In this document: positions 1 through 64,000 of the stretch, piece by piece
How the letters are laid out: each line of letters begins with the position of its first letter
How positions within the stretch are numbered: position 1 is the stretch's first letter
Assembly (NCBI GenBank): GCA_030263455.1
Contig: SZOZ01000001.1
Coordinates: forward strand, 62,001-126,000
Direction: 5' to 3'
Length of the DNA stretch: 64,000 nucleotides
DNA from: Synechococcales cyanobacterium CNB
GTDB lineage: Bacteria > Planctomycetota > Phycisphaerae > Phycisphaerales > UBA1924
The notes under the pieces: model-generated
The model's input: only the letters and a program-made list of their open reading frames with translations
Told to the model about the DNA's origin: nothing
Database searches by the model: none
Program-made: the position numbers and the translations under genes

Positions 1-2
1 CC

Positions 3-704
3 CCTGGCGCGGCCGGCCAGCGCAATGCCGACAACCCCTGGTACGACCGGGACAACGGCCAGCGCGATCGCTACGCCGACGACGACCGCAACTGGGTCTT
101 CCCGGAGACCGCCTTCTTCGATCCCACGCGGAACGACGAGGGCCGCAAGCGCCAGACGTTCATGGTCCGCTTCCGCCAGGGCACGGGCGCGCTGGCCCTG
201 GGCGAGACGCGCGAGGCGCTCATCCTCGCTCCAGCGCCGTCCACCGCCTTCCGCAACGCCGAGCCGTACCGGAGCCATAACTTCCTCGCGGCAGAGGATC
301 CACGCGCGATGGTTCGCAGGCTGCTCGACCGCCAGCAGGTCTCGCCGAACCTGTGGCCGACGCAGCTCCTCGGCGATATGGCCAGCGACACAGCGCTCGC
401 GCGCGCCGTACCGCAACTCGTGCTCTACAAGGAGCGTGAACTGGCCGCGACGTTCCGGCTGCAGCCGGATCGCACCACCGGTTCGCTGTACCGCGACAAG
501 CAGACGCCGGAGTACGTTCGCCTGCCCGGCTTCCTCGTGAAGCCCAAGGAACTCAACGCCTGGCTCGAGGGCGATTCGAACAAGGACGGCCGGTGGACGG
601 TGGATGACCAGGCCCTCGCCCGGTCGTTCGTCGTGCAGCGTTACGGTGGGGGACTGCAGGAAGTCGCTCTCGCGCCGGTCCCCGGCGGAGGGGCGGACCA
701 GTGA
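3..704 (+). CDS. C-terminal part of an unrecognised protein, first gene of the pseudopilin operon
   Basis: The frame is open from the left edge to a TGA at 702-704, so only the last 233 or so residues are visible and the start lies outside the window. I recognise no domain. The visible part has no membrane segment and is rich in Asp, Arg and Gln. The next gene starts at a GTG overlapping this stop codon (GTGA), so the two are translationally coupled, and a role in the same pseudopilus assembly is likely by context only. It could be another minor pseudopilin, whose N-terminal prepilin helix would be off the window. Confidence 0.7.
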   Translation, partial: PGAAGQRNADNPWYDRDNGQRDRYADDDRNWVFPETAFFDPTRNDEGRKRQTFMVRFRQGTGALALGETREALILAPAPSTAFRNAEPYRSHNFLAAEDPRAMVRRLLDRQQVSPNLWPTQLLGDMASDTALARAVPQLVLYKERELAATFRLQPDRTTGSLYRDKQTPEYVRLPGFLVKPKELNAWLEGDSNKDGRWTVDDQALARSFVVQRYGGGLQEVALAPVPGGGADQ

Positions 705-1774
705 CCCGCGCGACCGTCCATCGAGGCGCTGCGTTCGGCTTCTCGCTCGTCGAGGTGCTGATCGCTGTCTTCGTGCTTGCGCTCGGGCTGCTCGGCCTTG
801 GCGCGGTCTTCCCCGTTGTCGTGCGCGAGCAGCGCATCGCCTCCGACGCCACCCTCGGCCTCGGCGCGATGAACTCCATCAAGTCCGAACTCACGGCCCG
901 GACCGACCTGCTCCGGTTCAACCCGGGCACGGGTCTGTACGAGGGCGGCTGGGTCCAGTGGGTTTCCAACGTCACGCAGCAGAACGGACTGCCCTTGAAC
1001 GGTCCCTGGGGCGACTGGCCGGGTTGGAACCCACCGCCCATCGACGCGACCACCGGCGCGGTTCGGCTCGGAACGGGCGGCAGCGCGGTCGAGATCTTCG
1101 TCGGCTCGCGCCTGTTCCCCGCGCCCCACACCGAGGGCGTCGAGCCGCGCTTCGTCTGGGACTTCGTCGGCAAGCGCATCCCGCGGGGCGATCCGAGCGA
1201 CCCCGCCGACGACGCCCTGATGATCGCGCTCTTTCTCCGGCGCATCGACCCGGGCATTCGCCTTCCCGTGCAGCCCGGCGCGGGGCGCATCTCGCTGGCG
1301 CGCACGCTCACGGACGATTCGCTCAAGGAGCCGAACCGGCGTTCGCCTGTCGGCGCGCGCCGCGACGGCACCCCCTCGAACAACGGCCTGAACGAACTGG
1401 GCCGACGCAACTACTCTCGCCCCGTCGTTGCCGAACTCTTCCCCGACTTCCTCGGCCCCGGCGTCGGACAGACGCAGCGCGATCTCATCGCCCTCAGCGA
1501 CACCATGCCGGCGCAGCAGCGCCGACAGTACGAACAGATGCTGGGTCAGACCGGCCAGCGTTTCGTCGACGCGCAGGGCAACGTGTACCGCGTGGTCTCC
1601 GCCACCGTCGTCAACCCGACGCTGCCGATGGCCATCCGGATCGACCCGCCCGTCCCCATGATCCTCCAGGATCTCGACGGCGATGGGGAGATCACTCCCG
1701 CCGACCTCAGCCCGATCACCTTTGTGCCGCAGGCGCCGCCCGTGGATCCGATCGTCTTCGTCATCGAACCGTGA
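701..1774 (+). CDS. Prepilin-type N-terminal domain protein (PilV/GspI-like minor pseudopilin)
   Basis: A 357-residue protein opening with a short basic leader, then the prepilin peptidase site GFSLVE at about residues 13-18 (Glu at +5 after Gly) and a hydrophobic helix up to about residue 40. This is the signature of type IV pilin and type II secretion pseudopilin proteins, which are cut after Gly and N-methylated by a prepilin peptidase; one is encoded at 21693. The rest is an unrecognised periplasmic domain, long for a GspI or PilV protein (usually 120-180). Start GTG 701 overlaps the previous stop. The following genes carry W/J-like and K-like partners, so a minor pseudopilin tip complex is the likely role. 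Confidence 0.82.
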   Translation: MTRATVHRGAAFGFSLVEVLIAVFVLALGLLGLGAVFPVVVREQRIASDATLGLGAMNSIKSELTARTDLLRFNPGTGLYEGGWVQWVSNVTQQNGLPLNGPWGDWPGWNPPPIDATTGAVRLGTGGSAVEIFVGSRLFPAPHTEGVEPRFVWDFVGKRIPRGDPSDPADDALMIALFLRRIDPGIRLPVQPGAGRISLARTLTDDSLKEPNRRSPVGARRDGTPSNNGLNELGRRNYSRPVVAELFPDFLGPGVGQTQRDLIALSDTMPAQQRRQYEQMLGQTGQRFVDAQGNVYRVVSATVVNPTLPMAIRIDPPVPMILQDLDGDGEITPADLSPITFVPQAPPVDPIVFVIEP

Positions 1775-1794
1775 GCAGCGAGATGGAGCGAGCC

Positions 1795-3495
1795 ATGAAC
1801 AACCGGGCCGATCGCGACCGTCGCGGCTTCACGCTCATCGAGCTGCTCGTTGCCATCGGCGCGATCGCGCTGATCGCCGTCGGCATCGCGGCGGTCTTTG
1901 AGTCCGTCGGGAGAACCGTCACGGGTGGTCGTCGCGTGAGCCTGCTGAACCAGGCCGCCGCCCAGATCGAGCAGCAGCTCCGCCAGGACTTCCGCGCCAT
2001 GAGCCGCGACGGCTTCCTCGTGATCCGCCACGGCTACGTGGACGTGAACGCGAACGGCACGCTTGACATCACGACCGGCGCGGACGACGTGATGCTCCAT
2101 CCGGCCGATCTCGCGCCCCGCCCCCGGCGCTCCGATGAGATCGTCTTCCTCGCCCGCGGCCAGTTCACGAGCGTGCGCGATGCGTTGCATCCCGAGCGTT
2201 CGCCCAAGGGCGACCACGCTCGCATCTACATCGGTCACGGCGCCCGCTACGACGCCGACGGCACGACGGCCGAGATCAACGCTTTCGTCACGCCGGAGGT
2301 GAACCATGGGGCGAGCGGTGGCCCTGCCGATCGCTGGCGCCTGGGCGCGCGCGACGGTCCGAACGAGTTCGCTGCCGAGTGGATACTCGCCCGGCACGTC
2401 ACGCTGCTCATCCAGCCGACGGGCGCGGAGCAAGGCCCGCCGAATCCCGACCCGTTCAACCTCGCCCCGGCGCGCTGGCTGGACAGCGACATCCAGATCG
2501 CCGGCCAGCCCGCGGCGTCGAGCCTCTTCCGCCACCTCGCGCAGTTCGGCTCGACGGACGGCCCGGTTCCCCGCATCCGGAACAACTCCGCCGGCCTGTC
2601 TCCTCTCTTCGCGTCCGGGCTTGTCGATGTCGCTACGACCGACCCCGCCGAAGTGCGCACCATCATCTGCGACGCCGCGATCCTTCCGGTGAACTCCTCA
2701 CCCGCGGACTTCGACCCCGCGACCGGCACTGTGCTGGACGGCTCGTTCCAAGCCTCGCCCGCGAACGGCAACCCGCTCCTGGGCGATCGCAAGTTCGTCC
2801 ATGCCTGGCTGCGCGAGTTGTTCCCGGCGCATTCCTACGCCGGCTCCGCGGGTGGGCACCGCATCCGGGTCGAGCCGTCGATGCCGGCCTACGTTGACAC
2901 CGTCTCGCTCGCGGCTCAGCAGGGTTGGGCGTCGGACGTCCTGGCCTATCGGCTCGCCGATCAGCGGGCGGTTACGGCGCACGGGTTCGTCCCCCGCTGC
3001 ACCGAGTTCATCGTCGAGTTCTCGTTCGGTGAGACGGTTAATGACACGAACAACCCCCGTCACGGCGAACTGATCTGGCACGGGCTGGAGCGCTTCGTGG
3101 ACGCCGACGGCAACCCGGGCAACGGCCCGTTCAACGACGGGCGCGAGCACCGCGTCGCCGCGCCGTACCCGACCGATCCGGCGACGGGCAACCCCCGCCC
3201 GTACGCCACGATCTATCGCAAGCTCGACGGCACGACCGGCACGTACGCGCTGGCCGCGAGCACGGTCTACGACACGACGCTTCCCGCGGGCGGCACGTAC
3301 CCCGTACAGCGGTACGCGCACTTCGGCTACTTCGATCCGACGTGGAACCCCGGCGCGGCGAACGAGCCGCCCACGCTGCCCTGGGCATGGCCAAAACTCA
3401 TCCGCATCACGCTCTCGCTCGCCGACGCGCAGGACCCGTCGGTCGAGCAGTCGTACCAGTTTGTCTTTGAAGTGCCCGAGCGGCGCTCGTTCTGA
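1795..3495 (+). CDS. Prepilin-type N-terminal domain protein (PilW/GspJ-like minor pseudopilin)
   Basis: A 566-residue protein with a ten-residue leader, the cleavage motif GFTLIELLVAIGAIAL and one hydrophobic helix. The cell would cut after Gly and assemble it into a pseudopilus. I chose ATG 1795 because a GGAG lies 6 nt upstream and the leader then has normal length; ATG 1783 and GTG 1771 (overlapping the previous stop) are in frame. The C-terminal approximately 520 residues are unrecognised and far longer than a typical GspJ (about 200). It sits between the PilV/GspI-like and GspK-like genes, the usual I-J-K order of minor pseudopilins. Confidence 0.8.
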   Translation: MNNRADRDRRGFTLIELLVAIGAIALIAVGIAAVFESVGRTVTGGRRVSLLNQAAAQIEQQLRQDFRAMSRDGFLVIRHGYVDVNANGTLDITTGADDVMLHPADLAPRPRRSDEIVFLARGQFTSVRDALHPERSPKGDHARIYIGHGARYDADGTTAEINAFVTPEVNHGASGGPADRWRLGARDGPNEFAAEWILARHVTLLIQPTGAEQGPPNPDPFNLAPARWLDSDIQIAGQPAASSLFRHLAQFGSTDGPVPRIRNNSAGLSPLFASGLVDVATTDPAEVRTIICDAAILPVNSSPADFDPATGTVLDGSFQASPANGNPLLGDRKFVHAWLRELFPAHSYAGSAGGHRIRVEPSMPAYVDTVSLAAQQGWASDVLAYRLADQRAVTAHGFVPRCTEFIVEFSFGETVNDTNNPRHGELIWHGLERFVDADGNPGNGPFNDGREHRVAAPYPTDPATGNPRPYATIYRKLDGTTGTYALAASTVYDTTLPAGGTYPVQRYAHFGYFDPTWNPGAANEPPTLPWAWPKLIRITLSLADAQDPSVEQSYQFVFEVPERRSF

Positions 3496-3523
3496 GCCGC
3501 GACCACGCGGCGGGAGATGCCCG

Positions 3524-6500
3524 ATGACAACCGACCTGCACAACCGCACGAAGCGTTCTCGCGGGGGTCGGCGTTCGCGCGCACGCCTGCTGAAGGCGAT
3601 CAGCGGCCTGCCCGCGGGGGCGGCGCCGTCGCGCCGCGGCTCGTTCCTCATCATGGTCGTCGGCGTGCTGGCGCTGCTCGCCGTCGTTACGGTGCTCTAC
3701 GCCGCGATCGGGCGGTCCGACCGCCAGGTCAGCGCGGCGGTCGTGAAGAACGATGAGCGCCACAGCGTCCCCGAGCAGGTGCGGGACTATCTCGCCGGCG
3801 TGATCGCGGCGGACACGTTCTCGACCTACTTCGCCGGCGAGTACGGGGAGAACGGCGCGCCCCTCCAGCGGCGCGAGGCGTGGGACTACCCCTCCTCGCC
3901 GTACTTTGTGACGAACCCGAACACGGGGGCGGTGGTTCCTGTCACCACACAGAACTTCTCGCCGACCGGCCTGATCAACCTCAGCGGCGTGCTCGTCGGC
4001 ACCGGCACCGACCCGTGGCTGGCCGCGAGCGAGCCGACCTACCTCAACTTCGGCAAGAACTCCTACACCGCGACCGAGGAATACCAGCGTCAGATCGACT
4101 GGGCGCACATCTCGAACTTCGCGCCGGACGGCGCGTTCGTGAACCTCTACAACCTCCGCCGCGGCGGGGGGAACTTCGCCGCCACGCCGTGGGAGATGCG
4201 GCGCGACCTGCGCCTTTGGGACAGCGGTCCGAACGCGAACCCGACGGCGACGCTCGACTTCGGCGGTACGGCGCAGGATTCCGACACGTTCAGCCACCGC
4301 CCCGCGGAGTGGACCGCCCGCCAGCGGGCCGCGTTCCGTGTGCCGCGCCACCCCGTCGGGAGCGTGAACTCGTACAACCACATCGCGTTCCCGCTCTACC
4401 AATGGGCCGATGCGGACGGCGACGGCATCCTCGACTCGCGGTGGTTCGAGCTGGTCGAGGCGCGGCATCCGAACCAGCCCGAGCAGTGGCGCTCGTTCCT
4501 GAGCGATCGCCGCTACCGCTATTTCATCGCCGCCCGCGCGATCGACCTCTCTGGCCGGATCAATGTCAACACGGCGACGGACCTCGCCGACGCTCCCTCG
4601 CGCTCCAACATGCTCGGCCTGACGCCCTCGGATGCCGACCTCTTCGCGTTTCTGACGATGGAGAACGCCGCGCTGAACGCCGGGTCCGCCCTCACCTACG
4701 ACCGGCTCGAACAGCCCAAGCAGGCCAACCAGCCCGGCGACTATTCCTCGCTCGACGATCCCGTCTTCATGTACGACATGGGCCGCTACGGCTACAACGC
4801 CCTGCGCCAGACGCTCTTCGCCGGCCTCGTGCCCCCCGCGAACTGGAACGGCACGAACGGCTGGGAAGTCAATGACGTGAAGCGCACCAAGTACTACCGC
4901 GACTTCGCCGGCCTGGGGATGGACGCGGCCGGACACGACTCCGGCGCGATGCACACCATCGCCGCTCCTTTCAACCTCGCCGACCTCTACGAGCTGCTCG
5001 TCTACAACGGCGTGAACGACCCGGCTACCCGCTCTCGCCTCGAATCGGCGGTCGGCGGGCGGTTCCTGAGCGGCGGGCAGCCGTATAGCCCGCTGCGCGA
5101 CAACCGGCCGCTCGCGCTCGAACGCGGCGGCATCGACAACGACGCCATCAACGACGGGCCGAACGGCTTTCTCGACAACGACGCTCTCGTCCAGGTCTCG
5201 ATCGACCCGCGCCGCCGCCTCACCACGATCAGTGCGGCCAGGCCGATCCTGTCGCGCCTCGGGGTTACGCCGAACACGCCGATTTCGACCACGGACCTTC
5301 GCGCCTCCACGGAAAGCCTCTTCCCCGGCGGTGTGCCGTCCGTCGATACGCTCTTCCAGCACTACGCCGACGCGCTGCTCCCGTACTCGTACCTCTCCGC
5401 GGCGTGGTCGGGCACTGCCGGGTACTCGACGCTGTTCTACGGGCACCGCGGGCCGGAACTGGCTCTCCGCATCGCGGCCCACATGGCCGTGAACATGGCC
5501 GACGCCTACGACGAGGACGATTCGCCCACAGTGCGGACGCTGCTCGTCGATGCGTCCGTCCGTCAGCAGATCATCGACGACGTGAGCGGCAACTACTCTC
5601 CGAACCTGCTCGACCTCGGCGACGCTCGCCTGGCGCAGGGCGAGCCGGTCAGCTCGCAGGCGATCAACGTCTTCGGCATCGAGGTCCAGCCCTTCCTCAC
5701 CGAGGCTGCCTCGTTCGCCGTCTACACCGACACGCCCCGGCTGCTCGGCGGCGACGACGACACGGGCGAGCGCACGATCGGCGACGGGAACAGCCAGGTC
5801 AAGGTCTACACCCGCGATCCTTCGATCGACGGCCGCGTCCTGGAGAGCAATCCCGACTTCCTCTTCGAGGTCATCGCGTTCCAAGTCCACAACCCCTTCG
5901 ACCGCGCCGTCACGCTCCCCGACACCGGAGGCTCGTTCTACGTGCAGTACGGCGACGACTACTACAAACTTGTCAGCGGCGCGTACGGCGGCGGCGCGAC
6001 CAGTGTCACGATCGCCCCGCGCGAGACGCAGGTCTTCTACACGCTGAGCAACGGCATCACCGAGATCGCCACGCGCATCGCCAACATCACCGGCAACCCG
6101 GTCCCCACCGAGGAGGCCACCGTCCAGGACTGGCTGGACACGCAACTCGGCGTGGCCGCCATCCGCGTCGCTCCCGCCGACATCGACACCGGCACGCTGG
6201 ACACGAGCAACGCGTTCCGCAACCTCCAGAACGGCACGGACGAGAGCCGGCGCGTCGTCAGGCTCTGGCGCAACTCCGGCGGCACGTCCCCGACGCGCAT
6301 CCTCGTCGATCGCCTCCGTGACCCCGCGCCCGGCGGTGTCACGCTCGATCGCCAACTCAGCGGGCACGGTCCGGGCGCGCAGGGCGGCGTCTCCGGCGCG
6401 CAGCGCGGGCCGGAACCGCCCGATCCCAACGCCAGCCCCGACAATAGCGGCCTCTCCATCACCCGCCACGCCTCCATCCGGCGCAAAGACGACCCGCGCG

Positions 6501-7963
6501 GCGGTACGACTTCCGATCCGCCTCCCAGCGTTCTTCCCGCCTACTGCATCGAGTCCAAGTGGCAGGGCTCGCTCCAGAACGCCACGCAGACCGACGGCAC
6601 CGGCTCGCGTCTGACGATCGGCGACTTCACCGGCACGAAGGGCGACAAAACGCTCAACGGCCTCCTGAACAAGCAGGCGGGTTTGGCGGCCCAGGCTCTG
6701 CTGCCCACCATCAAGCAGGGGCCGGACGACAAGAGCGGCCAGTCCATCGGCGCCAACATCGCCGGCCGCACGCTCGACGGTTCGCTGCCGGGCGAGACGC
6801 CCCTCTACGCCGTGCCCAGCCTCGACAACCGGAAGTTCGAGGAGACGGGCGGCGTGTCGCGCATGCGCGTCGCCGATCTCCTCCTCCCCCTCGGCATCGG
6901 CCCGACGTTCGACCCCGCCGAGGCCGACCAGCAGGATCAGTGGACGACCCTCTCCGAGGCGCTGGCCATCGCGCTCTACTACGAGAATCCGCCCGCCGGG
7001 GACTTCTACCACAATGCGTTCTCGATGGGTGTCGGCCTTGCACTCGGCCCCGCGCTCGAAGCGGGCCAACTGGTCCTCGACGACTTCGTCCCCTTCTTCG
7101 ACGCCAACAACGACGGACTCTTCGACGCGGCGAGCGACCAGCGATGGGGCCTCGGCGTCCCGATGGCCATGACCGTGCTCGACCGCTTCACCACCATGCC
7201 GCGCCGATTCGGCTCGACGAGCGTCGGCACCTTCGGCGTCATCAACGTCAACACGGCGCCGCTCGCCGTCCTTCGTGCGATCCCGATGTTCAGCCCTGCG
7301 GCGCCCGACCCGGGCGGCGGATCGTGGTGGTGGTTCGGCAGCGGGCACGATGAGACCTCGGACATCGCCGCCACCGTCTACGCCTACCGTGACCGTCTCG
7401 CCATCTACCCGCGCGACTTCGCCGCCGTGCCCGTGAACCTGCTGAACTTCCGCGACGGTTCCAGCGGCCTGCCGGGCGGCTCCCCGCCGGGTTACGACCC
7501 TGCCGACGACGGTCGCCTCACCGCGACGGGCATCCCCGCCATCCGCGAGATGCCGGGCCTGCTGACACCGGGCGAGCTGCTCGCCGCCCGCGACACGCAG
7601 TACCCCGATGCCGCCTTCCCGCACGACATCGACCGTCTCGGCTTCAACGGCCAGAACGTCGCCCACGAAGGCCTCGAATCCGTGCGTTATGGAACGGGCG
7701 GTACGGACGACCTCGCCGATGACTGGGCCGAACGCCTCGTCATCGCCAACGCGGCGATGTCCAGCGTCAGCGTTCGCTCGGACGTCTTCGCGGTCTGGTT
7801 CGTGCTGCACGGCTACCAGGAGTCCGACGTGAAGGGCTTGGCCACTGACCAGCCCATGACGCCCTCGATCGCCCGTCGCTTCCTGATGGTGGTGGATCGT
7901 TCGAATGTCGTCCGCCCGAGCGACAAGCCGCGCATCCTGCTGTTCAAGGAGGTGCCGCTCTAG
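3524..7963 (+). CDS. Very large GspK/PilX-like minor pseudopilin
   Basis: A 1479-residue protein with a basic N-terminus, then GSFLIMVVGVLALLAVV as a single membrane helix, the arrangement of GspK and PilX proteins. Two copies of the INVNTA motif typical of GspK occur near residues 345 and 1239; the second is followed by Pro, Leu and a short helix (APLAVLRAIP), as in the GspK family. ATG 3524 has GGGAG 7 nt upstream. Classical GspK is about 330 residues, so this is more than four times larger and may contain a duplicated core with extra domains. It closes the operon and is followed by a strong hairpin. Role by family: capping the tip of a type II secretion pseudopilus. Confidence 0.75.
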   Translation: MTTDLHNRTKRSRGGRRSRARLLKAISGLPAGAAPSRRGSFLIMVVGVLALLAVVTVLYAAIGRSDRQVSAAVVKNDERHSVPEQVRDYLAGVIAADTFSTYFAGEYGENGAPLQRREAWDYPSSPYFVTNPNTGAVVPVTTQNFSPTGLINLSGVLVGTGTDPWLAASEPTYLNFGKNSYTATEEYQRQIDWAHISNFAPDGAFVNLYNLRRGGGNFAATPWEMRRDLRLWDSGPNANPTATLDFGGTAQDSDTFSHRPAEWTARQRAAFRVPRHPVGSVNSYNHIAFPLYQWADADGDGILDSRWFELVEARHPNQPEQWRSFLSDRRYRYFIAARAIDLSGRINVNTATDLADAPSRSNMLGLTPSDADLFAFLTMENAALNAGSALTYDRLEQPKQANQPGDYSSLDDPVFMYDMGRYGYNALRQTLFAGLVPPANWNGTNGWEVNDVKRTKYYRDFAGLGMDAAGHDSGAMHTIAAPFNLADLYELLVYNGVNDPATRSRLESAVGGRFLSGGQPYSPLRDNRPLALERGGIDNDAINDGPNGFLDNDALVQVSIDPRRRLTTISAARPILSRLGVTPNTPISTTDLRASTESLFPGGVPSVDTLFQHYADALLPYSYLSAAWSGTAGYSTLFYGHRGPELALRIAAHMAVNMADAYDEDDSPTVRTLLVDASVRQQIIDDVSGNYSPNLLDLGDARLAQGEPVSSQAINVFGIEVQPFLTEAASFAVYTDTPRLLGGDDDTGERTIGDGNSQVKVYTRDPSIDGRVLESNPDFLFEVIAFQVHNPFDRAVTLPDTGGSFYVQYGDDYYKLVSGAYGGGATSVTIAPRETQVFYTLSNGITEIATRIANITGNPVPTEEATVQDWLDTQLGVAAIRVAPADIDTGTLDTSNAFRNLQNGTDESRRVVRLWRNSGGTSPTRILVDRLRDPAPGGVTLDRQLSGHGPGAQGGVSGAQRGPEPPDPNASPDNSGLSITRHASIRRKDDPRGGTTSDPPPSVLPAYCIESKWQGSLQNATQTDGTGSRLTIGDFTGTKGDKTLNGLLNKQAGLAAQALLPTIKQGPDDKSGQSIGANIAGRTLDGSLPGETPLYAVPSLDNRKFEETGGVSRMRVADLLLPLGIGPTFDPAEADQQDQWTTLSEALAIALYYENPPAGDFYHNAFSMGVGLALGPALEAGQLVLDDFVPFFDANNDGLFDAASDQRWGLGVPMAMTVLDRFTTMPRRFGSTSVGTFGVINVNTAPLAVLRAIPMFSPAAPDPGGGSWWWFGSGHDETSDIAATVYAYRDRLAIYPRDFAAVPVNLLNFRDGSSGLPGGSPPGYDPADDGRLTATGIPAIREMPGLLTPGELLAARDTQYPDAAFPHDIDRLGFNGQNVAHEGLESVRYGTGGTDDLADDWAERLVIANAAMSSVSVRSDVFAVWFVLHGYQESDVKGLATDQPMTPSIARRFLMVVDRSNVVRPSDKPRILLFKEVPL

Positions 7964-8044
7964 GAAGGAACCGGACGCCGGCGTATGCCCGGGTCCGTAT
8001 GTGTGCCGCGACCCCGCTGGGGCGAGAGAGTGTGTGAGCGGGGC

Positions 8045-8080
8045 GCCGGCCCGTCGCAACCGCGGCGGGCCGGCTTTGTT
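8045..8080 (+). terminator. Hairpin terminator after the pseudopilin operon
   Basis: A perfect 9-bp inverted repeat, GCCGGCCCG (8045-8053) and CGGGCCGGC (8066-8074), with a 12-nt loop, followed by TTTGTT. It lies 80 nt after the GspK-like stop codon and before tRNA-Pro, so it probably ends the operon transcript. Confidence 0.7.
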
Positions 8081-8148
8081 CCCGGTTCGACGGGGCGGCC
8101 GGTCGGCGGGCGTATCCTTTCCCGTCGGCCCGCTGACGCGCCGACCGA

Positions 8149-8222
8149 CAGGGCGTAGCTCAGCTTGGTAGAGCGCGTGGTTTGGGTCCACGAGGTCGCT
8201 GGTTCGAATCCAGTCGCCCTGA
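8149..8222 (+). tRNA. tRNA-Pro (anticodon TGG)
   Basis: A full cloverleaf can be drawn: acceptor CAGGGCG / CGCCCTG, D stem GCTC/GAGC, anticodon stem CGTGG/CCACG with loop TTTGGGT (anticodon TGG), T stem GCTGG/CCAGT with loop TTCGAAT, discriminator A. It reads UGG and decodes Pro codons CCA and related ones. No CCA is encoded. Confidence 0.95.
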
Positions 8223-8279
8223 TTCCGAACAACCCAGCAACGACGCGATCCGGGGCGCGGCCATACAAGGAGCCGGCTC

Positions 8280-8810
8280 ATGCAGGGGATTCTCGACACA
8301 CTCCAGGATCCGCACGCGCGCCACGCGATGCTGGTCCACTTCCCGATCGTTCTTGCTCTCATCGGCGTCGTGCCGCTGATCATCCACCTGGCGATGAAGG
8401 GGCGCAGCCGCGGTCTCGGGGTGGCGCTGGTGGCGTGGTACGCGGCGGCGTCGATCGGCGCGGGGCTGGCCGCGAACGCTGGTGAGGCGGCCGAGGAGGG
8501 TGTTGAGGCATTGGCGCTCACGCCCGCCGAGCAGGCCGCGCTGGAACGGCACGAGGAACTGGGCGAGAACGGATGGGTCTGGCCGCTCATCCCGGCCGCG
8601 CTCGCGGCGGTGACGCTCGTGCCGCGACCGCGCCTGCGTCTTGCCGCGGGCGGACTCGCGCTCGCCGCGGGCGCGGGGGTCGCGGTCTGGGTGGGGGCGA
8701 CGGCGCACGCGGGCGGTGAACTCGTTTACAGACACGGGCTAGGCGTCCCGGCACGGGGCGCCGCGCCGGCCGTCATGCCACGGCTGCAATCGGACGACGA
8801 CGAGGACTGA
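8280..8810 (+). CDS. DUF2231-family membrane protein
   Basis: A 176-residue integral membrane protein with about four hydrophobic segments. It begins with HARHAMLVHFPIVLALIG and ends with HAGGELVYRHGLGV, both typical of the DUF2231 family (His residues in an LVHFPIVL context and a GGxLVYxHGxGV motif). The function of the family is not established; conserved His residues suggest metal or heme binding. AAGGAG lies 8 nt before ATG 8280. The TGA stop directly abuts the TCA stop of the convergent protease gene. The C-terminus is a short acidic tail. Confidence 0.8.
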   Translation: MQGILDTLQDPHARHAMLVHFPIVLALIGVVPLIIHLAMKGRSRGLGVALVAWYAAASIGAGLAANAGEAAEEGVEALALTPAEQAALERHEELGENGWVWPLIPAALAAVTLVPRPRLRLAAGGLALAAGAGVAVWVGATAHAGGELVYRHGLGVPARGAAPAVMPRLQSDDDED

Positions 8811-9944
8811 TCAACCGAACGGCGGCGTGGCGTTGCCTCGCCCCGAGGCCATGCCCCGGTCGATCGCCCCGCGCAGCATGACGAACTCGCCGAGGTTCTC
8901 CATTGTGAGGAGACCGACGAGTCGGCCGTCGCGCAGCACCGGCAGCACGGGGCAGCGAGAGGTCTGCATCCGTTCGAAGGCGTCCTCCAGGTCCGCCGAC
9001 TCGGGCACGGTGGGGCAGCCGCGCAGCATGACGCTGCCGACGCTCGCCCCAAGCCCTTCGCGTGCCAAGGCCTGCACGAGCAGGTCTCGTGTGAGAACGC
9101 CGACGACCTCTCCGTCGGCATCGACAACCGGGAAGTCCTGCTGCGACCCGGCGAGGAGCTCGGCCGAGGCATCCGCGAGCGTCTCGTCGGCACGGAGAGC
9201 ACGGAAGACCGTCAGCATCGCCTGGCCGACGTTCACGCCTTCGAGCACGGAGCGTGTCCGGGCTGCTCTGGCCTCTGCCTGGCCGCCGAGGAAGACGAAG
9301 AGCGCGATGAAGACCAGCCACGGGTTGAAGAAGAGGCCGAGGGCGACGAAGAGCGCGGCCATCAGCCCCCCGACCCGGGCGGCCCACTCGGTAGCGTCCG
9401 CGTAACTCATGGCGGTTGCCAGAAGGGCACGCAGAACCCGTCCGCCGTCCATGGGGAACGCGGGGAGCAGGTTGAAGAGGACGAGCGCAACGTTCACAAT
9501 CGCCAGGTGGGTGACGAAGCCGTAGTGCTCGCCCACGAAGAGCACCGGGGTGCCGGTCGGCCGCACGTCGCCGAACGCCGCGAGCAGGCCGAAGAGCAGT
9601 CCCGCGATCACGACGTTGACCGCCGGACCGGCGAGGGCGATGACGATCTCCTGGACCGGCTCGGTCGGCATCCGTTCGAGCGCTGCGACGCCGCCTATCG
9701 GCAGCAGGGTAATGCCGCGCGTCGCGATGCCATACCGCCGGGCGGCCAGAGCGTGCCCGAGTTCGTGGAGGACGACGCAGGTGAAGAGCGCGGCGACGAA
9801 CCCGAGCGACCAGGCCGTTCCCACCAGGTCGCCGCCCCGAGTCAGGGACACGAACACGATCCATCCGACGAGGAGCAGGAAGGTCCAGTGCATCGCCACG
9901 TCGATGCCGAAGACCCTGACGATCCTGATCGATCCCTTGAACAC
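8811..9944 (-). CDS. Site-2 protease family zinc metalloprotease with CBS domains
   Basis: A 377-residue intramembrane protease of the M50 (SpoIVFB/Rip-like) family. HELGH (about residues 60-64) provides two zinc His and the catalytic Glu, and a NLLPAFPMDGG segment provides the third ligand Asp. After four to six membrane helices come two CBS motifs (about residues 250-370) that probably sense adenosine nucleotides. I chose GTG 9944, preceded by GGGGAG at normal distance; an upstream in-frame ATG at 10016 would add 24 non-conserved residues. Such proteases cut membrane-bound regulators, and no substrate gene is visible next to it. It is convergent with the DUF2231 gene without a gap. Confidence 0.9.
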   Translation of the reverse strand: MFKGSIRIVRVFGIDVAMHWTFLLLVGWIVFVSLTRGGDLVGTAWSLGFVAALFTCVVLHELGHALAARRYGIATRGITLLPIGGVAALERMPTEPVQEIVIALAGPAVNVVIAGLLFGLLAAFGDVRPTGTPVLFVGEHYGFVTHLAIVNVALVLFNLLPAFPMDGGRVLRALLATAMSYADATEWAARVGGLMAALFVALGLFFNPWLVFIALFVFLGGQAEARAARTRSVLEGVNVGQAMLTVFRALRADETLADASAELLAGSQQDFPVVDADGEVVGVLTRDLLVQALAREGLGASVGSVMLRGCPTVPESADLEDAFERMQTSRCPVLPVLRDGRLVGLLTMENLGEFVMLRGAIDRGMASGRGNATPPFG

Positions 9945-10045
9945 GGTCGCTCCCCGCGGGTCGGCACGATCGCTCGCGTGGAGGGTAGCGGTTTTCCGGC
10001 GCGTCCGCCCACGCACGCCTGCGCGGGCGTGTACGCTCCGGTGTC

Positions 10046-11320
10046 ATGGATCCGGCTCCGACCCTCGAACGAGCGACCCACGTTTCCGCCGGTGCAGCCT
10101 TCCGGCGCAATCGCTCTGCGGTCGTCGGGCTGGTCGTGATCGTGCTGATGGTGCTGGCGTGTCTGTGTACGCTGCCGTGGACGCTGGGGAACGCGCCGGG
10201 CGAGGCGGGAATTCCACGGTACAACGCGGGTGAGCCGCGAGCCGGGCGATTGCCTCCGTCGTGGTGGCGTGCGGACGCCCAGCAGGCTGTTCGCCTGAAC
10301 CTGCTCGTGGATGTCGCGACGGTCGAGCAGATCGCCTCCGCCCACGGCGTGGCGGCGGATGAGATGCTGATCGAGACGACCGACGCCGCTGCCCGTGACC
10401 TGCGCCGCCACTGGCCGTCGTACACGCTCGGGACGGATGCGCTCGGGCGCAGCCTGCTGCTCCGAACGCTGACGGGGGGCGGCATCTCACTGACAATCGG
10501 CATCGCGGCCGCGCTCATCTCGGTGTTCATCGGCACGCTCTACGGCGGGCTCTCTGGCTACATCGGCGGGCGCACGGATGCGGTGATGATGCGGATCGTG
10601 GACATCCTCTACGGCCTGCCGTACATCCTGCTGGTCGTGCTGCTGGCCGTGGCGAGCGATGCGGTGATGGACGAGTACGTGACGCGCCAGCAGGCCCGGG
10701 AGCGGTGGGTGCATGGCGAGGCCGCGCTTGTCGCCGCGGAGCGTGGGCTGCCGACGGATCGGGCCTCGGTCGAGCGGCTTCTCTCACAGGATGCTGACCT
10801 TCGGGCGGATCTCGACGCGCGAACCGAGCGGGTTCCGAGCCTTCGCCGCCGCGAGATTTCCGACGGCGTGCGCACGACCTACGACGTCGTGGTGCTGCTC
10901 GTCGCCATCGGCGGGGTGAGTTGGCTCACGATGGCGCGGGTGATCCGCGGGCAGGTGCTGAGCCTCAAGTCGCAGCCGTTCGTCGAAGCGGCGCGGGCGG
11001 CGGGTGCGCCTGTCGGGAGGGTCTTCTGGCGGCACCTGCTGCCGAACCTGATGGGACCGATCATCGTCTACGCGACGCTCACCGTGCCGCAGGCGATCCT
11101 GCAGGAGTCGTTCCTGAGTTTCCTCGGGATCGGGGTGAAGCCGCCCCTGCCGAGTTGGGGGAACCTGGCCGCGGAAGGCCTGAGCGAACTGAACTCGTAC
11201 CGCAGCAACTGGTGGCTGCTGCTCTTCCCTTGCCTGCTGCTCGGGGTCACGCTGCTCGCGCTGAACTTCGTGGGCGAGGGGCTACGCGAGGCGTTCGACC
11301 CGAAGCGGTCGAGGCGGTAA
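10046..11320 (+). CDS. Oligopeptide ABC transporter permease, DppC/OppC type, with central insertion
   Basis: A 424-residue inner-membrane permease. The family core is clear: GTDALGRSLLLR at about residue 130, the BPD_transp_1 domain, an EAA loop (EAARAAGAPVGRVFWRHLLPN) and the terminal WGNLAAEG segment typical of OppC/DppC. Between two core membrane helices lies a charged, probably soluble insertion of about 75 residues (about 210-285) not found in enterobacterial DppC. It is the first gene of the transporter operon, 65 nt before the binding protein. A second C-type permease occurs at 14864, so it may pair with the B-type permease in an alternative complex. Confidence 0.85.
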   Translation: MDPAPTLERATHVSAGAAFRRNRSAVVGLVVIVLMVLACLCTLPWTLGNAPGEAGIPRYNAGEPRAGRLPPSWWRADAQQAVRLNLLVDVATVEQIASAHGVAADEMLIETTDAAARDLRRHWPSYTLGTDALGRSLLLRTLTGGGISLTIGIAAALISVFIGTLYGGLSGYIGGRTDAVMMRIVDILYGLPYILLVVLLAVASDAVMDEYVTRQQARERWVHGEAALVAAERGLPTDRASVERLLSQDADLRADLDARTERVPSLRRREISDGVRTTYDVVVLLVAIGGVSWLTMARVIRGQVLSLKSQPFVEAARAAGAPVGRVFWRHLLPNLMGPIIVYATLTVPQAILQESFLSFLGIGVKPPLPSWGNLAAEGLSELNSYRSNWWLLLFPCLLLGVTLLALNFVGEGLREAFDPKRSRR

Positions 11321-11385
11321 TCTGTTGTCCCGCAGGGGGATCGATCCCGCGCCCCCCGGCGCGGCGGCCACAGAGAGGGCGTCCG

Positions 11386-13275
11386 ATGCAGAACAAGTTC
11401 GGTCTCAAGGACTTCATCTTCCTCGTCCTCCTCCTCGGCGTCGGCCTGAGCCTCTGGCTCGGCATGGTTCAGGACGATCGGAAGTGGAAGGAACTCCGCA
11501 CCACCCAGTCCCAACTCAACTCCATCGAGAGCAGCCTCGCCCGCATCCAGCGGCAACTCGACACGGGCATCGCCGTCGCCCGACCCGCAGCCGATCCTGG
11601 CGTTCCGTCCGGCGGATCGGCCGTCCGCCCCGCCTGGGCGCGCGAGGGTGTGCCTGTCGTGGTGGCGACGCCTTGGGACTTTTCCGTCGATCCCTACGAG
11701 CAGGAAGGGTTCACTCCCGGCGGCGAGTTCATCGAGATCTTCGAGGGCCAGCCCTCCAAGATCACGCCGTTCCTGTACGCCGACGTCTACGGACGGCGTG
11801 TCGTGGACTTGATCACCGAGAGCCTCGGCTGGTATGACCCGCAGACGCTCGAACTGAGAGGGCGGCTCGCCGAGGCGTGGCAGTACGACCCCAACGGCAT
11901 GTGGCTGCGGGTAAAGATCCGGGACGCGGCCCGCTTCAGCAACGGCGACCCGGTGCTCGCCGAGGACGTGCGATGGACTTTCGAGGAACTCCTCTACAAC
12001 GCGGAGATCGAGGCCGAGCGCTTCCGCAGCGTGTACAACGCGATGGTCCGGCTTGAGGTCATCGGCGACCCGGAGACGAGCAAGGTCGTCGAATACCACT
12101 TCAAGGAGCCTCGCTTCGACAACCTCGCGCAGGCGTTCGGGCACAAGATTCTGCCAAAGTCCGTGTACCAGGCGTGGATCGAGTCGCCCGCCACGTTCAA
12201 CCAGTCCACCGGGCTTGCGGTCGGGTCGGGTCCGTTCCGGCTGGCGAGAGTCAGCGTGGACGATCAGTGGTCGCCGCCATCGGACATCGTGCTGGTTCGG
12301 AATGACCTGTACTGGGGGCCGCGTCCGCCGCTGGACTCGATCCGGTTCAAGACGATCCAAGACAGCCTGGCCCGCCTGACAGCGTTCGAGAGCGGGCAGG
12401 GCGACATGATGCGTCCGACGGGAGCGCAGTTCGACATCAAGTCGAACGATCCTCGCTTCAACGAGCGTTTCGAGGCCCGCAAGTGGTACAACATGCAGGG
12501 CGGGTATTCGTTCATCGCGTGGCAGTGCGGGCTGCGGAACAACCGTCGCGCCACGCCGTTCCACGACAAGCGAGTCCGCCAGGCGATGACGATGTTGATC
12601 GACCGCGAGCGCATCCGTCGCGACATCGAGAAGAACCTGAGCCGGCCGGCCACCGGCCCCTTCCTCAGTTCCACGCCGCAGGCAGACCCCGAGATCACGC
12701 CCTGGCCCTACGACCCTGAGCGAGCGGTTCGCCTGCTCGAAGAGGCGGGCTGGCGCAACCGCGGCGGCGTGATGGTCAACGCGGCGGGCGAGCCGTTCGA
12801 GTTCGAGATCACCTTCGGTCAAGGCTCGGAGAGCACGCTCCAGATGGTGACGTACGTTCAGCAGGCGATGGCGGAGGTCGGCATTCGTGTCACGCTGAGG
12901 CCGATCGACTGGTCGGTGCTGCAATCGACGCTCAACGCGCGCGATTTCGACGCGATCACCTTCGCGTGGTCGGCGTCCGCACCCGAGAACGACCCGAACC
13001 AGATCTGGCACTCGTCGTCCATCCAGAACCAGGGCGACAACTTCATCCAGTGGGCAAGCCCTGAGGCCGACCGGCTGATCGAGGAGGGGAGGCGCACGCT
13101 GGACTTCGACAAGCGGATGCTTGTCTGGCGTGAGCTTCACCGGCACTTCCACGAGGAGCAGCCGTACACCTACATGAGTGAACTTCCCTGGCTGCGGTTC
13201 ATCACGAAGCGGACCCGGAACTTCCAGGAATACGCGAGCGGGCTTGAGTACTACGACCTCTGGGTCATGCCGTAG
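11386..13275 (+). CDS. Peptide ABC transporter substrate-binding protein, membrane anchored
   Basis: A 629-residue family 5 extracellular solute-binding protein (DppA/OppA type). Instead of a cleavable signal it starts with an uncleaved-looking membrane helix (residues 8-26), followed by a coiled-coil-like stretch rich in Gln and Leu (about 30-55) and a Pro/Ser linker. The binding domain follows, with LAEAWQYDPNGMWLRVKIRD and FSNGDPVLAEDVRWTFE typical of the family, and ends near YMSELPWLRFITKRTRNF. ATG 11386 has AGAGAGG upstream. It delivers oligopeptides or a similar ligand to the adjacent permeases, here tethered to the cytoplasmic membrane. Confidence 0.87.
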   Translation: MQNKFGLKDFIFLVLLLGVGLSLWLGMVQDDRKWKELRTTQSQLNSIESSLARIQRQLDTGIAVARPAADPGVPSGGSAVRPAWAREGVPVVVATPWDFSVDPYEQEGFTPGGEFIEIFEGQPSKITPFLYADVYGRRVVDLITESLGWYDPQTLELRGRLAEAWQYDPNGMWLRVKIRDAARFSNGDPVLAEDVRWTFEELLYNAEIEAERFRSVYNAMVRLEVIGDPETSKVVEYHFKEPRFDNLAQAFGHKILPKSVYQAWIESPATFNQSTGLAVGSGPFRLARVSVDDQWSPPSDIVLVRNDLYWGPRPPLDSIRFKTIQDSLARLTAFESGQGDMMRPTGAQFDIKSNDPRFNERFEARKWYNMQGGYSFIAWQCGLRNNRRATPFHDKRVRQAMTMLIDRERIRRDIEKNLSRPATGPFLSSTPQADPEITPWPYDPERAVRLLEEAGWRNRGGVMVNAAGEPFEFEITFGQGSESTLQMVTYVQQAMAEVGIRVTLRPIDWSVLQSTLNARDFDAITFAWSASAPENDPNQIWHSSSIQNQGDNFIQWASPEADRLIEEGRRTLDFDKRMLVWRELHRHFHEEQPYTYMSELPWLRFITKRTRNFQEYASGLEYYDLWVMP

Positions 13276-13329
13276 CCGATTGCGATTCTTCGTCCCTCGC
13301 TTCGACCGCGCGACACCGGAGCCGCCGAC

Positions 13330-14862
13330 GTGACGACCTACATCCTCAGACGCCTGCTGCTGATGGTCCCGACGGTGATCGGGATGACGCTGCTGGTGTT
13401 CCTGCTGGTCGCGGCCAGCCCGGGGGGGATCGGCGCGGCCCTGACCGTCGCGGCGGGAGGGCAGATGGATTCCAGCACCCGCGCCGCGCAGCAGGCCTAT
13501 CTCGAAGACCGCTACGGCCTCGACGATCCCATTGTCGTTCAGTACCTCCGCTGGCTTGGCCGGGTCAGCCCTGTGAAGTTCGGCACGCGCGACCAGGTCG
13601 TGCCGGGCGGCGAGGTCGTCCGCCCGCCCAAGAGCGTCAAGCCGATGCCCGCGTGGTGGCTGTACATCGACGGACTCCCCCGGGCCGAGCGGGAGTCGTT
13701 CACCTTCGAGCCGAACGCATCGGCCGAGGACAAGACGCGGGCCTACCGGCGTGCGTCGAACGACTACGCGCGGGCACGGTTCGCCTACCTGCGAGCCAAG
13801 ACCGAGTTCGAGATCGCGCTCGGCGAGCGGTTGCGCAAGGCCGGGCACGGTTCGCTCGTAAAGGACGACGGCACGCTCCGTTCTTTCTCGAGCCGCTCGG
13901 TCCCGAAAGGCTCGGTGCCGGGCGCGGACGACGATGCGGTCGTCGAACGATTCGCGGCGATGCAGGAGGCCTATCAAGCCGCCCAGCGGGCGCTCGCGCG
14001 GCTCGAGTCGGTCTTCGCCGCCCGCCCGTTCCCCCAGGCCGGGTTCGGCATCTCCGGCGTGGTGTGGGTCGCAGCGCCGGACCTGGGCATGTCGTTCAGC
14101 CGTTCGCGTCCGGTTTCTGCGCTCATCCGCGATGCACTGCCGGTCACGCTCATGCTGAACCTGCTGGCGTTCCCGATCATCTACGCGGTGGCGATCCCGA
14201 CGGGGATGCTGGCCGCGACGCGCCAGGGGTCATGGTTCGACGTGCTCTCGGGCGCGTTCTTCGTCGCGCTGTGGTCGGTGCCCGTCGTGTGGGCGGGCGT
14301 GCTGGCGATGGGCTACCTGGCGAACCAGGTCACCGGACTCGGTGCGTTTCCCGTCGCGGGGCTGCACTCGAACGACGCAGCCGCGTACACCTTCCTCCCG
14401 ACGCGCGGCGATGACGGCTCATGGCAGCGTGGCTACCTGCTCGACACGCTCTGGCACGTCGCGCTCCCTGTAGCCTGCCTTGTCTATGGCGGGTTTGCCG
14501 TGCTGAGCAAGCAGACGAGGGCCGCGATGCTCGACAACTTCAACGCCGACTACGTCCGCACGGCCAAGGCCAAGGGGGTTTCGGGCAAGGACATCGTCCT
14601 CCGCCACGTCTTCCGGAACAGCCTGCTGCCTCTGATCACGATGTTCGTCAGCGTGTTCCCTGCGATGCTCGGCGGCTCGGTCGTGGTGGAGCGCATTTTC
14701 TCCGTGCCCGGCATGGGGAGTCTCATCATCGAGGCGATCTTCCTGCGTGACCGCGAGGTGCTGCTCGCCAACGCGTTGATCGTGGGCCTGATCAACATGC
14801 TGGCGCTTCTGCTTGCCGACATCCTGTACGCCCTGGCCGATCCTCGCATCTCGTACAACTGA
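13330..14862 (+). CDS. Oligopeptide ABC transporter permease, DppB/OppB type, with long insertion
   Basis: A 510-residue permease whose N-terminus (YILRRLLLMVPTVIGMTLLVF) and C-terminal EAA region (NADYVRTAKAKGVSGKDIVLRH, then FSVPGMGSLIIEAI) are typical of DppB/OppB. Family members are about 310-340 residues; the extra 170 lie between the first helix and the core (about 80-250), are hydrophilic, and probably form a periplasmic domain with helical stretches. The start is GTG 13330. It is followed one nucleotide after its stop by the second C-type permease. Confidence 0.87.
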   Translation: MTTYILRRLLLMVPTVIGMTLLVFLLVAASPGGIGAALTVAAGGQMDSSTRAAQQAYLEDRYGLDDPIVVQYLRWLGRVSPVKFGTRDQVVPGGEVVRPPKSVKPMPAWWLYIDGLPRAERESFTFEPNASAEDKTRAYRRASNDYARARFAYLRAKTEFEIALGERLRKAGHGSLVKDDGTLRSFSSRSVPKGSVPGADDDAVVERFAAMQEAYQAAQRALARLESVFAARPFPQAGFGISGVVWVAAPDLGMSFSRSRPVSALIRDALPVTLMLNLLAFPIIYAVAIPTGMLAATRQGSWFDVLSGAFFVALWSVPVVWAGVLAMGYLANQVTGLGAFPVAGLHSNDAAAYTFLPTRGDDGSWQRGYLLDTLWHVALPVACLVYGGFAVLSKQTRAAMLDNFNADYVRTAKAKGVSGKDIVLRHVFRNSLLPLITMFVSVFPAMLGGSVVVERIFSVPGMGSLIIEAIFLRDREVLLANALIVGLINMLALLLADILYALADPRISYN

Positions 14863-14863
14863 C

Positions 14864-16627
14864 ATGACCACCGGCGACAACATCCCGAAGGTGGTGCGAA
14901 CGGTCGGACCGGCCGAGGCGGTGACCGGCGTGCAACTGATGCAGGGCATCGGCCATCAGCCGGCGCAGGGGTTCTGGACCGAGGCGTGGGCGCGTGTCGT
15001 GCGCCGGCCGGGCGCGTTCCTCGGGCTGTGCTGGCTGGCGATTGTCGTGTTCTTTGCCGTGTTCGCTCCCTTCATCGCCAGCGGGCACCCGATCCTGCTC
15101 TGGGAAATCGGGCCGGACGGCAGCGTGCAGCGTGTCCACTCGCCGATGTTCGATCATCTCGGGCCGACCGATGCGCTGCTCGCCCTGGGCGCGATCGCGT
15201 GGGGCGCCACGCTCCTACTTCCCCTGCGGACGGCGCGATCGAAGCGCCTGGCCGTGCTGTTCGTCGGCTCGTTGCAGGCCGCGTTCATCGTCGCCGTGTG
15301 CGCCGGTGTGCGGGCGGCGTTCCGAACCCCTGACGCCCCGGACTGGATGCGTTCGATGCATGCGAACTCGTCGTTCCGCTGGGTGAGCGTCGGCGTCGTC
15401 ACGTTCCTCGTTTCGCTGCCCGTTCTGCTGATCCCGTTCTTGGAGTCGCTGGTTCACCGCCTATTCCCGGTCGCGTGTGCCGCGCTTGCCGGTGGTCTGA
15501 GCGTCGCGCTGACGTGGCACGATCCGATCCCCTCGTTTACCTATCGCGCCCGCGAGGCTCGCGGCGAGATCCGCACGCTCCATACGCTCATCCCGTACTC
15601 ACCCGGCCAAGGCTCGACCTCCCTCGACCTCCAGCCGCCGCGCTCGACGCCCATGTCGGCGATCATCGACGGCCTGACGCAGGACTTGGCCCGCGAGCTC
15701 GGCGTCGGCAGTTTTCAGGACGACCCACGCTGGCAGGTCCGCAAGCGACCGACCGATCCGTTGCTTTCCGAGACCCCCCCGACCGCGGGGCTTGCCAGCT
15801 CGCTCGGCGTGCATCTGCGGGCCAACGCAGGCCTGCTCCCGCGATCGCCGGCGGACCTGCTCGCGGAGTACGAGTCTCGGCGGGACCGCGACGAGTTCCG
15901 ATCCATCCGGGACGTCTTCGCGTGGCTTGAATCGCTCGGGAGGGCGAAGTTCTGGCTCGGCACGGACTCGATCGGCCAGGACGTGCTGAGCCAGATGCTG
16001 CACGCCTGCCGACTGTCGATCTCGATCGGCCTCGTCTCGACCGGCATCGCCGTGCTCATCGGCGTCACGATGGGCGCGCTGATGGGCTACTTCGGCGGGT
16101 GGGTGGACATGCTCCTCTACCGCGTCGTCGAGGTCTTCATGGCGATCCCCGTCCTCTTCCTGCTCATCGTCGCTGCGGCCGTGCTGCCCCGAAACACCTA
16201 CGTGATGATGGTCATCATCGGGTGCGTTTCGTGGACCGGCGCGGCCCGGTTCATTCGCGCCGAGTTCTACAAGCTCCGGGGGCAGGACTTTGTGCAGTCC
16301 GCGCGGGCGGTGGGGCTGCCGCTGCGTTCGATCCTGTTCAAGCACATGCTTCCCAACGGCGTCACGCCGGTCCTCGTGGACGCCTCGTTTGCCATCGCGG
16401 CCGCCATCCTCGCCGAGGCCATCCTGAGTTTCCTCGGCCTCGGCCCCGCGAACCAGGCGTCGTGGGGACGCCTGCTGAGCGACGCCAACAACCAGGTCGG
16501 GGACTTCGTGCCGTGGCTCGCGCTCTTCCCGGGCGCCGCGATCTTCTTCACCGTGCTCTCGTACAACCTGATCGGCGAGGCCTTGCGCGACGCCATCGAC
16601 CCGAAGCTGAAGAAGGCCCGTGTCTGA
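14864..16627 (+). CDS. Oligopeptide ABC transporter permease, DppC/OppC type, with large N-terminal extension
   Basis: A 587-residue permease. The C-terminal third is a standard DppC core: FWLGTDSIGQDVLSQMLHACR, EAA loop SARAVGLPLRSILFKHMLPN and ASWGRLLSDA. The first helix (about residues 50-70) is separated from this core by about 310 residues that contain several extra hydrophobic segments (about 100-215) and a soluble part. ATG 14864 starts one nucleotide after the DppB-like stop, so the genes are co-translated. The core pairs with the B-type permease; the purpose of the extension is unknown. Confidence 0.85.
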   Translation: MTTGDNIPKVVRTVGPAEAVTGVQLMQGIGHQPAQGFWTEAWARVVRRPGAFLGLCWLAIVVFFAVFAPFIASGHPILLWEIGPDGSVQRVHSPMFDHLGPTDALLALGAIAWGATLLLPLRTARSKRLAVLFVGSLQAAFIVAVCAGVRAAFRTPDAPDWMRSMHANSSFRWVSVGVVTFLVSLPVLLIPFLESLVHRLFPVACAALAGGLSVALTWHDPIPSFTYRAREARGEIRTLHTLIPYSPGQGSTSLDLQPPRSTPMSAIIDGLTQDLARELGVGSFQDDPRWQVRKRPTDPLLSETPPTAGLASSLGVHLRANAGLLPRSPADLLAEYESRRDRDEFRSIRDVFAWLESLGRAKFWLGTDSIGQDVLSQMLHACRLSISIGLVSTGIAVLIGVTMGALMGYFGGWVDMLLYRVVEVFMAIPVLFLLIVAAAVLPRNTYVMMVIIGCVSWTGAARFIRAEFYKLRGQDFVQSARAVGLPLRSILFKHMLPNGVTPVLVDASFAIAAAILAEAILSFLGLGPANQASWGRLLSDANNQVGDFVPWLALFPGAAIFFTVLSYNLIGEALRDAIDPKLKKARV

Positions 16628-16645
16628 ACGCACGCAGGAGAGACG

Positions 16646-17791
16646 ATGACCGCCAACGCCACCAGCGCCCGATCCAATCCCCGCGGCCCGGCGACGGACG
16701 AGAGCACGCCGATCGTCCGCATCGACAACCTCGCCGTTTCGTTCGACAACGGCTCCGGCCCGCGCATCCAGGCCGTGGACGGTGTGCGCATGACGATCTA
16801 TCCGCGCCAGACGCTTGCGGTCGTTGGCGAGTCCGGCTGCGGGAAGAGCGTGACCGCGATGAGCATGCTGCAACTCATCCCGCGTCCACCCGGCCGGTTC
16901 GACCGCGGCTCGATCCAGTTCCGTTCCAAGCACGGCCCCGTCGATCTCGTCAGGCTGAACAACCGCCAGATGCGAGAGGTCCGGGGGAACGACATCGCCA
17001 TGATCTTCCAGGAGCCGATGACGAGCCTCAACCCCGTCTACACCGTCGGCGACCAGATCATGGAAGCGATCCTGCTCCACCAGCAGGTTTCGGCGCGTGA
17101 GGCCGAGCAGATCGCCCTCCAGTCCATGCGCGACGTGGGCATCCCCGAGCCGGAGAAGCGCATCAAGGCCTACCCGCACCAGTTTTCGGGCGGCATGCGC
17201 CAGCGAGTGATGATCGCGATGGCGCTCGCCTGCCGGCCGCGGCTGCTGCTCGCCGACGAGCCGACGACCGCCCTCGACGTCACCATCCAGGCGCAGATTC
17301 TCGAACTTCTGAAGGAGCTCAAGCGGTCGCGCGGCATGGCGATCATGCTCATCACGCACGATCTTGGCGTCGTCGCGGAGAACTCCGACGTGGTCTGCGT
17401 CATGTACGCCGGGCGTGTCGTGGAGTACGCCAACGTCTTCGAGCTCTTCGACAAGCCGCTGCACCCGTACACGCGCGGCCTGCTCGCCAGCATCCCCAAA
17501 CTCCACGAGCGGCGCGACCGTCTTGTCACCATCAAGGAGATCGTCGAGAATCCCGAGGAGTTCAAGCGGCTTCCGGGCGCGGAGCACGGCGTCCGCCCGT
17601 GGTGGCCCTGGCACGACCCGCCCGCCGATCTCGCCGCGCGCGACGGCCCCGCGGGCGACTACGTTCTCCGCGAGGTCGAGCCGCACCACTGGGTCGGCCT
17701 GTGGCGAACGGCCGCGCTCATGGACGAGGAGGGGGCGTTCCCCGACCTTGACTTCCGGGCCGACAATCGGGGACGGTCCGCGGTCGCCTGA
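16646..17791 (+). CDS. Oligopeptide ABC transporter ATP-binding protein, DppD/OppD type
   Basis: A 381-residue cytoplasmic ATPase energising the transporter. Walker A GESGCGKS lies near residues 58-65, the signature [15 protein letters not shown] near 180, Walker [14 protein letters not shown] next, and a switch His in LITHDLGV. The C-terminal [14 protein letters not shown] segment is the oligopeptide/dipeptide C-terminal extension of DppD and DppF. The last 80 residues are longer than usual. GGAGAGACG precedes ATG 16646. Most systems have a second ATPase (DppF) immediately downstream; here a glycosyltransferase follows, so this protein works as a homodimer or its partner is elsewhere. Confidence 0.9.
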
Positions 17792-17813
17792 CCGGCGGCG
17801 ACGGGAGCACGCC

Positions 17814-18923
17814 ATGCGCGCCCTGATCATCGCGGATGAACTCTTCGCGCGGCGCGAGAACGCGATGCTCGCCCGGCTCGAGGTCGGCATGACGGGCGAG
17901 GGGGTGCGCGTGGTGCAGGCGATCCCGGAGCGGGGACTGCCGCCCGCCGCCGCCGACGCCTTCAGCCAGGCCGTCACCTACGCCGACACGGGCATGCCGT
18001 TCACGCTCAATCTTCGTGCGGCGCGGGTCGTATCCGCGGTCCGCGCCCTCGGCGACGGCGAGGGGGGGATCGATATCGTGCACGTGCTGGGCGGCTCCGC
18101 GTGGTCGCTCGGTGTGCAGGTCGCCCGCAGGTTCGAGGCGCCGCTCGCTCTGGAGGTCTGGCGAGGAGGACTGGTGGGGCGCGCCCGCCGCCTCGGCGCG
18201 ACGCCCGGTGTCCGCACGGCATACTTCGCGCCGGACCGTGAGATCGAACGCGAGTTGCACGCCGCGGGGTTTGCGTCGCGCACCCGGCTCATTCCGTGGG
18301 GCGTGCACCTTCCGGCCGCGCCCAACGGCCTGCTCTCGCCCGAACGAGCGCCGACGATCATGCTTGCCGGTGCGGGGCGTGACACGCGCGCATTCGCTGC
18401 CGCCTTCGACGCGATCGTCCGGCTGATGCGCCGGCATGACGGGTTGATGCTCTTTGCCGACGCGGAGGGCGTGCAGCGGGCGGGCGTCTGGCACGTCGCG
18501 CGAGAGCAGGGCGTGCTGCGGAGCGTCTCGCTGCTCGACGACATGGACGCCCACCGCGAGCTCGTGCTTCGCGGCGACTTCCTCGTGCAGCCCGACGCGC
18601 GCGGTGAACACCGCACGATCTTCCTCGACGCGATGGCGCACGGCATGGCCGTCGTCGCGGCGCGTGATCCGCTTCTCGGGTGGCTCATCGATGCCCAGAC
18701 CGCCCGTCTCGTCGATCCACACGACGCGGGGGCATGGGAGACCGCGATCGGCGCGTTGCTGGAAGAGCCTGATGCGGCACGCGCCCTCGGCGCGTCCGCC
18801 CGCCAGTACGTGCGTGAGCACCACCGGGCCAGCAGCCAGATCGTCGGCGTGCTCGCGGCGTACGAGACGTTGCGGACTCCGGAAGCCATCCCCTTCCAGG
18901 AGGGGTCCGGGGCGGTCCGATAG
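17814..18923 (+). CDS. Glycosyltransferase family 4-like protein
   Basis: A 369-residue cytoplasmic protein with the overall GT-B layout: an N-terminal domain with a Gly-rich turn (HVLGGSAWSLG), and a C-terminal domain with VQPDARGEHRTIFLDAMAHGMAVVA, the region where GT4 enzymes bind the nucleotide sugar (Glu followed by hydrophobic residues), then an ARLVDPHDAGAWETAI segment seen in GT4 tails. It lacks an obvious EX7E motif in its usual form, so substrate and activity are uncertain. GGGAGCACGCC precedes ATG 17814. It follows the ABC operon by 22 nt and may be cotranscribed. Confidence 0.65.
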   Translation: MRALIIADELFARRENAMLARLEVGMTGEGVRVVQAIPERGLPPAAADAFSQAVTYADTGMPFTLNLRAARVVSAVRALGDGEGGIDIVHVLGGSAWSLGVQVARRFEAPLALEVWRGGLVGRARRLGATPGVRTAYFAPDREIERELHAAGFASRTRLIPWGVHLPAAPNGLLSPERAPTIMLAGAGRDTRAFAAAFDAIVRLMRRHDGLMLFADAEGVQRAGVWHVAREQGVLRSVSLLDDMDAHRELVLRGDFLVQPDARGEHRTIFLDAMAHGMAVVAARDPLLGWLIDAQTARLVDPHDAGAWETAIGALLEEPDAARALGASARQYVREHHRASSQIVGVLAAYETLRTPEAIPFQEGSGAVR

Positions 18924-19105
18924 CGACAGCGTCAGGTCCGGTTATGCAGGCCGCGACGGGCTTTCCGGCCATGTACGCCGCGATTTCTCTTGCTTCGCTC
19001 AAGTCCCGGGACATGCTGGGAGCAGCGGGCTGCCCGGCGCGCTCCGCGCGACCTGCCCGCCGTCCACAGCACGCGCCCGGGAAGGGCGGAAAGAGAGCGG
19101 AAGAA

Positions 19106-19810
19106 ATGAGCACCCTCGCTACGATCGTCGCCGCCGCGGCCGTCGCCGGCGCAAGCCCGAACCGCGACTTCGGCTCACTCGGCACGTCGTACAGCGGCGC
19201 GCAGTACGGGCACGCTCGCCTGCTCGCCACCATGCCACCGTACCCGACGAACCGCGTGGACGACACGCGCCGCCCCGGTTTCAACGGGCGGATCTGGATC
19301 GGCGAATCCTTCACCAGCGGGCCGCGCACGGAATGGCCGCTCGGTTGGGGCGACCCCGGCCCGACCTACTACGGCGCGGACCAGCGCGACTTCTCGCTCG
19401 TGTACGTGCGGGTTGGGCACCAGGTCGTCGCGATCCGCCCGTGGATCGCCATCCCCGAGACCGGCCTGCGCCACCTCGAGAACGGCCGGCAGGAGTGGCT
19501 CCGCGAGCGCGGTTACGTCGGCGGTGTCCGCACGCATATCCCCGACTCGCAGCGTGCCGGCGTGACGATCGCCTCGGCCGACGACATCAAGCCCAGCGCG
19601 ACCATCCGCATACGCGAGGGGATCAGCCGCGAGGGCGTGCAGCGTCGCGTCGAGGCCGCGCCCTCCGGGGCAGCCGCGATCCTCGCCTCGGGCGAGCCGA
19701 TCCGCATCTCCTGGCCGCATCGCGCCCCGGCGGAAGTCGTCGAGCGCACCGCGTCCACGGGGGGATGGATCGTGCCGCCGAGCGAAGGAATGGCGATCGC
19801 GGGCCGCTGA
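19106..19810 (+). CDS. Unrecognised protein with putative signal peptide
   Basis: A 234-residue protein of unknown function. The first 17 residues (MSTLATIVAAAAVAGAS) look like a short export signal with an AxA-type site, followed by a soluble domain rich in Gly, Trp and Arg. ATG 19106 is preceded by GAGAGCGGAAG; an in-frame ATG at 18944 lies in sequence that does not look coding. The 180 nt upstream hold no other gene. It ends 39 nt before xseA. I can see no catalytic motif. Confidence 0.6.
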   Translation: MSTLATIVAAAAVAGASPNRDFGSLGTSYSGAQYGHARLLATMPPYPTNRVDDTRRPGFNGRIWIGESFTSGPRTEWPLGWGDPGPTYYGADQRDFSLVYVRVGHQVVAIRPWIAIPETGLRHLENGRQEWLRERGYVGGVRTHIPDSQRAGVTIASADDIKPSATIRIREGISREGVQRRVEAAPSGAAAILASGEPIRISWPHRAPAEVVERTASTGGWIVPPSEGMAIAGR

Positions 19811-19849
19811 CGCGCAGGATGACGGCCCGTGTGCGATAATCGGGGCGCG

Positions 19850-21379
19850 ATGACGCTCCCCGGCTTTGATCCATCGAGGATGGCACACCAGCCGCGCGGC
19901 CCCGCTCCGCCGCCGTCCGACACTCCGGTCACGGTGAGCGCGCTCGCCGCGCTCATTGCGCGTGTCATCGACGACGGGCTGCCTGCCCGCGTGCGGGTCG
20001 TGGGTGAAGTGGGCAACTTCCGGCGCGCCGCGCACTGGTACTTCACCCTCCGCGACGAGCAGGCCGTCATCGGCGCCGCCGTGTGGGGGAGCAGGGCAAG
20101 GAAGTTGAAGTTCGAGCCGAAGGACGGCATGCGCGTCGTCGCCTCCGGCCGCGTCGAGTACTACGCCCAGAGCGGCCGCGTCACGCTCATCGTGGACAGC
20201 CTCGAACCCGTTGGCGAAGGGCCGCTCGACGCCCGGAAACGCGCGATGATCGAGGAACTCCGCGCCCTCGGCTGGCTGGACCCCGCCCGCAAGCGCCCCC
20301 TCCCGACCTTCCCGCGACGGATCGCCGTGGTCACCAGCAGGAGCGGCGCGGCACTGCAGGACGTTCTCGACACGATGAAGCGCCGCTGCCCTGCCGTCGG
20401 CGTGCTGATCGTCGACGCTCGCGTGCAGGGCGCGGACGCTGCACAGCAGGTCGCCCGGGCCGTGCGGATGCTTTCCGCCAGGCGCGAAGAACTCGGCATC
20501 GACGCGGTGCTGCTTACCCGCGGCGGAGGGTCGGCGGAGGACTTGCAGGCTTTCAACGAGCGCGAGGTGGCGGAGGCGATCGTGCATTGTGCTGTGCCCG
20601 TCGTCGCCGCCATCGGGCACGAGACGGATACGACGATCGCGGACTTGGTCGCCGACGAGCGGGCCGCGACGCCGACGCAGGCCGCGATGCGCATGACGCC
20701 CGACGGCGGGGCGTTGCTCCGCCAGATCGGCGCATTGCACAGGCGGCTGGTTTCTGACACGCGCCGGCGGCTGGACCTCGAACGTCACCGCGTGGTGTCC
20801 GCGGCGCGCGTGCAGCTCTTCAGCGACCCACGGGCCGTCCTTCGGCAGCGGTGGGGGGGCGTGCTCCGGAGCGCGGCGGACCTCCGTGCAGCCGCCTCCC
20901 GCGTCTCGTCGATCGCCTCACGCCGCCTGCACGCCGCTACCGCCGCGCTTGAACGTCATCGGCCCGCTGATGCATACGCGCGCCGCCGTGCGTTGCTCGT
21001 ATCCACGGGAGAGCGCCTCAGGCGTGCCATGCGTGATTCCCTTTCCGCCCCCGACCTCTCGGGCGTCTCAACTCGTCTGGCAAGGGCGCAGCGGGCTTCG
21101 TTCGCGGCTACGTGCGCCCGCATCGGCGAGCGCGAGCGCACCCTCGCGGCCTTCAATCCCTTCGCCGTCCTCCGCCGCGGCTACACCTGCACCTTCGACG
21201 AGCGCGGCCGCCTGATTCGATCCGCTGCCGCAGTCCGTTTCGGTCAGCGTATCCGCACACGCACGGCAGAAGGCGAGTTCGGCTCGGTCGTCGCGGCTCA
21301 ACCCGGCGATGGAAGCCACGCCCCGCCGACTCTTGAGCCGCCCCCCGATCAGTTGGACCTCTTCGCCGAGGGCGGGTAA
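19850..21379 (+). CDS. xseA: Exodeoxyribonuclease VII large subunit
   Basis: A 509-residue protein with an N-terminal OB-fold domain (VRVVGEVGNFRRAAHWYFTLRD, about residues 40-65) and the catalytic region with IAVVTSRSGAALQDVLDTMKRR and LLTRGGGSAEDLQAFNEREVAEAI, followed by IGHETDTTIADLVADERAATPTQAA; all are hallmark exonuclease VII sequences. With XseB it degrades single-stranded DNA from both ends during mismatch repair and recombination. ATG 19850 is used; an in-frame GTG at 19829 would add seven residues. The C-terminal half forms the long helical region that binds the small subunit. xseB begins one nucleotide after its stop. Confidence 0.96.
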   Translation: MTLPGFDPSRMAHQPRGPAPPPSDTPVTVSALAALIARVIDDGLPARVRVVGEVGNFRRAAHWYFTLRDEQAVIGAAVWGSRARKLKFEPKDGMRVVASGRVEYYAQSGRVTLIVDSLEPVGEGPLDARKRAMIEELRALGWLDPARKRPLPTFPRRIAVVTSRSGAALQDVLDTMKRRCPAVGVLIVDARVQGADAAQQVARAVRMLSARREELGIDAVLLTRGGGSAEDLQAFNEREVAEAIVHCAVPVVAAIGHETDTTIADLVADERAATPTQAAMRMTPDGGALLRQIGALHRRLVSDTRRRLDLERHRVVSAARVQLFSDPRAVLRQRWGGVLRSAADLRAAASRVSSIASRRLHAATAALERHRPADAYARRRALLVSTGERLRRAMRDSLSAPDLSGVSTRLARAQRASFAATCARIGERERTLAAFNPFAVLRRGYTCTFDERGRLIRSAAAVRFGQRIRTRTAEGEFGSVVAAQPGDGSHAPPTLEPPPDQLDLFAEGG

Positions 21380-21380
21380 G

Positions 21381-21659
21381 GTGCAGCCCGTGGCCCAGAG
21401 ACCGCCAACGCACGACCGCGCTCCCGAAACTGCCGACGGCCCCGCCTTCGAGCAGGCCCTCGCGGAGGTCGAGTCCATCATCCAGCGCATCGAGGAGGGG
21501 CAACTCGGTCTCGAAGAGCAGATCGCCCAGTACGAGCGTGGCGTGAGACTGCTCCGGCGTTGCCGCGACGTGCTCACGAAGGCGGAGCAGCGCGTCCAGG
21601 AGATCGACGCCGAACTGGGCCGACTGGACGACGCGAAGCGCGGCGATGCAGGCTCCTGA
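21381..21659 (+). CDS. xseB: Exodeoxyribonuclease VII small subunit
   Basis: A 92-residue helical protein with FEQALAEVESIIQRIEEGQLGLEEQIAQYERG, the family signature (Phe-Glu then a Leu-Glu-Glu turn). It forms the coiled stalk with XseA. The start is GTG 21381, one nucleotide after the xseA stop, with GAGGG about 10 nt upstream; GTG 21390 is a second possibility. The N-terminal 25 residues are a Pro-rich extension. Confidence 0.93.
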   Translation: MQPVAQRPPTHDRAPETADGPAFEQALAEVESIIQRIEEGQLGLEEQIAQYERGVRLLRRCRDVLTKAEQRVQEIDAELGRLDDAKRGDAGS

Positions 21660-21692
21660 TTCACGGCCCGGCGAACCCGCGGTGAGGCACGG

Positions 21693-23270
21693 ATGGACTA
21701 CCGCTTGCTGATGGCCTTCGCGACCGGTACCCAGCTCCTGTTCGTGTTCGCGTTCGGCGCGTGCATCGGGTCGCTCATCAACGTTCTCGTCTACCGCTTG
21801 CCGCGCGGTCTCGGCGTCGTCACGCCCCCCTCGCGCTGTCCGGCCTGCAACACCAGGCTCAGCTGGCGTGAGAACATCCCGATCCTCGGCTGGATCATCC
21901 TCAAGGGGCGGTGCCGGACCTGCCGGGTACGCATCTCGCCCGAGTACCCGATCGTCGAGTCGATCGTCGCTCTCCTGTTCCTCGCCGTGTTCGTGCTGTG
22001 GTACACGGTGCCGACCTATCGGGCCATGTGGCTCGGGTTCGATTGGGCAGTCGTGCGGCCGGAGTGGGCTTCCAACGGCTTCACACGCACCTGGCCCATG
22101 TTCGTGCTGCTCATGGCCCTGCTGAGTTCCCTCGTGGCCATGACGATCGTGGACGCCAGAACGTTCACCATCCCTCTGGTCCTGGCATGGGTACCAACGA
22201 TCGCCGCGACGGTCGTCCACCCGCTTCATGCGCTTTGGCTGGACCTTTCGGGCCGTTCGTTGCCCGACCTCGCGGCCGGCTGGTCATGGGTCATCGCGTC
22301 CCCCGGGCCGGCGGGGTGGCTCTGGGTCGGCGTCGCGGTCGGCGGTGGGTCTGGCGTGCTGGTCGCCAACGCTCTGCTGGCATCGGGCTTGATCCGGCGA
22401 AGTTTCTCCGACTATGAGACTTGGGAGGCTGCCCAACAGCCGATGGGCAGCCCGGGGGCCGCTGAACCCCAGGCTGAGCCGGATTTGGCCGCCGAAACGT
22501 CTGAGATTGTTCAGCCTTCAGAAGTCTCGACCCCTCCTGGGAACGGCCGCCTCGCCCGTGGGGCTGTCGTTGCTGTCGGCGGAACGCTCTTCGCGGCGGT
22601 TGCCGGCGGCGTCATTGCGCGGGTTCTCGGCAGGCCCACGATCGCGGGGGGGCTGTTCGGCCTGATCGTCGGTCCCATCATCGCTGGGTTCATCGCGAGG
22701 CCGCTGATGCGGTCCACGGCCAGCGGCTCCGAGACCGAAGAAGCAGGTGATCCGACCGCTCTGTGGATCGCCTATCCCCATGCCAGACGCGAGGTTACGC
22801 GTGAGCTCCTGTTTCTCGGCCCGATCGTCGCCCTGGCCCTTCTGGGCGCGGCGGCTGGTCTTCGCTTGTCTGGAGGAGGCCACCTTCCAACCTCTGTCCC
22901 GCTCTGGCTCGATGCGCTCAGCGGCACCCTTCTCGGCTACCTCGTGGGTGGCGGACTGATCTGGGCAACGCGCGTTTTCGGCACCCTCGCCTTTGGCAAG
23001 GAAGCGATGGGTCTAGGCGACGTCCACCTCCTCGCCGCTGTGGGAGCCTGTCTCGGCTGGACCGACGCGACGCTCGCGTTCTTTATCGCCCCCTTCATCG
23101 CCATCTACTTTGCCGCGGTCCTCATGGCATGGACGGGTTCGCCGCGCCGGGCCATGCCTTACGGCCCGTACCTGGCCGGCGCGGTCCTGGTCGTCACGCT
23201 CGCCAAGCCCGCAATCGAGGCCGGACTGACCCGGGTTTTCGGGCTGGCTGTCCCGCTCGATATCCCCTAA
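21693..23270 (+). CDS. Prepilin peptidase (type IV leader peptidase), long form
   Basis: A 525-residue polytopic aspartic protease that removes the leader from prepilins and pseudopilins and N-methylates them. The N-terminal methylase domain has the zinc Cys pairs C49/C52 and C74/C77. The two catalytic Asp are D154 (TIVDARTFTIP) and D443 in the GLGD motif. Normal enzymes have about 250-290 residues. The extra length lies between the two Asp, with a low-complexity Pro/Glu segment (about 245-285) and several additional hydrophobic segments. GGTGAGG precedes ATG 21693. The only obvious substrates in the window are the pseudopilins at 701-7963. Confidence 0.9.
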   Translation: MDYRLLMAFATGTQLLFVFAFGACIGSLINVLVYRLPRGLGVVTPPSRCPACNTRLSWRENIPILGWIILKGRCRTCRVRISPEYPIVESIVALLFLAVFVLWYTVPTYRAMWLGFDWAVVRPEWASNGFTRTWPMFVLLMALLSSLVAMTIVDARTFTIPLVLAWVPTIAATVVHPLHALWLDLSGRSLPDLAAGWSWVIASPGPAGWLWVGVAVGGGSGVLVANALLASGLIRRSFSDYETWEAAQQPMGSPGAAEPQAEPDLAAETSEIVQPSEVSTPPGNGRLARGAVVAVGGTLFAAVAGGVIARVLGRPTIAGGLFGLIVGPIIAGFIARPLMRSTASGSETEEAGDPTALWIAYPHARREVTRELLFLGPIVALALLGAAAGLRLSGGGHLPTSVPLWLDALSGTLLGYLVGGGLIWATRVFGTLAFGKEAMGLGDVHLLAAVGACLGWTDATLAFFIAPFIAIYFAAVLMAWTGSPRRAMPYGPYLAGAVLVVTLAKPAIEAGLTRVFGLAVPLDIP

Positions 23271-23405
23271 AAAATCGGCACGATCCGGGCGTCGAGGCCC
23301 GGACGGACCGGCGTGAAACGGGTACGCTACGGTCCCGTGGCGTGGGCACGCGACCCACCGCCGAACGCACCTTCCCGGATGCGCAGCGAGATGGAAAGGA
23401 CACGG

Positions 23406-24056
23406 ATGGACGCCAGACTTCGGAAGGCCGTGACGATCGTCGTTGGTTCGCTGCTGCTCGGCATGTTCGCCGGCGGCTGCCAGAACAACAAGAAGGGCGA
23501 CTACGACGCCTTGCTCTCGGAGAACACCGAACTGCGCGACCGCATCGCCTCGCTCCAGAGCGACCTGGGGCAGCGCGACGCTGCACGAGCGCAACTCGAA
23601 CGCGACAACCGCGAGATGGCGGAAGCGCTCGAGCAGATGCGCCGCGAACTCGAGAGCCGCCCCGGTAGCGGTCTGACCATCGACGGCACGACCGTCTCCG
23701 CGCGCGGCACGGACATCGTGGTCGAGATCGCGGGTGACGTGCTGTTCGACTCCGGTTCAGCGACCCTCAAGCCCGACGCTCGACGCACGCTCGACCGCGT
23801 CGCCTCGGCGATCAACAGCCGGTTCCCCGGCAGCCGCATCCGCGTCGAGGGCTATACCGACACGGACCCGATTCGCAAGAGCAACTGGGGCACGAACGAG
23901 CGACTGAGTTTCGAGCGCGCGTACGCGGTCGAACAGTACCTCGTCGGCAAGGGCATCCACAACGACCGCATCTACTCGGCTGCCTTCGGCCCGTCCAACC
24001 CCAAGGGAACGAAGGCCCAGAGCCGTCGCGTCGAGGTCGTCGTGCTCGGGAACTGA
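23406..24056 (+). CDS. OmpA/Pal-like peptidoglycan-binding lipoprotein
   Basis: A 216-residue outer-membrane lipoprotein candidate. It has a signal peptide ending in a lipobox (AGGC, Cys at about residue 26), a coiled-coil region (about 35-85, Glu/Leu/Arg heptads) and a C-terminal OmpA domain (FDSGSATLKPDARRTLDRVA, then GYTDTDPI and SRRVEVVV). Such proteins anchor the outer membrane to peptidoglycan. ATG 23406 is chosen because GGAAAGGA lies 5 nt upstream and gives a normal lipoprotein signal; the in-frame ATG at 23313 would add 31 basic residues. Confidence 0.87.
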   Translation: MDARLRKAVTIVVGSLLLGMFAGGCQNNKKGDYDALLSENTELRDRIASLQSDLGQRDAARAQLERDNREMAEALEQMRRELESRPGSGLTIDGTTVSARGTDIVVEIAGDVLFDSGSATLKPDARRTLDRVASAINSRFPGSRIRVEGYTDTDPIRKSNWGTNERLSFERAYAVEQYLVGKGIHNDRIYSAAFGPSNPKGTKAQSRRVEVVVLGN

Positions 24057-24113
24057 CTGTGCCCGGATCGGGTCAGAAACGGCCTATACTTCCGCCCCGG
24101 TACGCCGGGTGCA

Positions 24114-24187
24114 GGGCGATTGGCGCAGTTGGCTAGCGCGCTTCCATGACAAGGAAGAGGTCACTGGTTCGAGTCCAGTATCGCCCA
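24114..24187 (+). tRNA. tRNA-Val (anticodon GAC)
   Basis: Complete cloverleaf: acceptor GGGCGAT/ATCGCCC, D stem GCGC/GCGC, anticodon stem CTTCC/GGAAG with loop ATGACAA (anticodon GAC), T stem ACTGG/CCAGT with loop TTCGAGT, discriminator A. It decodes GUC and GUU. It lies between the OmpA-like gene and the photolyase. Confidence 0.95.
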
Positions 24188-24242
24188 CTTCGTTACGTGA
24201 CTGTTCGCTACACGGGCCGACCACAATCAGGACGACCTGACC

Positions 24243-25694
24243 GTGCGCCCGCTTGTCTGGTTCCGCTCCGATCTTCGCACACACGACAACCCGGCCTTTT
24301 CCGCAGCCACGCACGCGGCGGATCGGGGTGTGGTCGCCGTGTTTCTGATCGCGGCAAGGCAGTGGCGGAAGCACGATTGCTCGCCCGCTCGCGTAGATTT
24401 TGTTCTCAGGAGCCTGGTCGAACTCTCAGCAGCGCTGCGCAGACTGAATGTGCCATTGCGCGTTCTTGAAGCGCCCATGTTCGCCGACGCTTCACGCGCG
24501 TTGCTGGCGATCGCGCGGGAGCATTCGTGTGACGCACTGTACTTCAACCGCGAGCTCGAGATCAACGAGTTTCGGCGCGACCAAGCGGTTGTGGTCGCGT
24601 TCGAGCGTGCCGGTCTGCGTGTGTTCACCCACGACGACGCCACCGTCCTTCCTCCGGGTTCGGTTCGCACCGGCGAAGGGCGATTCCATCGGGTCTACAC
24701 GCCGTTCCGCAAGGCGTTTGCGGCCGAGTTTGCCCGACGCGAAGGCGTTGAGCTCGCGCCCTCGCCTCGCAGGCAGGAGGCGATGCCGTGCCCGCCCGAT
24801 GGCGTTCCAGCATCGCTACCCGATTTCAACGGGGCAACGCGGTCGGACCTCTGGCCCGCCGGCGAACGAGCCGCACGCCGCCGGCTCGGTGTGTTCATAG
24901 ACAGTCGCATCGCCGAGTATCACGCACAGCGAGACTCGCCGGGCGTCAATGGCACGAGCACGCTCTCGCCCTACCTTGCCGCTGGCGTGCTGTCGTGCCG
25001 GGAATGCCTGCTAGCCGCGCTCGAGGCCGACGGCGGGCCGCTCGCGCCCGCGCCGGTTCGCTCGCGCGGCCCGGCCGCGTGGATCGACGAACTCATCTGG
25101 CGCGAGTTCTTTCGCCACCTCATCGTCGGCTACCCGCGGCTCTGCATGGGGTCGAGTTTCAACCGCGTCTACGACGCGGTCCGCTGGAGTACGCCCGACG
25201 AACGGTTCGAAGCGTGGCGCGACGGCCGGACAGGTATCCCCATCGTCGATGCGGCCATGCGCCAGCTCGCCTCGACCGGCTGGATGCACAACCGTTGCCG
25301 CATGATCGTCGCGTCGTTCCTGACCAAGAACCTTTTCATCGACTGGCGGCACGGTGAGCGGCATTTCATGTGCACCCTCATCGACGGCGACCTCGCGGCC
25401 AACAACGGCGGCTGGCAGTGGGCCGCGTCCACGGGTGCGGACGCCGTGCCGTACTTCCGCGTCTTCAATCCCGTCAGCCAGGCCCATCGCTTCGACGCCG
25501 AGGGGGCGTTCGTCCGCCGGTACGTCCCCGAACTGGCGACAGTGCCCTCACCGGCGATCCATGAGCCGTGGACCTTGCAGCCTTCGCGGCGGCGCTCGCT
25601 CGACTACCCTGGGCCGATCGTGGACCTCGCGGCCAGCCGTCGGCGGGCGATCGAGGCTTTCGCCGCGGCTCGTAGCAAGGCACGGCGGCCGTGA
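24243..25694 (+). CDS. Deoxyribodipyrimidine photolyase (class I)
   Basis: A 483-residue FAD enzyme that splits UV-induced pyrimidine dimers with light. The N-terminal antenna domain begins LVWFRSDLRTHDNPAF. The C-terminal FAD domain shows GTSTLSPYLAAGVLS, WIDELIWREFFRHL, FEAWRDGRTGIPIVDAAMRQL, TGWMHNRCRMIVASF and WQWAASTGADAVPYFRVFNP, all typical of class I CPD photolyases; a photoreceptor cryptochrome is less likely in this setting. The start is GTG 24243 with AGGA upstream. It is the last host gene before the integrated element. Confidence 0.93.
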   Translation: MRPLVWFRSDLRTHDNPAFSAATHAADRGVVAVFLIAARQWRKHDCSPARVDFVLRSLVELSAALRRLNVPLRVLEAPMFADASRALLAIAREHSCDALYFNRELEINEFRRDQAVVVAFERAGLRVFTHDDATVLPPGSVRTGEGRFHRVYTPFRKAFAAEFARREGVELAPSPRRQEAMPCPPDGVPASLPDFNGATRSDLWPAGERAARRRLGVFIDSRIAEYHAQRDSPGVNGTSTLSPYLAAGVLSCRECLLAALEADGGPLAPAPVRSRGPAAWIDELIWREFFRHLIVGYPRLCMGSSFNRVYDAVRWSTPDERFEAWRDGRTGIPIVDAAMRQLASTGWMHNRCRMIVASFLTKNLFIDWRHGERHFMCTLIDGDLAANNGGWQWAASTGADAVPYFRVFNPVSQAHRFDAEGAFVRRYVPELATVPSPAIHEPWTLQPSRRRSLDYPGPIVDLAASRRRAIEAFAAARSKARRP

Positions 25695-25795
25695 GTCGTG
25701 GTCGCGGCGAAGTCGTGTGTGGTTGCTCCCCGGACAAGCCACCTATCGTGATGGGCCTCGGCTTGGCTTGACAGTCCGCCGGCAGGGGTCCATGT

Positions 25796-25832
25796 GCCGC
25801 CTTAGCTCAGTGGTAGAGCAGTGGTTTTGTAA
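25796..25832 (+). pseudogene. 5' half of a host tRNA-Thr(TGT) gene, split by the element
   Basis: The sequence reads as the first 37 or so nucleotides of a tRNA: acceptor GCCGCCT, D arm GCTC-AGTGGTA-GAGC, anticodon stem strand GTGGT and loop TTTGTAA (anticodon TGT). After the loop the sequence departs completely from a tRNA. The missing half is found 15.4 kb away at 41234-41275, whose ACCAC pairs perfectly with GTGGT and whose acceptor strand pairs with six of seven bases. The two halves are therefore one gene separated by integration. Confidence 0.9.
25826..25832 (+). repeat. attL core (left attachment site)
   Basis: TTTGTAA, the anticodon loop of the interrupted tRNA-Thr, is identical at 41234-41240. 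The flanks diverge at once on the element side. Crossover within an anticodon loop is a known site class for tyrosine recombinases. Confidence 0.85.
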
Positions 25833-26241
25833 TCGCCCGCTCTGCACGCGCCAAGCACAGTAGAACATGTGGGTTGCGCACGCCACGCCCGGGTGAGCAA
25901 GGCCGGAGAAAGGTGGACGCCGCCCGCCGCCCCGCGTTCTCGGGCAGTCCGGAAACGCGAACTGTCGCAATCGAGGGGCGCGGCGGTTGCCCGGGGGCGC
26001 ACGGGCGGTATCGTTTCTTCACATAGGCATGACCACTGCGCCGCGCTCGGTTGCCGCGGAGGCGCAGGAACGACCCGAGGCCCGGCACGACCGGCCGCCG
26101 ACGGCGAGTCCTAAGGCAACCCGGATGCGCCCACCGGCGCAGTCGTCACGCGAGCCCCCGCGAATCGTCGCGTTGCCCGGGGCACAGGACTGCCGCTGTT
26201 GTGATCCCTAATCGGGTCGCGCAAGCGATGGTGGTTCTGCC
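25833..26241. other. Left-end noncoding region of the element
   Basis: About 410 bp between the attL core and the Xis-like gene. I see no convincing gene: the small frames have no ribosome binding site or recognisable product. It presumably holds integrase/Xis arm sites and the promoter of the early operon. A relatively AT-containing stretch occurs at about 26009-26035 (TATCGTTTCTTCACATAGG). Confidence 0.5.
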
Positions 26242-26505
26242 ATGTCCGTACAGACTGTCCCCCTGCCCGAAGCCCCTGCGGGCGTCGGCCTCCTCACGAC
26301 CGAGGAGGCGGCGCGGTACCTGAGCATCTCGGCGAAGGAAATGGAGCGCATGCGCCGCGAGGGGCGCGGCCCCCGATGGGCCAAGTTCTCGCGGAAGCTG
26401 GTGCGCTACAGCATCGAAGAACTGCGCGAGTGGGTCGCCCAGCGGACCGTGAGCAACACGGCCGAGGGCAAGGCGATGCTGCGCCGGGAAGGCGGGGCCG
26501 CCTGA
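26242..26505 (+). CDS. AlpA/excisionase-like helix-turn-helix protein
   Basis: An 87-residue DNA-binding protein. LLTTEEAARYLSISAKEMERMRREGRGPRWAKFSRKLVRYSIEELREW follows the MerR-like HTH_17/AlpA pattern: a two-helix HTH, a wing with basic residues and a final SIEELREW. In phage satellites and prophages such proteins act as recombination directionality factors or as activators of the integrase/primase operon. It has no clear Shine-Dalgarno before ATG 26242. It overlaps the next gene by one base (TGATG), so it begins an early operon with the primase. Confidence 0.75.
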   Translation: MSVQTVPLPEAPAGVGLLTTEEAARYLSISAKEMERMRREGRGPRWAKFSRKLVRYSIEELREWVAQRTVSNTAEGKAMLRREGGAA

Positions 26506-26798
26506 TGCCGCGGAGCAGCACAAACAAGATTCTGCCCGGCCGGACGGTGGTCGTGCAGCACGGTCGCGAGGCGCTGTCGGGCGTCGTCGTGGCGGCCTCG
26601 GACCACCCCGTCTACGGCCCGTGCGTCGATGTGGAAGTTGCCGGGCGAGTCCGGCGGTTCGTCGCCGCCCGCGTGTCCCCGACCGAGGAGAGAAAGGGCC
26701 GCCAACCCGGCAAGGAACGCGGCCCGGTGCTTGATCGCGAGAAGTCTTGCGCAGGTTCGCACGCGCGACAAGCCGCCCAGCGGGGAGGTGCCCTGTGA
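26505..26798 (+). CDS. Small basic protein of unknown function
   Basis: A 97-residue protein with no recognised family. The first 55 residues look like a small beta domain (GRTVVVQHGREALSGVVVAA, then VDVEVAGRVRRFVAARV); the remainder is a basic, probably disordered tail. Its ATG shares a base with the stop of the Xis-like gene, and its stop overlaps the GTG of the primase, so the three genes are translationally coupled. A DNA or RNA-binding accessory to replication is possible but not shown. Confidence 0.6.
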   Translation: MPRSSTNKILPGRTVVVQHGREALSGVVVAASDHPVYGPCVDVEVAGRVRRFVAARVSPTEERKGRQPGKERGPVLDREKSCAGSHARQAAQRGGAL

Positions 26799-29302
26799 CG
26801 AGCCCCATCCCGCGATACGACGATTCGATTGGGTTCCTGCGGCGCTGGCGGCCGGATGGTCCGTGGCTGCTCACCGCCATCGGCCTCGACAAGACGGGCA
26901 TCGAGACCCGCGCCTTCCGCGCCGATCAGGAGGGCGAGCTCCGCAAGTGGCTGGAAGCCCAAGGTGCGGCCCGCAACATCTACTTCTCCGTCAACCCGAC
27001 GTTCCCGGCCTACATCGACCGGGCCGCCGCCGACGGACGCAGCAAGAAGACCGAGGCCACCGACATCGAGTCGATGGTCTGCCTGCACGTGGACCTCGAC
27101 CCGCGCGAGGGCGAGGACGTCGCGGCCGAGCAGCGGCGCATCCGCGAGCGCCTCACCACGAACCTGCCCGCGGGCGTGCCGCCGCCAACGCTGGTGGTGT
27201 TCTCCGGCGGCGGGTGCCAGGGCTTCTGGGCGCTCCGCGAGCCGGTCAGGCTGGACGGGTCGAAGGCGGCCGCGGAGGACGCGAATCGCTGGAACCTGCA
27301 GCTTGAAGTCGTGTTCGGCGCGGACCACTGCCACAACATCGACCGCATCATGCGGCTGCCCGGGACCGTCAACTGGCCCGACAGCAAGAAGAAGGCGAAG
27401 GGCCGCACCGCGGCGCTCGCGGAGGTCGTCGAGTGGCACCCCGAGCGTGCGTACGACATCGGGCAGTTCACGAAGGCCCCCGAGGTGCAGGCGGCTGGCC
27501 CCGCAGACTCCGGCATCGCTCGCAGCGCGCAGCGGGCCAAGGTAAGCGGCAACGTCAAGCGGTACAACGGCGACATCGACGCCGTCCCCGGCGCGGACAA
27601 GCTCACGCCGAAGGCGCGCGTCGTCATCGTGCAGGGCATCGACCCCGACGAGCCGCACAAGTTCGGCGGCTCGCGCTCGGAGTGGTTGCTCTTCGCGTGC
27701 TGCGCAATGGTGCGCGCCGGGTTCGACGACGACACGATGTACGCCGTCATCACCGACCCGGCCTTCGGCATCAGCGCGTCCGTGCTGGACAAGGGGAGCG
27801 CCACCGAGAAGTACGCCATCCGGCAGATCGAGCGCGGCAAGGAGGAGGCCGTCGATCCGTGGCTCCGTCGTCTGAACGAGCAGTTCGCCGTCGTCGCAGA
27901 CTTCGGCGGCCGCTGCCGAGTCGTGTGGGACGAGGACGACGAGGTCATGGGCCGCAAGCGGCTCCGCCACCAGGCATTCGAGGACTTCCGCAACAGGTTC
28001 ATGCACGTGCAGGTGCAGGTCGGCGCGACGGACAAGGGCGTCCCGATCACGAAGCCGCTGGGTCAGTGGTGGCTGCAGCACGAGCACCGGCGGCAGTACG
28101 AGCGCGTCGTGTTCGCGCCCGGCCGCGAGCTCGGCCCGCACGTCTACAACATGTGGCAGGGCTTCGCCTGCGACGCTCGCCCGGGCGACTGCTCCCTGTT
28201 CCTCGCGCACGTGCGGGAGAACCTCTGCCGCGGCGACGAGCGAGCGTACGAGTACCTGATGAACTGGATGGCCCGCTGCGTCCAGCGCCCCGCCGAGCCC
28301 GGCGAGGTCGCCGTGGTGCTGCGAGGCAAGGAGGGCACCGGCAAGGGGTTCGTCGCCAAGACGTTCGGCGGACTGTTCGGTCGTCACTACGTGCAGGTCA
28401 CGGACCCCAAGCACCTCGTGGGTTCCTTCAACGCCCACCTGCAGGACATCGTGGTCGTGTTCGCCGACGAGGCTTTCTACGCGGGCGACAAGAAGCACGC
28501 CAGCATCCTGAAGACGATCATCACCGAGAGCGAGAAGCTGGTGGAGCGCAAGGGTGTGGACGCCGAGCCCGCCCGCAACTACGTGCACCTCATCATGGCG
28601 TCGAACGAGGACTGGGTCGTCCCCGTCGGGCTTGAGGACCGCCGGTTCTTCGTGCTCGACGTGGGCGAGGGGCGCATGCAGGACTCCGCGTACTTCGAGG
28701 CGATCAGCCAGCAGATGCGCTCGGGCGGTCGCGAGGCGCTCCTGCACCTGCTGCTCACGCGGGACGTCAGCAGCTTCCGCGTGCTGGGCGACCGGCCGCT
28801 CACCGATGCGCTGGCCGCCCAGAAGCAGCAGACGCTCCGCGGGCCGGAGAGCGTGCTGCTCGACTACCTCGTGCGCGGCGTCGCGCCGGGCACCGACCTC
28901 GACAAGTCCGACGACCCCGCGCGGTTCCGGCTGGAGGACTTCCAGGTCGCGGCGAAGTTCGATACGCCGACCCGGGCGCTGTGGTGGCTGGAGTCTCGGG
29001 GCGTGCTCGACCAGCAGCACCCGCGGCTCACCTACCGCGCCACGGTCTACGCCGTCCCCGGCGAGCCCAAGGTGGGGCGGTTCCGCTACCTCACCGACGT
29101 TCCAGAGCCGTTCCGCTCGCGGGCCGCGAAGCGCAAGGGCCGGACGATGTACCGCTTCCGCCCGCTCGGCGAGATCAGGGCGATGGACCCGTGGCGCGGT
29201 CTCGTGACGGACTGGCCGCACCCCGAGGAGTGGACGCTCCGCCGCGACCTGCCCAGCGTGGGCGAGGACGACATCAAGCCGGGGCAGGACGTCCCCTTCT
29301 GA
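26795..29302 (+). CDS. Primase-helicase replication protein (AEP-like primase plus SF3/D5-type helicase)
   Basis: An 835-residue replication initiator. The N-terminal half resembles archaeo-eukaryotic primase folds: HVDLDP (D100, D102) as a metal-binding pair, SGGGCQGFW at about 137-145, and MRLPGTVNWP. The C-terminal half is a D5/DUF5906-like superfamily 3 helicase: Walker A GKEGTGKG near 512, Walker B VVFADEAF near 555, sensor MASNEDW near 600, and an Arg finger in LEDRRFF. GTG 26795 overlaps the previous stop and has GGGGAGG upstream. Such proteins prime and unwind DNA at an origin in phages, plasmids and P4-like satellites; iteron-like repeats lie 700 bp downstream. Confidence 0.88.
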   Translation: MTSPIPRYDDSIGFLRRWRPDGPWLLTAIGLDKTGIETRAFRADQEGELRKWLEAQGAARNIYFSVNPTFPAYIDRAAADGRSKKTEATDIESMVCLHVDLDPREGEDVAAEQRRIRERLTTNLPAGVPPPTLVVFSGGGCQGFWALREPVRLDGSKAAAEDANRWNLQLEVVFGADHCHNIDRIMRLPGTVNWPDSKKKAKGRTAALAEVVEWHPERAYDIGQFTKAPEVQAAGPADSGIARSAQRAKVSGNVKRYNGDIDAVPGADKLTPKARVVIVQGIDPDEPHKFGGSRSEWLLFACCAMVRAGFDDDTMYAVITDPAFGISASVLDKGSATEKYAIRQIERGKEEAVDPWLRRLNEQFAVVADFGGRCRVVWDEDDEVMGRKRLRHQAFEDFRNRFMHVQVQVGATDKGVPITKPLGQWWLQHEHRRQYERVVFAPGRELGPHVYNMWQGFACDARPGDCSLFLAHVRENLCRGDERAYEYLMNWMARCVQRPAEPGEVAVVLRGKEGTGKGFVAKTFGGLFGRHYVQVTDPKHLVGSFNAHLQDIVVVFADEAFYAGDKKHASILKTIITESEKLVERKGVDAEPARNYVHLIMASNEDWVVPVGLEDRRFFVLDVGEGRMQDSAYFEAISQQMRSGGREALLHLLLTRDVSSFRVLGDRPLTDALAAQKQQTLRGPESVLLDYLVRGVAPGTDLDKSDDPARFRLEDFQVAAKFDTPTRALWWLESRGVLDQQHPRLTYRATVYAVPGEPKVGRFRYLTDVPEPFRSRAAKRKGRTMYRFRPLGEIRAMDPWRGLVTDWPHPEEWTLRRDLPSVGEDDIKPGQDVPF

Positions 29303-29316
29303 CAGGAGGTAGAGCG

Positions 29317-29562
29317 ATGCGCACGTTCGCGCAGTACATCCGATCCGTCCGCGCCACGGACGACCCGCGCGGCGACTTCATCGCCGACGCCAAGGCGGAA
29401 GCCAAGGCTGGCAGGCTGCCGCGCATCCAGTGCTGGGAGGATCTCCGCGCCCACCTGCGCATGCGCCGCGCTTGCCCCGAGGCGGTGCGGGCCGCCGCCA
29501 CGGTGTGGGACGAGTACGAGGCGGCGCTGCTCTCGCCCCGCCGGTCCCGCCCGGGGCCCTGA
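29317..29562 (+). CDS. Small protein resembling the YozE SAM-like fold
   Basis: An 81-residue protein with a very strong ribosome binding site (AGGAGGT) before ATG 29317. The pattern FAQYI..., DPRGDFIADA, WEDLRAHL and VWDEYEAAL follows the spacing of YozE_SAM_like proteins (a Firmicute and phage family of small helical proteins of uncertain function). The match is by eye and weak. It ends the primase operon and precedes a long noncoding region. Confidence 0.6.
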   Translation: MRTFAQYIRSVRATDDPRGDFIADAKAEAKAGRLPRIQCWEDLRAHLRMRRACPEAVRAAATVWDEYEAALLSPRRSRPGP

Positions 29563-29581
29563 CCCCCTACCTCCCCTCCCA

Positions 29582-29603
29582 CCCCCGCTCCCGCGGGAGG
29601 GGG
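29582..29603 (+). terminator. GC-rich hairpin after the primase operon
   Basis: CTCC-CGCG-GGAG with flanking C and G runs (29582-29603), 20 nt after the stop of the YozE-like gene. No U tract follows, so it may act as a weak or factor-dependent terminator or a transcript-end stabiliser. Confidence 0.4.
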
Positions 29604-30003
29604 CCACGCTCCCCACCTCCTATCCCATCTGGAAACTGCGCAGAGGGGGGTTCCCGTCCGAGCCGCGCCGGTGCGGAGGAGGCAGACGCGCACCCGCTGG
29701 GCGTCCGGCAGCGAGCCCGCAGCGCTCCGCGCGACCTGACCGCATCGACACCCGCGCGCCGCCGGAGCTCGCCCGCGCGCTCGACCGGCGGCGCGCCGAC
29801 TCTCGCCGACCGCTGCCCACGCCCAGAGAGGTTCCGCGACCCGGGCGGCGCATTCGCCAGCGCCGGAACTCCGGGGCCGACGGGACCGGCGCGGAGCCCG
29901 CGCGGGTGCGGCCGAGGCGTCGGTCCATCCTCACACCTCGCCGCGCGCCCGCCCGCGCCGCACGCACCGGCGCTGCCGCGGTCGCCCGGGGTGCGGCCGA
30001 GGG

Positions 30004-30090
30004 GTCCGCTTGTCTCCCCAGACCCGCGCGAAGTCCGCTTGTCTACCGAGGTCCGCTTGTCCCTAGGAGTCGGACGAAAGTCCGCTTGTC
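30004..30090 (+). repeat. Four direct repeats GTCCGCTTGTC (iteron-like) with a hairpin
   Basis: Exact 11-bp copies start at 30004, 30033, 30051 and 30080, with spacings of 29, 18 and 29 bp. The last copy forms one arm of a hairpin, CGGAC (30071-30075), GAAA loop, GTCCG (30080-30084). Repeats of this kind next to a replication protein are typical iterons bound by an initiator. Confidence 0.7.
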
Positions 30091-30134
30091 TTTCCGTACC
30101 CGTCCATCCATCCGCGCCGCTCGGTCTCTCCGCG

Positions 30135-30260
30135 CCCGTCCACCGGCTCGCGCAGGTCTACCCGCTCCACCAGCTCCACCCGCTCCACCACCTCGCGCAG
30201 GTCCACCGGCCGGGCGCGATCCAACGCGCCGCGCAGGTCCACTCGCCCGGGCGACTCGCG
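30135..30260 (-). repeat. 9-bp-periodic tract (reads Val-Asp/Glu-X on the minus strand)
   Basis: Consecutive 9-mers such as CAGGTCTAC, CCGCTCCAC, CAGCTCCAC, CCGCTCCAC and CAGGTCCAC run in register. On the minus strand they read GTGGACCTG, GTGGAGCGG and so on. If translated, the frame gives three-residue repeats V-[DE]-X and ends at a TAG near 30065, but there is no convincing start. Related tracts on the plus strand lie at 31644-31727 and 32029-32121. Confidence 0.6.
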
Positions 30261-30456
30261 TACTCCGCGCCGCCCCGCGCGGTTCGGTCCAATCTTCGCC
30301 TCGCGTCGTGCTGCCGCGCCGCGTCGTGCGCTGGCGGGCGGGCGGGGCCGCGGCGGGTTGCCCCCGCGTCGGTCGCTTGCGATCTAACTCTGTCGCAGCA
30401 GCGCCGCGGGGCAACGGGGCCGCCGGGCGAGAAGCTGCGACAAGTGGAGCTAACCG

Positions 30457-30741
30457 ATGTTCACGAAGTCTTGGACGCTGGCGAGGGCGTGCGTGGAGCT
30501 GCGCGACGGGCTGAGGCGGGGCGAGTGGGTGGGCCGCGAGCGCTCGTTCGCGGAGGTCCACCTCACGCTCGGACCTCGCATGGTCCCCGAGGTCCACGTG
30601 GGCCACATGGACGGCGCGGCGCGTTGGAGCTACCGCGGCTGGCGGGCGCTCGCGATCTTCGAGCGCCTCGCGAAGGGCGCGGGCCGGGCTGCGGGCGTCG
30701 CCGAGCTCGTGGAGCCGATGGGCCTGCGGCGCGCCGCCTGA
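30457..30741 (+). CDS. Small protein of unknown function
   Basis: A 94-residue basic protein with no recognised family. GGAG lies 8 nt before ATG 30457. The composition is balanced (Trp, Phe, His and Tyr all present), unlike the shadow frames around it, which supports a real gene. It contains CVELRDGL, echoing the Val-Glu-Leu-Arg theme of the nearby 9-bp tracts. No function can be assigned. Confidence 0.55.
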   Translation: MFTKSWTLARACVELRDGLRRGEWVGRERSFAEVHLTLGPRMVPEVHVGHMDGAARWSYRGWRALAIFERLAKGAGRAAGVAELVEPMGLRRAA

Positions 30742-30845
30742 CCGCGGGCGGGCTTGCCCGGGCGGGCGGTGTGCGAGAGAGAAGTATCGACACGCTGCGT
30801 CGGCGGGGCGTCGCCCGCGGGCCGCGCGTGGACCAACCGGAGCGA

Positions 30846-31220
30846 ATGGACATGGCGAGCGAGCACGAGATTCTGGCGGCGGTGAGCGCCCTCCACCTGG
30901 ACCCCGAGAAGGTCGACGTCGACCAGGTCGCCGACCTCCTCCACTCCGCCCTCTCGGCGGCCGCGGAGGAGGCGGTGGAGGCGATGGACCTGCGCGACGA
31001 GGTCGAGTCGATCGCGGAGCGCTGGCTCGGCGACCAGTTCGACATCGAGCAGGCGCTCGAAGGGGTGGACCTGCTGAGCTACGTGGACGAGGAGGGGCTC
31101 GCCCGGGCGGTGGGCGAGGTGGTGGAGGACGAGGTCGGGGAGGCGGCGGAGTTCGCCGACCGGCTCCGGCGGGCGGGCCTCTGGGTGCGCCTCCGCTGGC
31201 TCCTGACCGGGCGGCTCTAG
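30846..31220 (+). CDS. Small acidic helical protein of unknown function
   Basis: A 124-residue, strongly acidic protein, probably all helical, with repeated VEAMDLRDEVES, VDLLSYVDEEGL and VGEVVEDEVGEA segments. The last 20 residues are basic and hydrophobic (LWVRLRWLLTGRL). CGGAGCGA precedes ATG 30846; ATG 30852 is a second start. An acidic small protein in a mobile element could be a DNA mimic or an assembly factor, but nothing proves this. It is followed by a kilobase of noncoding DNA. Confidence 0.6.
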   Translation: MDMASEHEILAAVSALHLDPEKVDVDQVADLLHSALSAAAEEAVEAMDLRDEVESIAERWLGDQFDIEQALEGVDLLSYVDEEGLARAVGEVVEDEVGEAAEFADRLRRAGLWVRLRWLLTGRL

Positions 31221-31400
31221 GCCCCGCGGCGCGGCGGGCGGCCCGGCGGGGCGGCGTGCGGTCGGCCGCGGCCCGGGCGGCGGGAGTCGGGGCGGCTCTC
31301 GGGAGTCTGGGTCCGGGATTCTGGCTCGGTCCGGAAATGGCGGGTGGAGAGACGCGAGGCACACGCTCGTTTGGGTTTCGACCCGCAGTTGGAAACCAGC

Positions 31401-31504
31401 GAGTCGCAGAGTCGCCTCCGGCGCGCAACCCGGAGGCCCATAGGGACCGGGTGGCGGGCGGCCGCCGCTGGCCCCCGGGTTTGGTCGGCCCGACTCTGCG
31501 ACTC
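31401..31504. repeat. 14-bp perfect inverted repeat with 76-bp spacer
   Basis: GAGTCGCAGAGTCG at 31401-31414 and its exact reverse complement CGACTCTGCGACTC at 31491-31504. The right arm continues into further copies of [CG]CGACTC (31490, 31498, 31507). The spacer contains a smaller CTCCG...CGGAG hairpin. A transcript could fold into a long stem; alternatively these are binding sites for a dimeric protein. Confidence 0.65.
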
Positions 31505-31538
31505 TTGCGACTCCGTGCAGCAATCTATGTGTCTTCTT

Positions 31539-31578
31539 GAGAGTCTCTTCAACTAAAAGAAAGACTCTAAAGACTCTC
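31539..31578. repeat. AT-rich hairpin / possible DNA-unwinding element
   Basis: GAGAGTCT (31539-31546) pairs with AGACTCTC (31571-31578). A second AGACTCT at 31562-31568 offers an alternative pairing. The intervening CAACTAAAAGAAAG is the most AT-rich stretch of the element, as expected for an unwinding region or promoter. Confidence 0.45.
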
Positions 31579-31643
31579 GCTACCGGCTGCCGCCTGGGCG
31601 AACGGGTGGAGGGACCGGCCGTCGCACTTCGGACGCTCAGATC

Positions 31644-31727
31644 GTGGACGAGCGCGATGTAGTGGAGTCGTTGGACCCAGGGAAGATGGTGAATCTCGTG
31701 GGTCACGTGGAGTCGTTGGACCCAATG
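31644..31727 (+). repeat. 9-bp-periodic tract with an 18-bp direct repeat
   Basis: GTGGAGTCGTTGGACCCA occurs at 31662-31679 and again at 31707-31724, exactly 45 bp (five 9-mers) apart. The intervening DNA keeps the same 9-bp register. Translated, it gives V-E-S-L-D-P-like triplets, but the frame soon degenerates. Confidence 0.6.
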
Positions 31728-32028
31728 CCGCGGCCGCGACCCGCGCGATGCGATGGACCTGGGCGACCCCACCCTGCGCCCTTGTCCCGAAACCTTCGAC
31801 CCCGGGGCTGCCCGCCCGTGCTTCGGCCTTGCTCGCCGCCTCGCTGGGCGCTGCTGCCCGCCGCGGAACGGCCCCAGGAGCGTGCAGCGCAAGCCCGGCG
31901 ACGCTGGACCTGCCGATCAGCACTCCTCCGCTCCGCCGTCGCGATGCGGTAGTGGGGCCGGTGGACGTGGTCGCGAGGTGGAGGCAGTGACGATGCACGA
32001 TCGGCACGAGTCGCAGTGATCGCACGAG

Positions 32029-32121
32029 TCGTTGGACGTGGTGGAGCGAGTGGACCTGCGCGAGCGATTGGAGCCGGTGAAGTCGTTGAGTTTGGTGAAG
32101 AAACTGGACCGGGTGCCCCTC
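32029..32121 (+). repeat. 9-bp-periodic tract, plus strand
   Basis: TTGGACGTG, GTGGAGCGA, GTGGACCTG, CGCGAGCGA, TTGGAGCCG, GTGAAGTCG and following 9-mers. The 15-mer GTGGACCTGCGCGAG (32050-32064) recurs in inverted orientation at 30192-30206. A short frame runs through it from just after a TGA at 32017 to a TGA near 32178, without a ribosome binding site. Confidence 0.55.
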
Positions 32122-32241
32122 CCCACCATCCCAACCGTGCCCGTCGCGCCGCCCTTCGTCTCACGACTACTCGCGTGACGCGCGCCCCCGCGAGCCGCAA
32201 CACCCGCCGCCGAGCGTTGGCGCGGAGATGATTCGATCGAC

Positions 32242-32889
32242 ATGAGCACCAGCCAGCGACAGCCAGTGACCGAGCGGCGCAAGGCCGCGTTCCTCGAGGC
32301 GCTGCGGCAGACCGGCAGCCTCCGCTGGGCGGCCGCCATCGCCTCGCCCCACCTGGGCGGGGAGCCGCGGCCGGGCGGCAAGGCCCGCGGGTTCGAGAGC
32401 TTCCGCGACGCCATGCGCCGCGACCCGGTCTTCGCCGCGGAGGTGGAGGAGGCGCTGTCGGTCGCGCTGGGCACCGCCGAGAAGCTGCTCGCCGAGCGCA
32501 TGCTGACGCCCGACACGCGGCCCATCGTGGACAAGAACGGCGCGGTCGTCGCCGTCGCCACCGACCACCGCAACGCGAACACGCTGCTGCTGCGGTTCCT
32601 CGAACGGCACTCGCCCGACCACTGGGCACCGAAGAAGCAGCTTTCGGGCACCGTCACGCACGACCACACGCACCAGCACACGCTCGGCCCGGCCAGCCCG
32701 GGCTACACCATCACCGCCGACGACCTGCTCGCGCTGCCCGACGACAAGCGCCGCCTGCTGGTCTCGATCCTCGACGAAGTGGAGCACAACCGTGAGCAGC
32801 CCGAGCCCGTCGCCACCGTCCCCGCACTCCCCGCGCCCGAGCCGCCTGTCGCTGATGGCGATGAAGAAGCGGGCGGGCCTCGCGACTGA
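32242..32889 (+). CDS. Terminase small subunit-like DNA-binding protein
   Basis: A 215-residue protein. The first 90 residues read as a helix-turn-helix followed by helices (RRKAAFLEALRQTGSLRWAAAIAS, then GFESFRDAMRRDPVFAAEVEEAL), a layout common in phage small terminase subunits that recognise the packaging site. The tail is Pro-rich. No large terminase is visible anywhere in the element, which fits satellites that hijack a helper phage's packaging motor through their own TerS. The match is by eye; another HTH protein is possible. ATG 32242 has GGAGATG 11 nt upstream. Confidence 0.5.
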   Translation: MSTSQRQPVTERRKAAFLEALRQTGSLRWAAAIASPHLGGEPRPGGKARGFESFRDAMRRDPVFAAEVEEALSVALGTAEKLLAERMLTPDTRPIVDKNGAVVAVATDHRNANTLLLRFLERHSPDHWAPKKQLSGTVTHDHTHQHTLGPASPGYTITADDLLALPDDKRRLLVSILDEVEHNREQPEPVATVPALPAPEPPVADGDEEAGGPRD

Positions 32890-33193
32890 TGCGGAGGTGC
32901 GGGTGCTGGGCAGCGCGTGGCGCGTCGTGGGCGGCGACGCCCCGGGCAGCGGAGGGCTTGCGCTCCCGCCGGTGTGCGAGACCACCGACGAGTGGATCGC
33001 GCGGTACGGCGGCCCGCAGGAACACCTCCCCGCGCCGCCCGACCTGCGCGCCATGCACGACGTCTCCGACCGAGCGCCGCAGCCCGAGCGCCCGGCCTAC
33101 ACCGACGCCGGGCCTGTGCTCCTCGCGGAGCCCGGGCGCGAGCCGCCGCCCGCCGGGAAGCCCGGGCACCGCGGCGGGCTGTCGCGCGGCTGA
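32855..33193 (+). CDS. Hypothetical protein
   Basis: A 112-residue protein from ATG 32855, overlapping the end of the TerS-like gene by 35 bp; an in-frame GTG at 32792 would add a Pro/Ser tail that is probably not translated. It contains TTDEWIARYGGPQEHLP and a Pro-rich C-terminus. No family is recognised. The coupling suggests a partner of the TerS-like protein. Confidence 0.5.
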   Translation: MAMKKRAGLATDAEVRVLGSAWRVVGGDAPGSGGLALPPVCETTDEWIARYGGPQEHLPAPPDLRAMHDVSDRAPQPERPAYTDAGPVLLAEPGREPPPAGKPGHRGGLSRG

Positions 33194-33347
33194 TCGCGCC
33201 GAGACGTCGTGACACGACGGGGCTTGTCGCCAGTCGTCGCGTCGGGAGAGATTCCTCCGATCGCCGACCGCGGCGCGGTCCTGACTGCGGCTCCCTGACT
33301 GGTGGGGGCCACCGCGAGCGCTGCCGAGCGACGCACGGAGTCCCGAC

Positions 33348-34133
33348 ATGGACCCGCTCTCCGTCCCCGTGGGCACCGGCCTGCCCGACCCGAAGGCCGC
33401 CGAAGCTCTCGCCGCTCGTGCCGAGAGCCTGTCCGACACGCTGGACACGCTGATCGCCAACCTGAACCACGCGAGCGCCGAGGCGCGCGAGCGCATCGCC
33501 GCCGAGAAGTCGGGCGTCGTGCCCAGCATCGGCGGCGCGGCCGACCGCGCGACCATCGCCGACGCCGTCGCCCGCGCCATCGACCGGGACCACCGGGCGC
33601 TGCACGCCGAGCTCGCCAGGAGCTCCGAGCGCGACCGCTACGCGCAGCTCCGCGAGGCGCAGGAGAAGGCCGCGGCGCTGGAGTCGCTCGTGACCGTGTA
33701 CGCCTCGCCCGTCGCCTACCTGTCGGGCACGACGGTGGGCAACCCGCGCCGCAACGAGTACGCCGCCACCGTCGCCGACGCCGGACCCGCCGAGCTGCAG
33801 GTGTTCGCCGCCCGCGCCGTGGCGTCGGGCGACCGCGACCTCGCCGCCGCCGTCGTGGCGCGGCTGGGCCGGATGTCCAAGGAGTCCCGCCCGCTCGAAG
33901 CCGCGGCCCTCGCCGAGCGGCTCGTCGGGCAGGAGCACGCGGGGCTCGTGCACGCCGCGAAGCGCGCGGCCGCCGCCGCCCAGCGCGCCGTGAACGTCAA
34001 CCGCGCGTTCGAGCGCGGGCAGGCCGGGCCGAGCGCGACGAGCAAGATCGCGCAGGGCCTCCGGCACCGCGCCGTCAACCCGACCACCACCGACCCCGCC
34101 AAGGGTGCCGCGGCCATGCCCGGCAGGAAGTGA
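33348..34133 (+). CDS. Hypothetical coiled-coil, Ala-rich protein
   Basis: A 261-residue Ala/Arg/Glu-rich protein, predicted mostly helical with coiled-coil character around residues 80-125 and 170-225. There are no Cys residues. GGAG precedes ATG 33348. The composition resembles phage scaffold or internal head proteins but no signature is present. It is followed 9 nt later by a small gene. Confidence 0.55.
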   Translation: MDPLSVPVGTGLPDPKAAEALAARAESLSDTLDTLIANLNHASAEARERIAAEKSGVVPSIGGAADRATIADAVARAIDRDHRALHAELARSSERDRYAQLREAQEKAAALESLVTVYASPVAYLSGTTVGNPRRNEYAATVADAGPAELQVFAARAVASGDRDLAAAVVARLGRMSKESRPLEAAALAERLVGQEHAGLVHAAKRAAAAAQRAVNVNRAFERGQAGPSATSKIAQGLRHRAVNPTTTDPAKGAAAMPGRK

Positions 34134-34142
34134 GCCCGACCC

Positions 34143-34412
34143 ATGATCTACCTGTTCCGACGCCCGCCGACCCGTCCCGACCTCCGCAACAGCCAGCAGG
34201 TGCACGCGGGCATCGCCGCCGGTGCCGACGCCGCGGCCGCCCGCGCGGCGCTGCAGGCCGCCGCCCCGAGCGGCGAGGTGCGCGTCGCCGACTGGGAGGC
34301 GATCCCTCTCGCCGACGACGCCGCGCTCGCCAGCGGCGACAGCGCCGCGTTCTTCCTGGGCGACGCGGTCGTGCTCGGGCCGGGCCGCCAAGAGAGATTC
34401 CGAGGGCAGTAA
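34143..34412 (+). CDS. Hypothetical small protein
   Basis: An 89-residue Ala-rich protein starting at ATG 34143, 9 nt after the coiled-coil gene. The N-terminal MIYLFRRPPTRPDLRNSQQVHAGIAAG gives no family match. It precedes another small gene by 2 nt, so the three form one transcription unit. Confidence 0.5.
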   Translation: MIYLFRRPPTRPDLRNSQQVHAGIAAGADAAAARAALQAAAPSGEVRVADWEAIPLADDAALASGDSAAFFLGDAVVLGPGRQERFRGQ

Positions 34413-34414
34413 CC

Positions 34415-34813
34415 ATGCGGTACGACGACTTCTTCGCAGGTGCCCACGAGCACATCTTCGCCGAGCCCACGCGGCGCGCGATGGACACGCTGGGCGCTGG
34501 CCGACACGACATCGCGCAGGTGCGCGCCGTGTGCGAGCGGCTCGGTGCCCGCCTCGCGCCCGTAGCCGCCTCGCTCGGCTGGCTGCCGCGGCTGGGCGAC
34601 CCGGGCGAGTACGTGGACATCACCGAGAGCAGCGACGGGCACGCGGCGCTCGATACCGCGGACCACGAGACGGTGTGCGCGTTCGCGCTCTGGCGGCACC
34701 GCCGCGAGCCGCTCCGCACGAAGGTCGTGGTGTGGCCGGAGCGGTACCGGCCCGGCCGCGCGCCGTGGCAGATTGCCGAGCACGTGCACCCGCACGCCCG
34801 CGACAACGACTAG
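34415..34813 (+). CDS. Hypothetical protein
   Basis: A 132-residue soluble protein. CGAGGG lies upstream of ATG 34415, which begins 2 nt after the preceding stop. It is rich in His, Trp and Arg, with segments RYDDFFAGAHEHIF, GEYVDITESSDGH and TVCAFALWRHRREP. No family is recognised. A strong hairpin follows and probably ends this operon. Confidence 0.6.
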   Translation: MRYDDFFAGAHEHIFAEPTRRAMDTLGAGRHDIAQVRAVCERLGARLAPVAASLGWLPRLGDPGEYVDITESSDGHAALDTADHETVCAFALWRHRREPLRTKVVVWPERYRPGRAPWQIAEHVHPHARDND

Positions 34814-34883
34814 ACCCTGTCCGCTGGTCGTCGGGCCTCGCGCCCGGCGGCCGGTTTCCTCGCCCGGGCGCGTGCCCGGTCAA

Positions 34884-34914
34884 CCCGCCGCGCTGTGTTC
34901 GTCGGCGCGGCGGG
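34884..34914 (+). terminator. Perfect 10-bp hairpin
   Basis: CCCGCCGCGC (34884-34893) pairs exactly with GCGCGGCGGG (34905-34914) across an 11-nt loop, followed by CTTCC. It lies 70 nt after the previous stop codon, so it is a likely transcription end for the operon starting at 32242. Confidence 0.6.
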
Positions 34915-35062
34915 CTTCCACGATCCGAAGCCGTCCCCCGAGTCGGTGCGCCCGGCGCGGCGCACCCCGGGGGCGGCGCTCCGGCTTGTCTTGCGACTGA
35001 TCGTGAGAGATGACTCTCTCGCCGCCGCGGGATTGGCCGCGGCCCAGCGAAGGAGCCCGCCA

Positions 35063-35581
35063 ATGGATCGGAACGCCGTCGAGTCGATGTCCCTCGGCAA
35101 CCTCGCGAAGCTCTACAACGAGCTCTGCCCAGAGAGGCCGGTGAAGAAGTTCGCCGACCGCAAAGCCGCGGTGCGGCGGGTGCTCGCCGCCCTGGAGGAG
35201 CGTGCGGCCGCGGAGCCCGCCCAGCCGGAGCCCGCCAAGGCCCCGGCCCGCGAGAGCCGCCCTAGCCGCCGCGAGAGGGCCGCGGAGCACAAGCAGCACA
35301 CGCCCACCGGGGAGCTCCGGCCGCCCCGCCCGGGGTCGAAGCGCGGCCGCCTGCTCGCCGCCCTCATGGGCGACGGCATGACCGCGGAGCGGATCGCGTC
35401 CGAGTTCGGGTGGAAGCCGCGCGACGTCGCCGACGCCCTGCGCCTGCTGGCCGTCGCGAACGGCTACGTCGTCTACCGCGAAGAGGGCGGCGACACGTGG
35501 CGGGCCGCGGAACCGGAGCGCGACGCCGAGCCGGTGCGAGCGGCCGCACAGCCCGGGCCGAAGCGCCGGAGGGCGAAGTGA
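35063..35581 (+). CDS. DUF3489-like winged-helix protein
   Basis: A 172-residue basic protein. The N-terminal part LAKLYNELCPERPVKKFADRKAAVRRVLAAL and the C-terminal PGSKRGRLLAALMGDGMTAERIASEFGWKPRDVADALR follow the DUF3489 pattern, a small winged-helix domain common in phage and integrated elements. A disordered Arg/Pro linker joins the two. ATG 35063 has AAGGAGCCC upstream. A role in DNA binding or regulation is likely; the target is unknown. Confidence 0.65.
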   Translation: MDRNAVESMSLGNLAKLYNELCPERPVKKFADRKAAVRRVLAALEERAAAEPAQPEPAKAPARESRPSRRERAAEHKQHTPTGELRPPRPGSKRGRLLAALMGDGMTAERIASEFGWKPRDVADALRLLAVANGYVVYREEGGDTWRAAEPERDAEPVRAAAQPGPKRRRAK

Positions 35582-35625
35582 ACCGGCTGCTTGTCCCGGG
35601 CCTCGCGGGCTCGACGATTCGGGGC

Positions 35626-35835
35626 ATGAGCATCAAGCGGCTGGTGGCGTGCGCGGCGCTGGCGACCCTCGCGGGTTGCTCCACGCCGCCGCGCCCGACG
35701 CAGACCATCGCGCCCGACGCCCCGCTCGCGAGCCCGAGCGGCTGGCGCAGCGGGATCGTGGACCAGGCCATCCGCGAGGCGCGCGAGCGCCGGTTCATCC
35801 GCGACCTGTGGCGGGCGGGGGAGGCATCGCGCTAG
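35626..35835 (+). CDS. Small lipoprotein
   Basis: A 69-residue protein with a lipoprotein signal (SIKRLVACAALATLAGC, lipobox LAGC with Cys at about residue 18) followed by a short Pro-rich and then helical tail. ATG 35626 gives the normal signal; a GTG at 35578 overlapping the previous stop is in frame. Small lipoproteins in phages include outer-membrane spanins (Rz1) and exclusion proteins; neither can be proved. Its TAG stop shares a base with the GTG of the sigma-factor gene. Confidence 0.6.
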   Translation: MSIKRLVACAALATLAGCSTPPRPTQTIAPDAPLASPSGWRSGIVDQAIREARERRFIRDLWRAGEASR

Positions 35836-36644
35836 TGCCGTCGCCGTTCGTGCCCCATCCCGCCTTCGACCTGCCCGACGCCGAGTCGCTCGTGTGGCGC
35901 TCCGCGCCGGAGCTCCCGCCGCCGCCCGACGTCTACCTCGACCGTGCTGCGGAGGTGCGCCCGCCGACTCGACCTTCGGTGCTGCTGACACGCCAGGAGG
36001 AGCTCGTGCTGTTCGTCCGCCTGAACTACGCGCGCCGCCGCGCGGCCGAGACGGCGGACCCCGACTGGGCCGCGCGAGCCCGCGACCTCGAGGACGCGGT
36101 GGTTCGTTACAACGTCGGGCTCGTGATGTCGGTCGCGGGGTACGACGAGGAGGCCGAGGCCGAGGGGCTCGCCACGCTCGTGCACGCGGCGCGGCACTTC
36201 GACGCGGCCCGCGGCTGGAAGTTCAGCACCTACGCGATGCGCGCGGTCTGCCGGAGCATCAGTCGGCTCCGCGGCCGTCAGGCCCGGCGGGCGGCCAGCG
36301 GGCGCGCCGTGCTCTGCGCGGGAGACCAGGTGCTGCAGCAGGGCGAGAGCGCCCGGTCCATCGCCGCCCACCGCGCGGCGCGGGAGGCCGAGCGAGCCGC
36401 CGAGCGCGAGGAGGAGCGCGCCGACCGCCTGCGCAACGCCGTCGCCCGGGCGGGACTGACGCCGGACGAGCGACACGTGCTGTCCCGCCGCGTCGGTGCG
36501 GAGGGCAGGCCCCCCAGCTTCGAGTCCATCGGCCGCGAGCTCGGGCTCACGAAGGAGCGGGCGCGGCAGCTGCACGAGGACGCGCTCGCGAAGGTGCGGG
36601 CGGCGTACGAGGGGCCGCGAAGTGGAAGTGCGGCAGCGGGGTAG
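35835..36644 (+). CDS. RNA polymerase sigma-70 family factor of the element
   Basis: A 269-residue sigma factor. Region 2 is seen in VVRYNVGLVMSVA, EGLATLVHAARHFDAARGWKFSTYAMRAVCRSISR (about residues 90-150), and region 4 in PSFESIGRELGLTKERARQLHEDALAKV near the C-terminus. The linker between them is highly charged. It starts at GTG 35835, overlapping the lipoprotein stop, with GGGGAGG upstream. It would direct host RNA polymerase to element or helper-phage promoters; an element of this size carrying its own sigma factor is unusual. Confidence 0.87.
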   Translation: MPSPFVPHPAFDLPDAESLVWRSAPELPPPPDVYLDRAAEVRPPTRPSVLLTRQEELVLFVRLNYARRRAAETADPDWAARARDLEDAVVRYNVGLVMSVAGYDEEAEAEGLATLVHAARHFDAARGWKFSTYAMRAVCRSISRLRGRQARRAASGRAVLCAGDQVLQQGESARSIAAHRAAREAERAAEREEERADRLRNAVARAGLTPDERHVLSRRVGAEGRPPSFESIGRELGLTKERARQLHEDALAKVRAAYEGPRSGSAAAG

Positions 36645-36688
36645 CGTTGGAGTGACAATGCGAGCCGTCGCCCTTACCCTGTGGGGCG

Positions 36689-37696
36689 ATGTCCCAAGCG
36701 AACCCAGCCGCCACCCCGGCCCCGACGATCGGCACCCGCACCCCGGAGTTTGCGGCCCAACTGCTCCGCGACCTGTACGTAGATTTGCGACGCGACCTCG
36801 CCCGCTGGGCGTCCGTGACACACCAGACTCCGCAGCCCCGCATGGGCTATGTCGGGCAGCACCTCGTCAGCGTCGTAACGGGCCACCCCGGTGGGCGCTC
36901 TGGGGCGCGAGGCGATGACATCAAGCTGCCGGGCGGGAAGGTGGCCGAGATCAAGTGCTGCTACCGCGTCGACCAACTCGGTGCGTGCGCCCGGTGCGGC
37001 ACGGCGGTCGCGAGCATCGAGAAGGTCTGCCCGAACCAGGAGTGCGGGAGCGACAGGCTCGTCCGCAAGGACGACTCGAAGTGGCTGCTCTCGCCGAAGG
37101 ACGAGCAGGAGTTGCGGGAGTTGTTCATCCCGGAGTGCTACTACCTCGTGCTGTTCGAGTTCGCCGACATCGCCGCGGCGGACGACATCGACGTGCAGAT
37201 TCTCGAGGTGGACCCGAAGTGTCTCGGCTTCGCCCTCTGCATGATCGACTACTACTTCAACATTCGGGCCAACTCGTCGTCCAAAGCTCCCTTCAACCTG
37301 TGGCCCGACAGCCCGAAGCTGTACATGATGAAGCCGCGGATGATCTACTGGTCGGTTATCAAGGCCGACGACACGATCGACACCAAGCTGTTCCCCGGTC
37401 GGGACGAACCAGTGCTGCAGCGACTTGGCAACCTCGCCGACTACTCGGGCTCCGACACGTTCTCGGAAGCGGCAATCGACGCCGTGGCCGCGGCTCGCGG
37501 CGTGCAGTTCCCGCGGCTCGGCCTGCCCACCGCCGCTGGGCAGCGGAGGAAGAAGAAGCTGGAGCTCCTGCAGCAGCGACGCGAAGCGGAGCATTGGCCC
37601 GACGACGCGCTCGCCGACGACTTCGCCCGAGCCGTGTTCCGGAGCAAGGTTGCCGCGCACGCAGACTGGACGAGGCAGTACGCGGCGACGCTGTAG
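36689..37696 (+). CDS. Type II restriction endonuclease (PD-(D/E)xK, Cys-cluster)
   Basis: A 335-residue protein paired with the convergent DNA methyltransferase. A PD-(D/E)xK-like active site is visible: D76/D77 in GDDIKL, then E87 and K89 in AEIKCC. Four Cys (C100, C103, C114, C119) form a probable zinc site (CARC, CPNQEC) close to the active site. The family may be that of MamI-type enzymes, but this is a guess, and the recognition sequence is unknown. Its stop and the methyltransferase stop are 2 nt apart, the classical convergent R-M layout. Confidence 0.7.
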   Translation: MSQANPAATPAPTIGTRTPEFAAQLLRDLYVDLRRDLARWASVTHQTPQPRMGYVGQHLVSVVTGHPGGRSGARGDDIKLPGGKVAEIKCCYRVDQLGACARCGTAVASIEKVCPNQECGSDRLVRKDDSKWLLSPKDEQELRELFIPECYYLVLFEFADIAAADDIDVQILEVDPKCLGFALCMIDYYFNIRANSSSKAPFNLWPDSPKLYMMKPRMIYWSVIKADDTIDTKLFPGRDEPVLQRLGNLADYSGSDTFSEAAIDAVAAARGVQFPRLGLPTAAGQRRKKKLELLQQRREAEHWPDDALADDFARAVFRSKVAAHADWTRQYAATL

Positions 37697-37698
37697 CG

Positions 37699-38730
37699 TC
37701 ACTTGCCGAACAAGTCGTTCTGTTTGGCAACGCCACCCGCGAGACGTTTGTTGGCCCGCTCTGCCATTTCAGGGTCTATCTCGAATGCGATGCACTTTCG
37801 GCCGAGCATCTTGGCGACGACCGCTGACGTTCCGGAGCCCGCGAACGGGTCCAGAATCACCTGCCCGGGCGTGCTGCTCGCGAGCGCCAGCCGCTCGATG
37901 AGCCGAACTGGCTTCTGCGTCCTGTGTATCCGGTCCTCCGCGTAGAAGTCGATATCCTGCCAGACGTTCGTCAGGCCCATCTGCGGCTGGAAGACGAACC
38001 CCTTGAGGTCGTCGGGGGCCTTGAAGTCGAGCACCGACTCCAGCCGCTCCCACATCTCCGGCGTCGGCACCTGGGCGAGGATGTTCTCGCCCGTGTAAAG
38101 CGACCAGACGCCGCCGCCATTGCTCTTGACGCCGAGGCGCGAGTTGATCTCCTTCGCGGACAGGCCGAGCTCCTTCGCGCGGGCGAGAAGCACCTGCCGG
38201 ATGGCGGGCTTGGCGTCGTAGACGAAGAAGAAGATTGTCTCGGTCGTATTCGGGAACTGCTTGTACGTGCTCGTCTTTCGCCCGGCGATGCACTTGATGC
38301 CCTTGTCCACGATGAGCTCCTGCCGGAACTCGAAACCCAGCGAGACGATGTCGTGGAACAGGTACACGAGGTTCCGCACATAGCCAAAGAGGTACAGCGA
38401 CGCGGATCGCTTGCACACTCGGGCAACCTCCGCGAACCACTCGCGGCACCACGCGCGGTAGTCCTCTTCCGTCCGCCACTTGTAGTCCCACGTCTCGCCG
38501 ACGACCTTCCAGTACGGAGGGTCGAGGATGACGAGGTCCGCGCAGCGGTCGGGTAACCGCCGGAGGAGGTGTAGGGCGTCGCCCGTCGTAACCCGGCCGT
38601 AAAGGTCTTCGGGTACGAGCGGCACGCTCGGCGTATGGCCGCGGTCGGCCTGAACCTCTACCGGAGGCTTCCGGCGGGCGTTGGGGCGAGGGCTGTACTC
38701 TCTCTTCGGCTTTGTTTCCGGGGTCAGCAT
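37699..38730 (-). CDS. DNA methyltransferase (beta class, N6-adenine or N4-cytosine)
   Basis: A 343-residue methyltransferase protecting against the adjacent endonuclease. Motif IV LDPPYW lies at residues 69-74 and motif I DPFAGSGT near 294-301, the beta-class order. The middle part, 90-280, is the target recognition region. I chose ATG 38730 (MLTPETKP), which begins just before conserved-looking sequence; in-frame ATGs at 38814 and 38865 would add up to 45 poor residues and no start has a good Shine-Dalgarno. DPPY allows methylation of adenine N6 or cytosine N4. Confidence 0.88.
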   Translation of the reverse strand: MLTPETKPKREYSPRPNARRKPPVEVQADRGHTPSVPLVPEDLYGRVTTGDALHLLRRLPDRCADLVILDPPYWKVVGETWDYKWRTEEDYRAWCREWFAEVARVCKRSASLYLFGYVRNLVYLFHDIVSLGFEFRQELIVDKGIKCIAGRKTSTYKQFPNTTETIFFFVYDAKPAIRQVLLARAKELGLSAKEINSRLGVKSNGGGVWSLYTGENILAQVPTPEMWERLESVLDFKAPDDLKGFVFQPQMGLTNVWQDIDFYAEDRIHRTQKPVRLIERLALASSTPGQVILDPFAGSGTSAVVAKMLGRKCIAFEIDPEMAERANKRLAGGVAKQNDLFGK

Positions 38731-38853
38731 GTGCGGTAAGGATACTGGTGCCGCGGGCGGGGGACACGCTTGCCCGCGGCAATCGGGCAAGATCGCCCGT
38801 CCCGTCGTCTGCATGGGGTTGTCGCCACGCGCCGGGAGGCCATCCTTGTTCGC

Positions 38854-39114
38854 ATGGCGACACATCAGGCAACCGGCGCGAGTGGCTTTCTAATCGTGTG
38901 GGTATCGGAGGACGGCGAGGCGGTCGGGCTGGCGATCGCCGACGATGCGGCGGCTGTCGTGCGTCACCGAGCGGAGGCGCGGTGGGACTTGCGATTCGCC
39001 CGGTGCGCTGCCGAGGTGTACCCGGTCTCCGAGGTGGCCCAGCGGCTCGGCATGCCCGAGAACTCGCCAGCGGCGCGGGTTCTTGAGGCGATGTTCGCCC
39101 GCGGCGCGGCATGA
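38854..39114 (+). CDS. Hypothetical small protein next to the R-M system
   Basis: An 86-residue protein with GFLIVWVSEDGEAVGLAIADD and a helical C-terminus (AEVYPVSEVAQRLGMPENSPAARVLEAMF) that could be a helix-turn-helix-like tip. It starts at ATG 38854 (in-frame ATG 38770 upstream) and lies divergent from the methyltransferase gene. A control protein of the R-M system is conceivable but no C-protein signature is present. Confidence 0.5.
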   Translation: MATHQATGASGFLIVWVSEDGEAVGLAIADDAAAVVRHRAEARWDLRFARCAAEVYPVSEVAQRLGMPENSPAARVLEAMFARGAA

Positions 39115-39153
39115 TGGCGACAGTCCGCCGCCGGTCGTGCCGATGTTGACGGC

Positions 39154-39663
39154 ATGGGTGAAGTTGCCGTGATCTATCGGGTTGTCTTGCTGCCAACTGG
39201 GGAGAGCTATACGGGTTCGTACGCCCACCCGACCGGCCTGATTCCGGAGTCCGGTGTCGGGCTGCCGCCCGGGAAGAGAGGCGGGAGGAATCACGGTTGG
39301 TGGGACAAGTTCTCTCGCGGACACGACAAGTCCGAGTGTCGGTGGGAGAGGCTCGAAGTCCTAGATGCCGCCAACAAGGACTACGTGCGGGAGCGGCGTG
39401 ATTGGTGGATTGCGAGAGACCGGCAACTGAACCCCGCTGGCAACCGGAACGGGCCGCGATCCGGCAACGTCGCGGGCTTCCGGTGCTCGCAGGCGGACCG
39501 AGTCACAGAGCACCTCAAGAGCCGCCCCGCAAGTGTTGATGACCTCGCCGCCGAGCTTGGCATCACGAGGGAGGACGCCCGAAGGGCGATCTCCTGCATC
39601 CGCGCACGCGCCGAGCAGGTCGCCAAAGACGGCAGGCGATACTTCATCCGCGATGCCTCGTGA
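39154..39663 (+). CDS. GIY-YIG-like nuclease with C-terminal HTH
   Basis: A 169-residue protein. The start VIYRVVLLPTGESYTGSY follows the GIY-YIG pattern (IYR for GIY, YTG for YIG, correct spacing), and E80 in YVRERRDWWIARD followed by QLNPAGNRNG matches the catalytic-Glu and Asn region of the family. The C-terminal 50 residues (RVTEHLKSRPASVDDLAAELGITREDARRAI) form a winged-helix/HTH. This layout is seen in phage and homing endonucleases. The motifs are degenerate, so activity is uncertain. It ends 27 nt before the element's tRNA-Thr on the other strand. Confidence 0.6.
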   Translation: MGEVAVIYRVVLLPTGESYTGSYAHPTGLIPESGVGLPPGKRGGRNHGWWDKFSRGHDKSECRWERLEVLDAANKDYVRERRDWWIARDRQLNPAGNRNGPRSGNVAGFRCSQADRVTEHLKSRPASVDDLAAELGITREDARRAISCIRARAEQVAKDGRRYFIRDAS

Positions 39664-39690
39664 GCAACGCAACCGTCACAGCCGCCCGAA

Positions 39691-39763
39691 AGCCGAGAGC
39701 CGGGATCGAACCGGCGACCTCATCATTACAAGTGATGCGCTCTACCAGCTGAGCTATCCCGGC
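39691..39763 (-). tRNA. Element-encoded intact tRNA-Thr (anticodon TGT)
   Basis: A complete 73-nt cloverleaf on the minus strand: acceptor GCCGGGA/TCTCGGC (all paired, one G-U), D stem GCTC/GAGC, anticodon stem CATCA/TGATG with loop CTTGTAA (anticodon TGT), T stem GCCGG/CCGGC with loop TTCGATC, discriminator T. It has the same anticodon as the host gene the element has split but a different body, and its loop differs at one base from the att core. It starts 14 nt after the integrase stop in the same orientation, so it is probably cotranscribed with the integrase. Confidence 0.95.
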
Positions 39764-39777
39764 GAGGTCTGGACAGT

Positions 39778-41085
39778 TTACGCACCGTCGGTGCCCGTGG
39801 CGCGGAGCGGCCGCCCGTCGGCGTCCACCTTGACCTTCGCCAGCAGGAATGCCGCCACCCGCTCGACGCAGCCGCGGAGGTGCTCGTCGCTGGGCCGCTG
39901 GTACCCCTCCGTGACGTCCTGCTCGGGCAGGACGTGGTTCATCAGCACCTTGGTCTCGAACAGGCCGACTCCCGCCTCGCGGCAGGCGCTCGCGAACGTG
40001 TCGCGCAGCCGGTGCGGCGACGGGAGGTACCGCTCCTTCCGGAGGTCGTCGGCCTCGCCCTTGATGTAGCGGTACTCCTTCTGCTCTTTGACGTGCGTTA
40101 CCCGGCCCTCGCGGTCCCGAGACGGGAACGCCCAGCCCTGATCCGACGAGAAGTACCGAAGGTTGTCCAGCCGCCGCTTCGCGAGCATCGCCAGCGCGAA
40201 CCGGCACAGCGGGATTGTGAACGCGCGGTCAACGCCGCCCTTCGGCCGCGGCCGGTGCAGCGTGCCAGCGTCGAAGTCCACATCCGACCACCGGATCGTC
40301 TTGGCGTCGCCGCTGCGGAGCCCTGTGAGCAGCGTGAGGATGTGCAGGTCGCGCCGGACGGGATTCTCGATGCCCTGCACCTTCTCCCACCACCCGGGGA
40401 GCTCGGCCCACGGGATCGGCGAGCGCTTGCGCCGCTGGGCGTTGAACTCGACCGCCTCGACCGGGTTGGGCGGTAGGTCGGGGTGCAGCTTCCGGGCGCT
40501 GTTGTACGCGGCCCGGAGGATGCGCATGGCGCTGTTCGCCACCACCGGGCCGTGGTCGGCGGACACCTTGCGGTGCCGCGTGACACAGTCCGTCCGGGTG
40601 ATGCCGACGAGCGGCCGCGAGCGCCAGTCGGGCATGTACCGATCGACGAGCTCGCCCATAGTGTCCATCGACCGCTGGGCGCACCCCTTGGCCTTCATGC
40701 GGAGGACGTGCTCGGTGATGGCTTGGTCGAGCGTGTACCGCTCCCACTCCGTCCGCCGCTGCCGGGCCTCCTGCTCGCGCCGCCTCGCCCGCGGGTCGAT
40801 GCCCTTGTCCATGTCAACGAGCAGTTCCCGCGCCCGCTTCCTCGCCTGATCCGGCACCCAGGTGGGGTAGCGGCCGATGTTCTCGCGCACCGTCGTGCCG
40901 CCGATGTCCTTCTGGGCGATGAAGCTCTTGGTGGTGCGGCTCGCGAGGAGCCCGAAGCCCGGTAACTCCGAGTCCCAGTAGATTCGCTGACGCACGGGCT
41001 TGCCGCGCGCGTTGACCTCGCCCGGCTCCGGGCACCTGCACCGCCGCTCGACCGAGTCCGCCGTGAGCTTGAACCTGTCCGACAT
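39778..41085 (-). CDS. Tyrosine site-specific integrase of the element
   Basis: A 435-residue tyrosine recombinase that integrates and excises the element at the tRNA-Thr site. The N-terminal part (residues 25-110) is a DUF4102-like arm-binding region; the core-binding domain follows (about 115-210). Catalytic residues: R257 (TGLRSGDA), K282, H358 and R361 (HRLR), H384 and Tyr395 (EGYQRP). AAGGAG stands 8 nt before ATG 41085. It lies 148 bp from attR and reads into the element, the standard arrangement. Confidence 0.93.
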   Translation of the reverse strand: MSDRFKLTADSVERRCRCPEPGEVNARGKPVRQRIYWDSELPGFGLLASRTTKSFIAQKDIGGTTVRENIGRYPTWVPDQARKRARELLVDMDKGIDPRARRREQEARQRRTEWERYTLDQAITEHVLRMKAKGCAQRSMDTMGELVDRYMPDWRSRPLVGITRTDCVTRHRKVSADHGPVVANSAMRILRAAYNSARKLHPDLPPNPVEAVEFNAQRRKRSPIPWAELPGWWEKVQGIENPVRRDLHILTLLTGLRSGDAKTIRWSDVDFDAGTLHRPRPKGGVDRAFTIPLCRFALAMLAKRRLDNLRYFSSDQGWAFPSRDREGRVTHVKEQKEYRYIKGEADDLRKERYLPSPHRLRDTFASACREAGVGLFETKVLMNHVLPEQDVTEGYQRPSDEHLRGCVERVAAFLLAKVKVDADGRPLRATGTDGA

Positions 41086-41233
41086 CGCCGCCGCTCCTTC
41101 CGGTTGAGAAAGGTCTGAGTAAGGTCGGCATGGAGCGCCACCGGGGTTAGCCGGGGAGCACCAAACCGCTCTAACTGTGCGGCAGAGGGGGTCGAGGACA
41201 ACCGCGGGTCTCTGGTACCCTTGGACGCTACGA

Positions 41234-41240
41234 TTTGTAA
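41234..41240 (+). repeat. attR core (right attachment site)
   Basis: TTTGTAA identical to attL, immediately followed by ACCAC, the 3' strand of the host tRNA-Thr anticodon stem. The element side (CGCTACGA) is unrelated to a tRNA 5' half. Confidence 0.85.
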
Positions 41241-41275
41241 ACCACAGGTCCCCGGTTCGAATCCGGGCGGCGGCT
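41234..41275 (+). pseudogene. 3' half of the host tRNA-Thr(TGT) gene
   Basis: Anticodon loop TTTGTAA, stem strand ACCAC, variable loop AGGTC, T stem CCCGG/CCGGG with loop TTCGAAT, acceptor CGGCGGC and discriminator T. Joined to the half at 25796-25832 it makes a full tRNA-Thr(TGT) with one mismatch (T7 and C66), which may be early decay after interruption. tRNA-Tyr follows 177 bp later; a Thr-Tyr tRNA pair is a common bacterial arrangement. Confidence 0.9.
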
Positions 41276-41451
41276 TTCGGCCGCTGAGGGTGTGCGTCCC
41301 TCGTGGCGGGGGTGTGCAGGATCGTTGCTGTGCAATCCGGGATGGCTTCGTGGAGCGCACCGGTCATCGGGTCGCTCTTCCTTGCCCTTCGGCCCGGGAT
41401 ACGCTATTTTGTACCTCCCACCCCGGGTGTGAAACCTCGGGGTGGAGTGCA

Positions 41452-41534
41452 GGGCGTGTACCGAAGTGGCCAAACGGGACAGACTGTAAATCTGTTGGCT
41501 TATGCCTTCGCTGGTTCGAATCCAGCCGCGCCCA
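41452..41534 (+). tRNA. tRNA-Tyr (anticodon GTA)
   Basis: An 83-nt class II tRNA: acceptor GGGCGTG/CGCGCCC, anticodon loop CTGTAAA (anticodon GTA) between CAGA and TCTG, a long variable arm, T stem GCTGG/CCAGC with loop TTCGAAT, discriminator A. It decodes UAC and UAU. Confidence 0.94.
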
Positions 41535-41766
41535 TCGGATCGTTTCGCAGCGTTTCGCACAGTTCCGCATCTTCTCGCGCAACGCTCGCGTCAACAAGGC
41601 TTTCCGATGATTCGTGCGGATCGGTGCGAACCGACGCGGGTTGGTGCTGCGCCGCATTTTGCGCGCAAAGTGCGCTGCATGCTGCGCCGCTTTGCTCGAT
41701 GCCCGCCGCAAGGTCGAAGTGAGCATCGCGTGTTTGCAGGTAGTGCCGGGCCGCGATCAATGGGGA

Positions 41767-42186
41767 GTGACCACCAACAACGAACAGCAGCAGATCGAGA
41801 TCGAGGTCGGCCCGCAGCCGGGCGAGGTCCGGGTGTACGGCATCGACGGGATTCCGAGCGGCACGCTCTTTACCGGCGTGACGGCCATCGATCTGACCAC
41901 GGGCCGCGCGCAGGACTACGTGGAGTTCCGCGTCTACGCCACCGTGATCCCCGGCATCCGCGTCGACACGGGGGCGGGCAACTCGGATGTGAAGTTCATC
42001 TACTTTCTGCCCTTCTCCGTCGCTCCGGTCGTGAGCGACGTGGAGGTCGTCGGGAACGCGGCCAACGACTTCCTGAAGATCGTCGCCGACCAGCCCGGTG
42101 CGATGAAGCCTTACCTCGATGGTGGTCCCGGTTACGACGAGGCGATCGGCTTCGGCACGATCGTGAACGTCGAGAAGATCAACTGA
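41767..42186 (+). CDS. Beta-rich protein, possibly the remnant of a secreted protein
   Basis: A 139-residue protein starting at GTG 41767 (GGGGA just before) with IEIEVGPQPGEVRVYGIDGIPSGTLFTGVTAIDLTTGRAQDYVEFRVYA and VDTGAGNSDVKFIYFLPF, a beta-strand pattern that I associate with Planctomycetes surface or secreted proteins. It has no signal peptide; an upstream in-frame ATG at 41614 gives only basic, Cys-containing sequence. It may therefore be 5' truncated, perhaps by rearrangement next to the tRNA site. A good terminator follows. Confidence 0.55.
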   Translation: MTTNNEQQQIEIEVGPQPGEVRVYGIDGIPSGTLFTGVTAIDLTTGRAQDYVEFRVYATVIPGIRVDTGAGNSDVKFIYFLPFSVAPVVSDVEVVGNAANDFLKIVADQPGAMKPYLDGGPGYDEAIGFGTIVNVEKIN

Positions 42187-42207
42187 TCGACCGCCGCTCA
42201 TCCTCCC

Positions 42208-42242
42208 AGGCCCGCGTGCCGGCGCTCCCGGTACGCGGGCCT
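42208..42242 (+). terminator. Hairpin terminator
   Basis: AGGCCCGCGT (42208-42217) pairs perfectly with ACGCGGGCCT (42233-42242), 15-nt loop, followed by GTTCGTG. It lies 22 nt after the previous stop and about 140 nt from the end of the convergent NXR-like operon, so it may serve both strands. Confidence 0.65.
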
Positions 42243-42384
42243 GTTCGTGTGCGGCTCATCTGCAATACGGTTTGCCCACAGGAACGTGCCATTCCAGCCC
42301 GTGCTCTTGTCGAGTGGGTCGTCGTGACCGTCTTCCTGCGCCGTCACGGCGGGGAGGCGCGGATAGCCGGTGATTTCACCTCGG

Positions 42385-43236
42385 TCAGTCCGGGGTGGCG
42401 GGGCACGTTCCGCAGTCGTTGCAGTCGGCTTCATCCGAAGCCGTACCGCCGATCAGCGGCTGCACGATGCGGCGAGAGGGTGCGATGCCCGTCGCCGAGC
42501 GTTCGACGGCCGTCCAGCACCTGAGAGAACCGGCGACGCGGCCCAATGCTGCCAGCGCCTCAGCCTCCATGCCTCGCGCGTTTCGCATCGCGGCCATCGC
42601 GCGTTCCTCCGCCCTGCGGGCGAACGTCGGCAACCACCAGACCGCGTGATCGTGGAGGAAGAGCCTCAGAGCGTCGGCGCACACTTCGGTGTGTTCGCGA
42701 GCGGCATCTTCGGGATCGCTCTTCCGGGAGTCGCAGAGTTTCGTCAGCATGACGCAGACAAAGCCCACGATGAACTGCGCGTGGTCGTGGCGCCGGGGGT
42801 GCGAGCCGTCGGGCCAGACGCCGAAGGCGCGGTAGAACCCGCCGAGGTCCGCCATGTGTTGGGCGCGCGTCGCGGCATCGTGCGAAGGGAGATACTCGGT
42901 CTCGCAGGGCGGGCAGTCCTGAGAGACGACATGACCGAGCACCCGGCGCAAGGCTCCAGTGCGAGCGTTGCCGGGGAGAGCGAGCCATGCCGACAGGGCG
43001 TTCGGGTCGATCTCTCTGGGCGATCGCTCGTTCAGGCTGAGGCTGCCACCCGGGAGCCCGGCAAACTCCTCTCTGAGCGTATCCCATGCCGCGGAGATGG
43101 TCGTGAGCGTTCCGGGGTCTGGCGTTGGACACGGCGGTTCGCTGAAGGCGTCGGCGAGCGACACGGCCGCGATGCGGCGAACGTGGAGCAACGCCGGGTC
43201 CATCGAGAGTGGGGAAGCGATCGTTGCCGCGTTCAT
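42385..43236 (-). CDS. TorD-family maturation chaperone for the NXR-like enzyme
   Basis: A 283-residue cytoplasmic protein, helical, with HMADLGGFYRAFG and a central HDHAQFIVGFVCVMLTKL segment typical of the TorD/DmsD/NarJ family, which holds the molybdoenzyme apoprotein until cofactor insertion and Tat export. The C-terminus has a Cys cluster (CNDCGTC) not usual in TorD. GAGG precedes ATG 43236. It is the last gene of the NXR-like operon, 11 nt after the beta-subunit gene. Confidence 0.75.
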   Translation of the reverse strand: MNAATIASPLSMDPALLHVRRIAAVSLADAFSEPPCPTPDPGTLTTISAAWDTLREEFAGLPGGSLSLNERSPREIDPNALSAWLALPGNARTGALRRVLGHVVSQDCPPCETEYLPSHDAATRAQHMADLGGFYRAFGVWPDGSHPRRHDHAQFIVGFVCVMLTKLCDSRKSDPEDAAREHTEVCADALRLFLHDHAVWWLPTFARRAEERAMAAMRNARGMEAEALAALGRVAGSLRCWTAVERSATGIAPSRRIVQPLIGGTASDEADCNDCGTCPATPD

Positions 43237-43247
43237 GGTAACCTCGT

Positions 43248-44528
43248 TCAGATTGAGTTGGCGTGCTGCTTCGGGCGTTCGAAGATCGGCTCCTCGATCG
43301 TGATGCGTACGATCTCGGCGTTGAAGTCGTTGAAGCCGATCACCGTGTCGTTGAAGACCTCCTGCGCCTTCGTCGAGCCGTCCGGCATGGTGACGGGGAT
43401 CTCCGCGACCTTCGGCCCCTTCTCGATCTCGAAGCGAGAGATGATCTGCTGCGTCGTTCGGAAGAGCTGCAGAACGGCCAGCAGTTCGCGGTCCGGGCAG
43501 GCGTACTGCTCGAGCGAGCGCTGAACGCCAGGCCCGAACATCTGCTCCAGATAACCGCGCGGCACCCAGCGCGGCGGGATGTAGTAGCCGTTCGGCTCGG
43601 TCCCGAACTGCGGATAGAGCGGCAGCGCGATCTGCCGCTCACGAACGAGGTAGTAGATCGGGTTCGCCGGCTCGTGCTTCCATGTGCCGTCGTCGCCGAT
43701 GTTCACCAGCCCTTGCAGCCTGATCTTGCCCGGGCACGAGGTCATGCAGCGTGTCTCTGCCGGCTCGCCGTCGGGGCTGATGAGTTGGTCCTTGCCCTCG
43801 AGGCGCGGGTAGCACGCGACGCACTTCTCGCTGGTGCCCGTGGTCGAGCGGAACATGGCTTTCTTGTACGGGCACGCCTCGACGCACTTCTGGTAGCCGT
43901 TGCACCGCGACTGGTCGATGAGCACCACGCCGTCCTCGGGTCGCTTGTAGACCGCCTGCCGGGGGCAGGCCGCGAGGCACGCCGGGTAGGTGCAGTGATT
44001 GCAAAGCCGCGCGAGGTAGAAGAACCAGACCTTGTGCTCCGGGAGGCGTTCGCCGGCGGGCAGGTCGCCGCCGGTGCAGCGGGCGTGGTCTTCGAAGATG
44101 TTCGGCGCGGCCCACTCGTCTGCGGTCGGCAAGTATCCGAGTGCGGTCTTGGGGCCGTCCGGTCCGGCGTAGTTCGTCGCTGCCTCGAAGATCGTCTTGC
44201 CATCGAACCGGCCGAAGGGCGACTGCGCCGATCGCTCCGCGGTCGAGTTCCAGACCTGTCGCCCTGGGTTCGCCTTCTCGAGCAGCGTCAGGAGCTTGGC
44301 GTCCCAGAATCGCGGATAGCCGCCGAAGGGCTTGGTCTCGACGTTGTTCCACCACATGTGCTCTTGGCCGCGCCCGAAGGTCCACGTGCTCCGGCACGCC
44401 ATCGAGCAGGTCTGGCAGGCGATGCAGCGGTTGATGTTGAACACGAAGGCGAACTGACGGCGCGGGTGCGCCTCCTCGTAGGGGAAGCTCATCGGTCGTC
44501 CGATGTGCCAGTTGTAGACGGTCGGCAT
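43248..44528 (-). CDS. NXR/NAR-type iron-sulfur beta subunit
   Basis: A 426-residue electron-transfer subunit with four cubane-type cluster motifs: NRCIACQTCSMAC near the start, CNHCTYPACLAACP, CNGYQKCVEACPY and EKCVACYPR...CMTSCPG. The opening VYNWHIGRPMSFPYEEAHPRRQFAFVF and the GQEHMWWNNVETKPFGGYP stretch are characteristic of NxrB of Nitrospira/anammox type and of type II DMSO-reductase beta subunits. It passes electrons between the Mo subunit and the cytochrome. I start at ATG 44528 (GGAGCG upstream) rather than 44639. It is encoded 2 nt after the His-rich small protein. Confidence 0.9.
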   Translation of the reverse strand: MPTVYNWHIGRPMSFPYEEAHPRRQFAFVFNINRCIACQTCSMACRSTWTFGRGQEHMWWNNVETKPFGGYPRFWDAKLLTLLEKANPGRQVWNSTAERSAQSPFGRFDGKTIFEAATNYAGPDGPKTALGYLPTADEWAAPNIFEDHARCTGGDLPAGERLPEHKVWFFYLARLCNHCTYPACLAACPRQAVYKRPEDGVVLIDQSRCNGYQKCVEACPYKKAMFRSTTGTSEKCVACYPRLEGKDQLISPDGEPAETRCMTSCPGKIRLQGLVNIGDDGTWKHEPANPIYYLVRERQIALPLYPQFGTEPNGYYIPPRWVPRGYLEQMFGPGVQRSLEQYACPDRELLAVLQLFRTTQQIISRFEIEKGPKVAEIPVTMPDGSTKAQEVFNDTVIGFNDFNAEIVRITIEEPIFERPKQHANSI

Positions 44529-44530
44529 GG

Positions 44531-44920
44531 TCACGCTCCTTGCCTGCTGTGGTGCTCGGTGGGCTTGCCGGTGGTGGCGTGGATGGTCAGGTCCGCCGGT
44601 GTGAAACGATCGTGCCGCTCGACGACGCGCAGCGTGCACGTGCCCACGCGCGAAGCAGCCTCCGCGATCACGCTTTCAACGCGGGCCGGGCCCATGGCGC
44701 ACAGCGCGGCGTGCAGGCCCTGGTACTCGCCGTCGCGGGCCATCCGGCGCAGTTCCTCGGGTGTCAGTCCCGTCATGAGCAGTTCCTCGACGAGGCACCG
44801 CAGCATGAGGCCCGTGTCGCCGAACACCACGCCGCCTTCGAGCGACATCGGGTGCTCCGGCTCGACGGGCCGAAGGCTCGGGTGGACGGCGTGGGAGTCG
44901 TGTTCGTGGTGGTGCCGCAT
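44531..44920 (-). CDS. Small His-rich protein between the alpha and beta subunits
   Basis: A 129-residue protein with a His-rich N-terminus (MRHHHEHDSHAVH) followed by GLMLRCLVEELLMTGLTPEELRRMARDGEYQGLHAAL, probably a helical domain. I recognise no family. It lies 11 nt after the alpha gene and 2 nt before the beta gene, so it is stoichiometrically linked to the enzyme. Metal delivery or assembly is possible, on the His content alone. Confidence 0.65.
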   Translation of the reverse strand: MRHHHEHDSHAVHPSLRPVEPEHPMSLEGGVVFGDTGLMLRCLVEELLMTGLTPEELRRMARDGEYQGLHAALCAMGPARVESVIAEAASRVGTCTLRVVERHDRFTPADLTIHATTGKPTEHHSRQGA

Positions 44921-44931
44921 GGCGAGTCCTT

Positions 44932-47900
44932 TCAGGCGCCGCGTATGGTGGTGAGTGAACCGAGCAGGTACGCGTCGTTCACCGGCGTTTCGGCGGTCGG
45001 GCCGAACTCGGCGTTGCCCGGTGCCCATGCGCCGACGCCGCCCAGCCCGCCGTCCTCGGCCTTGACGATCCGCACCAGCGTCTCCTTCGGCACGGTGTTG
45101 ATGGCGTGGTTGTCGGCCTCGCCGCCGAAGATGAATGCCATCGTGCCCTTGGCCTTGTGGAAGAGCGTGTCGGTCTGGTGCATGGGCATCAGCCAGTTGC
45201 GAGTCAGCGACTGGTGCCCGCCGTATCGCAGCGTGGACTGGTACCCGGTGCCCTTCGAGAGCGCCATGCCGTCGGGTCGGCTCTCGTGCGCCTGCACGCT
45301 CCGCTCGGTAGCGATCCAGGGCGAGTGCTTCATCATCACAACGCCGCGCGGCCAGGCGGGGTTTACCGTCGCGCGCAGCATGCACCTCGAGACACGCAGC
45401 AGGAAGGCCGCACGCTCGCGCACCGCGGGATCATCGCTCTTGAGCGCGTCCTGCCAGCCGCGGAACGGCCGGTCCTCCGGGTTCGACTCGATGTAGACAT
45501 AGTCCCCGTTCGTGATGCCCAGTTCGCGGGCGTCATCCGGATGAATGTGCAACTGGTGCTCGCCCAGCCCGGGCGTGCGCTTGTCCCTGCGCTGCGGGTC
45601 GGCGAAGTTGGACTCCCACATCTGCGTCCACTCGGTCACCGCCCACGATGAGTGGACACGGTGGCGGCCCTTGGGGGTGATGCCGTAGAACCGATAGCCC
45701 GCTTCCCAGAGCGGGTTTACCGTTCGCTTCACTTCGCTCCACGGCAGGCGAACGTTGCGGATTGTCCGTTGGTCCCAGTGCATGGCCTCGCGCGGCAGGC
45801 CGAAGTCGTCCGGGCGGATCAAGGGGTTCGACGACACGATGACGTTCGGCAGGTACGGCGTCGCCTCGGGGCCTTCGCGGTGGACGACGAAGTTCTCGCC
45901 GTGGCGGATGGCCTCGGGGATGTCGCAGTAGGCGTTGAGGCGGCCCGTGTCCGTCCAGAAGGGAAGGTCGTCATGCACGTTCTCGTAGAACGGCATGCGC
46001 GGGTACGTGCGGAACAGGAAGAGGCACACGCCCGGCTCGCCGTACTTGCCGTCGATGATGTCGGACACGTTGTAGCCTCGCGTCGTGGTCGAGGCGTCAA
46101 GAATCCGTTGGATGTACACGCGCACACCCTCGCGGGGGTCGTCCAGCACGAACCGCCAGTAGTCGGCGAATCGCGAGTCGCCGACTTCGCGTCCGAGCGC
46201 CTCAGCGGACTCGGCAAGGATGCGGACGTCGTCTCGTCCGTCGTGCACCGGGTCGATCCCGCCGCGCCAGACCTGGAGGAAGGGGTTGCTGCACGAGCCG
46301 GTCATTTCCCACGTCTGGAACTCGGGCCATGAGAGGGCCGGAAGGATGATGTCGGAGTACTCGCAGGTCGAGTTGAGTTCGATGTCCTGCGCGACGATGC
46401 AGTCGATCTTCGGGTTCACGTTGAAGAACATGTCGTAGGCGTGCTTCGCATTGTTGAAGAGATTAACGTTCGTGAACCAGAGGAACTTCGTCGGAGAGGG
46501 CATGTGGGTCTTGCCGGTCAGGCAGACCCGGCCGTGCTTCGGCGTCTGCACGATCAGCGGCCGCTCGCCGTGGTTCCAGTAGGCAGGCTCTTCGTCCTTC
46601 GTGCGTTTGACGGGCTTGATCGTTCCGCCGTCGGTCTTTGGGTCGAGGTCGGGCGCGAAGGGATCCTCGTTCAGGTACGCGCCCAGGCCCGCGCCGACGC
46701 CCTTCGCTCCCTGGAACAGCGCGGCCTTGTAGTTGCCGGCCCACGTGTGGCACCCGGTCCCAGGCTTGCCGATCGCGCCCGCCAGCATGAGCGGCAGATA
46801 GAACGCACGGTTGGCGAGCGTCGCGTGGAACCAGTGGTTGATCCCTTCGCCGATGTGGATTGCCACACCGCGGCCGCTGCCGGCGGTCTCCCAGATCTCC
46901 CGTGCGAGCCGCTCGATGAGCGAACGATCGCCGCCGGTGATCTCGACGACCGTGTCGAGGTCGTAGTCGCGCAGGTGGATGCGGTAGGCATCCCAGAGCG
47001 TCATCGCTTCGACCTCGGACCCGTCGGCGAGGCGCAGCGTTCCGGTCCATGACAGGCGAGGCCTGATGCCGGAGCCTTCCATCCGCTTGCCGATCTGGTC
47101 GCGCGTGATCGCCCGAGGCTCTCCCGTCTGCGCATCGATCACGACGAAATCGTGCCCGATCTTCGTGTACTGTTCGTCGGTGATGTTCTGGTCGCGGTAC
47201 GACGGCCCGTCGCGGCTCAGGCCGGGCTGGTAGCCCGGGAAGACGTCAGCGGCCCGCACCCGACGCAGCGTGTCGGTCCGCACGAGCAGCGGGAAGTCGG
47301 TGAACTTCTCGACGAAATCGCGATCGAACCAGCCGTTGTCGATCATCAGTCGTGTGACGCCGAGGAAGAGAGCGGTGTCGGTGACGCCGGGGCGCACGCG
47401 GATCCAGTAGTCCGCCTTGGTCACGCCGGGCGCGTATTCGGGCAGGACCATGACGATCCGTCCGCCTCGCTCCATCAACTCGATGAAGAAGTGCGCCTCG
47501 GCCATCTTGTTCTCGACGAAGTTCGTGCCCACCGAAACGTGCAGCCCGGCATTGCGCAGGTCGTTCAGGTCGATGTCCGAGGTTTGCAGCCCGTGCACGA
47601 ACGGCATCCCCGGCGCCTGGTCGCCGTGCCAGGTGTAGTTCGACCAGGTGCGCCCGCCGAGCGCATCGCCCGATGCCACGCCGCGCACGTGCTGGTCGAG
47701 CAGCGCGAGCATGTTGGACCACCGGTAGATGCCGTACTTGCCCATGACACCGAGCAGGCCCATCCCGCCGCGGAGTTTGAAGCATCGGGTGCCCGCGCCG
47801 TGCGTCTCATCGATCATCTCCGGCTCGTAGCCGTCCGTACGAAGCCGGCGTGCGCCGTCCTCGCCGCTGTAGGTCCGCGCGATCGCGACGGCGGCCTTCG

Positions 47901-48477
47901 CGTGATAGCGGTAGACCTCCTCCCACGTCACGCTGACGAACTCGTCGTCGCCGCGCGTCGTGAACTTGTACTCGTCGCGCAGGGCGGGGTTGTCCGAGAG
48001 TGAGGGGAAGCCGTCGTCCGCCCAGCGCTTCCAGCCCTTGCGGATGAGCGGCCCCGTCAGCCGGTGCGGCCCGTAGACGCGCCGCTGCATCTGGTAGCCC
48101 TTGGCGCACCCGCGCGGGTTCCACGCGGCAGTCGCGCGGTTGCCGTAGAGGTCGCCCACACGCTGCGTCTCGTAGTTCTGCTCCGCGCGCACGAACACGC
48201 CGTTGCGGACGAACGCGCGCAGCCGACAGTTCGCGGTGTCGTTCGGGGCGCAGACGAACGTGAACGTCCGGTCGAAGGCGTACTGATCGCGGTAGACGCG
48301 CTCCCAGTCACGCATCGGGTAGTGCTTCAGCGGATTGTCCACGCCCGGGCCTGCGACGAACCCGCCCAGCCCCGGCCGCCAGGCGAGCGATACCGCGCCG
48401 GACGCCATCGCGGCCTGCAGGAACCGCCGCCGCGTGACGCCGATGCCGTCGTTCATCGGGGGTTCTTCGTTGCGCAT
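44932..48477 (-). CDS. NXR/NAR-type molybdopterin alpha subunit, Tat exported
   Basis: A 1181-residue type II DMSO-reductase family enzyme resembling NxrA of Nitrospira and anammox bacteria; these oxidise nitrite to nitrate or run in reverse. A Tat signal (TRRRFLQA, residues 15-22) puts it in the periplasm. The FeS ligands near the N-terminus read C76, D80, C84, C124: an Asp replaces one Cys. Segments such as RGGMGLLGVMGKYGIYR, YTWHGDQAPG and the TSDIDLND stretch (Mo-ligand Asp probably D301) match my memory of NxrA. GGGAG precedes ATG 48477. It is 13 nt after the cytochrome gene. Nitrate reductase is the main alternative role. Confidence 0.88.
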   Translation of the reverse strand: MRNEEPPMNDGIGVTRRRFLQAAMASGAVSLAWRPGLGGFVAGPGVDNPLKHYPMRDWERVYRDQYAFDRTFTFVCAPNDTANCRLRAFVRNGVFVRAEQNYETQRVGDLYGNRATAAWNPRGCAKGYQMQRRVYGPHRLTGPLIRKGWKRWADDGFPSLSDNPALRDEYKFTTRGDDEFVSVTWEEVYRYHAKAAVAIARTYSGEDGARRLRTDGYEPEMIDETHGAGTRCFKLRGGMGLLGVMGKYGIYRWSNMLALLDQHVRGVASGDALGGRTWSNYTWHGDQAPGMPFVHGLQTSDIDLNDLRNAGLHVSVGTNFVENKMAEAHFFIELMERGGRIVMVLPEYAPGVTKADYWIRVRPGVTDTALFLGVTRLMIDNGWFDRDFVEKFTDFPLLVRTDTLRRVRAADVFPGYQPGLSRDGPSYRDQNITDEQYTKIGHDFVVIDAQTGEPRAITRDQIGKRMEGSGIRPRLSWTGTLRLADGSEVEAMTLWDAYRIHLRDYDLDTVVEITGGDRSLIERLAREIWETAGSGRGVAIHIGEGINHWFHATLANRAFYLPLMLAGAIGKPGTGCHTWAGNYKAALFQGAKGVGAGLGAYLNEDPFAPDLDPKTDGGTIKPVKRTKDEEPAYWNHGERPLIVQTPKHGRVCLTGKTHMPSPTKFLWFTNVNLFNNAKHAYDMFFNVNPKIDCIVAQDIELNSTCEYSDIILPALSWPEFQTWEMTGSCSNPFLQVWRGGIDPVHDGRDDVRILAESAEALGREVGDSRFADYWRFVLDDPREGVRVYIQRILDASTTTRGYNVSDIIDGKYGEPGVCLFLFRTYPRMPFYENVHDDLPFWTDTGRLNAYCDIPEAIRHGENFVVHREGPEATPYLPNVIVSSNPLIRPDDFGLPREAMHWDQRTIRNVRLPWSEVKRTVNPLWEAGYRFYGITPKGRHRVHSSWAVTEWTQMWESNFADPQRRDKRTPGLGEHQLHIHPDDARELGITNGDYVYIESNPEDRPFRGWQDALKSDDPAVRERAAFLLRVSRCMLRATVNPAWPRGVVMMKHSPWIATERSVQAHESRPDGMALSKGTGYQSTLRYGGHQSLTRNWLMPMHQTDTLFHKAKGTMAFIFGGEADNHAINTVPKETLVRIVKAEDGGLGGVGAWAPGNAEFGPTAETPVNDAYLLGSLTTIRGA

Positions 48478-48490
48478 CGAGTTGCTCCCG

Positions 48491-50215
48491 CTAGCGGCCG
48501 CCGGCTGCCTCGCCGGTGGAGGGTTCGATCACGAGCCAGTGCCATCCCGAGACCAGCTTCACGCCCGCGCGGTCGCCGCGCGAACCGTCCCACACCGCGA
48601 ACGCCACGGGCACGCGGCGCGGCGTCATGAGGTCAATGTCGCTCTCATCCCCGGTCGAGAGTGTCCGGAACGCCGTCACGAACCACCGCCCGTTTGCCCA
48701 TAGCGCGGACGCGTTCGTGTGCTGCAGGCTGGGGGGTTGATAAGTGAGGGTGCCGAAGCCGAGCGCGTTCGCTTCCAGAACGGCGTGCCGCACGATCGAG
48801 GCATCGGCGTGCGGATTGCCGGCTCGCGTGGCCGCCAGGTTGTACGGGTCGAGCAGCCGCAGGTCGTCGCCGCGAGCGGACGCCAGCGAGGCGATCGGCG
48901 CGCTACTCGGCGCGGGTGCGAACAGGTAATAGCCGTCGCCTTCCAACGTTCGCGGATCGGTTGCGTCGTGCCGCCGCCCCGTCGATGTGTCGTACTGGCG
49001 GCTTGCCTTCCACTGCCAGACGTTCACCGGCGACGCGGGCGTATAGCCCGGCACCTCGACACCCATCGGCAAGGGAGCGACCTCGTCTCCCATAGCGAAC
49101 ATCACCGCGGCGGCGTCCGGGAAGTCGCCGGAGTCGTGGTCCACGTCGCACGTCGCGTCGTTCCACACGAGCCTGAACGCGACACGATCGCCCGCCCGCA
49201 ACGCCGCGACGCTCACGCTCCTGATCGGCTCGGGTCGCTGCCACAAGGGGCGGAGTGAGATGCTTGTCTCGCGGACGCCGCGCCACGCCGGATGTGCCGG
49301 GTCGTCGAACATCACCGGGTCCGGCTCCTGTGCGAGCACGATCTCCGCGCCTGAGTTCGCGGCTGTTTCCGCGGGCGGCGGGGCAAGGCTCATCACATAC
49401 GCCACCAACGCCCATGCCTTGCGATGACCGGTCGGCGAGTCGCGCTGCCCTTCGAAGAGCATGTCCGCATACGACGGCATGGGCGTGCCGGGCACGCCAT
49501 TGACGATCACTCGGTACAGGTCCTCCGGGGTTGAACCGGCCTTGTACTGTCCCGAAGCGAGGTTCGCGGGATGGATGGGCCTGCCGAGCGAGTCCACCAG
49601 CCCCTCCATCGCGGCCCCGTCGCCGTAGCCCTTCTCACCGTGGCACGTCACGCATCCCATCGAGCGGAACAGGCTCGATCCGTAGGTCGCCAACCCCACG
49701 GTGAACTCGGGCACCTTGACGGCGATCAACGGGCCGCGCGCGGCCGGTGTCGGCACATCGCTCCCCAGATCGTGCACATACTGCGCGATACCCCGGATCT
49801 CTGGCTCCGTCAGCACTCCACCGAAACCCGGCATCGAGCTGCGCGGCATCCCCTCGCGGATCGTCCGCGTGATCGCGTCGAGTATCCGGTCTTCGCCTGC
49901 TCCCGTCGCCGCGAATCGCATCGGGCTGTCACTGAACGCCCTCGGCTTGGGGTAGAGGTGCTGGCCGGCAGGCCCGTCGCCGTGCCCTTCGGGACCGTGA
50001 CAGGCCGCGCAGTGGCGGACGTAGAGCGTCCTGGCTGCTTCGGCGTCTATCGGGTGCGCGACGGCCATGGACTTGGCCGGCCCTGCCTCCTCGCGGCTCG
50101 TGCAACCCGCGAGCGCCAGCGCGCCGAGCAATGCGAGCACGAGTGCGGTTCCGACGGAAGCGGAGGGCAGTCGGACCGGCCGTTCAGGGTCAGGATGCCT
50201 TCTGTGTTTCGTCAT
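48491..50215 (-). CDS. Diheme cytochrome c with ethylbenzene-dehydrogenase-type heme domain (NXR gamma-like)
   Basis: A 574-residue lipoprotein (signal with LALAGC, Cys about 38). Two cytochrome c domains carry CAACH (69-73) and CVTCH (about residue 180); their distal Met ligands are likely in MPRSSMPGFGG and PGTPMPSY. The C-terminal 280 residues resemble the EB_dh domain of EbdC/NXR gamma subunits that hold heme b (LRAGDRVAFRLVWND, then DAAAVMFAMGDEVAPLPMG). So one polypeptide can pass electrons from the FeS subunit to periplasmic or membrane acceptors. ATG 50215 has GGGAG 7 nt upstream. First gene of the operon. Confidence 0.83.
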   Translation of the reverse strand: MTKHRRHPDPERPVRLPSASVGTALVLALLGALALAGCTSREEAGPAKSMAVAHPIDAEAARTLYVRHCAACHGPEGHGDGPAGQHLYPKPRAFSDSPMRFAATGAGEDRILDAITRTIREGMPRSSMPGFGGVLTEPEIRGIAQYVHDLGSDVPTPAARGPLIAVKVPEFTVGLATYGSSLFRSMGCVTCHGEKGYGDGAAMEGLVDSLGRPIHPANLASGQYKAGSTPEDLYRVIVNGVPGTPMPSYADMLFEGQRDSPTGHRKAWALVAYVMSLAPPPAETAANSGAEIVLAQEPDPVMFDDPAHPAWRGVRETSISLRPLWQRPEPIRSVSVAALRAGDRVAFRLVWNDATCDVDHDSGDFPDAAAVMFAMGDEVAPLPMGVEVPGYTPASPVNVWQWKASRQYDTSTGRRHDATDPRTLEGDGYYLFAPAPSSAPIASLASARGDDLRLLDPYNLAATRAGNPHADASIVRHAVLEANALGFGTLTYQPPSLQHTNASALWANGRWFVTAFRTLSTGDESDIDLMTPRRVPVAFAVWDGSRGDRAGVKLVSGWHWLVIEPSTGEAAGGR

Positions 50216-50351
50216 GCGTGCTCCCGTCGTCATCAGCAGATATACAGAGCCTCATGTCCTGATTGCCATGAAACGTCCTCTGCAGAGCCTTGTCAAGAGG
50301 CCTGGCCTGCAACAATATCCAAACAAATACCAGACTATTTCTGCTCGCGTC
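50216..50351 (-). promoter_or_regulatory. Probable promoter region of the NXR-like operon
   Basis: 136 bp between napF and the cytochrome gene, unusually AT-rich for the window (for example 50320-50345 on the plus strand). No clean -35/-10 pair or FNR box can be named with certainty. It separates the nap operon from the NXR-like operon, so the two probably have separate control. Confidence 0.45.
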
Positions 50352-50933
50352 CTAACCGGGTCGATCAGGCAGCGGCATGATCCCGACCGCGTTCACCGGT
50401 GCTGGGCACACCGCGTGGCAGACGCCGCATCCGGTGCAGACCGACTCCACGACGCTCGGGCGTCCCTGCTCGAGCGTGATCGCACCCGCAACAGGGCACC
50501 GTTCCGAGCAGACAGTGCAGAAACTCCCCATCCAGGCGAGGCAGTTCATCCGGTCGATCCACGCCGTTGCCATCTTCAAGGGTCGACCGGTTTGAAGCAC
50601 ACCCGGCTCGCACGCGGCGATGCACGGCGTGTCGGCACACATGACGCACGCCTGCGTATGGGGGTCGATCATCGGCGTTCCCGCCGCTTCGCGAAATCGC
50701 GCCGGCGCGAGCACGATCGCACCCACAGGGCACGCCTCGATGCACGCCCCGCAGCGCGTGCATCCGGCAAGAAACTCCGCTTCCGGTACCGCGCCGGGCG
50801 GGCGATGCACAGGGAGCGGTACTCGGCGCGGCGGTTCCGACTCTCCGCCCGAGCCGAGTGACGGTGATGCACCACGAGCGCCAAGACGCCCACGAAGCAA
50901 GTCGCGACGCGAGATGTCCCGCGGCTCATTCAT
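50352..50933 (-). CDS. napF: NapF-like polyferredoxin
   Basis: A 193-residue iron-sulfur protein with four 4Fe-4S motifs: CTRCGACIEACP, CVMCADTPCIAACEP, CLAWMGSFCTVCSERCP and CTGCGVCHAVCP. The N-terminus SRRDLLRGRLG is the twin-Arg-like start typical of NapF. NapF is thought to help mature or energise NapA in the cytoplasm; an exported NapG-like role cannot be ruled out. It begins 9 nt after the NapB-like gene. Confidence 0.8.
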   Translation of the reverse strand: MNEPRDISRRDLLRGRLGARGASPSLGSGGESEPPRRVPLPVHRPPGAVPEAEFLAGCTRCGACIEACPVGAIVLAPARFREAAGTPMIDPHTQACVMCADTPCIAACEPGVLQTGRPLKMATAWIDRMNCLAWMGSFCTVCSERCPVAGAITLEQGRPSVVESVCTGCGVCHAVCPAPVNAVGIMPLPDRPG

Positions 50934-50942
50934 CGCGTCGCA

Positions 50943-51689
50943 TCACGGCCGCGGCGGAGTGAACACGCGAAGCAACTCTTCGCCGAACGTCGGCGAGAGT
51001 TGGTCGAGGCTGGCCGCCGGGGCGTGGCATTGCACGCAGTTCGTGCGGTCGAGGTGGTCGGGCTTCCACCCGTCGTACCCGTGCTCGCCGTGGCAACTCA
51101 CGCAGTTCGTCCGCATGAAGGTCGTGTGGGGGATGACCGGTGGAGCGCCCGCCCATGCCCGGGTGCTCCCGTACCCGCTTGGGCGAAGACCCTCGAACGA
51201 GTTTCGCGGTCCGCCACCGTCGCCCAGGAACATGCCCGCGGCCTCAACGTGGCACTGCGTGCAGTTCGTCAGGTGCGTGTGCGACGCCATCCGCGCGATC
51301 TGTTCACCGGCACGCAGCCCTTGGGCATGGCAGGCGCGGCAGGCCTGGTACTTCAACTCGCCTACAGGGTGGGGGATGACCGGCGGCGCGCCCTCGTACG
51401 CTCGGAGGGTGGCACGTTCCTCCATCGAGCGCACGCGGGCGGTGAACTTGTCGTCCGTATTCCCAGGATTCGCGCGGTCGGCGGGCACGACGTTCGCTGC
51501 GGGCTGCGAGAGGAGCCACGGCGTGCTGGCCATCGGGGCGGCGCGGTCATCGCCCGTGGTCTGCAAGGGGAGGACGCTCCGTGCGCCAGTCGTCGCAGAC
51601 GCGAGCGCCACCGCCGCGCCGAGGCCGGCGACGAAACCCGTCCACGCAATCTCTCCGCGGTATCGCCTGCGCGGGTGTCCGCGTGACAT
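50943..51689 (-). CDS. Tetraheme NapB-like cytochrome c
   Basis: A 248-residue periplasmic electron donor to NapA. It has an N-terminal membrane helix or signal and four heme motifs, CRACH (117-121), CTQCH (143-147), CVSCH (196-200) and CVQCH (218-222). The NapB landmark APPVIPH occurs twice (101-107 and 182-188), so it looks like two NapB-type diheme units in tandem. GGAGG precedes ATG 51689 (GTG 51695 is the alternative). It lies between napA and the NapF-like gene. Confidence 0.82.
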   Translation of the reverse strand: MSRGHPRRRYRGEIAWTGFVAGLGAAVALASATTGARSVLPLQTTGDDRAAPMASTPWLLSQPAANVVPADRANPGNTDDKFTARVRSMEERATLRAYEGAPPVIPHPVGELKYQACRACHAQGLRAGEQIARMASHTHLTNCTQCHVEAAGMFLGDGGGPRNSFEGLRPSGYGSTRAWAGAPPVIPHTTFMRTNCVSCHGEHGYDGWKPDHLDRTNCVQCHAPAASLDQLSPTFGEELLRVFTPPRP

Positions 51690-51698
51690 GGTCACCTC

Positions 51699-54104
51699 CT
51701 ACGTCTTGCGCACGATGGCGACTGCGCACTTCTTGTAGTCCGGCTGGCGGGAGTATGGGTCGTATTCGTCCAGCGTGACGAGGTTGATCAGCCGGCCTTC
51801 GTCGAAGAACGGCACAAAGACCTCGCCCGGCTTCGGGTCGCCGCGTCCGCCGATCCAGACGGGCAGGTCGATCTCGCCTCGCCGGCTCTTCACGGCAACG
51901 ATCTCGCCGTTTCGCACGCCGAGACGGGCCGCATCGTCCGCGTGCATCTCCACGTACGCCATCGGCATGGCGCGGTGCAGTTGCGGGATGCGCCTCGTCA
52001 TGGTCCCGGTGTGCCAGTGCTCGAGCACGCGACCTGTGCAGAGCCAGAACGGATAGTCAGCGTCCGGCATCTCGGGCGGGAACTCGTGGGGCCGGAACCA
52101 GATCAGCGCTCGGTCGTCCTTCGTCACCGAGTGATAGAACTGGAACTCCCTGCCCTTCTCGACGTATGGGTCGTCGAACCCGCTGAAGCGCCAGCGCGTT
52201 TCTCGCCACGAGCCATCCGGGTGCCGGACGACGGGCCACCGCAGGCCGCGGGCTTTGACGTATTCCTGGTACGGCGCAAGATCCTTGTGCTTGAGGCGCG
52301 TGAAGGGGCGGTACTCCTCGAACATCCGCTCGTCCACGTTCACGTCGTAGTAGTGCTCCCACTCCCAGATCGGAACCTCCCTGCCCGACTTGTCGGTGGT
52401 GTGGAAGATCCACCTGCCGTCGCGGTCCTTCATGCCCTCGTGTCCCATGTCGAAGAGCCGCCGCGAGACGGCGATCATCTGCCAGGCGTCGTCGCGTGCG
52501 TCTCCCGGCGGCTCCACCATCTTGAACCACTGTTGAGTGCGGCGTTCGCTGTTGCCGTACATCCCGTTCTTCTCGACCCACATCGCGCTGGGCAGCACGA
52601 GATCGGCCAGCTCCGTCGTCGCTGTTGGGTACACGTCGGAGACGATGAGGAACTTGTCGGCCAGATCCTTCTTCTTTCGGAAGTTGCGGTAGAGGTTCGG
52701 CAGCGTCTGGCCGGGGTTCGTCACCTGCACCCACAGCGTCGTGATGTCGCCGCCGTCGGCCGTCGGCGTGTTGAACCGCTTGAACATTTCGACGGTGTGA
52801 TGCCCTGGCGTCGGGTTGATGCGACCCTCGGGTACGTTCCACAACTCTTCCGCGTCGCGCCGGTGTTCGGCGTTGGCGATCAGACGGCCGCCGGGCAGCA
52901 GGTGGCACAGCGTGCCGACCTCGCGCACCGTGCCGCACGCCGAGGGCTGGCCCGTCAGGCTGGTCGCCGCGTTGCCCGGCGTTCCGAAGTGCCCTGAGAG
53001 GAAGTGGATGCCGTGGACGAGACAGTTGATCGCCGTGCCGCGGGTGTGCTGGTTCATGCCCATGCACCAGAGGCTGTTGATCCGCAGGTCGCGCCGCCCG
53101 AACATCTCGCCGAGCATGCGGATCTTCTCCGCGGGAACGCCGGACAGTTCCTCGACCTTCTCCGGCGTGTACGGCTCGACGGCCCTTGCGTACTCGTCGA
53201 ATGTCATCGGCACCCCCAGCATCGCTGGGGGCGAACCGTCCTCCGACCGCGGTCCGAGTTGGCGGAAGTTGCAGTGCTTCTCCACGAAGGCGCGATCGAA
53301 CGTTCCGTTGCGGATGAGCAGGTGCGCGATGCCGTTGGCGATCGCCAGGTCGCCGTGCGGCTTGAAGAAGAGCACGTGGTCGGCGAACTCGCTCGTGCGC
53401 GTGCGGCGCGTCGTCAGGTCGATGATCGTGACCTTTTCGCCCCGTGTGCGACGGTCCACCAGGCGCGAGAACAGCACAGGGTGCATCTCGGCCATGTTGT
53501 TGCCCCACATGATGGCCACGTCGCACCGGTCGAGATCGTCGTAACACCCCGGGGGCTCATCGACCCCGAACGTCGAGAGGAAGCCAGTTACGGCGGATGA
53601 CATGCACAGGCGCGGGTTGCCGTCGATGTGGTTGTTCCCGAGGCCAGCCTTCATGAACTTGTTGCCGATGCAGCCCTCCGCGATCGTCCACTGGCCGGAG
53701 CCATAGAGGGCGAACCCCTTCGGGTTCTCGGCGATCTTGTCCGCGATGATCCCGATCGCTTCGTCCCACGAGATCGGCGTCAGTCGGCCGTTCTTGCGGA
53801 GCATCGGCCTGGTCAGTCGATCCTCGCCGTAGAGGATCGCTCCGACGTGGTAGCCCTTCACACACAGCAGGCCCTTGTTCACCTCCGCTTTCTGGTCGCC
53901 CTGAATGGCGACAACGCGGCCGTTCTCCGTGGCCACCATGACGTGGCAGCCAGTCCCGCAGAACCGGCACGGGGCCTTCTCCCAACGGAGGCCGGACCCC
54001 GGAAGGAGCGGCAGGGCGAACGACCGCGTCGTCCCCGCCGCCGCGGCCGTGGCCGCTGCCATCGCAGCCGACTTCACGAACGTGCGCCTGTCAACCGTCA
54101 GCAT
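51699..54104 (-). CDS. napA: Periplasmic nitrate reductase catalytic subunit
   Basis: An 801-residue Mo-bisMGD enzyme reducing nitrate to nitrite. It has a Tat signal (DRRTFVKSAAMAAA), the cluster motif CRFCGTGCHV with a distant Cys in LLCVKGYH (Lys for electron transfer), the Mo-ligand Cys in RLCMSSAVTGF, and a C-terminal LCTGRVLEHWHTGTMTRR typical of NapA. AAGGAG precedes ATG 54104, which overlaps the napD end by 14 bp. The downstream cytochrome supplies electrons; the moa/moe genes in the window supply the cofactor. Confidence 0.94.
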   Translation of the reverse strand: MLTVDRRTFVKSAAMAAATAAAAGTTRSFALPLLPGSGLRWEKAPCRFCGTGCHVMVATENGRVVAIQGDQKAEVNKGLLCVKGYHVGAILYGEDRLTRPMLRKNGRLTPISWDEAIGIIADKIAENPKGFALYGSGQWTIAEGCIGNKFMKAGLGNNHIDGNPRLCMSSAVTGFLSTFGVDEPPGCYDDLDRCDVAIMWGNNMAEMHPVLFSRLVDRRTRGEKVTIIDLTTRRTRTSEFADHVLFFKPHGDLAIANGIAHLLIRNGTFDRAFVEKHCNFRQLGPRSEDGSPPAMLGVPMTFDEYARAVEPYTPEKVEELSGVPAEKIRMLGEMFGRRDLRINSLWCMGMNQHTRGTAINCLVHGIHFLSGHFGTPGNAATSLTGQPSACGTVREVGTLCHLLPGGRLIANAEHRRDAEELWNVPEGRINPTPGHHTVEMFKRFNTPTADGGDITTLWVQVTNPGQTLPNLYRNFRKKKDLADKFLIVSDVYPTATTELADLVLPSAMWVEKNGMYGNSERRTQQWFKMVEPPGDARDDAWQMIAVSRRLFDMGHEGMKDRDGRWIFHTTDKSGREVPIWEWEHYYDVNVDERMFEEYRPFTRLKHKDLAPYQEYVKARGLRWPVVRHPDGSWRETRWRFSGFDDPYVEKGREFQFYHSVTKDDRALIWFRPHEFPPEMPDADYPFWLCTGRVLEHWHTGTMTRRIPQLHRAMPMAYVEMHADDAARLGVRNGEIVAVKSRRGEIDLPVWIGGRGDPKPGEVFVPFFDEGRLINLVTLDEYDPYSRQPDYKKCAVAIVRKT

Positions 54105-54354
54105 CGTCGGCTCCTTCCTCGCCGCCCCCGAAATCCACGAACGCCACGTCCACGAAACGCACACCGGGCGTGTTCCTCAACGTGGCGAAGACCTCCTCAT
54201 CCTCGAAGCGGGATCCCGTCTCGACCACGATCGGCAACCGCTCGCCGGCGCGCTCGCCCAGCGTGATCCGGGGATCGCGCTCCAGCACGTGGATCGCGCG
54301 CTCCGCCAGCGGCCCGTCACGTTCGAGCGTCAGCACCAGTCCGCTGATGGACAC
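54091..54354 (-). CDS. napD: NapD-type assembly chaperone
   Basis: An 87-residue cytoplasmic protein with the ferredoxin-like NapD fold: VSISGLVLTLERDG at the start and a second strand RLPIVVETGS. NapD binds the NapA Tat signal until the cofactor is inserted. The start is GTG 54354, with GGAGA at about 10 nt. Its 3' end overlaps napA by 14 bp. First gene of the nap operon. Confidence 0.8.
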   Translation of the reverse strand: MSISGLVLTLERDGPLAERAIHVLERDPRITLGERAGERLPIVVETGSRFEDEEVFATLRNTPGVRFVDVAFVDFGGGEEGADDADG

Positions 54355-54379
54355 GCGAGGGTCTCCTCTTCTCCATTTT

Positions 54380-54396
54380 GCCCGATCTGGTCGGGC
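54380..54396. promoter_or_regulatory. Palindrome GCCCGA-N5-TCGGGC in the divergent promoter region
   Basis: A perfect 6-bp inverted repeat (54380-54385 and 54391-54396) between the divergent napD and tetraheme cytochrome genes (54355-54474, AT-rich to its right). Its symmetry and position suit a dimeric regulator controlling both operons. It does not match an FNR or NarL site. Confidence 0.45.
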
Positions 54397-54474
54397 GTTG
54401 CTTGATCGTCCACTCATTCACGATATCATCATCGACTACTCTTTTTGTCCGTTGACTGTAGGCTTTCAGACTTC

Positions 54475-55182
54475 ATGCGGTCCTCACCCGCCGACTCCCC
54501 GATGCCCCGCTCGACAGGCCCGGCATGGGCTGGGTGGCTCTTTCTGCCCGGGTTTTTTCTCCTAGCGGGGTTCATGGCGCTCGACCCGATCGGGCCGCGC
54601 GTTCCCGATGCCGAGCCGGTGATCGTTTCGCGGCATGACCTCAACGTCGGTCCGCAGCGTGCCGCGATGGACGACCCTCCGCAGGCCCTCATCAACGGCG
54701 TCCCCCAAGGGTGCCAGGACTGCCATCGCATCTTCGTCTCGGTGGACAAGCCAATCGCCGAACTGAGCATGCACCACGAGATCGTCCTGAGTCACGGCCT
54801 CAACGACCGCTGCTTCAACTGCCACGACCGCAACGATCATGACCGGCTCCGCCTTCACGACGGCTCCACCGTACCCTTCTCGCAGGTTGCCACGCTGTGC
54901 GCCCAGTGCCACGGCACCGCCTACCGCGACTGGCAGCGCGGCACCCACGGCAAGACGCTCGGCTACTGGAACCGTGAACTCGGCGAGGCCCTCCGCCTCC
55001 GCTGCACCGAGTGCCACGATCCGCACTCGCCGCGTTACCCGCCGTTCACTCCCTTGCCCGGACCGAACACGCTGCGCATGGGGGATCAGGACGCGCACGG
55101 TCATCACGGGCCAGGTCGCCACCATCCGCTGCTGCGCCGGATCGGCGAGCCGGAGCATCACCAACCGGGGGGAAAGCCATGA
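54475..55182 (+). CDS. Membrane-anchored tetraheme cytochrome c
   Basis: A 235-residue protein with one N-terminal membrane helix (about 17-34) and four heme motifs, CQDCH (80-84), CFNCH, CAQCH and CTECH, and His-rich tails. It probably links the NrfD-type quinol module encoded next to NapA. It is not a classical NapC. Start ATG 54475 (a TTG at 54445 lies upstream). Its stop overlaps the next start (ATGA). Confidence 0.82.
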   Translation: MRSSPADSPMPRSTGPAWAGWLFLPGFFLLAGFMALDPIGPRVPDAEPVIVSRHDLNVGPQRAAMDDPPQALINGVPQGCQDCHRIFVSVDKPIAELSMHHEIVLSHGLNDRCFNCHDRNDHDRLRLHDGSTVPFSQVATLCAQCHGTAYRDWQRGTHGKTLGYWNRELGEALRLRCTECHDPHSPRYPPFTPLPGPNTLRMGDQDAHGHHGPGRHHPLLRRIGEPEHHQPGGKP

Positions 55183-56351
55183 GACTCCCCATCCTGAAAA
55201 GCCCCTCGAACGGGCACGGCGGCGGCGGTTCGTGCGGCAGCGGCTGCGGTTGCTCCTCCGGCAACGGGGGCACTCCTGCCGCGGATGGTCCCGGCATGTC
55301 GCGTCGCAGTTTCCTCCGCACGGGCACGGCGGCGGCGGGGGGGCTGACCGCGCTCGCGGCCGCGCTCAGCCCGCTCCGCGAACTCGAACGCGAGGACGCC
55401 CCAACCCTCGAACAGTTCCTGCAGAAGCACTACAAGGAGATGACGCCAGCGGACATGGAGCGTGCCCTCGAGCGCATCCGCGCTCAGGTCGAGCGCCGCT
55501 ACGGCGTTCGCCCGGAACTACGCGACTACAAGCCCATGGACGGCGTCGAGTTCGTCTATGCGCTGAACATCAGCCGCTGCATCGGATGCCGCAAGTGCGT
55601 CCACGCCTGCGTCGCCGAGAACAACCAGAGCCGCTCGCCCGAGGTCCAGTACATCCGCGTGATCGAGATGCCCCGCGGCACGATGGACCTCGAAAAGGGC
55701 AACCACCACTACGACCGCCCGACCGTTCCCGATGAGGGGCACTTCTACCTGCCCGTGCAGTGCCACCAGTGTGCCAACCCGCCGTGCGTGAAGGTGTGCC
55801 CGGTGGAGGCAACATGGCAGGACGCGGACGGGATCACCGTCATCGACTACGACTGGTGCATCGGGTGCCGGTACTGCGAGGCGGCGTGCCCGTACTGGGC
55901 GCGCCGCTTCAACTTCTCGAAACCGCGCCTGCCCGCCGACCAGGTGAACCCGAACATGGGCTACCTTTCCAATCGCCCGCGCGACAAGGGCGTCATGGAG
56001 AAGTGCCACTTCTGTCTCCAGCGCACTCGGCAGGGGCGCATGCCGGCCTGCCTCGAAGTCTGTCCGACCGGCGCGCGAAAGTTCGGCAACGTGCTCGACC
56101 CCGAGAGCGAGGTCGCCCAGATTCTCCGTACCAAGCGGGTGTTCGTGCTCAAGGAGGACGCGGGCACGCTCCCGCGCTTCTTCTACTACTTCGATGAGCG
56201 CTACCCCAGCGGCCTCGACCCAGAGGCCGCCGAGATCGCGCGACGCCTCGAAGCCGAGGAGGGCGAGCGTTACGGCCGCCTTCCAGGGGAGGACGGCCCC
56301 GAACTGCGCTGGCGCGACATTGCGGACGGCGCGATGGGGGCGCTGGCGTGA
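55179..56351 (+). CDS. Tat-exported polyferredoxin (DsrO/HybA-like)
   Basis: A 390-residue iron-sulfur subunit. A Tat signal SRRSFLRTGTAAAGG sits unusually 40 residues in, after a Gly/Cys-rich start (CGSGCGCSSG). Four cubane motifs follow: CIGCRKCVHAC, CHQCANPPCVKVCP, CIGCRYCEAACPY and CHFCLQRTRQGRMPACLEVCP. With the NrfD-like protein it forms a quinol-linked complex of the complex iron-sulfur molybdoenzyme type. ATG 55179 overlaps the previous stop. Confidence 0.87.
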   Translation: MRLPILKSPSNGHGGGGSCGSGCGCSSGNGGTPAADGPGMSRRSFLRTGTAAAGGLTALAAALSPLRELEREDAPTLEQFLQKHYKEMTPADMERALERIRAQVERRYGVRPELRDYKPMDGVEFVYALNISRCIGCRKCVHACVAENNQSRSPEVQYIRVIEMPRGTMDLEKGNHHYDRPTVPDEGHFYLPVQCHQCANPPCVKVCPVEATWQDADGITVIDYDWCIGCRYCEAACPYWARRFNFSKPRLPADQVNPNMGYLSNRPRDKGVMEKCHFCLQRTRQGRMPACLEVCPTGARKFGNVLDPESEVAQILRTKRVFVLKEDAGTLPRFFYYFDERYPSGLDPEAAEIARRLEAEEGERYGRLPGEDGPELRWRDIADGAMGALA

Positions 56352-57607
56352 GAACCTACCTCACCTTCCTGTGGCGCTGCTTCCGCCTCTCGTTCGTCGG
56401 CGACGGGCGGTACTACGCCTGGATGTTCTTCCTTACCGCCGTCGCCCTGCTCGGCCTGAATGCCTATTGCCGGCAACTCGTGCATGGTCTCGCCGTCACA
56501 GGGATGACCGACCAGGTCTCGTGGGGTTTGTATATCGCCAACTTCACGTTCCTTGTCGGCATGGCAGCCGCGGCCGTCATGCTCGTCATCCCCGTCTACG
56601 TCTACCGCAACCGCGAACTGCACGACCTCGTGATCTTCGGCGAGCTCTTCGCTGTCGCCGCCATCATCATGGCGCTCCTCTTCGTCACCGTGGATCTCGG
56701 CCGACCCGACCGCTTCCACCACCTCTTTCTCCGCTTCAACTTTCCCATCTCCATGCTCACGTGGGACGTTCTCGTGCTCAACGGCTACCTCCTTCTCAAC
56801 CTGCACATCTGCGGCTACCTCATCTACTGCGCATACAGGGGGCGCAGGCCGGGCAGACTCTTCTACCTGCCCTTCGTCTTCATCGCCATCGTCTGGGCGG
56901 TGAGCATCCACACCGTCACAGCGTTCCTCTACAGCGGCCTCGGCAGCCGCCCGTTCTGGAACTCCGCCGTCATCGCCCCGCGGTTTCTGGCCTCCGCGTT
57001 CGCGGCCGGGCCGGCATTCCTCATTCTGACGCTCGGCGTGCTGCGTCGCATCGGGGCCTATGAGGTGCCGCCGAAGGCGTTCCTCACGCTCCGCAACATC
57101 GTGACAGTCGCCATGACGATCAACATGTTCCTCCTCGGGTCCGAGGTCTTCACCGAGTTCTACACCGACTCGGCCCACACCGCCTCTGCCCGCTATCTCT
57201 ACCTCGGCCTCGACGGGCGAGCGGCCCTCGTTCCGTGGATCTGGTCGGCGATCGCCATGAACACCGTCGCCCTCGCGCTCCTCTACCTGCCATTCTCACG
57301 CCGCGAACGGTTCCTGCACATTGCCTGCGTGCTGATGATCGTCGGCATCTGGGTCGAGAAGGGCATGGGCCTCATCATCCCCGGGTTCGTGCCGACGCCC
57401 CTCGGCGAAATCGTCGAGTACACGCCCACGCTCAACGAGTCGCTGGTCTCCGCAGGGATATGGGCGTTCGGCCTGCTGCTCTTCACGATCATGGTGCGCA
57501 TCACCGTGCCGGTACTGTCGGGCCGGCTCACGGAGCGGAGCGGGTACACGCCCGAGGCGCCGCCGCGTGCGCCGGGCCACGCCCACGCGCAGGAGGGCGC
57601 CGCGTGA
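56348..57607 (+). CDS. NrfD/PsrC/DsrP-family quinol-interacting membrane subunit
   Basis: A 419-residue integral membrane protein with about ten helices, opening YYAWMFFLTAVALLGL and containing VDLGRPDRF and SVHTVTAFLYSG-like segments of the NrfD family (here SIHTVTAFLYSG). It exchanges electrons with the quinol pool and passes them through the FeS subunit. It starts at GTG 56348, overlapping the previous stop (GTGA). Confidence 0.9.
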   Translation: MRTYLTFLWRCFRLSFVGDGRYYAWMFFLTAVALLGLNAYCRQLVHGLAVTGMTDQVSWGLYIANFTFLVGMAAAAVMLVIPVYVYRNRELHDLVIFGELFAVAAIIMALLFVTVDLGRPDRFHHLFLRFNFPISMLTWDVLVLNGYLLLNLHICGYLIYCAYRGRRPGRLFYLPFVFIAIVWAVSIHTVTAFLYSGLGSRPFWNSAVIAPRFLASAFAAGPAFLILTLGVLRRIGAYEVPPKAFLTLRNIVTVAMTINMFLLGSEVFTEFYTDSAHTASARYLYLGLDGRAALVPWIWSAIAMNTVALALLYLPFSRRERFLHIACVLMIVGIWVEKGMGLIIPGFVPTPLGEIVEYTPTLNESLVSAGIWAFGLLLFTIMVRITVPVLSGRLTERSGYTPEAPPRAPGHAHAQEGAA

Positions 57608-58050
57608 AGCCGCACGTTCCATCCGCCGATGACGCCCGCATCGCCCTGCACGAGCACCTCGTGGAGAAGGCGACGAGCGCGCGCCTCCGCCACGGCCTGC
57701 TGATCGACGCGGACGCGATCCTCCGCATCCTCAACGACCGCGAGACCGTCCGTTACCCGGTCGAGGTCGCGTTCGACGCTCGTCCGCTCGAACCCGGCGA
57801 GTTTGCCTACCCGCGGCCGCTGGGTGAGCGCCCCTCCGACGGCTTCCGCCTCTGCCTGCACCCGTGGTTCGAACCGATGCCCGAGGTCTGGCCGCTCCTT
57901 ATCGCCTATCACCTGCCGACCATCAACTACGGTGAGATCGCAGGGCCGGCCGAGGCGGAGCTGTTCGGTGCGGCCCTGCTCGGCATCGAACGAGAAGAGT
58001 ATTACAACGCGTTGTGTGAACTCGCGGACTCCATCCCGGGGGAGAACTGA
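57604..58050 (+). CDS. Hypothetical protein coupled to the NrfD-like gene
   Basis: A 148-residue soluble protein starting at GTG 57604 over the previous stop (GTGA). It contains DARPLEPGEFAYPRPLGERPSDGFRLCLHPWFEPMPEVWPLLIAYHLP and no recognised domain. The tight coupling to the FeS/NrfD genes suggests an assembly or accessory role; nothing else can be read from it. Confidence 0.6.
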   Translation: MKPHVPSADDARIALHEHLVEKATSARLRHGLLIDADAILRILNDRETVRYPVEVAFDARPLEPGEFAYPRPLGERPSDGFRLCLHPWFEPMPEVWPLLIAYHLPTINYGEIAGPAEAELFGAALLGIEREEYYNALCELADSIPGEN

Positions 58051-58059
58051 GCGCAGCAG

Positions 58060-59502
58060 ATGATCCGCAGGACAAGCGGGAAGCGTTCCTGGGCCGAGCC
58101 GTACCGCATCAAGATGGTCGAGCCGCTCCGCATGACTACGCGCGCGGAGCGTGAGTGCGCCATCGCGGAGGCCGGCTTCAACACGTTCCTCCTCCGCAGC
58201 CGCGACGTTTACATCGACCTTCTCACCGACTCCGGCACCTCCGCCATGAGCGACCGCCAGTGGGCTGGGATGATGCTCGGCGACGAGGCGTACGCCGGCT
58301 CGGAGAACTACTACCACCTCGAAGACGTCGTCCGGCGACGGTACGGGTTCCGTCATCTCATCCCAACGCACCAGGGCCGAGGCGCGGAGCACATCCTCTG
58401 CCGCCTGCTCGTGTCGCCGGGCAGCATCATCCCCGGCAACATGTATTTCACGACCACGAAGGCGCACCTCGAGCTCGCCGGCGGCCGGTTCACAGACGTC
58501 ATCGTCGATGAGGCCCACGATCCGCTGAGCGAGGCGCCGTTCAAGGGCAACGTGGACCTGCGCAAACTCCGATCGCTGATCGAGTCCGTCGGCCCGGGGC
58601 GCATCCCATTCATCTGGGTGCAGTGCAACGTCAACATGGCGGGAGGGCAGCCGATCAGCCTCGCCAATCTCCGCGCCGTCTCCGACCTCTGCCGCTCCCG
58701 TGGCATCCGCGTCATCCTCGACGCCACCCGCGCCGTCGAGAACGCCTGGTTCATTTCGCAGCGAGAGCCTGAGCACCGGGGCCGTCCCATCGCGGACATT
58801 CTCCTCGACCTCTGCGCCTGCGCGGACGGCTGCACCAACTCCGCCAAGAAGGACTGCCTCGTCAACATCGGCGGCTTTCTCTGCCTGAACGACGATGCGC
58901 TCGCCGGGAAGGCCCGCAACCTCGTCGTCGTCTTCGAGGGCCTCCACACCTACGGCGGGCTCGCGGGGCGCGACATGGAGGCCATGGCGATCGGCATCGA
59001 GGAGTCCATCCAGGAGGACCACGTCCGCGCCCGCGTCGGACAGGTCGAGTACCTCGGCACCCTCCTGCGAGAGGCCGGGGTTCCGATCGTGCTGCCGATC
59101 GGCGGGCACGGCGTGTTCATCGACGCGGCTCGCTTCCTCTCGCACATGCCGCGCGAGCAGTTCCCCGCCCAGGCCCTCGCCGCCGCGCTCTACGTCGAGT
59201 CGGGCGTGCGGGCCATGGAGCGCGGCGCGGTCTCCAGCGGCCGCAACCCGGACACCGGCGAGAACCTCTTTCCCGCTCTTGAACTCATCCGCCTCACGAT
59301 CCCCCGCCGTGTCTACACCCAGGCCCACATGGACGTCACCGCGGAATCGGTGATCGAGCTCTTCGAGCATCGAGACCGCATCGTCGGCCTTTGCTTCACG
59401 CACGAGCCGGAGTATCTCCGCTTCTTCCAGGCACGGTTCCAGCCCGTGGTAGGATCGAAGGTGCTGCTCGACGCCGAGCACGGAGCGACGGCTCACGCCT
59501 GA
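58060..59502 (+). CDS. Tryptophanase / tyrosine phenol-lyase-like PLP lyase
   Basis: A 480-residue PLP-dependent beta-eliminating lyase. It begins PYRIKMVEPLRMTTRAERE, and has DLLTDSGTSAMSDRQWAGMMLGDEAYAGS and the PLP-Lys region SAKKDCLVNIGG, all conserved in TnaA and Tpl. It would release pyruvate and ammonia with indole or phenol from Trp or Tyr; which substrate is used cannot be told. Start ATG 58060, 9 nt after the preceding gene, so it may be part of the operon, which is surprising for a nap-linked cluster. Confidence 0.88.
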   Translation: MIRRTSGKRSWAEPYRIKMVEPLRMTTRAERECAIAEAGFNTFLLRSRDVYIDLLTDSGTSAMSDRQWAGMMLGDEAYAGSENYYHLEDVVRRRYGFRHLIPTHQGRGAEHILCRLLVSPGSIIPGNMYFTTTKAHLELAGGRFTDVIVDEAHDPLSEAPFKGNVDLRKLRSLIESVGPGRIPFIWVQCNVNMAGGQPISLANLRAVSDLCRSRGIRVILDATRAVENAWFISQREPEHRGRPIADILLDLCACADGCTNSAKKDCLVNIGGFLCLNDDALAGKARNLVVVFEGLHTYGGLAGRDMEAMAIGIEESIQEDHVRARVGQVEYLGTLLREAGVPIVLPIGGHGVFIDAARFLSHMPREQFPAQALAAALYVESGVRAMERGAVSSGRNPDTGENLFPALELIRLTIPRRVYTQAHMDVTAESVIELFEHRDRIVGLCFTHEPEYLRFFQARFQPVVGSKVLLDAEHGATAHA

Positions 59503-59519
59503 GCCGCGCCGGAGCGACC

Positions 59520-60599
59520 ATGGGCTACGCCCTGCCTCTGCTCGCCGATCGGACAACGGGCCAAAGCCCGCTGCGCCCTCCTCCCGCGCCGGTGGCGGCG
59601 ACCGCACCGGGTCGCATGATCGACTCCCTCGGTCGGACCATCCGCGACCTGCGCCTCAGCCTCACCGACCGCTGCAACTTCCGCTGCGTCTACTGCCTCG
59701 AACCGGACGCACGCTTCATGCGCCGGCTCGACCTGCTCACGGATGACGAGATCGTCCGTGTCGCAGCCGCCTGCATCCGGCTGGGCGTTGAGAAGATCCG
59801 GCTCACAGGCGGCGAGCCGACGCTCCACCCGCGGCTCGCGTCCGTGATTGGTCGCGTCGCGGCTCTCGGAGTCACGGACCTTGCGCTGACGACGAATGGC
59901 TCGCGCCTCACTCCGGCGTCCCTCGCCGAGTGGCGAGCCGCCGGACTCACACGGATCACCGTCAGCCTCGACAGCATCCGGCCGGACCGCTTCGCCACGA
60001 TGACCCGAGCGCGAACCACTCCGGAGCAGGTCATCGAGGGTGTGCGCCGAGCCATCGACGCCGGCTTTGTCCCCGTGAAGATCAACGCTGTCCTCATGCG
60101 AGGTTTCAACGAGGACGAGATCGTCCCGCTCGCCGCGCTTGCACGCGAACTCGGAGTCGAGATGCGATTCATCGAGTTCATGCCGCTCGACGACGCGCGG
60201 GGCTGGGACCGCTCCCTCGTGGTGCCCGCGTCGGAAACGCTCGAACGAATCGCTGCGGAGTGGCCCCTCGTGCCGGAGGGACGCGACTCCGACTCCTCCA
60301 CCGCTCTCAACTTCGTCTTCGCGGATGGCGCGCTTGGCCGCATCGGCCTCATCGCGCCGGTCACCCGTCCGTTCTGCGGCCGGTGCAGCCGCCTGCGCAT
60401 CACTGCCGACGGCAAGGTCAGGCCGTGCCTCTTCAGCACGCAGGAATGGGATCTGCGCTCGCTGCTGCGAGGGGGCGCGAGCGACGCGGAGGTCGACCGC
60501 TTCCTCATCGACGCCACGTGGACGAAGCAGGCGGGCCACGGCATCGAATCCGCCGCCTTCCGTCAGCCGGATCGCCCCATGTCCGCGATCGGCGGCTGA
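59520..60599 (+). CDS. moaA: GTP 3',8-cyclase MoaA
   Basis: A 359-residue radical-SAM enzyme, first step of molybdenum cofactor synthesis. SAM cluster CNFRCVYC; C-terminal cluster CGRCSRLRITADGKVRPC; C-terminal GG after SAI, essential in MoaA. GGAGCG precedes ATG 59520. The last 37 bp overlap the convergent mobA gene. Confidence 0.95.
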   Translation: MGYALPLLADRTTGQSPLRPPPAPVAATAPGRMIDSLGRTIRDLRLSLTDRCNFRCVYCLEPDARFMRRLDLLTDDEIVRVAAACIRLGVEKIRLTGGEPTLHPRLASVIGRVAALGVTDLALTTNGSRLTPASLAEWRAAGLTRITVSLDSIRPDRFATMTRARTTPEQVIEGVRRAIDAGFVPVKINAVLMRGFNEDEIVPLAALARELGVEMRFIEFMPLDDARGWDRSLVVPASETLERIAAEWPLVPEGRDSDSSTALNFVFADGALGRIGLIAPVTRPFCGRCSRLRITADGKVRPCLFSTQEWDLRSLLRGGASDAEVDRFLIDATWTKQAGHGIESAAFRQPDRPMSAIGG

Positions 60600-61168
60600 G
60601 GACACGCTCCTGTCGCGCTCTCGAAGTCCCGGATCGTGTTGATGTTGATCACCTCTGACACTGGGAGCGGGACCGTCGTCCACCGCTCTTGTTCAACCAG
60701 TCGCCACAACTCCAGCCGCGTGCCGGCGATCGCGCGACGCAGCGTGTTCTCGCACTGCGGCCGATACACGCCGAAGCAGGGTTCGATTCTCGCTGTCGCT
60801 CCTACCACCGCTGCCGCGCCGGTTTCGGCCGCCGCGGCTTCGAGCACGGCCCGCACGCCCGTAGCTGTCACGCTGGGCAGGTCTCCCGGAAGCACGAAGA
60901 CGGCACACCCGAACACATCCAGCGCGGTCACGATGCCCCCGATCGGTCCCATCCCCGGGAAACCGTCGGCCAGGTGCGAATCGCCCCGCGTGGCCACCGC
61001 CGGATCGCAGTCGCCGACCAGCGCGACACATCGCCCGAACACCGCACGCAGAGCGGCGATCGGCCGATCAATCAGCAGCCCCCCCCCGAGAGGTTCGCGC
61101 AGCTTGTCGCGTCCGAACCGGCGACTCCTCCCGCCCACCAGCACCACGGGCTGCACGCGCTCGATCAC
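60563..61168 (-). CDS. mobA: Molybdenum cofactor guanylyltransferase MobA
   Basis: A 201-residue protein that adds GMP to molybdopterin, giving MGD for NapA and the NXR-like enzyme. VVLVGGRSRRFGRDK is the nucleotide-binding loop (LxGGxSxRxGxDK), with FVLPGDLPSV at the metal site. The start is GTG 61168 with GGAGA upstream. Its 3' end overlaps moaA by 37 bp. Confidence 0.9.
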   Translation of the reverse strand: MIERVQPVVLVGGRSRRFGRDKLREPLGGGLLIDRPIAALRAVFGRCVALVGDCDPAVATRGDSHLADGFPGMGPIGGIVTALDVFGCAVFVLPGDLPSVTATGVRAVLEAAAAETGAAAVVGATARIEPCFGVYRPQCENTLRRAIAGTRLELWRLVEQERWTTVPLPVSEVININTIRDFESATGACPQPPIADMGRSG

Positions 61169-61169
61169 G

Positions 61170-61715
61170 TCAATCTCCGTGCATCACGACCCGCCCGCTG
61201 GTCGGTTTCGCGTCCGCGCGCCCGTCGTCCTGTACCTCGCCCCGCAGCGTTTCCACCGCGTGGGGAAGCACGTCGAGCAGCGCGGCCAGTTGCTCCGTCG
61301 CCCCGCGCACCGACCCCGGCAGCGTCAGGATCAGCGTTCGTCCGGCGACGCCGGCCACGCCGCGCGAGAGGTACGCCCTCGGCGTGATGCTCAGGCACCG
61401 CGCGCGGGCCAGCTCCATCAACCCCGCGTGCGGCCGCTCGATCACCCGCATCGCCGCCTCGGGCGTCACGTCCCGTGGCGCAAGGCCGGTTCCCCCGGTT
61501 GTCACGGCAAGGTCGATCCGTCGCACAGGCTCAGCCCAGTTGCGGAGGGCACACTCGATGCGCTCGACCTCGTCGGGCACGCACACCGTTTCCACGATCT
61601 CGGCTGCCAGCCGCTCGCACAGCATCGCGGCGAGCGCGGGGCCGGACCTGTCCTCGGCCTCGCCGCGCGAGCACCGGTCGCTCACCGTCAGGACGGCGGC
61701 CCGGATAGCGTTCAT
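61170..61715 (-). CDS. Molybdopterin adenylyltransferase (MogA/MoaB)
   Basis: A 181-residue protein with VLTVSDRCSRGEAEDRSG and TTGGTGLAPRDVTPEA, the MogA/MoaB/Cinnamon family motif. It adenylates molybdopterin before metal insertion by MoeA. Start ATG 61715 overlaps the moaC stop by 4 bp. Whether it is MogA or MoaB cannot be settled from sequence alone. Confidence 0.9.
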   Translation of the reverse strand: MNAIRAAVLTVSDRCSRGEAEDRSGPALAAMLCERLAAEIVETVCVPDEVERIECALRNWAEPVRRIDLAVTTGGTGLAPRDVTPEAAMRVIERPHAGLMELARARCLSITPRAYLSRGVAGVAGRTLILTLPGSVRGATEQLAALLDVLPHAVETLRGEVQDDGRADAKPTSGRVVMHGD

Positions 61716-62209
61716 CGCGAGTCCTCCGCGAGGTAGTGCCCGCTCCGACCACCCCATTTCTCGACCACGCGAAGCCGCTCGATCGCCATCCCGCGATCGA
61801 CCGCTTTCCCCATGTCGATCACGGTCAGCGCTGCAACAGCCGCCGCCGCGAGCGCTTCCATCTCGACGCCGGTTCTGCCGTGGGTGCGGACCTCTGTCGA
61901 GATCCGCACTCCCTCGTCGACGGTTTCGATCGTTACTTCGGCATGATCGAGCGGCAACTGATGGCAGAGCGGGATCAGGTCCGCCGTTCGTTTCGCCGCC
62001 ATGATGCCCGCGAGGCGTGCCACGTCGCGCACGCTGCCCTTCCCCAGCGCATCGCGGCGCACCAGTTCAACCAGGGCGGGCGACATGCGCACGAACGCCT
62101 CGGCCCGGGCGCCGCGCGAGGTGACCGCCTTCTCGCCCACGTCCACCATCCGGGCACGGCCGTCCGTGCCGACGTGTGTCATCCTGGCCTGGCCCTCATC
62201 GTTCTTCAC
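61712..62209 (-). CDS. moaC: Cyclic pyranopterin monophosphate synthase MoaC
   Basis: A 165-residue protein with the MoaC signatures MVDVGEKAVTSRGARA and AAKRTADLIPLCHQLPL, followed by GVEMEALAAAAVAALTVIDMGKAVDR. It completes cPMP formation with MoaA. GTG 62209 is used, with GGAGG 5 nt upstream, overlapping the moeA stop (GTGA). Confidence 0.94.
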   Translation of the reverse strand: MKNDEGQARMTHVGTDGRARMVDVGEKAVTSRGARAEAFVRMSPALVELVRRDALGKGSVRDVARLAGIMAAKRTADLIPLCHQLPLDHAEVTIETVDEGVRISTEVRTHGRTGVEMEALAAAAVAALTVIDMGKAVDRGMAIERLRVVEKWGGRSGHYLAEDSR

Positions 62210-63429
62210 GCCATGCCTCCGCCCGGCGTCCAAGCGTAGAACGGCCACGGCCCTGGGCCGCTCTCGCCCGGGGGGATCTCGACAAAGCCATCACTCGCGC
62301 TCACCGCGATCACGTCGCCGGAGCCTTTCGTCTTCACGCGCACCGCCCGTCCGGGCGTGGTCAGTCGCACGGGCCGATGAAGCCAGAGGGAGATCGCTCG
62401 CTCCGGTTCGCCGTCGAGCACGACCATGCCGTCGGCGCCCCATACATGATCCATGCCCGCTAGTCGCGCCAGCGCTGGCGCGCCGAATCTCCGCGCGGTG
62501 ACCATCACCGAAACCGGGTTGCCGGGGAGCGCAAGCACGGCCTGGCCGCGCGACCCCACGCCAGCGAGCAGCGGCTTGCCCGGCCGCTGCGACACACAAT
62601 GAAACACACGCTTCACGCCGAGCGATTCCAACACCCCCGGCACGAAGTCCCGCTGTCCCATCGATACGCCACCAGATACGAGCACGGCATCGGCGGCTTC
62701 GAGCGCGCGTCCCAGGGAGGCGCGCAACAGTGCTTGTTCATCCGCGCTCCGTTCGGTCGAGACCAGCATCAGCCACGGCACGCAGGCGACAAACGCTGTC
62801 AGTGCGGATGAGTTCGAGTCCCGCAACTGCCACGGCTCTACCCGGTGCTCCGGCGGCAGGATCTCGTCGCCCGTCGCCACGATCGCCACGCGCACGCGAC
62901 ACCGAACCGTCGGCGACGCCACGCCGAACGCGGCGAGCGCCCCCGCGACCGGAGGGGTGATCAGGCGACCAGCCTTTGCAAATACCGTGCCTGCCGGCCC
63001 ATTCTCGCCCTGCCGCCGGATGTTCTCGTCCTCGTTCAATCGCGCGATCAGGTCCGCGCCGACCTCGATCCATCCGTCGCCTTCCACGACGTCCTCACGG
63101 CGCAGCACCGCTGTCGCGCCGTGCGGCACGGGCGCGCCCGTGACGATGCGAGCCGCACACACCTCACGCAGCGTTTCTGGCGCTCGCCCGATCGCCGCCT
63201 CGCCCGCAACGCTGATCCGTCCGGGCCGCAGGCGCGCGAGATGCACCGCGTACCCGTCCATCGCGCTGACCGTCAGCGGAGGGCTTGGCCGATCGGCGGC
63301 GGCATTCTCCGCCAGTACTCGACCGGCGGCCTCACGAAGTCCTACGCGCTCGGTCGCGACCGGGGATAACCGTTCCAGCAGCGCCCGCAGCGCGTCGCCC
63401 GGCGACGGCAGCGGGTGTTCCACGTTCAT
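62206..63429 (-). CDS. moeA: Molybdopterin molybdenumtransferase MoeA
   Basis: A 407-residue protein that inserts molybdate into adenylated molybdopterin. SAMDGYAV near residue 55, IVATGDEI and DSNSS, VSGGVSMGQRDFV, and LALPGNPVSVMV are all MoeA hallmarks. ATG 63429 overlaps the upstream gene stop (ATGA) and its own stop overlaps moaC. Confidence 0.95.
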   Translation of the reverse strand: MNVEHPLPSPGDALRALLERLSPVATERVGLREAAGRVLAENAAADRPSPPLTVSAMDGYAVHLARLRPGRISVAGEAAIGRAPETLREVCAARIVTGAPVPHGATAVLRREDVVEGDGWIEVGADLIARLNEDENIRRQGENGPAGTVFAKAGRLITPPVAGALAAFGVASPTVRCRVRVAIVATGDEILPPEHRVEPWQLRDSNSSALTAFVACVPWLMLVSTERSADEQALLRASLGRALEAADAVLVSGGVSMGQRDFVPGVLESLGVKRVFHCVSQRPGKPLLAGVGSRGQAVLALPGNPVSVMVTARRFGAPALARLAGMDHVWGADGMVVLDGEPERAISLWLHRPVRLTTPGRAVRVKTKGSGDVIAVSASDGFVEIPPGESGPGPWPFYAWTPGGGMA

Positions 63430-63788
63430 CGGTTCTTCTTCCGCTTCTCCCCACCCTTGCTCTTCTTGCCGTCCTTCGCAGACTTCGAGATCACATCTTC
63501 GACCCACCCTCGGTTGCGCATCATCGGCGGGAAGCCGATGGTCGGTGCGCACAGGTGTGCGACGTGCATCAGATCGTCCTCAGTCCACCCGGCCGCGAGT
63601 GCCTTGCGGCAGTGCGAGTGCGCCGCTCCCTCCAGCCCCGCGCCGAGCGAGATCGCCAGCTTGACCAGTGCGATGGTCTTCAGGTCCAGAGGCCCGGCGT
63701 TCGCGCACGCCTCGCCGAAGCGCTCGTAGGCCGCGAGCAGTTCGGGCTGTTCCTTGCCGATCCGTCGATACGCAGAGGGGAGGCTCAT
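63426..63788 (-). CDS. Carboxymuconolactone decarboxylase/AhpD-like protein
   Basis: A 120-residue protein with LKTIALVKLAISLGAGLEGAAHSHCRKALAAGWTEDDLMHVAHL, the CMD/AhpD core in which one Cys and His remain (HSHC) rather than the CxxC pair. The C-terminus is a Lys-rich tail. GGAGA precedes ATG 63788. It heads the moeA-moaC-moaB-mobA operon, coupled to moeA by an ATGA overlap; its role there is unclear. Confidence 0.75.
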   Translation of the reverse strand: MSLPSAYRRIGKEQPELLAAYERFGEACANAGPLDLKTIALVKLAISLGAGLEGAAHSHCRKALAAGWTEDDLMHVAHLCAPTIGFPPMMRNRGWVEDVISKSAKDGKKSKGGEKRKKNR

Positions 63789-63864
63789 GCCGGGTTCTCC
63801 TGGATGGCTGGACGGTTCGATGCCGTGATCGTCCCCGGATTGTTGACCTTATACACTCCGCGTG

Positions 63865-64000
63865 ATGGACGTCGCAGTCTTGCTCTTCGGTCCGGCCGCC
63901 GCCGTCGCGGGTTCGTCGGTGGTCGCCGTCCGGGCCGGCACGAACCCGACCGTCGCGTCGCTTGTGCCGCTGTTGCGAGATGCCTGTCCCGCAATTGCCC
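63865..64000 (+). CDS. moaD: Molybdopterin synthase small subunit MoaD (partial, runs off the window)
   Basis: The first 45 residues from ATG 63865 (MDVAVLLFGPAAAVAGSS, then VASLVPLLRDACPAI) match the beta-grasp start of MoaD/ThiS sulfur carriers. The C-terminal GG and the rest lie outside the window. It is divergent from the moeA operon and fits the cofactor cluster. Confidence 0.8.
   Translation, partial: MDVAVLLFGPAAAVAGSSVVAVRAGTNPTVASLVPLLRDACPAIA

Follow-up and report, generated by a model that had tools for sequence, protein, structure and literature searches.

Replacement of a host tRNA upon integration has been described in actinobacteriophages under the name tRNA-dependent lysogeny (Guerrero-Bustamante and Hatfull 2024; PMC10865867). 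Fionnbharth, LeBron, Gaia, Mollymur and others integrate into the genes of tRNA-Lys(UUU), tRNA-Ile2(CAU) or tRNA-Leu(CAA). The tests reported there showed that the core is short, that the host tRNA is not restored and that a phage tRNA of the same isotype is required, clear plaques appearing otherwise; the mechanism is thereby proven by experiment in mycobacteriophages. Closely related phages also differ in whether they restore or replace their target, and the authors ask for searches elsewhere (PMC10865867). A host tRNA replaced by a prophage isoacceptor has been described for the Lactobacillus prophage Lj965, according to the citation in PMC10865867, and the authors of a study on Sinorhizobium meliloti prophages describe similar substitutions (PMC11476347).

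Here we analyze a locus in a stretch of 64,000 nucleotides (the window) from a Planctomycetota genome. A sequence-only reading had proposed that an element, called E1 below, cuts the host tRNA-Thr(UGU) gene in its anticodon loop, that neither end of the element makes the gene whole again, and that a complete but different tRNA with the same anticodon lies behind the integrase. All of these parts were located:

25796..25832, + strand: 5' half of the host tRNA-Thr(UGU), including the anticodon loop (gives a tRNA fold once rejoined to its 3' half; equal to the intact gene of genomes G056 and G669)
25826..25832, + strand: attL core TTTGTAA, the 7-nt anticodon loop (only sequence common to both junctions)
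39691..39763, - strand: cargo tRNA-Thr(UGU), the only intact one found in the genome (ARAGORN; Rfam 69.8 bits; sole UGU among 45 tRNAs)
39775..39780, - strand: TAAACT, a putative -10 box for the cargo tRNA that overlaps the stop codon of the integrase (conserved GCGTARAMT at integrase-cargo junctions)
39778..41085, - strand: tyrosine integrase, 435 aa (Pfam Phage_integrase 3e-13, Arm-DNA-bind_3 2e-10; phrog_1 2.4e-35)
41234..41240, + strand: attR core TTTGTAA (junction comparison)
41241..41275, + strand: 3' half of the host tRNA-Thr(UGU) (ARAGORN fold of the joined halves; junction comparison)

The core is the entire 7-nt anticodon loop, and the two junctions of E1, which measures 15,408 bp from core to core, have no other sequence in common. 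GTGGT at 25821-25825 pairs with ACCAC at 41241-41245, so that the two sides of the anticodon stem face each other across the element, and the rejoined halves give a 72-nt tRNA-Thr(UGU) with a 5-bp anticodon stem (ARAGORN). With 7 bp of identity between attL and attR, neither junction contains a complete tRNA. Two genomes of the same genus, G056 and G669, have an uninterrupted tRNA-Thr(UGU) gene that is identical to the joined host halves in 72/72 nt and is syntenic, with the same photolyase and tRNA-Val(GAC) flank; the right-hand flank is on another contig in both assemblies. This gene is the empty site of E1, and the reading of a split gene survives the comparison with relatives that lack the element.

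The cargo tRNA starts 14 nt beyond the integrase stop codon (39778-39780) and is identical to the host gene at just 50/73 positions. Is it needed? Rfam matches and individual loci gave 45 tRNAs for the genome (3.2 Mb in 17 contigs, 98.7% complete), and their anticodons were read by ARAGORN; the intron-containing tRNA-Arg(CCU) of E2 (see below) is additional to these. Its threonine tRNAs are UGU (the cargo), GGU and CGU, one each, and a search of the genome for the Thr(UGU) anticodon pattern matched only the cargo and the host 3' half. Hence no second intact tRNA-Thr(UGU) was found among the 45 tRNAs or by pattern in this 17-contig draft, and the need for compensation, on which the sequence-only reading depended, stands; that another copy hides in an assembly gap is conceivable though unlikely. 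The sister genome G056 likewise has one match to the pattern. The codon ACA occurs in five of the five host genes counted, and tRNA-Thr with GGU or CGU should not read it by general decoding rules, so the UGU tRNA is expected to be essential.

We propose, with a probability of about 0.93, that E1 is a satellite-like element whose integrase splits the host tRNA-Thr(UGU) at a 7-bp core and whose cargo tRNA replaces it. The tyrosine integrase would recombine the 7-bp attP core with the identical anticodon loop of the host gene, the symmetric core-binding arms probably being the anticodon stem. An attP that carries no tRNA half would leave the host gene destroyed on integration. The cargo tRNA, clearly different but with the same anticodon and probably expressed from its own -10 box, would then take over the decoding of ACA and so sustain the cell. 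When excised precisely, the element would leave the host gene whole and be released as a circle with the expected junction ggacgctacgaTTTGTAAtcgcccgctc.

The same genome (G000) contains two more related integrases, about 63-64% (E2) and 45% (E3) identical to that of E1, and each is part of an element built like E1. E3 (contig C12, 11.4 kb) splits a tRNA-Arg(UCU) gene and has a different, intact tRNA-Arg(UCU) directly behind its integrase, while E2 (contig C2, 15.0 kb) splits tRNA-Arg(CCU) and has behind its integrase a tRNA-Arg(CCU) whose anticodon loop is interrupted by 299 nt. For both arginine anticodons the element copy is the only one found in the genome. The disrupted host genes for Thr(UGU), Arg(UCU) and Arg(CCU) are thus otherwise non-redundant, and three tRNA genes of this cell are element-borne. 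In G056 the Arg(UCU) and Arg(CCU) genes are uninterrupted, the former with 5.2 kb matching the left flank. The integrases of E1 (Thr) and E2 (Arg-CCU) are sisters with different targets, which means that target and cargo changed together.

Spliced on paper, the E2 cargo is a perfect 74-nt tRNA-Arg(CCU) with the loop TTCCTAA. The 299-nt insert starts after a U, ends in a G and contains CAAUCCCGAGCC, AGAGACCA and GAGAUGGUCC, which are group I core motifs, in this order; by inspection, P4 and P7 pairing is possible. The Rfam group I model RF00028 gave no match to the insert at E<=1, so its assignment as a group I intron is only probable. Because the insert interrupts a sequence that would otherwise be recognized by the integrase, it may protect the replacement gene from the element's own enzyme.

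How common is this arrangement? Searches with the integrase, made across the order, the phylum and a second class within it, yielded ten complete elements in eight genomes (three in G000 and one each in G125, G212, G246, G044, G547, G450 and G708). Four loci with an end missing or not found (G621:C2, G547:C36, G736 and E8 in G020) were left out. For each of the ten, both tRNA halves were found and rejoined and the product was refolded: the host tRNA is split in every case, and all joined halves fold as tRNAs. The block of identity between attL and attR is exactly the 7-nt anticodon loop in eight elements, 12 nt in E2 and 10 nt in E13, and core-to-core lengths range from 11.1 to 16.8 kb. Each element has one cargo tRNA (E5 has one extra, spurious ARAGORN call), and its anticodon is that of the split gene in 10/10 (Thr-UGU in one, Arg-UCU in seven, Arg-CCU in two). 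In G125, G212, G246, G044 and G000 no Arg(UCU) sites other than the orphan 3' half and the cargo were found, except for one further pattern match in G044 that lacks tRNA character. Contig C37 of G547 has an intact tRNA-Pro followed by tRNA-Arg(UCU), and in G450 and G708 the split gene lies beside tRNA-Pro; another genus thus likely provides an empty site as well. Integrases of this family are uncommon, occurring in 7 of 301 genomes of the order and in 9 of 154 in the second class, and a scan of a genome contig collection gave three loci only, all in Phycisphaerales. Chance or misassembly at E1 is excluded by the nine further complete elements of like design and by the empty sites. We conclude that replacement by a tRNA of the same anticodon is a standing strategy of a family of small, satellite-like elements.

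Could E1 be an ordinary tRNA-targeting island whose attP restores the gene, the restored copy having been overlooked? Islands in tRNA genes as a rule restore them (Islander, PMC4383910), and one relative, whose integrase shares 91% identity with that of E10, does so by way of a 39-bp block. At E1, however, the identity at the junctions is 7 bp, neither end has a complete tRNA, and the internal intact copy shares only the 50 of 73 positions given above with the host gene; the junction sequences refute classical restoration here, and we give an overlooked copy practically no chance. Scarcely more credible is that the host gene still works, its halves being trans-spliced or the element being removed from the RNA like an intron. 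Split tRNAs exist in archaea, where a mobile-element origin of tRNA disruption has been proposed (PMC3293823). The insert here, however, is 15.4 kb long with genes on both strands, and no intron interrupts this site in genomes of the same genus. Bacteria are not known to trans-splice tRNAs. Whereas an archaeal-type split tRNA comes from two halves that are transcribed apart and joined in trans, with no other gene for its anticodon, an intact tRNA with the same anticodon is present here, and trans-splicing was rejected as both unnecessary and unsupported.

The rival that deserves slightly more weight, though still improbable, is that the cargo tRNA serves mainly the replication phase of the element, by supplying codons or by resisting a host tRNA nuclease, and that its anticodon matches the split gene incidentally. 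Both functions are standard proposals for phage tRNAs (discussed in PMC10865867). An incidental match is hard to reconcile with the agreement of anticodon and split gene in 10/10 elements and three isoacceptors, or with E1 and E2, whose integrases are about 63-64% identical and whose targets differ while the cargo matches each. This rival is further disfavored by the rarity of ACA in the element genes counted and by the single cargo tRNA per element, the extra call in E5 being spurious. The replacement of the split tRNA by the cargo, which the sequence-only reading had put forward as compensation, is instead supported by a design repeated ten times; the host would probably die without the cargo.

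Several features suggest that the cargo tRNAs are functional and expressed. Six distinct tRNA-Arg(UCU) cargo sequences, five of them taken from complete elements and one from E8, were compared: the cloverleaf is kept in 99.2% of pair cells, and 13 of 21 pairs changed on both sides; none of 500 shuffles and no slid version came near. The cargo tRNAs thus look functional. E3 and E4 are 97% identical in their common parts and differ in the restriction-modification (R-M) region and in the cargo tRNA, the anticodon being the same. At seven integrase-cargo junctions (E1-E7) the integrase stop codon lies within the conserved GCGTARAMT (as TAAACT or TAGAAT), at a short and similar distance from the tRNA (11 nt in E1, 12 nt in E3). 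Of 44 tRNA genes in the genome, 13 have a TANNNT box at such a distance in front of them, compared with 1.0 expected from shuffles. The cargo tRNA therefore probably has its own promoter, with a -10 box at the integrase stop codon, which would allow its expression with the integrase off; a strict scan for two-hexamer sigma-70 promoters, however, found none at the cargo tRNA. Transcription of integrase and cargo together from the host tRNA promoter fits the geometry of E2-E7 and E13. This source was rejected for E1, which is inverted and hence would need a promoter of its own for the cargo. Shielding of the cargo from integration by a divergent anticodon stem alone was also rejected, as host and cargo stems differ by only one pair in E5.

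Does the element make its host dependent on it? The sequence-only reading had suggested an addiction effect, and this part had to be narrowed. Excision itself would not be punished because, when precise, it would re-form the host tRNA. A cell with a split gene should die only if its cargo tRNA is deleted or decays, or if one attachment end is lost. The integrase family also includes a restoring member. E14 (in G715), whose integrase is the one 91% identical to that of E10 (in G450), has its 39-bp block in common with the target, so that one end again bears an intact tRNA-Arg(UCU); E10, in contrast, has 7 bp in common with the target and carries a different tRNA. An attP that contains part of the tRNA and so restores the target is found in this relative only, and not in E1. 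The tRNA-Thr(UGU) gene of a relative, G128, contains a restoring element in which the stretch read showed no integrase of this family, and a like element is probably also present in that of G669. In G113 the only Arg(UCU) gene is identical to the cargo of E3 and E7, and no integrase of the E1 family was found near it; the genome represents either the donor lineage or a domesticated cargo. As a tentative extension that we consider rather less than an even bet, a widespread satellite-like family may seize essential tRNA genes of Planctomycetota, its decay leaving a foreign tRNA as the permanent sole copy and so driving the turnover of core tRNAs, with the E2 intron shielding the replacement.

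The remaining genes of E1 are consistent with a satellite-like nature:

26242..26505, + strand: HTH protein, excisionase/AlpA-like regulator (Pfam HTH_17 8.6e-11; phrog_66, excisionase and transcriptional regulator, 2.4e-9)
26747..29302, + strand: primase-helicase (DUF5906 9.8e-21; phrog_1829, DNA primase, 2.8e-68)
32242..32889, + strand: terminase-small-subunit-like protein (phrog_4044 4.4e-7)
35649..36644, + strand: sigma-70-region-4-type protein (Pfam Sigma70_r4 2.8e-10; phrog_351 2.4e-15)
36689..37696, + strand: MamI-like type II restriction endonuclease (Pfam RE_MamI 1.7e-13; PADLOC REase_II 1.8e-84)
37699..38865, - strand: DNA methyltransferase of the R-M pair (Pfam N6_N4_Mtase 4.3e-36; PADLOC MTase_II 2.3e-40)

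Gene content was annotated in E1, E2, E3 and E9 and in part in E10. E2 and E3 follow the plan of E1 but have other R-M systems, and E9 has a small terminase, a primase and a methyltransferase; the small-terminase equivalents score 1.5e-15 in E2 and 6.1e-16 in E9. No capsid, portal, large terminase or tail family was recognized among the proteins of E1, E2, E3 and E9 searched. Of the virion genes that mark a temperate phage, these four elements show only the small-terminase-like one, plus a scaffold-like protein in E3. A set of integrase, regulator, primase and small terminase resembles that of phage-inducible chromosomal islands (PICIs), and it is present here with an AlpA/excisionase-like regulator, no recognized structural genes and a size of about 10-17 kb. 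No relatives were found among IMG/VR viral contigs, no helper phage was identified, and the best matches in plasmid and phage collections were only integrases less than 30% identical. Since no helper is known and the viral contig collection yielded no relatives, we call the elements satellite-like; by the genes found, they are not phages.

The principle of E1 is already published as tRNA-dependent lysogeny and is not new in kind; what is new are elements without recognized capsid genes, another phylum, new isotypes and a cargo with an intron. We found no report of tRNA-replacing elements in Planctomycetota or in satellites in the literature, subscription papers being mostly outside the search. 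With this work, tRNA replacement on integration is no longer confined to whole phages but includes small satellite-like elements and a phylum from which the papers searched had not reported it, and ten elements, three isoacceptors and several unrelated cargo tRNAs are enough cases for a stable strategy. Islander-type searches, which rely on finding a restored tRNA together with a fragment, would overlook all ten. How the change between restoring and replacing comes about (E10 versus E14, with integrases 91% identical), why the replacement tRNA escapes the same integrase and whether mobile elements permanently exchange essential tRNA genes can now be tested.

Compared with the described systems, the E1 family is closest to tRNA-dependent lysogeny. 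Both have a tyrosine integrase, an attB in a tRNA gene that is not rebuilt, a short common core (8-17 bp in actinobacteriophages, 7-12 bp in our ten elements), a cargo tRNA of the same anticodon that is not closely related to the host gene, and related integrases that either restore or replace. However, actinobacteriophages have virions, whereas our elements are 11-17 kb long with no structural genes recognized in those annotated. The hosts are Planctomycetota and the targets Thr-UGU, Arg-UCU and Arg-CCU instead of Lys-UUU, Ile2-CAU and Leu-CAA; moreover, one cargo tRNA has an intron and three elements share one genome, unlike in actinobacteriophages. The requirement for the tRNA is proven in those phages and inferred here, and membership in tRNA-dependent lysogeny is limited to the mechanism. 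The Sinorhizobium and Lj965 examples are single prophage cases in other phyla rather than satellite-like elements that carry R-M genes. PICIs and other phage satellites are alike in size, integrase, regulator, primase, small terminase, lack of capsid genes and accessory defense genes; they differ in having a helper phage, none being known here, and in the accessible literature PICIs are not described as replacing the tRNA that they enter. The anticodon-loop class of Islander (PMC4383910) shares with E1 a tyrosine integrase that crosses over in the anticodon loop, but the attP of such classical islands includes a portion of the tRNA and makes the gene whole again, whereas that of the elements described here does not.

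Two parts distinguish the element E3 (L050), of the source genome G000, from E4 (L060), of another planctomycete: the R-M region, and the tRNA that each carries as cargo, an intact one with the anticodon of the split host gene. The rest of the two elements is 97% identical, and the cargo anticodon is unchanged between them. The cargo tRNA of E3 and E7, a further element of this design, is identical to the one Arg(UCU) tRNA of genome G113:

L178:12788-12863 (contig C44), sole tRNA-Arg(UCU) of G113

No integrase related to the element family was found in the 14 kb read around this gene, which represents either domesticated cargo or the donor lineage. Intact tRNA-Arg(CCU) genes in G450, G633, and G726 (L075, L076, and L197) have a broken or truncated family integrase copy 2 to 5 kb away, a relic either of an element or of domesticated cargo. 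Three candidate split tRNAs, with one half each, lie outside the count of complete elements:

L141, contig C2:36000-49000 (G621), Arg-CCU 3' half, intact CCU tRNA close by
L073, contig C36 (G547), 5' half of a CAU tRNA
L195 (G736), 5' half of Arg-CCU

The E2 cargo tRNA of the source genome is itself interrupted:

L051:9642-10013 (G000 contig C2), minus strand, tRNA-Arg(CCU)

The 299-nt insert in its anticodon loop is probably a group I intron, which would split the integrase target sequence in two. The same genome has a weak tRNA with anticodon GCU that nevertheless resembles its tRNA-Asn and is possibly a decaying paralogue:

L046:201-272 (contig C6:531-602), 33.7 bits

Within E1, the element of the window, 2.8 kb (29430-32242) lack recognized genes and contain short imperfect tandem repeats with units of 17 to 20 bp.

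Classical restoring elements, which rebuild the target gene at one end, leaving an intact gene plus a 3' fragment, occupy the tRNA-Thr(UGU) of the relative G128 (contig C42; L168/L177), where the element contains a phage capsid gene, and probably that of G669 (L136/L137). A further restoring element occurs in G715:

L194:827-16895, E14

E14 restores tRNA-Arg(UCU) via a 39-bp 5'-half block, whereas E10 (G450), whose integrase is 91% identical to that of E14, is a replacing element.
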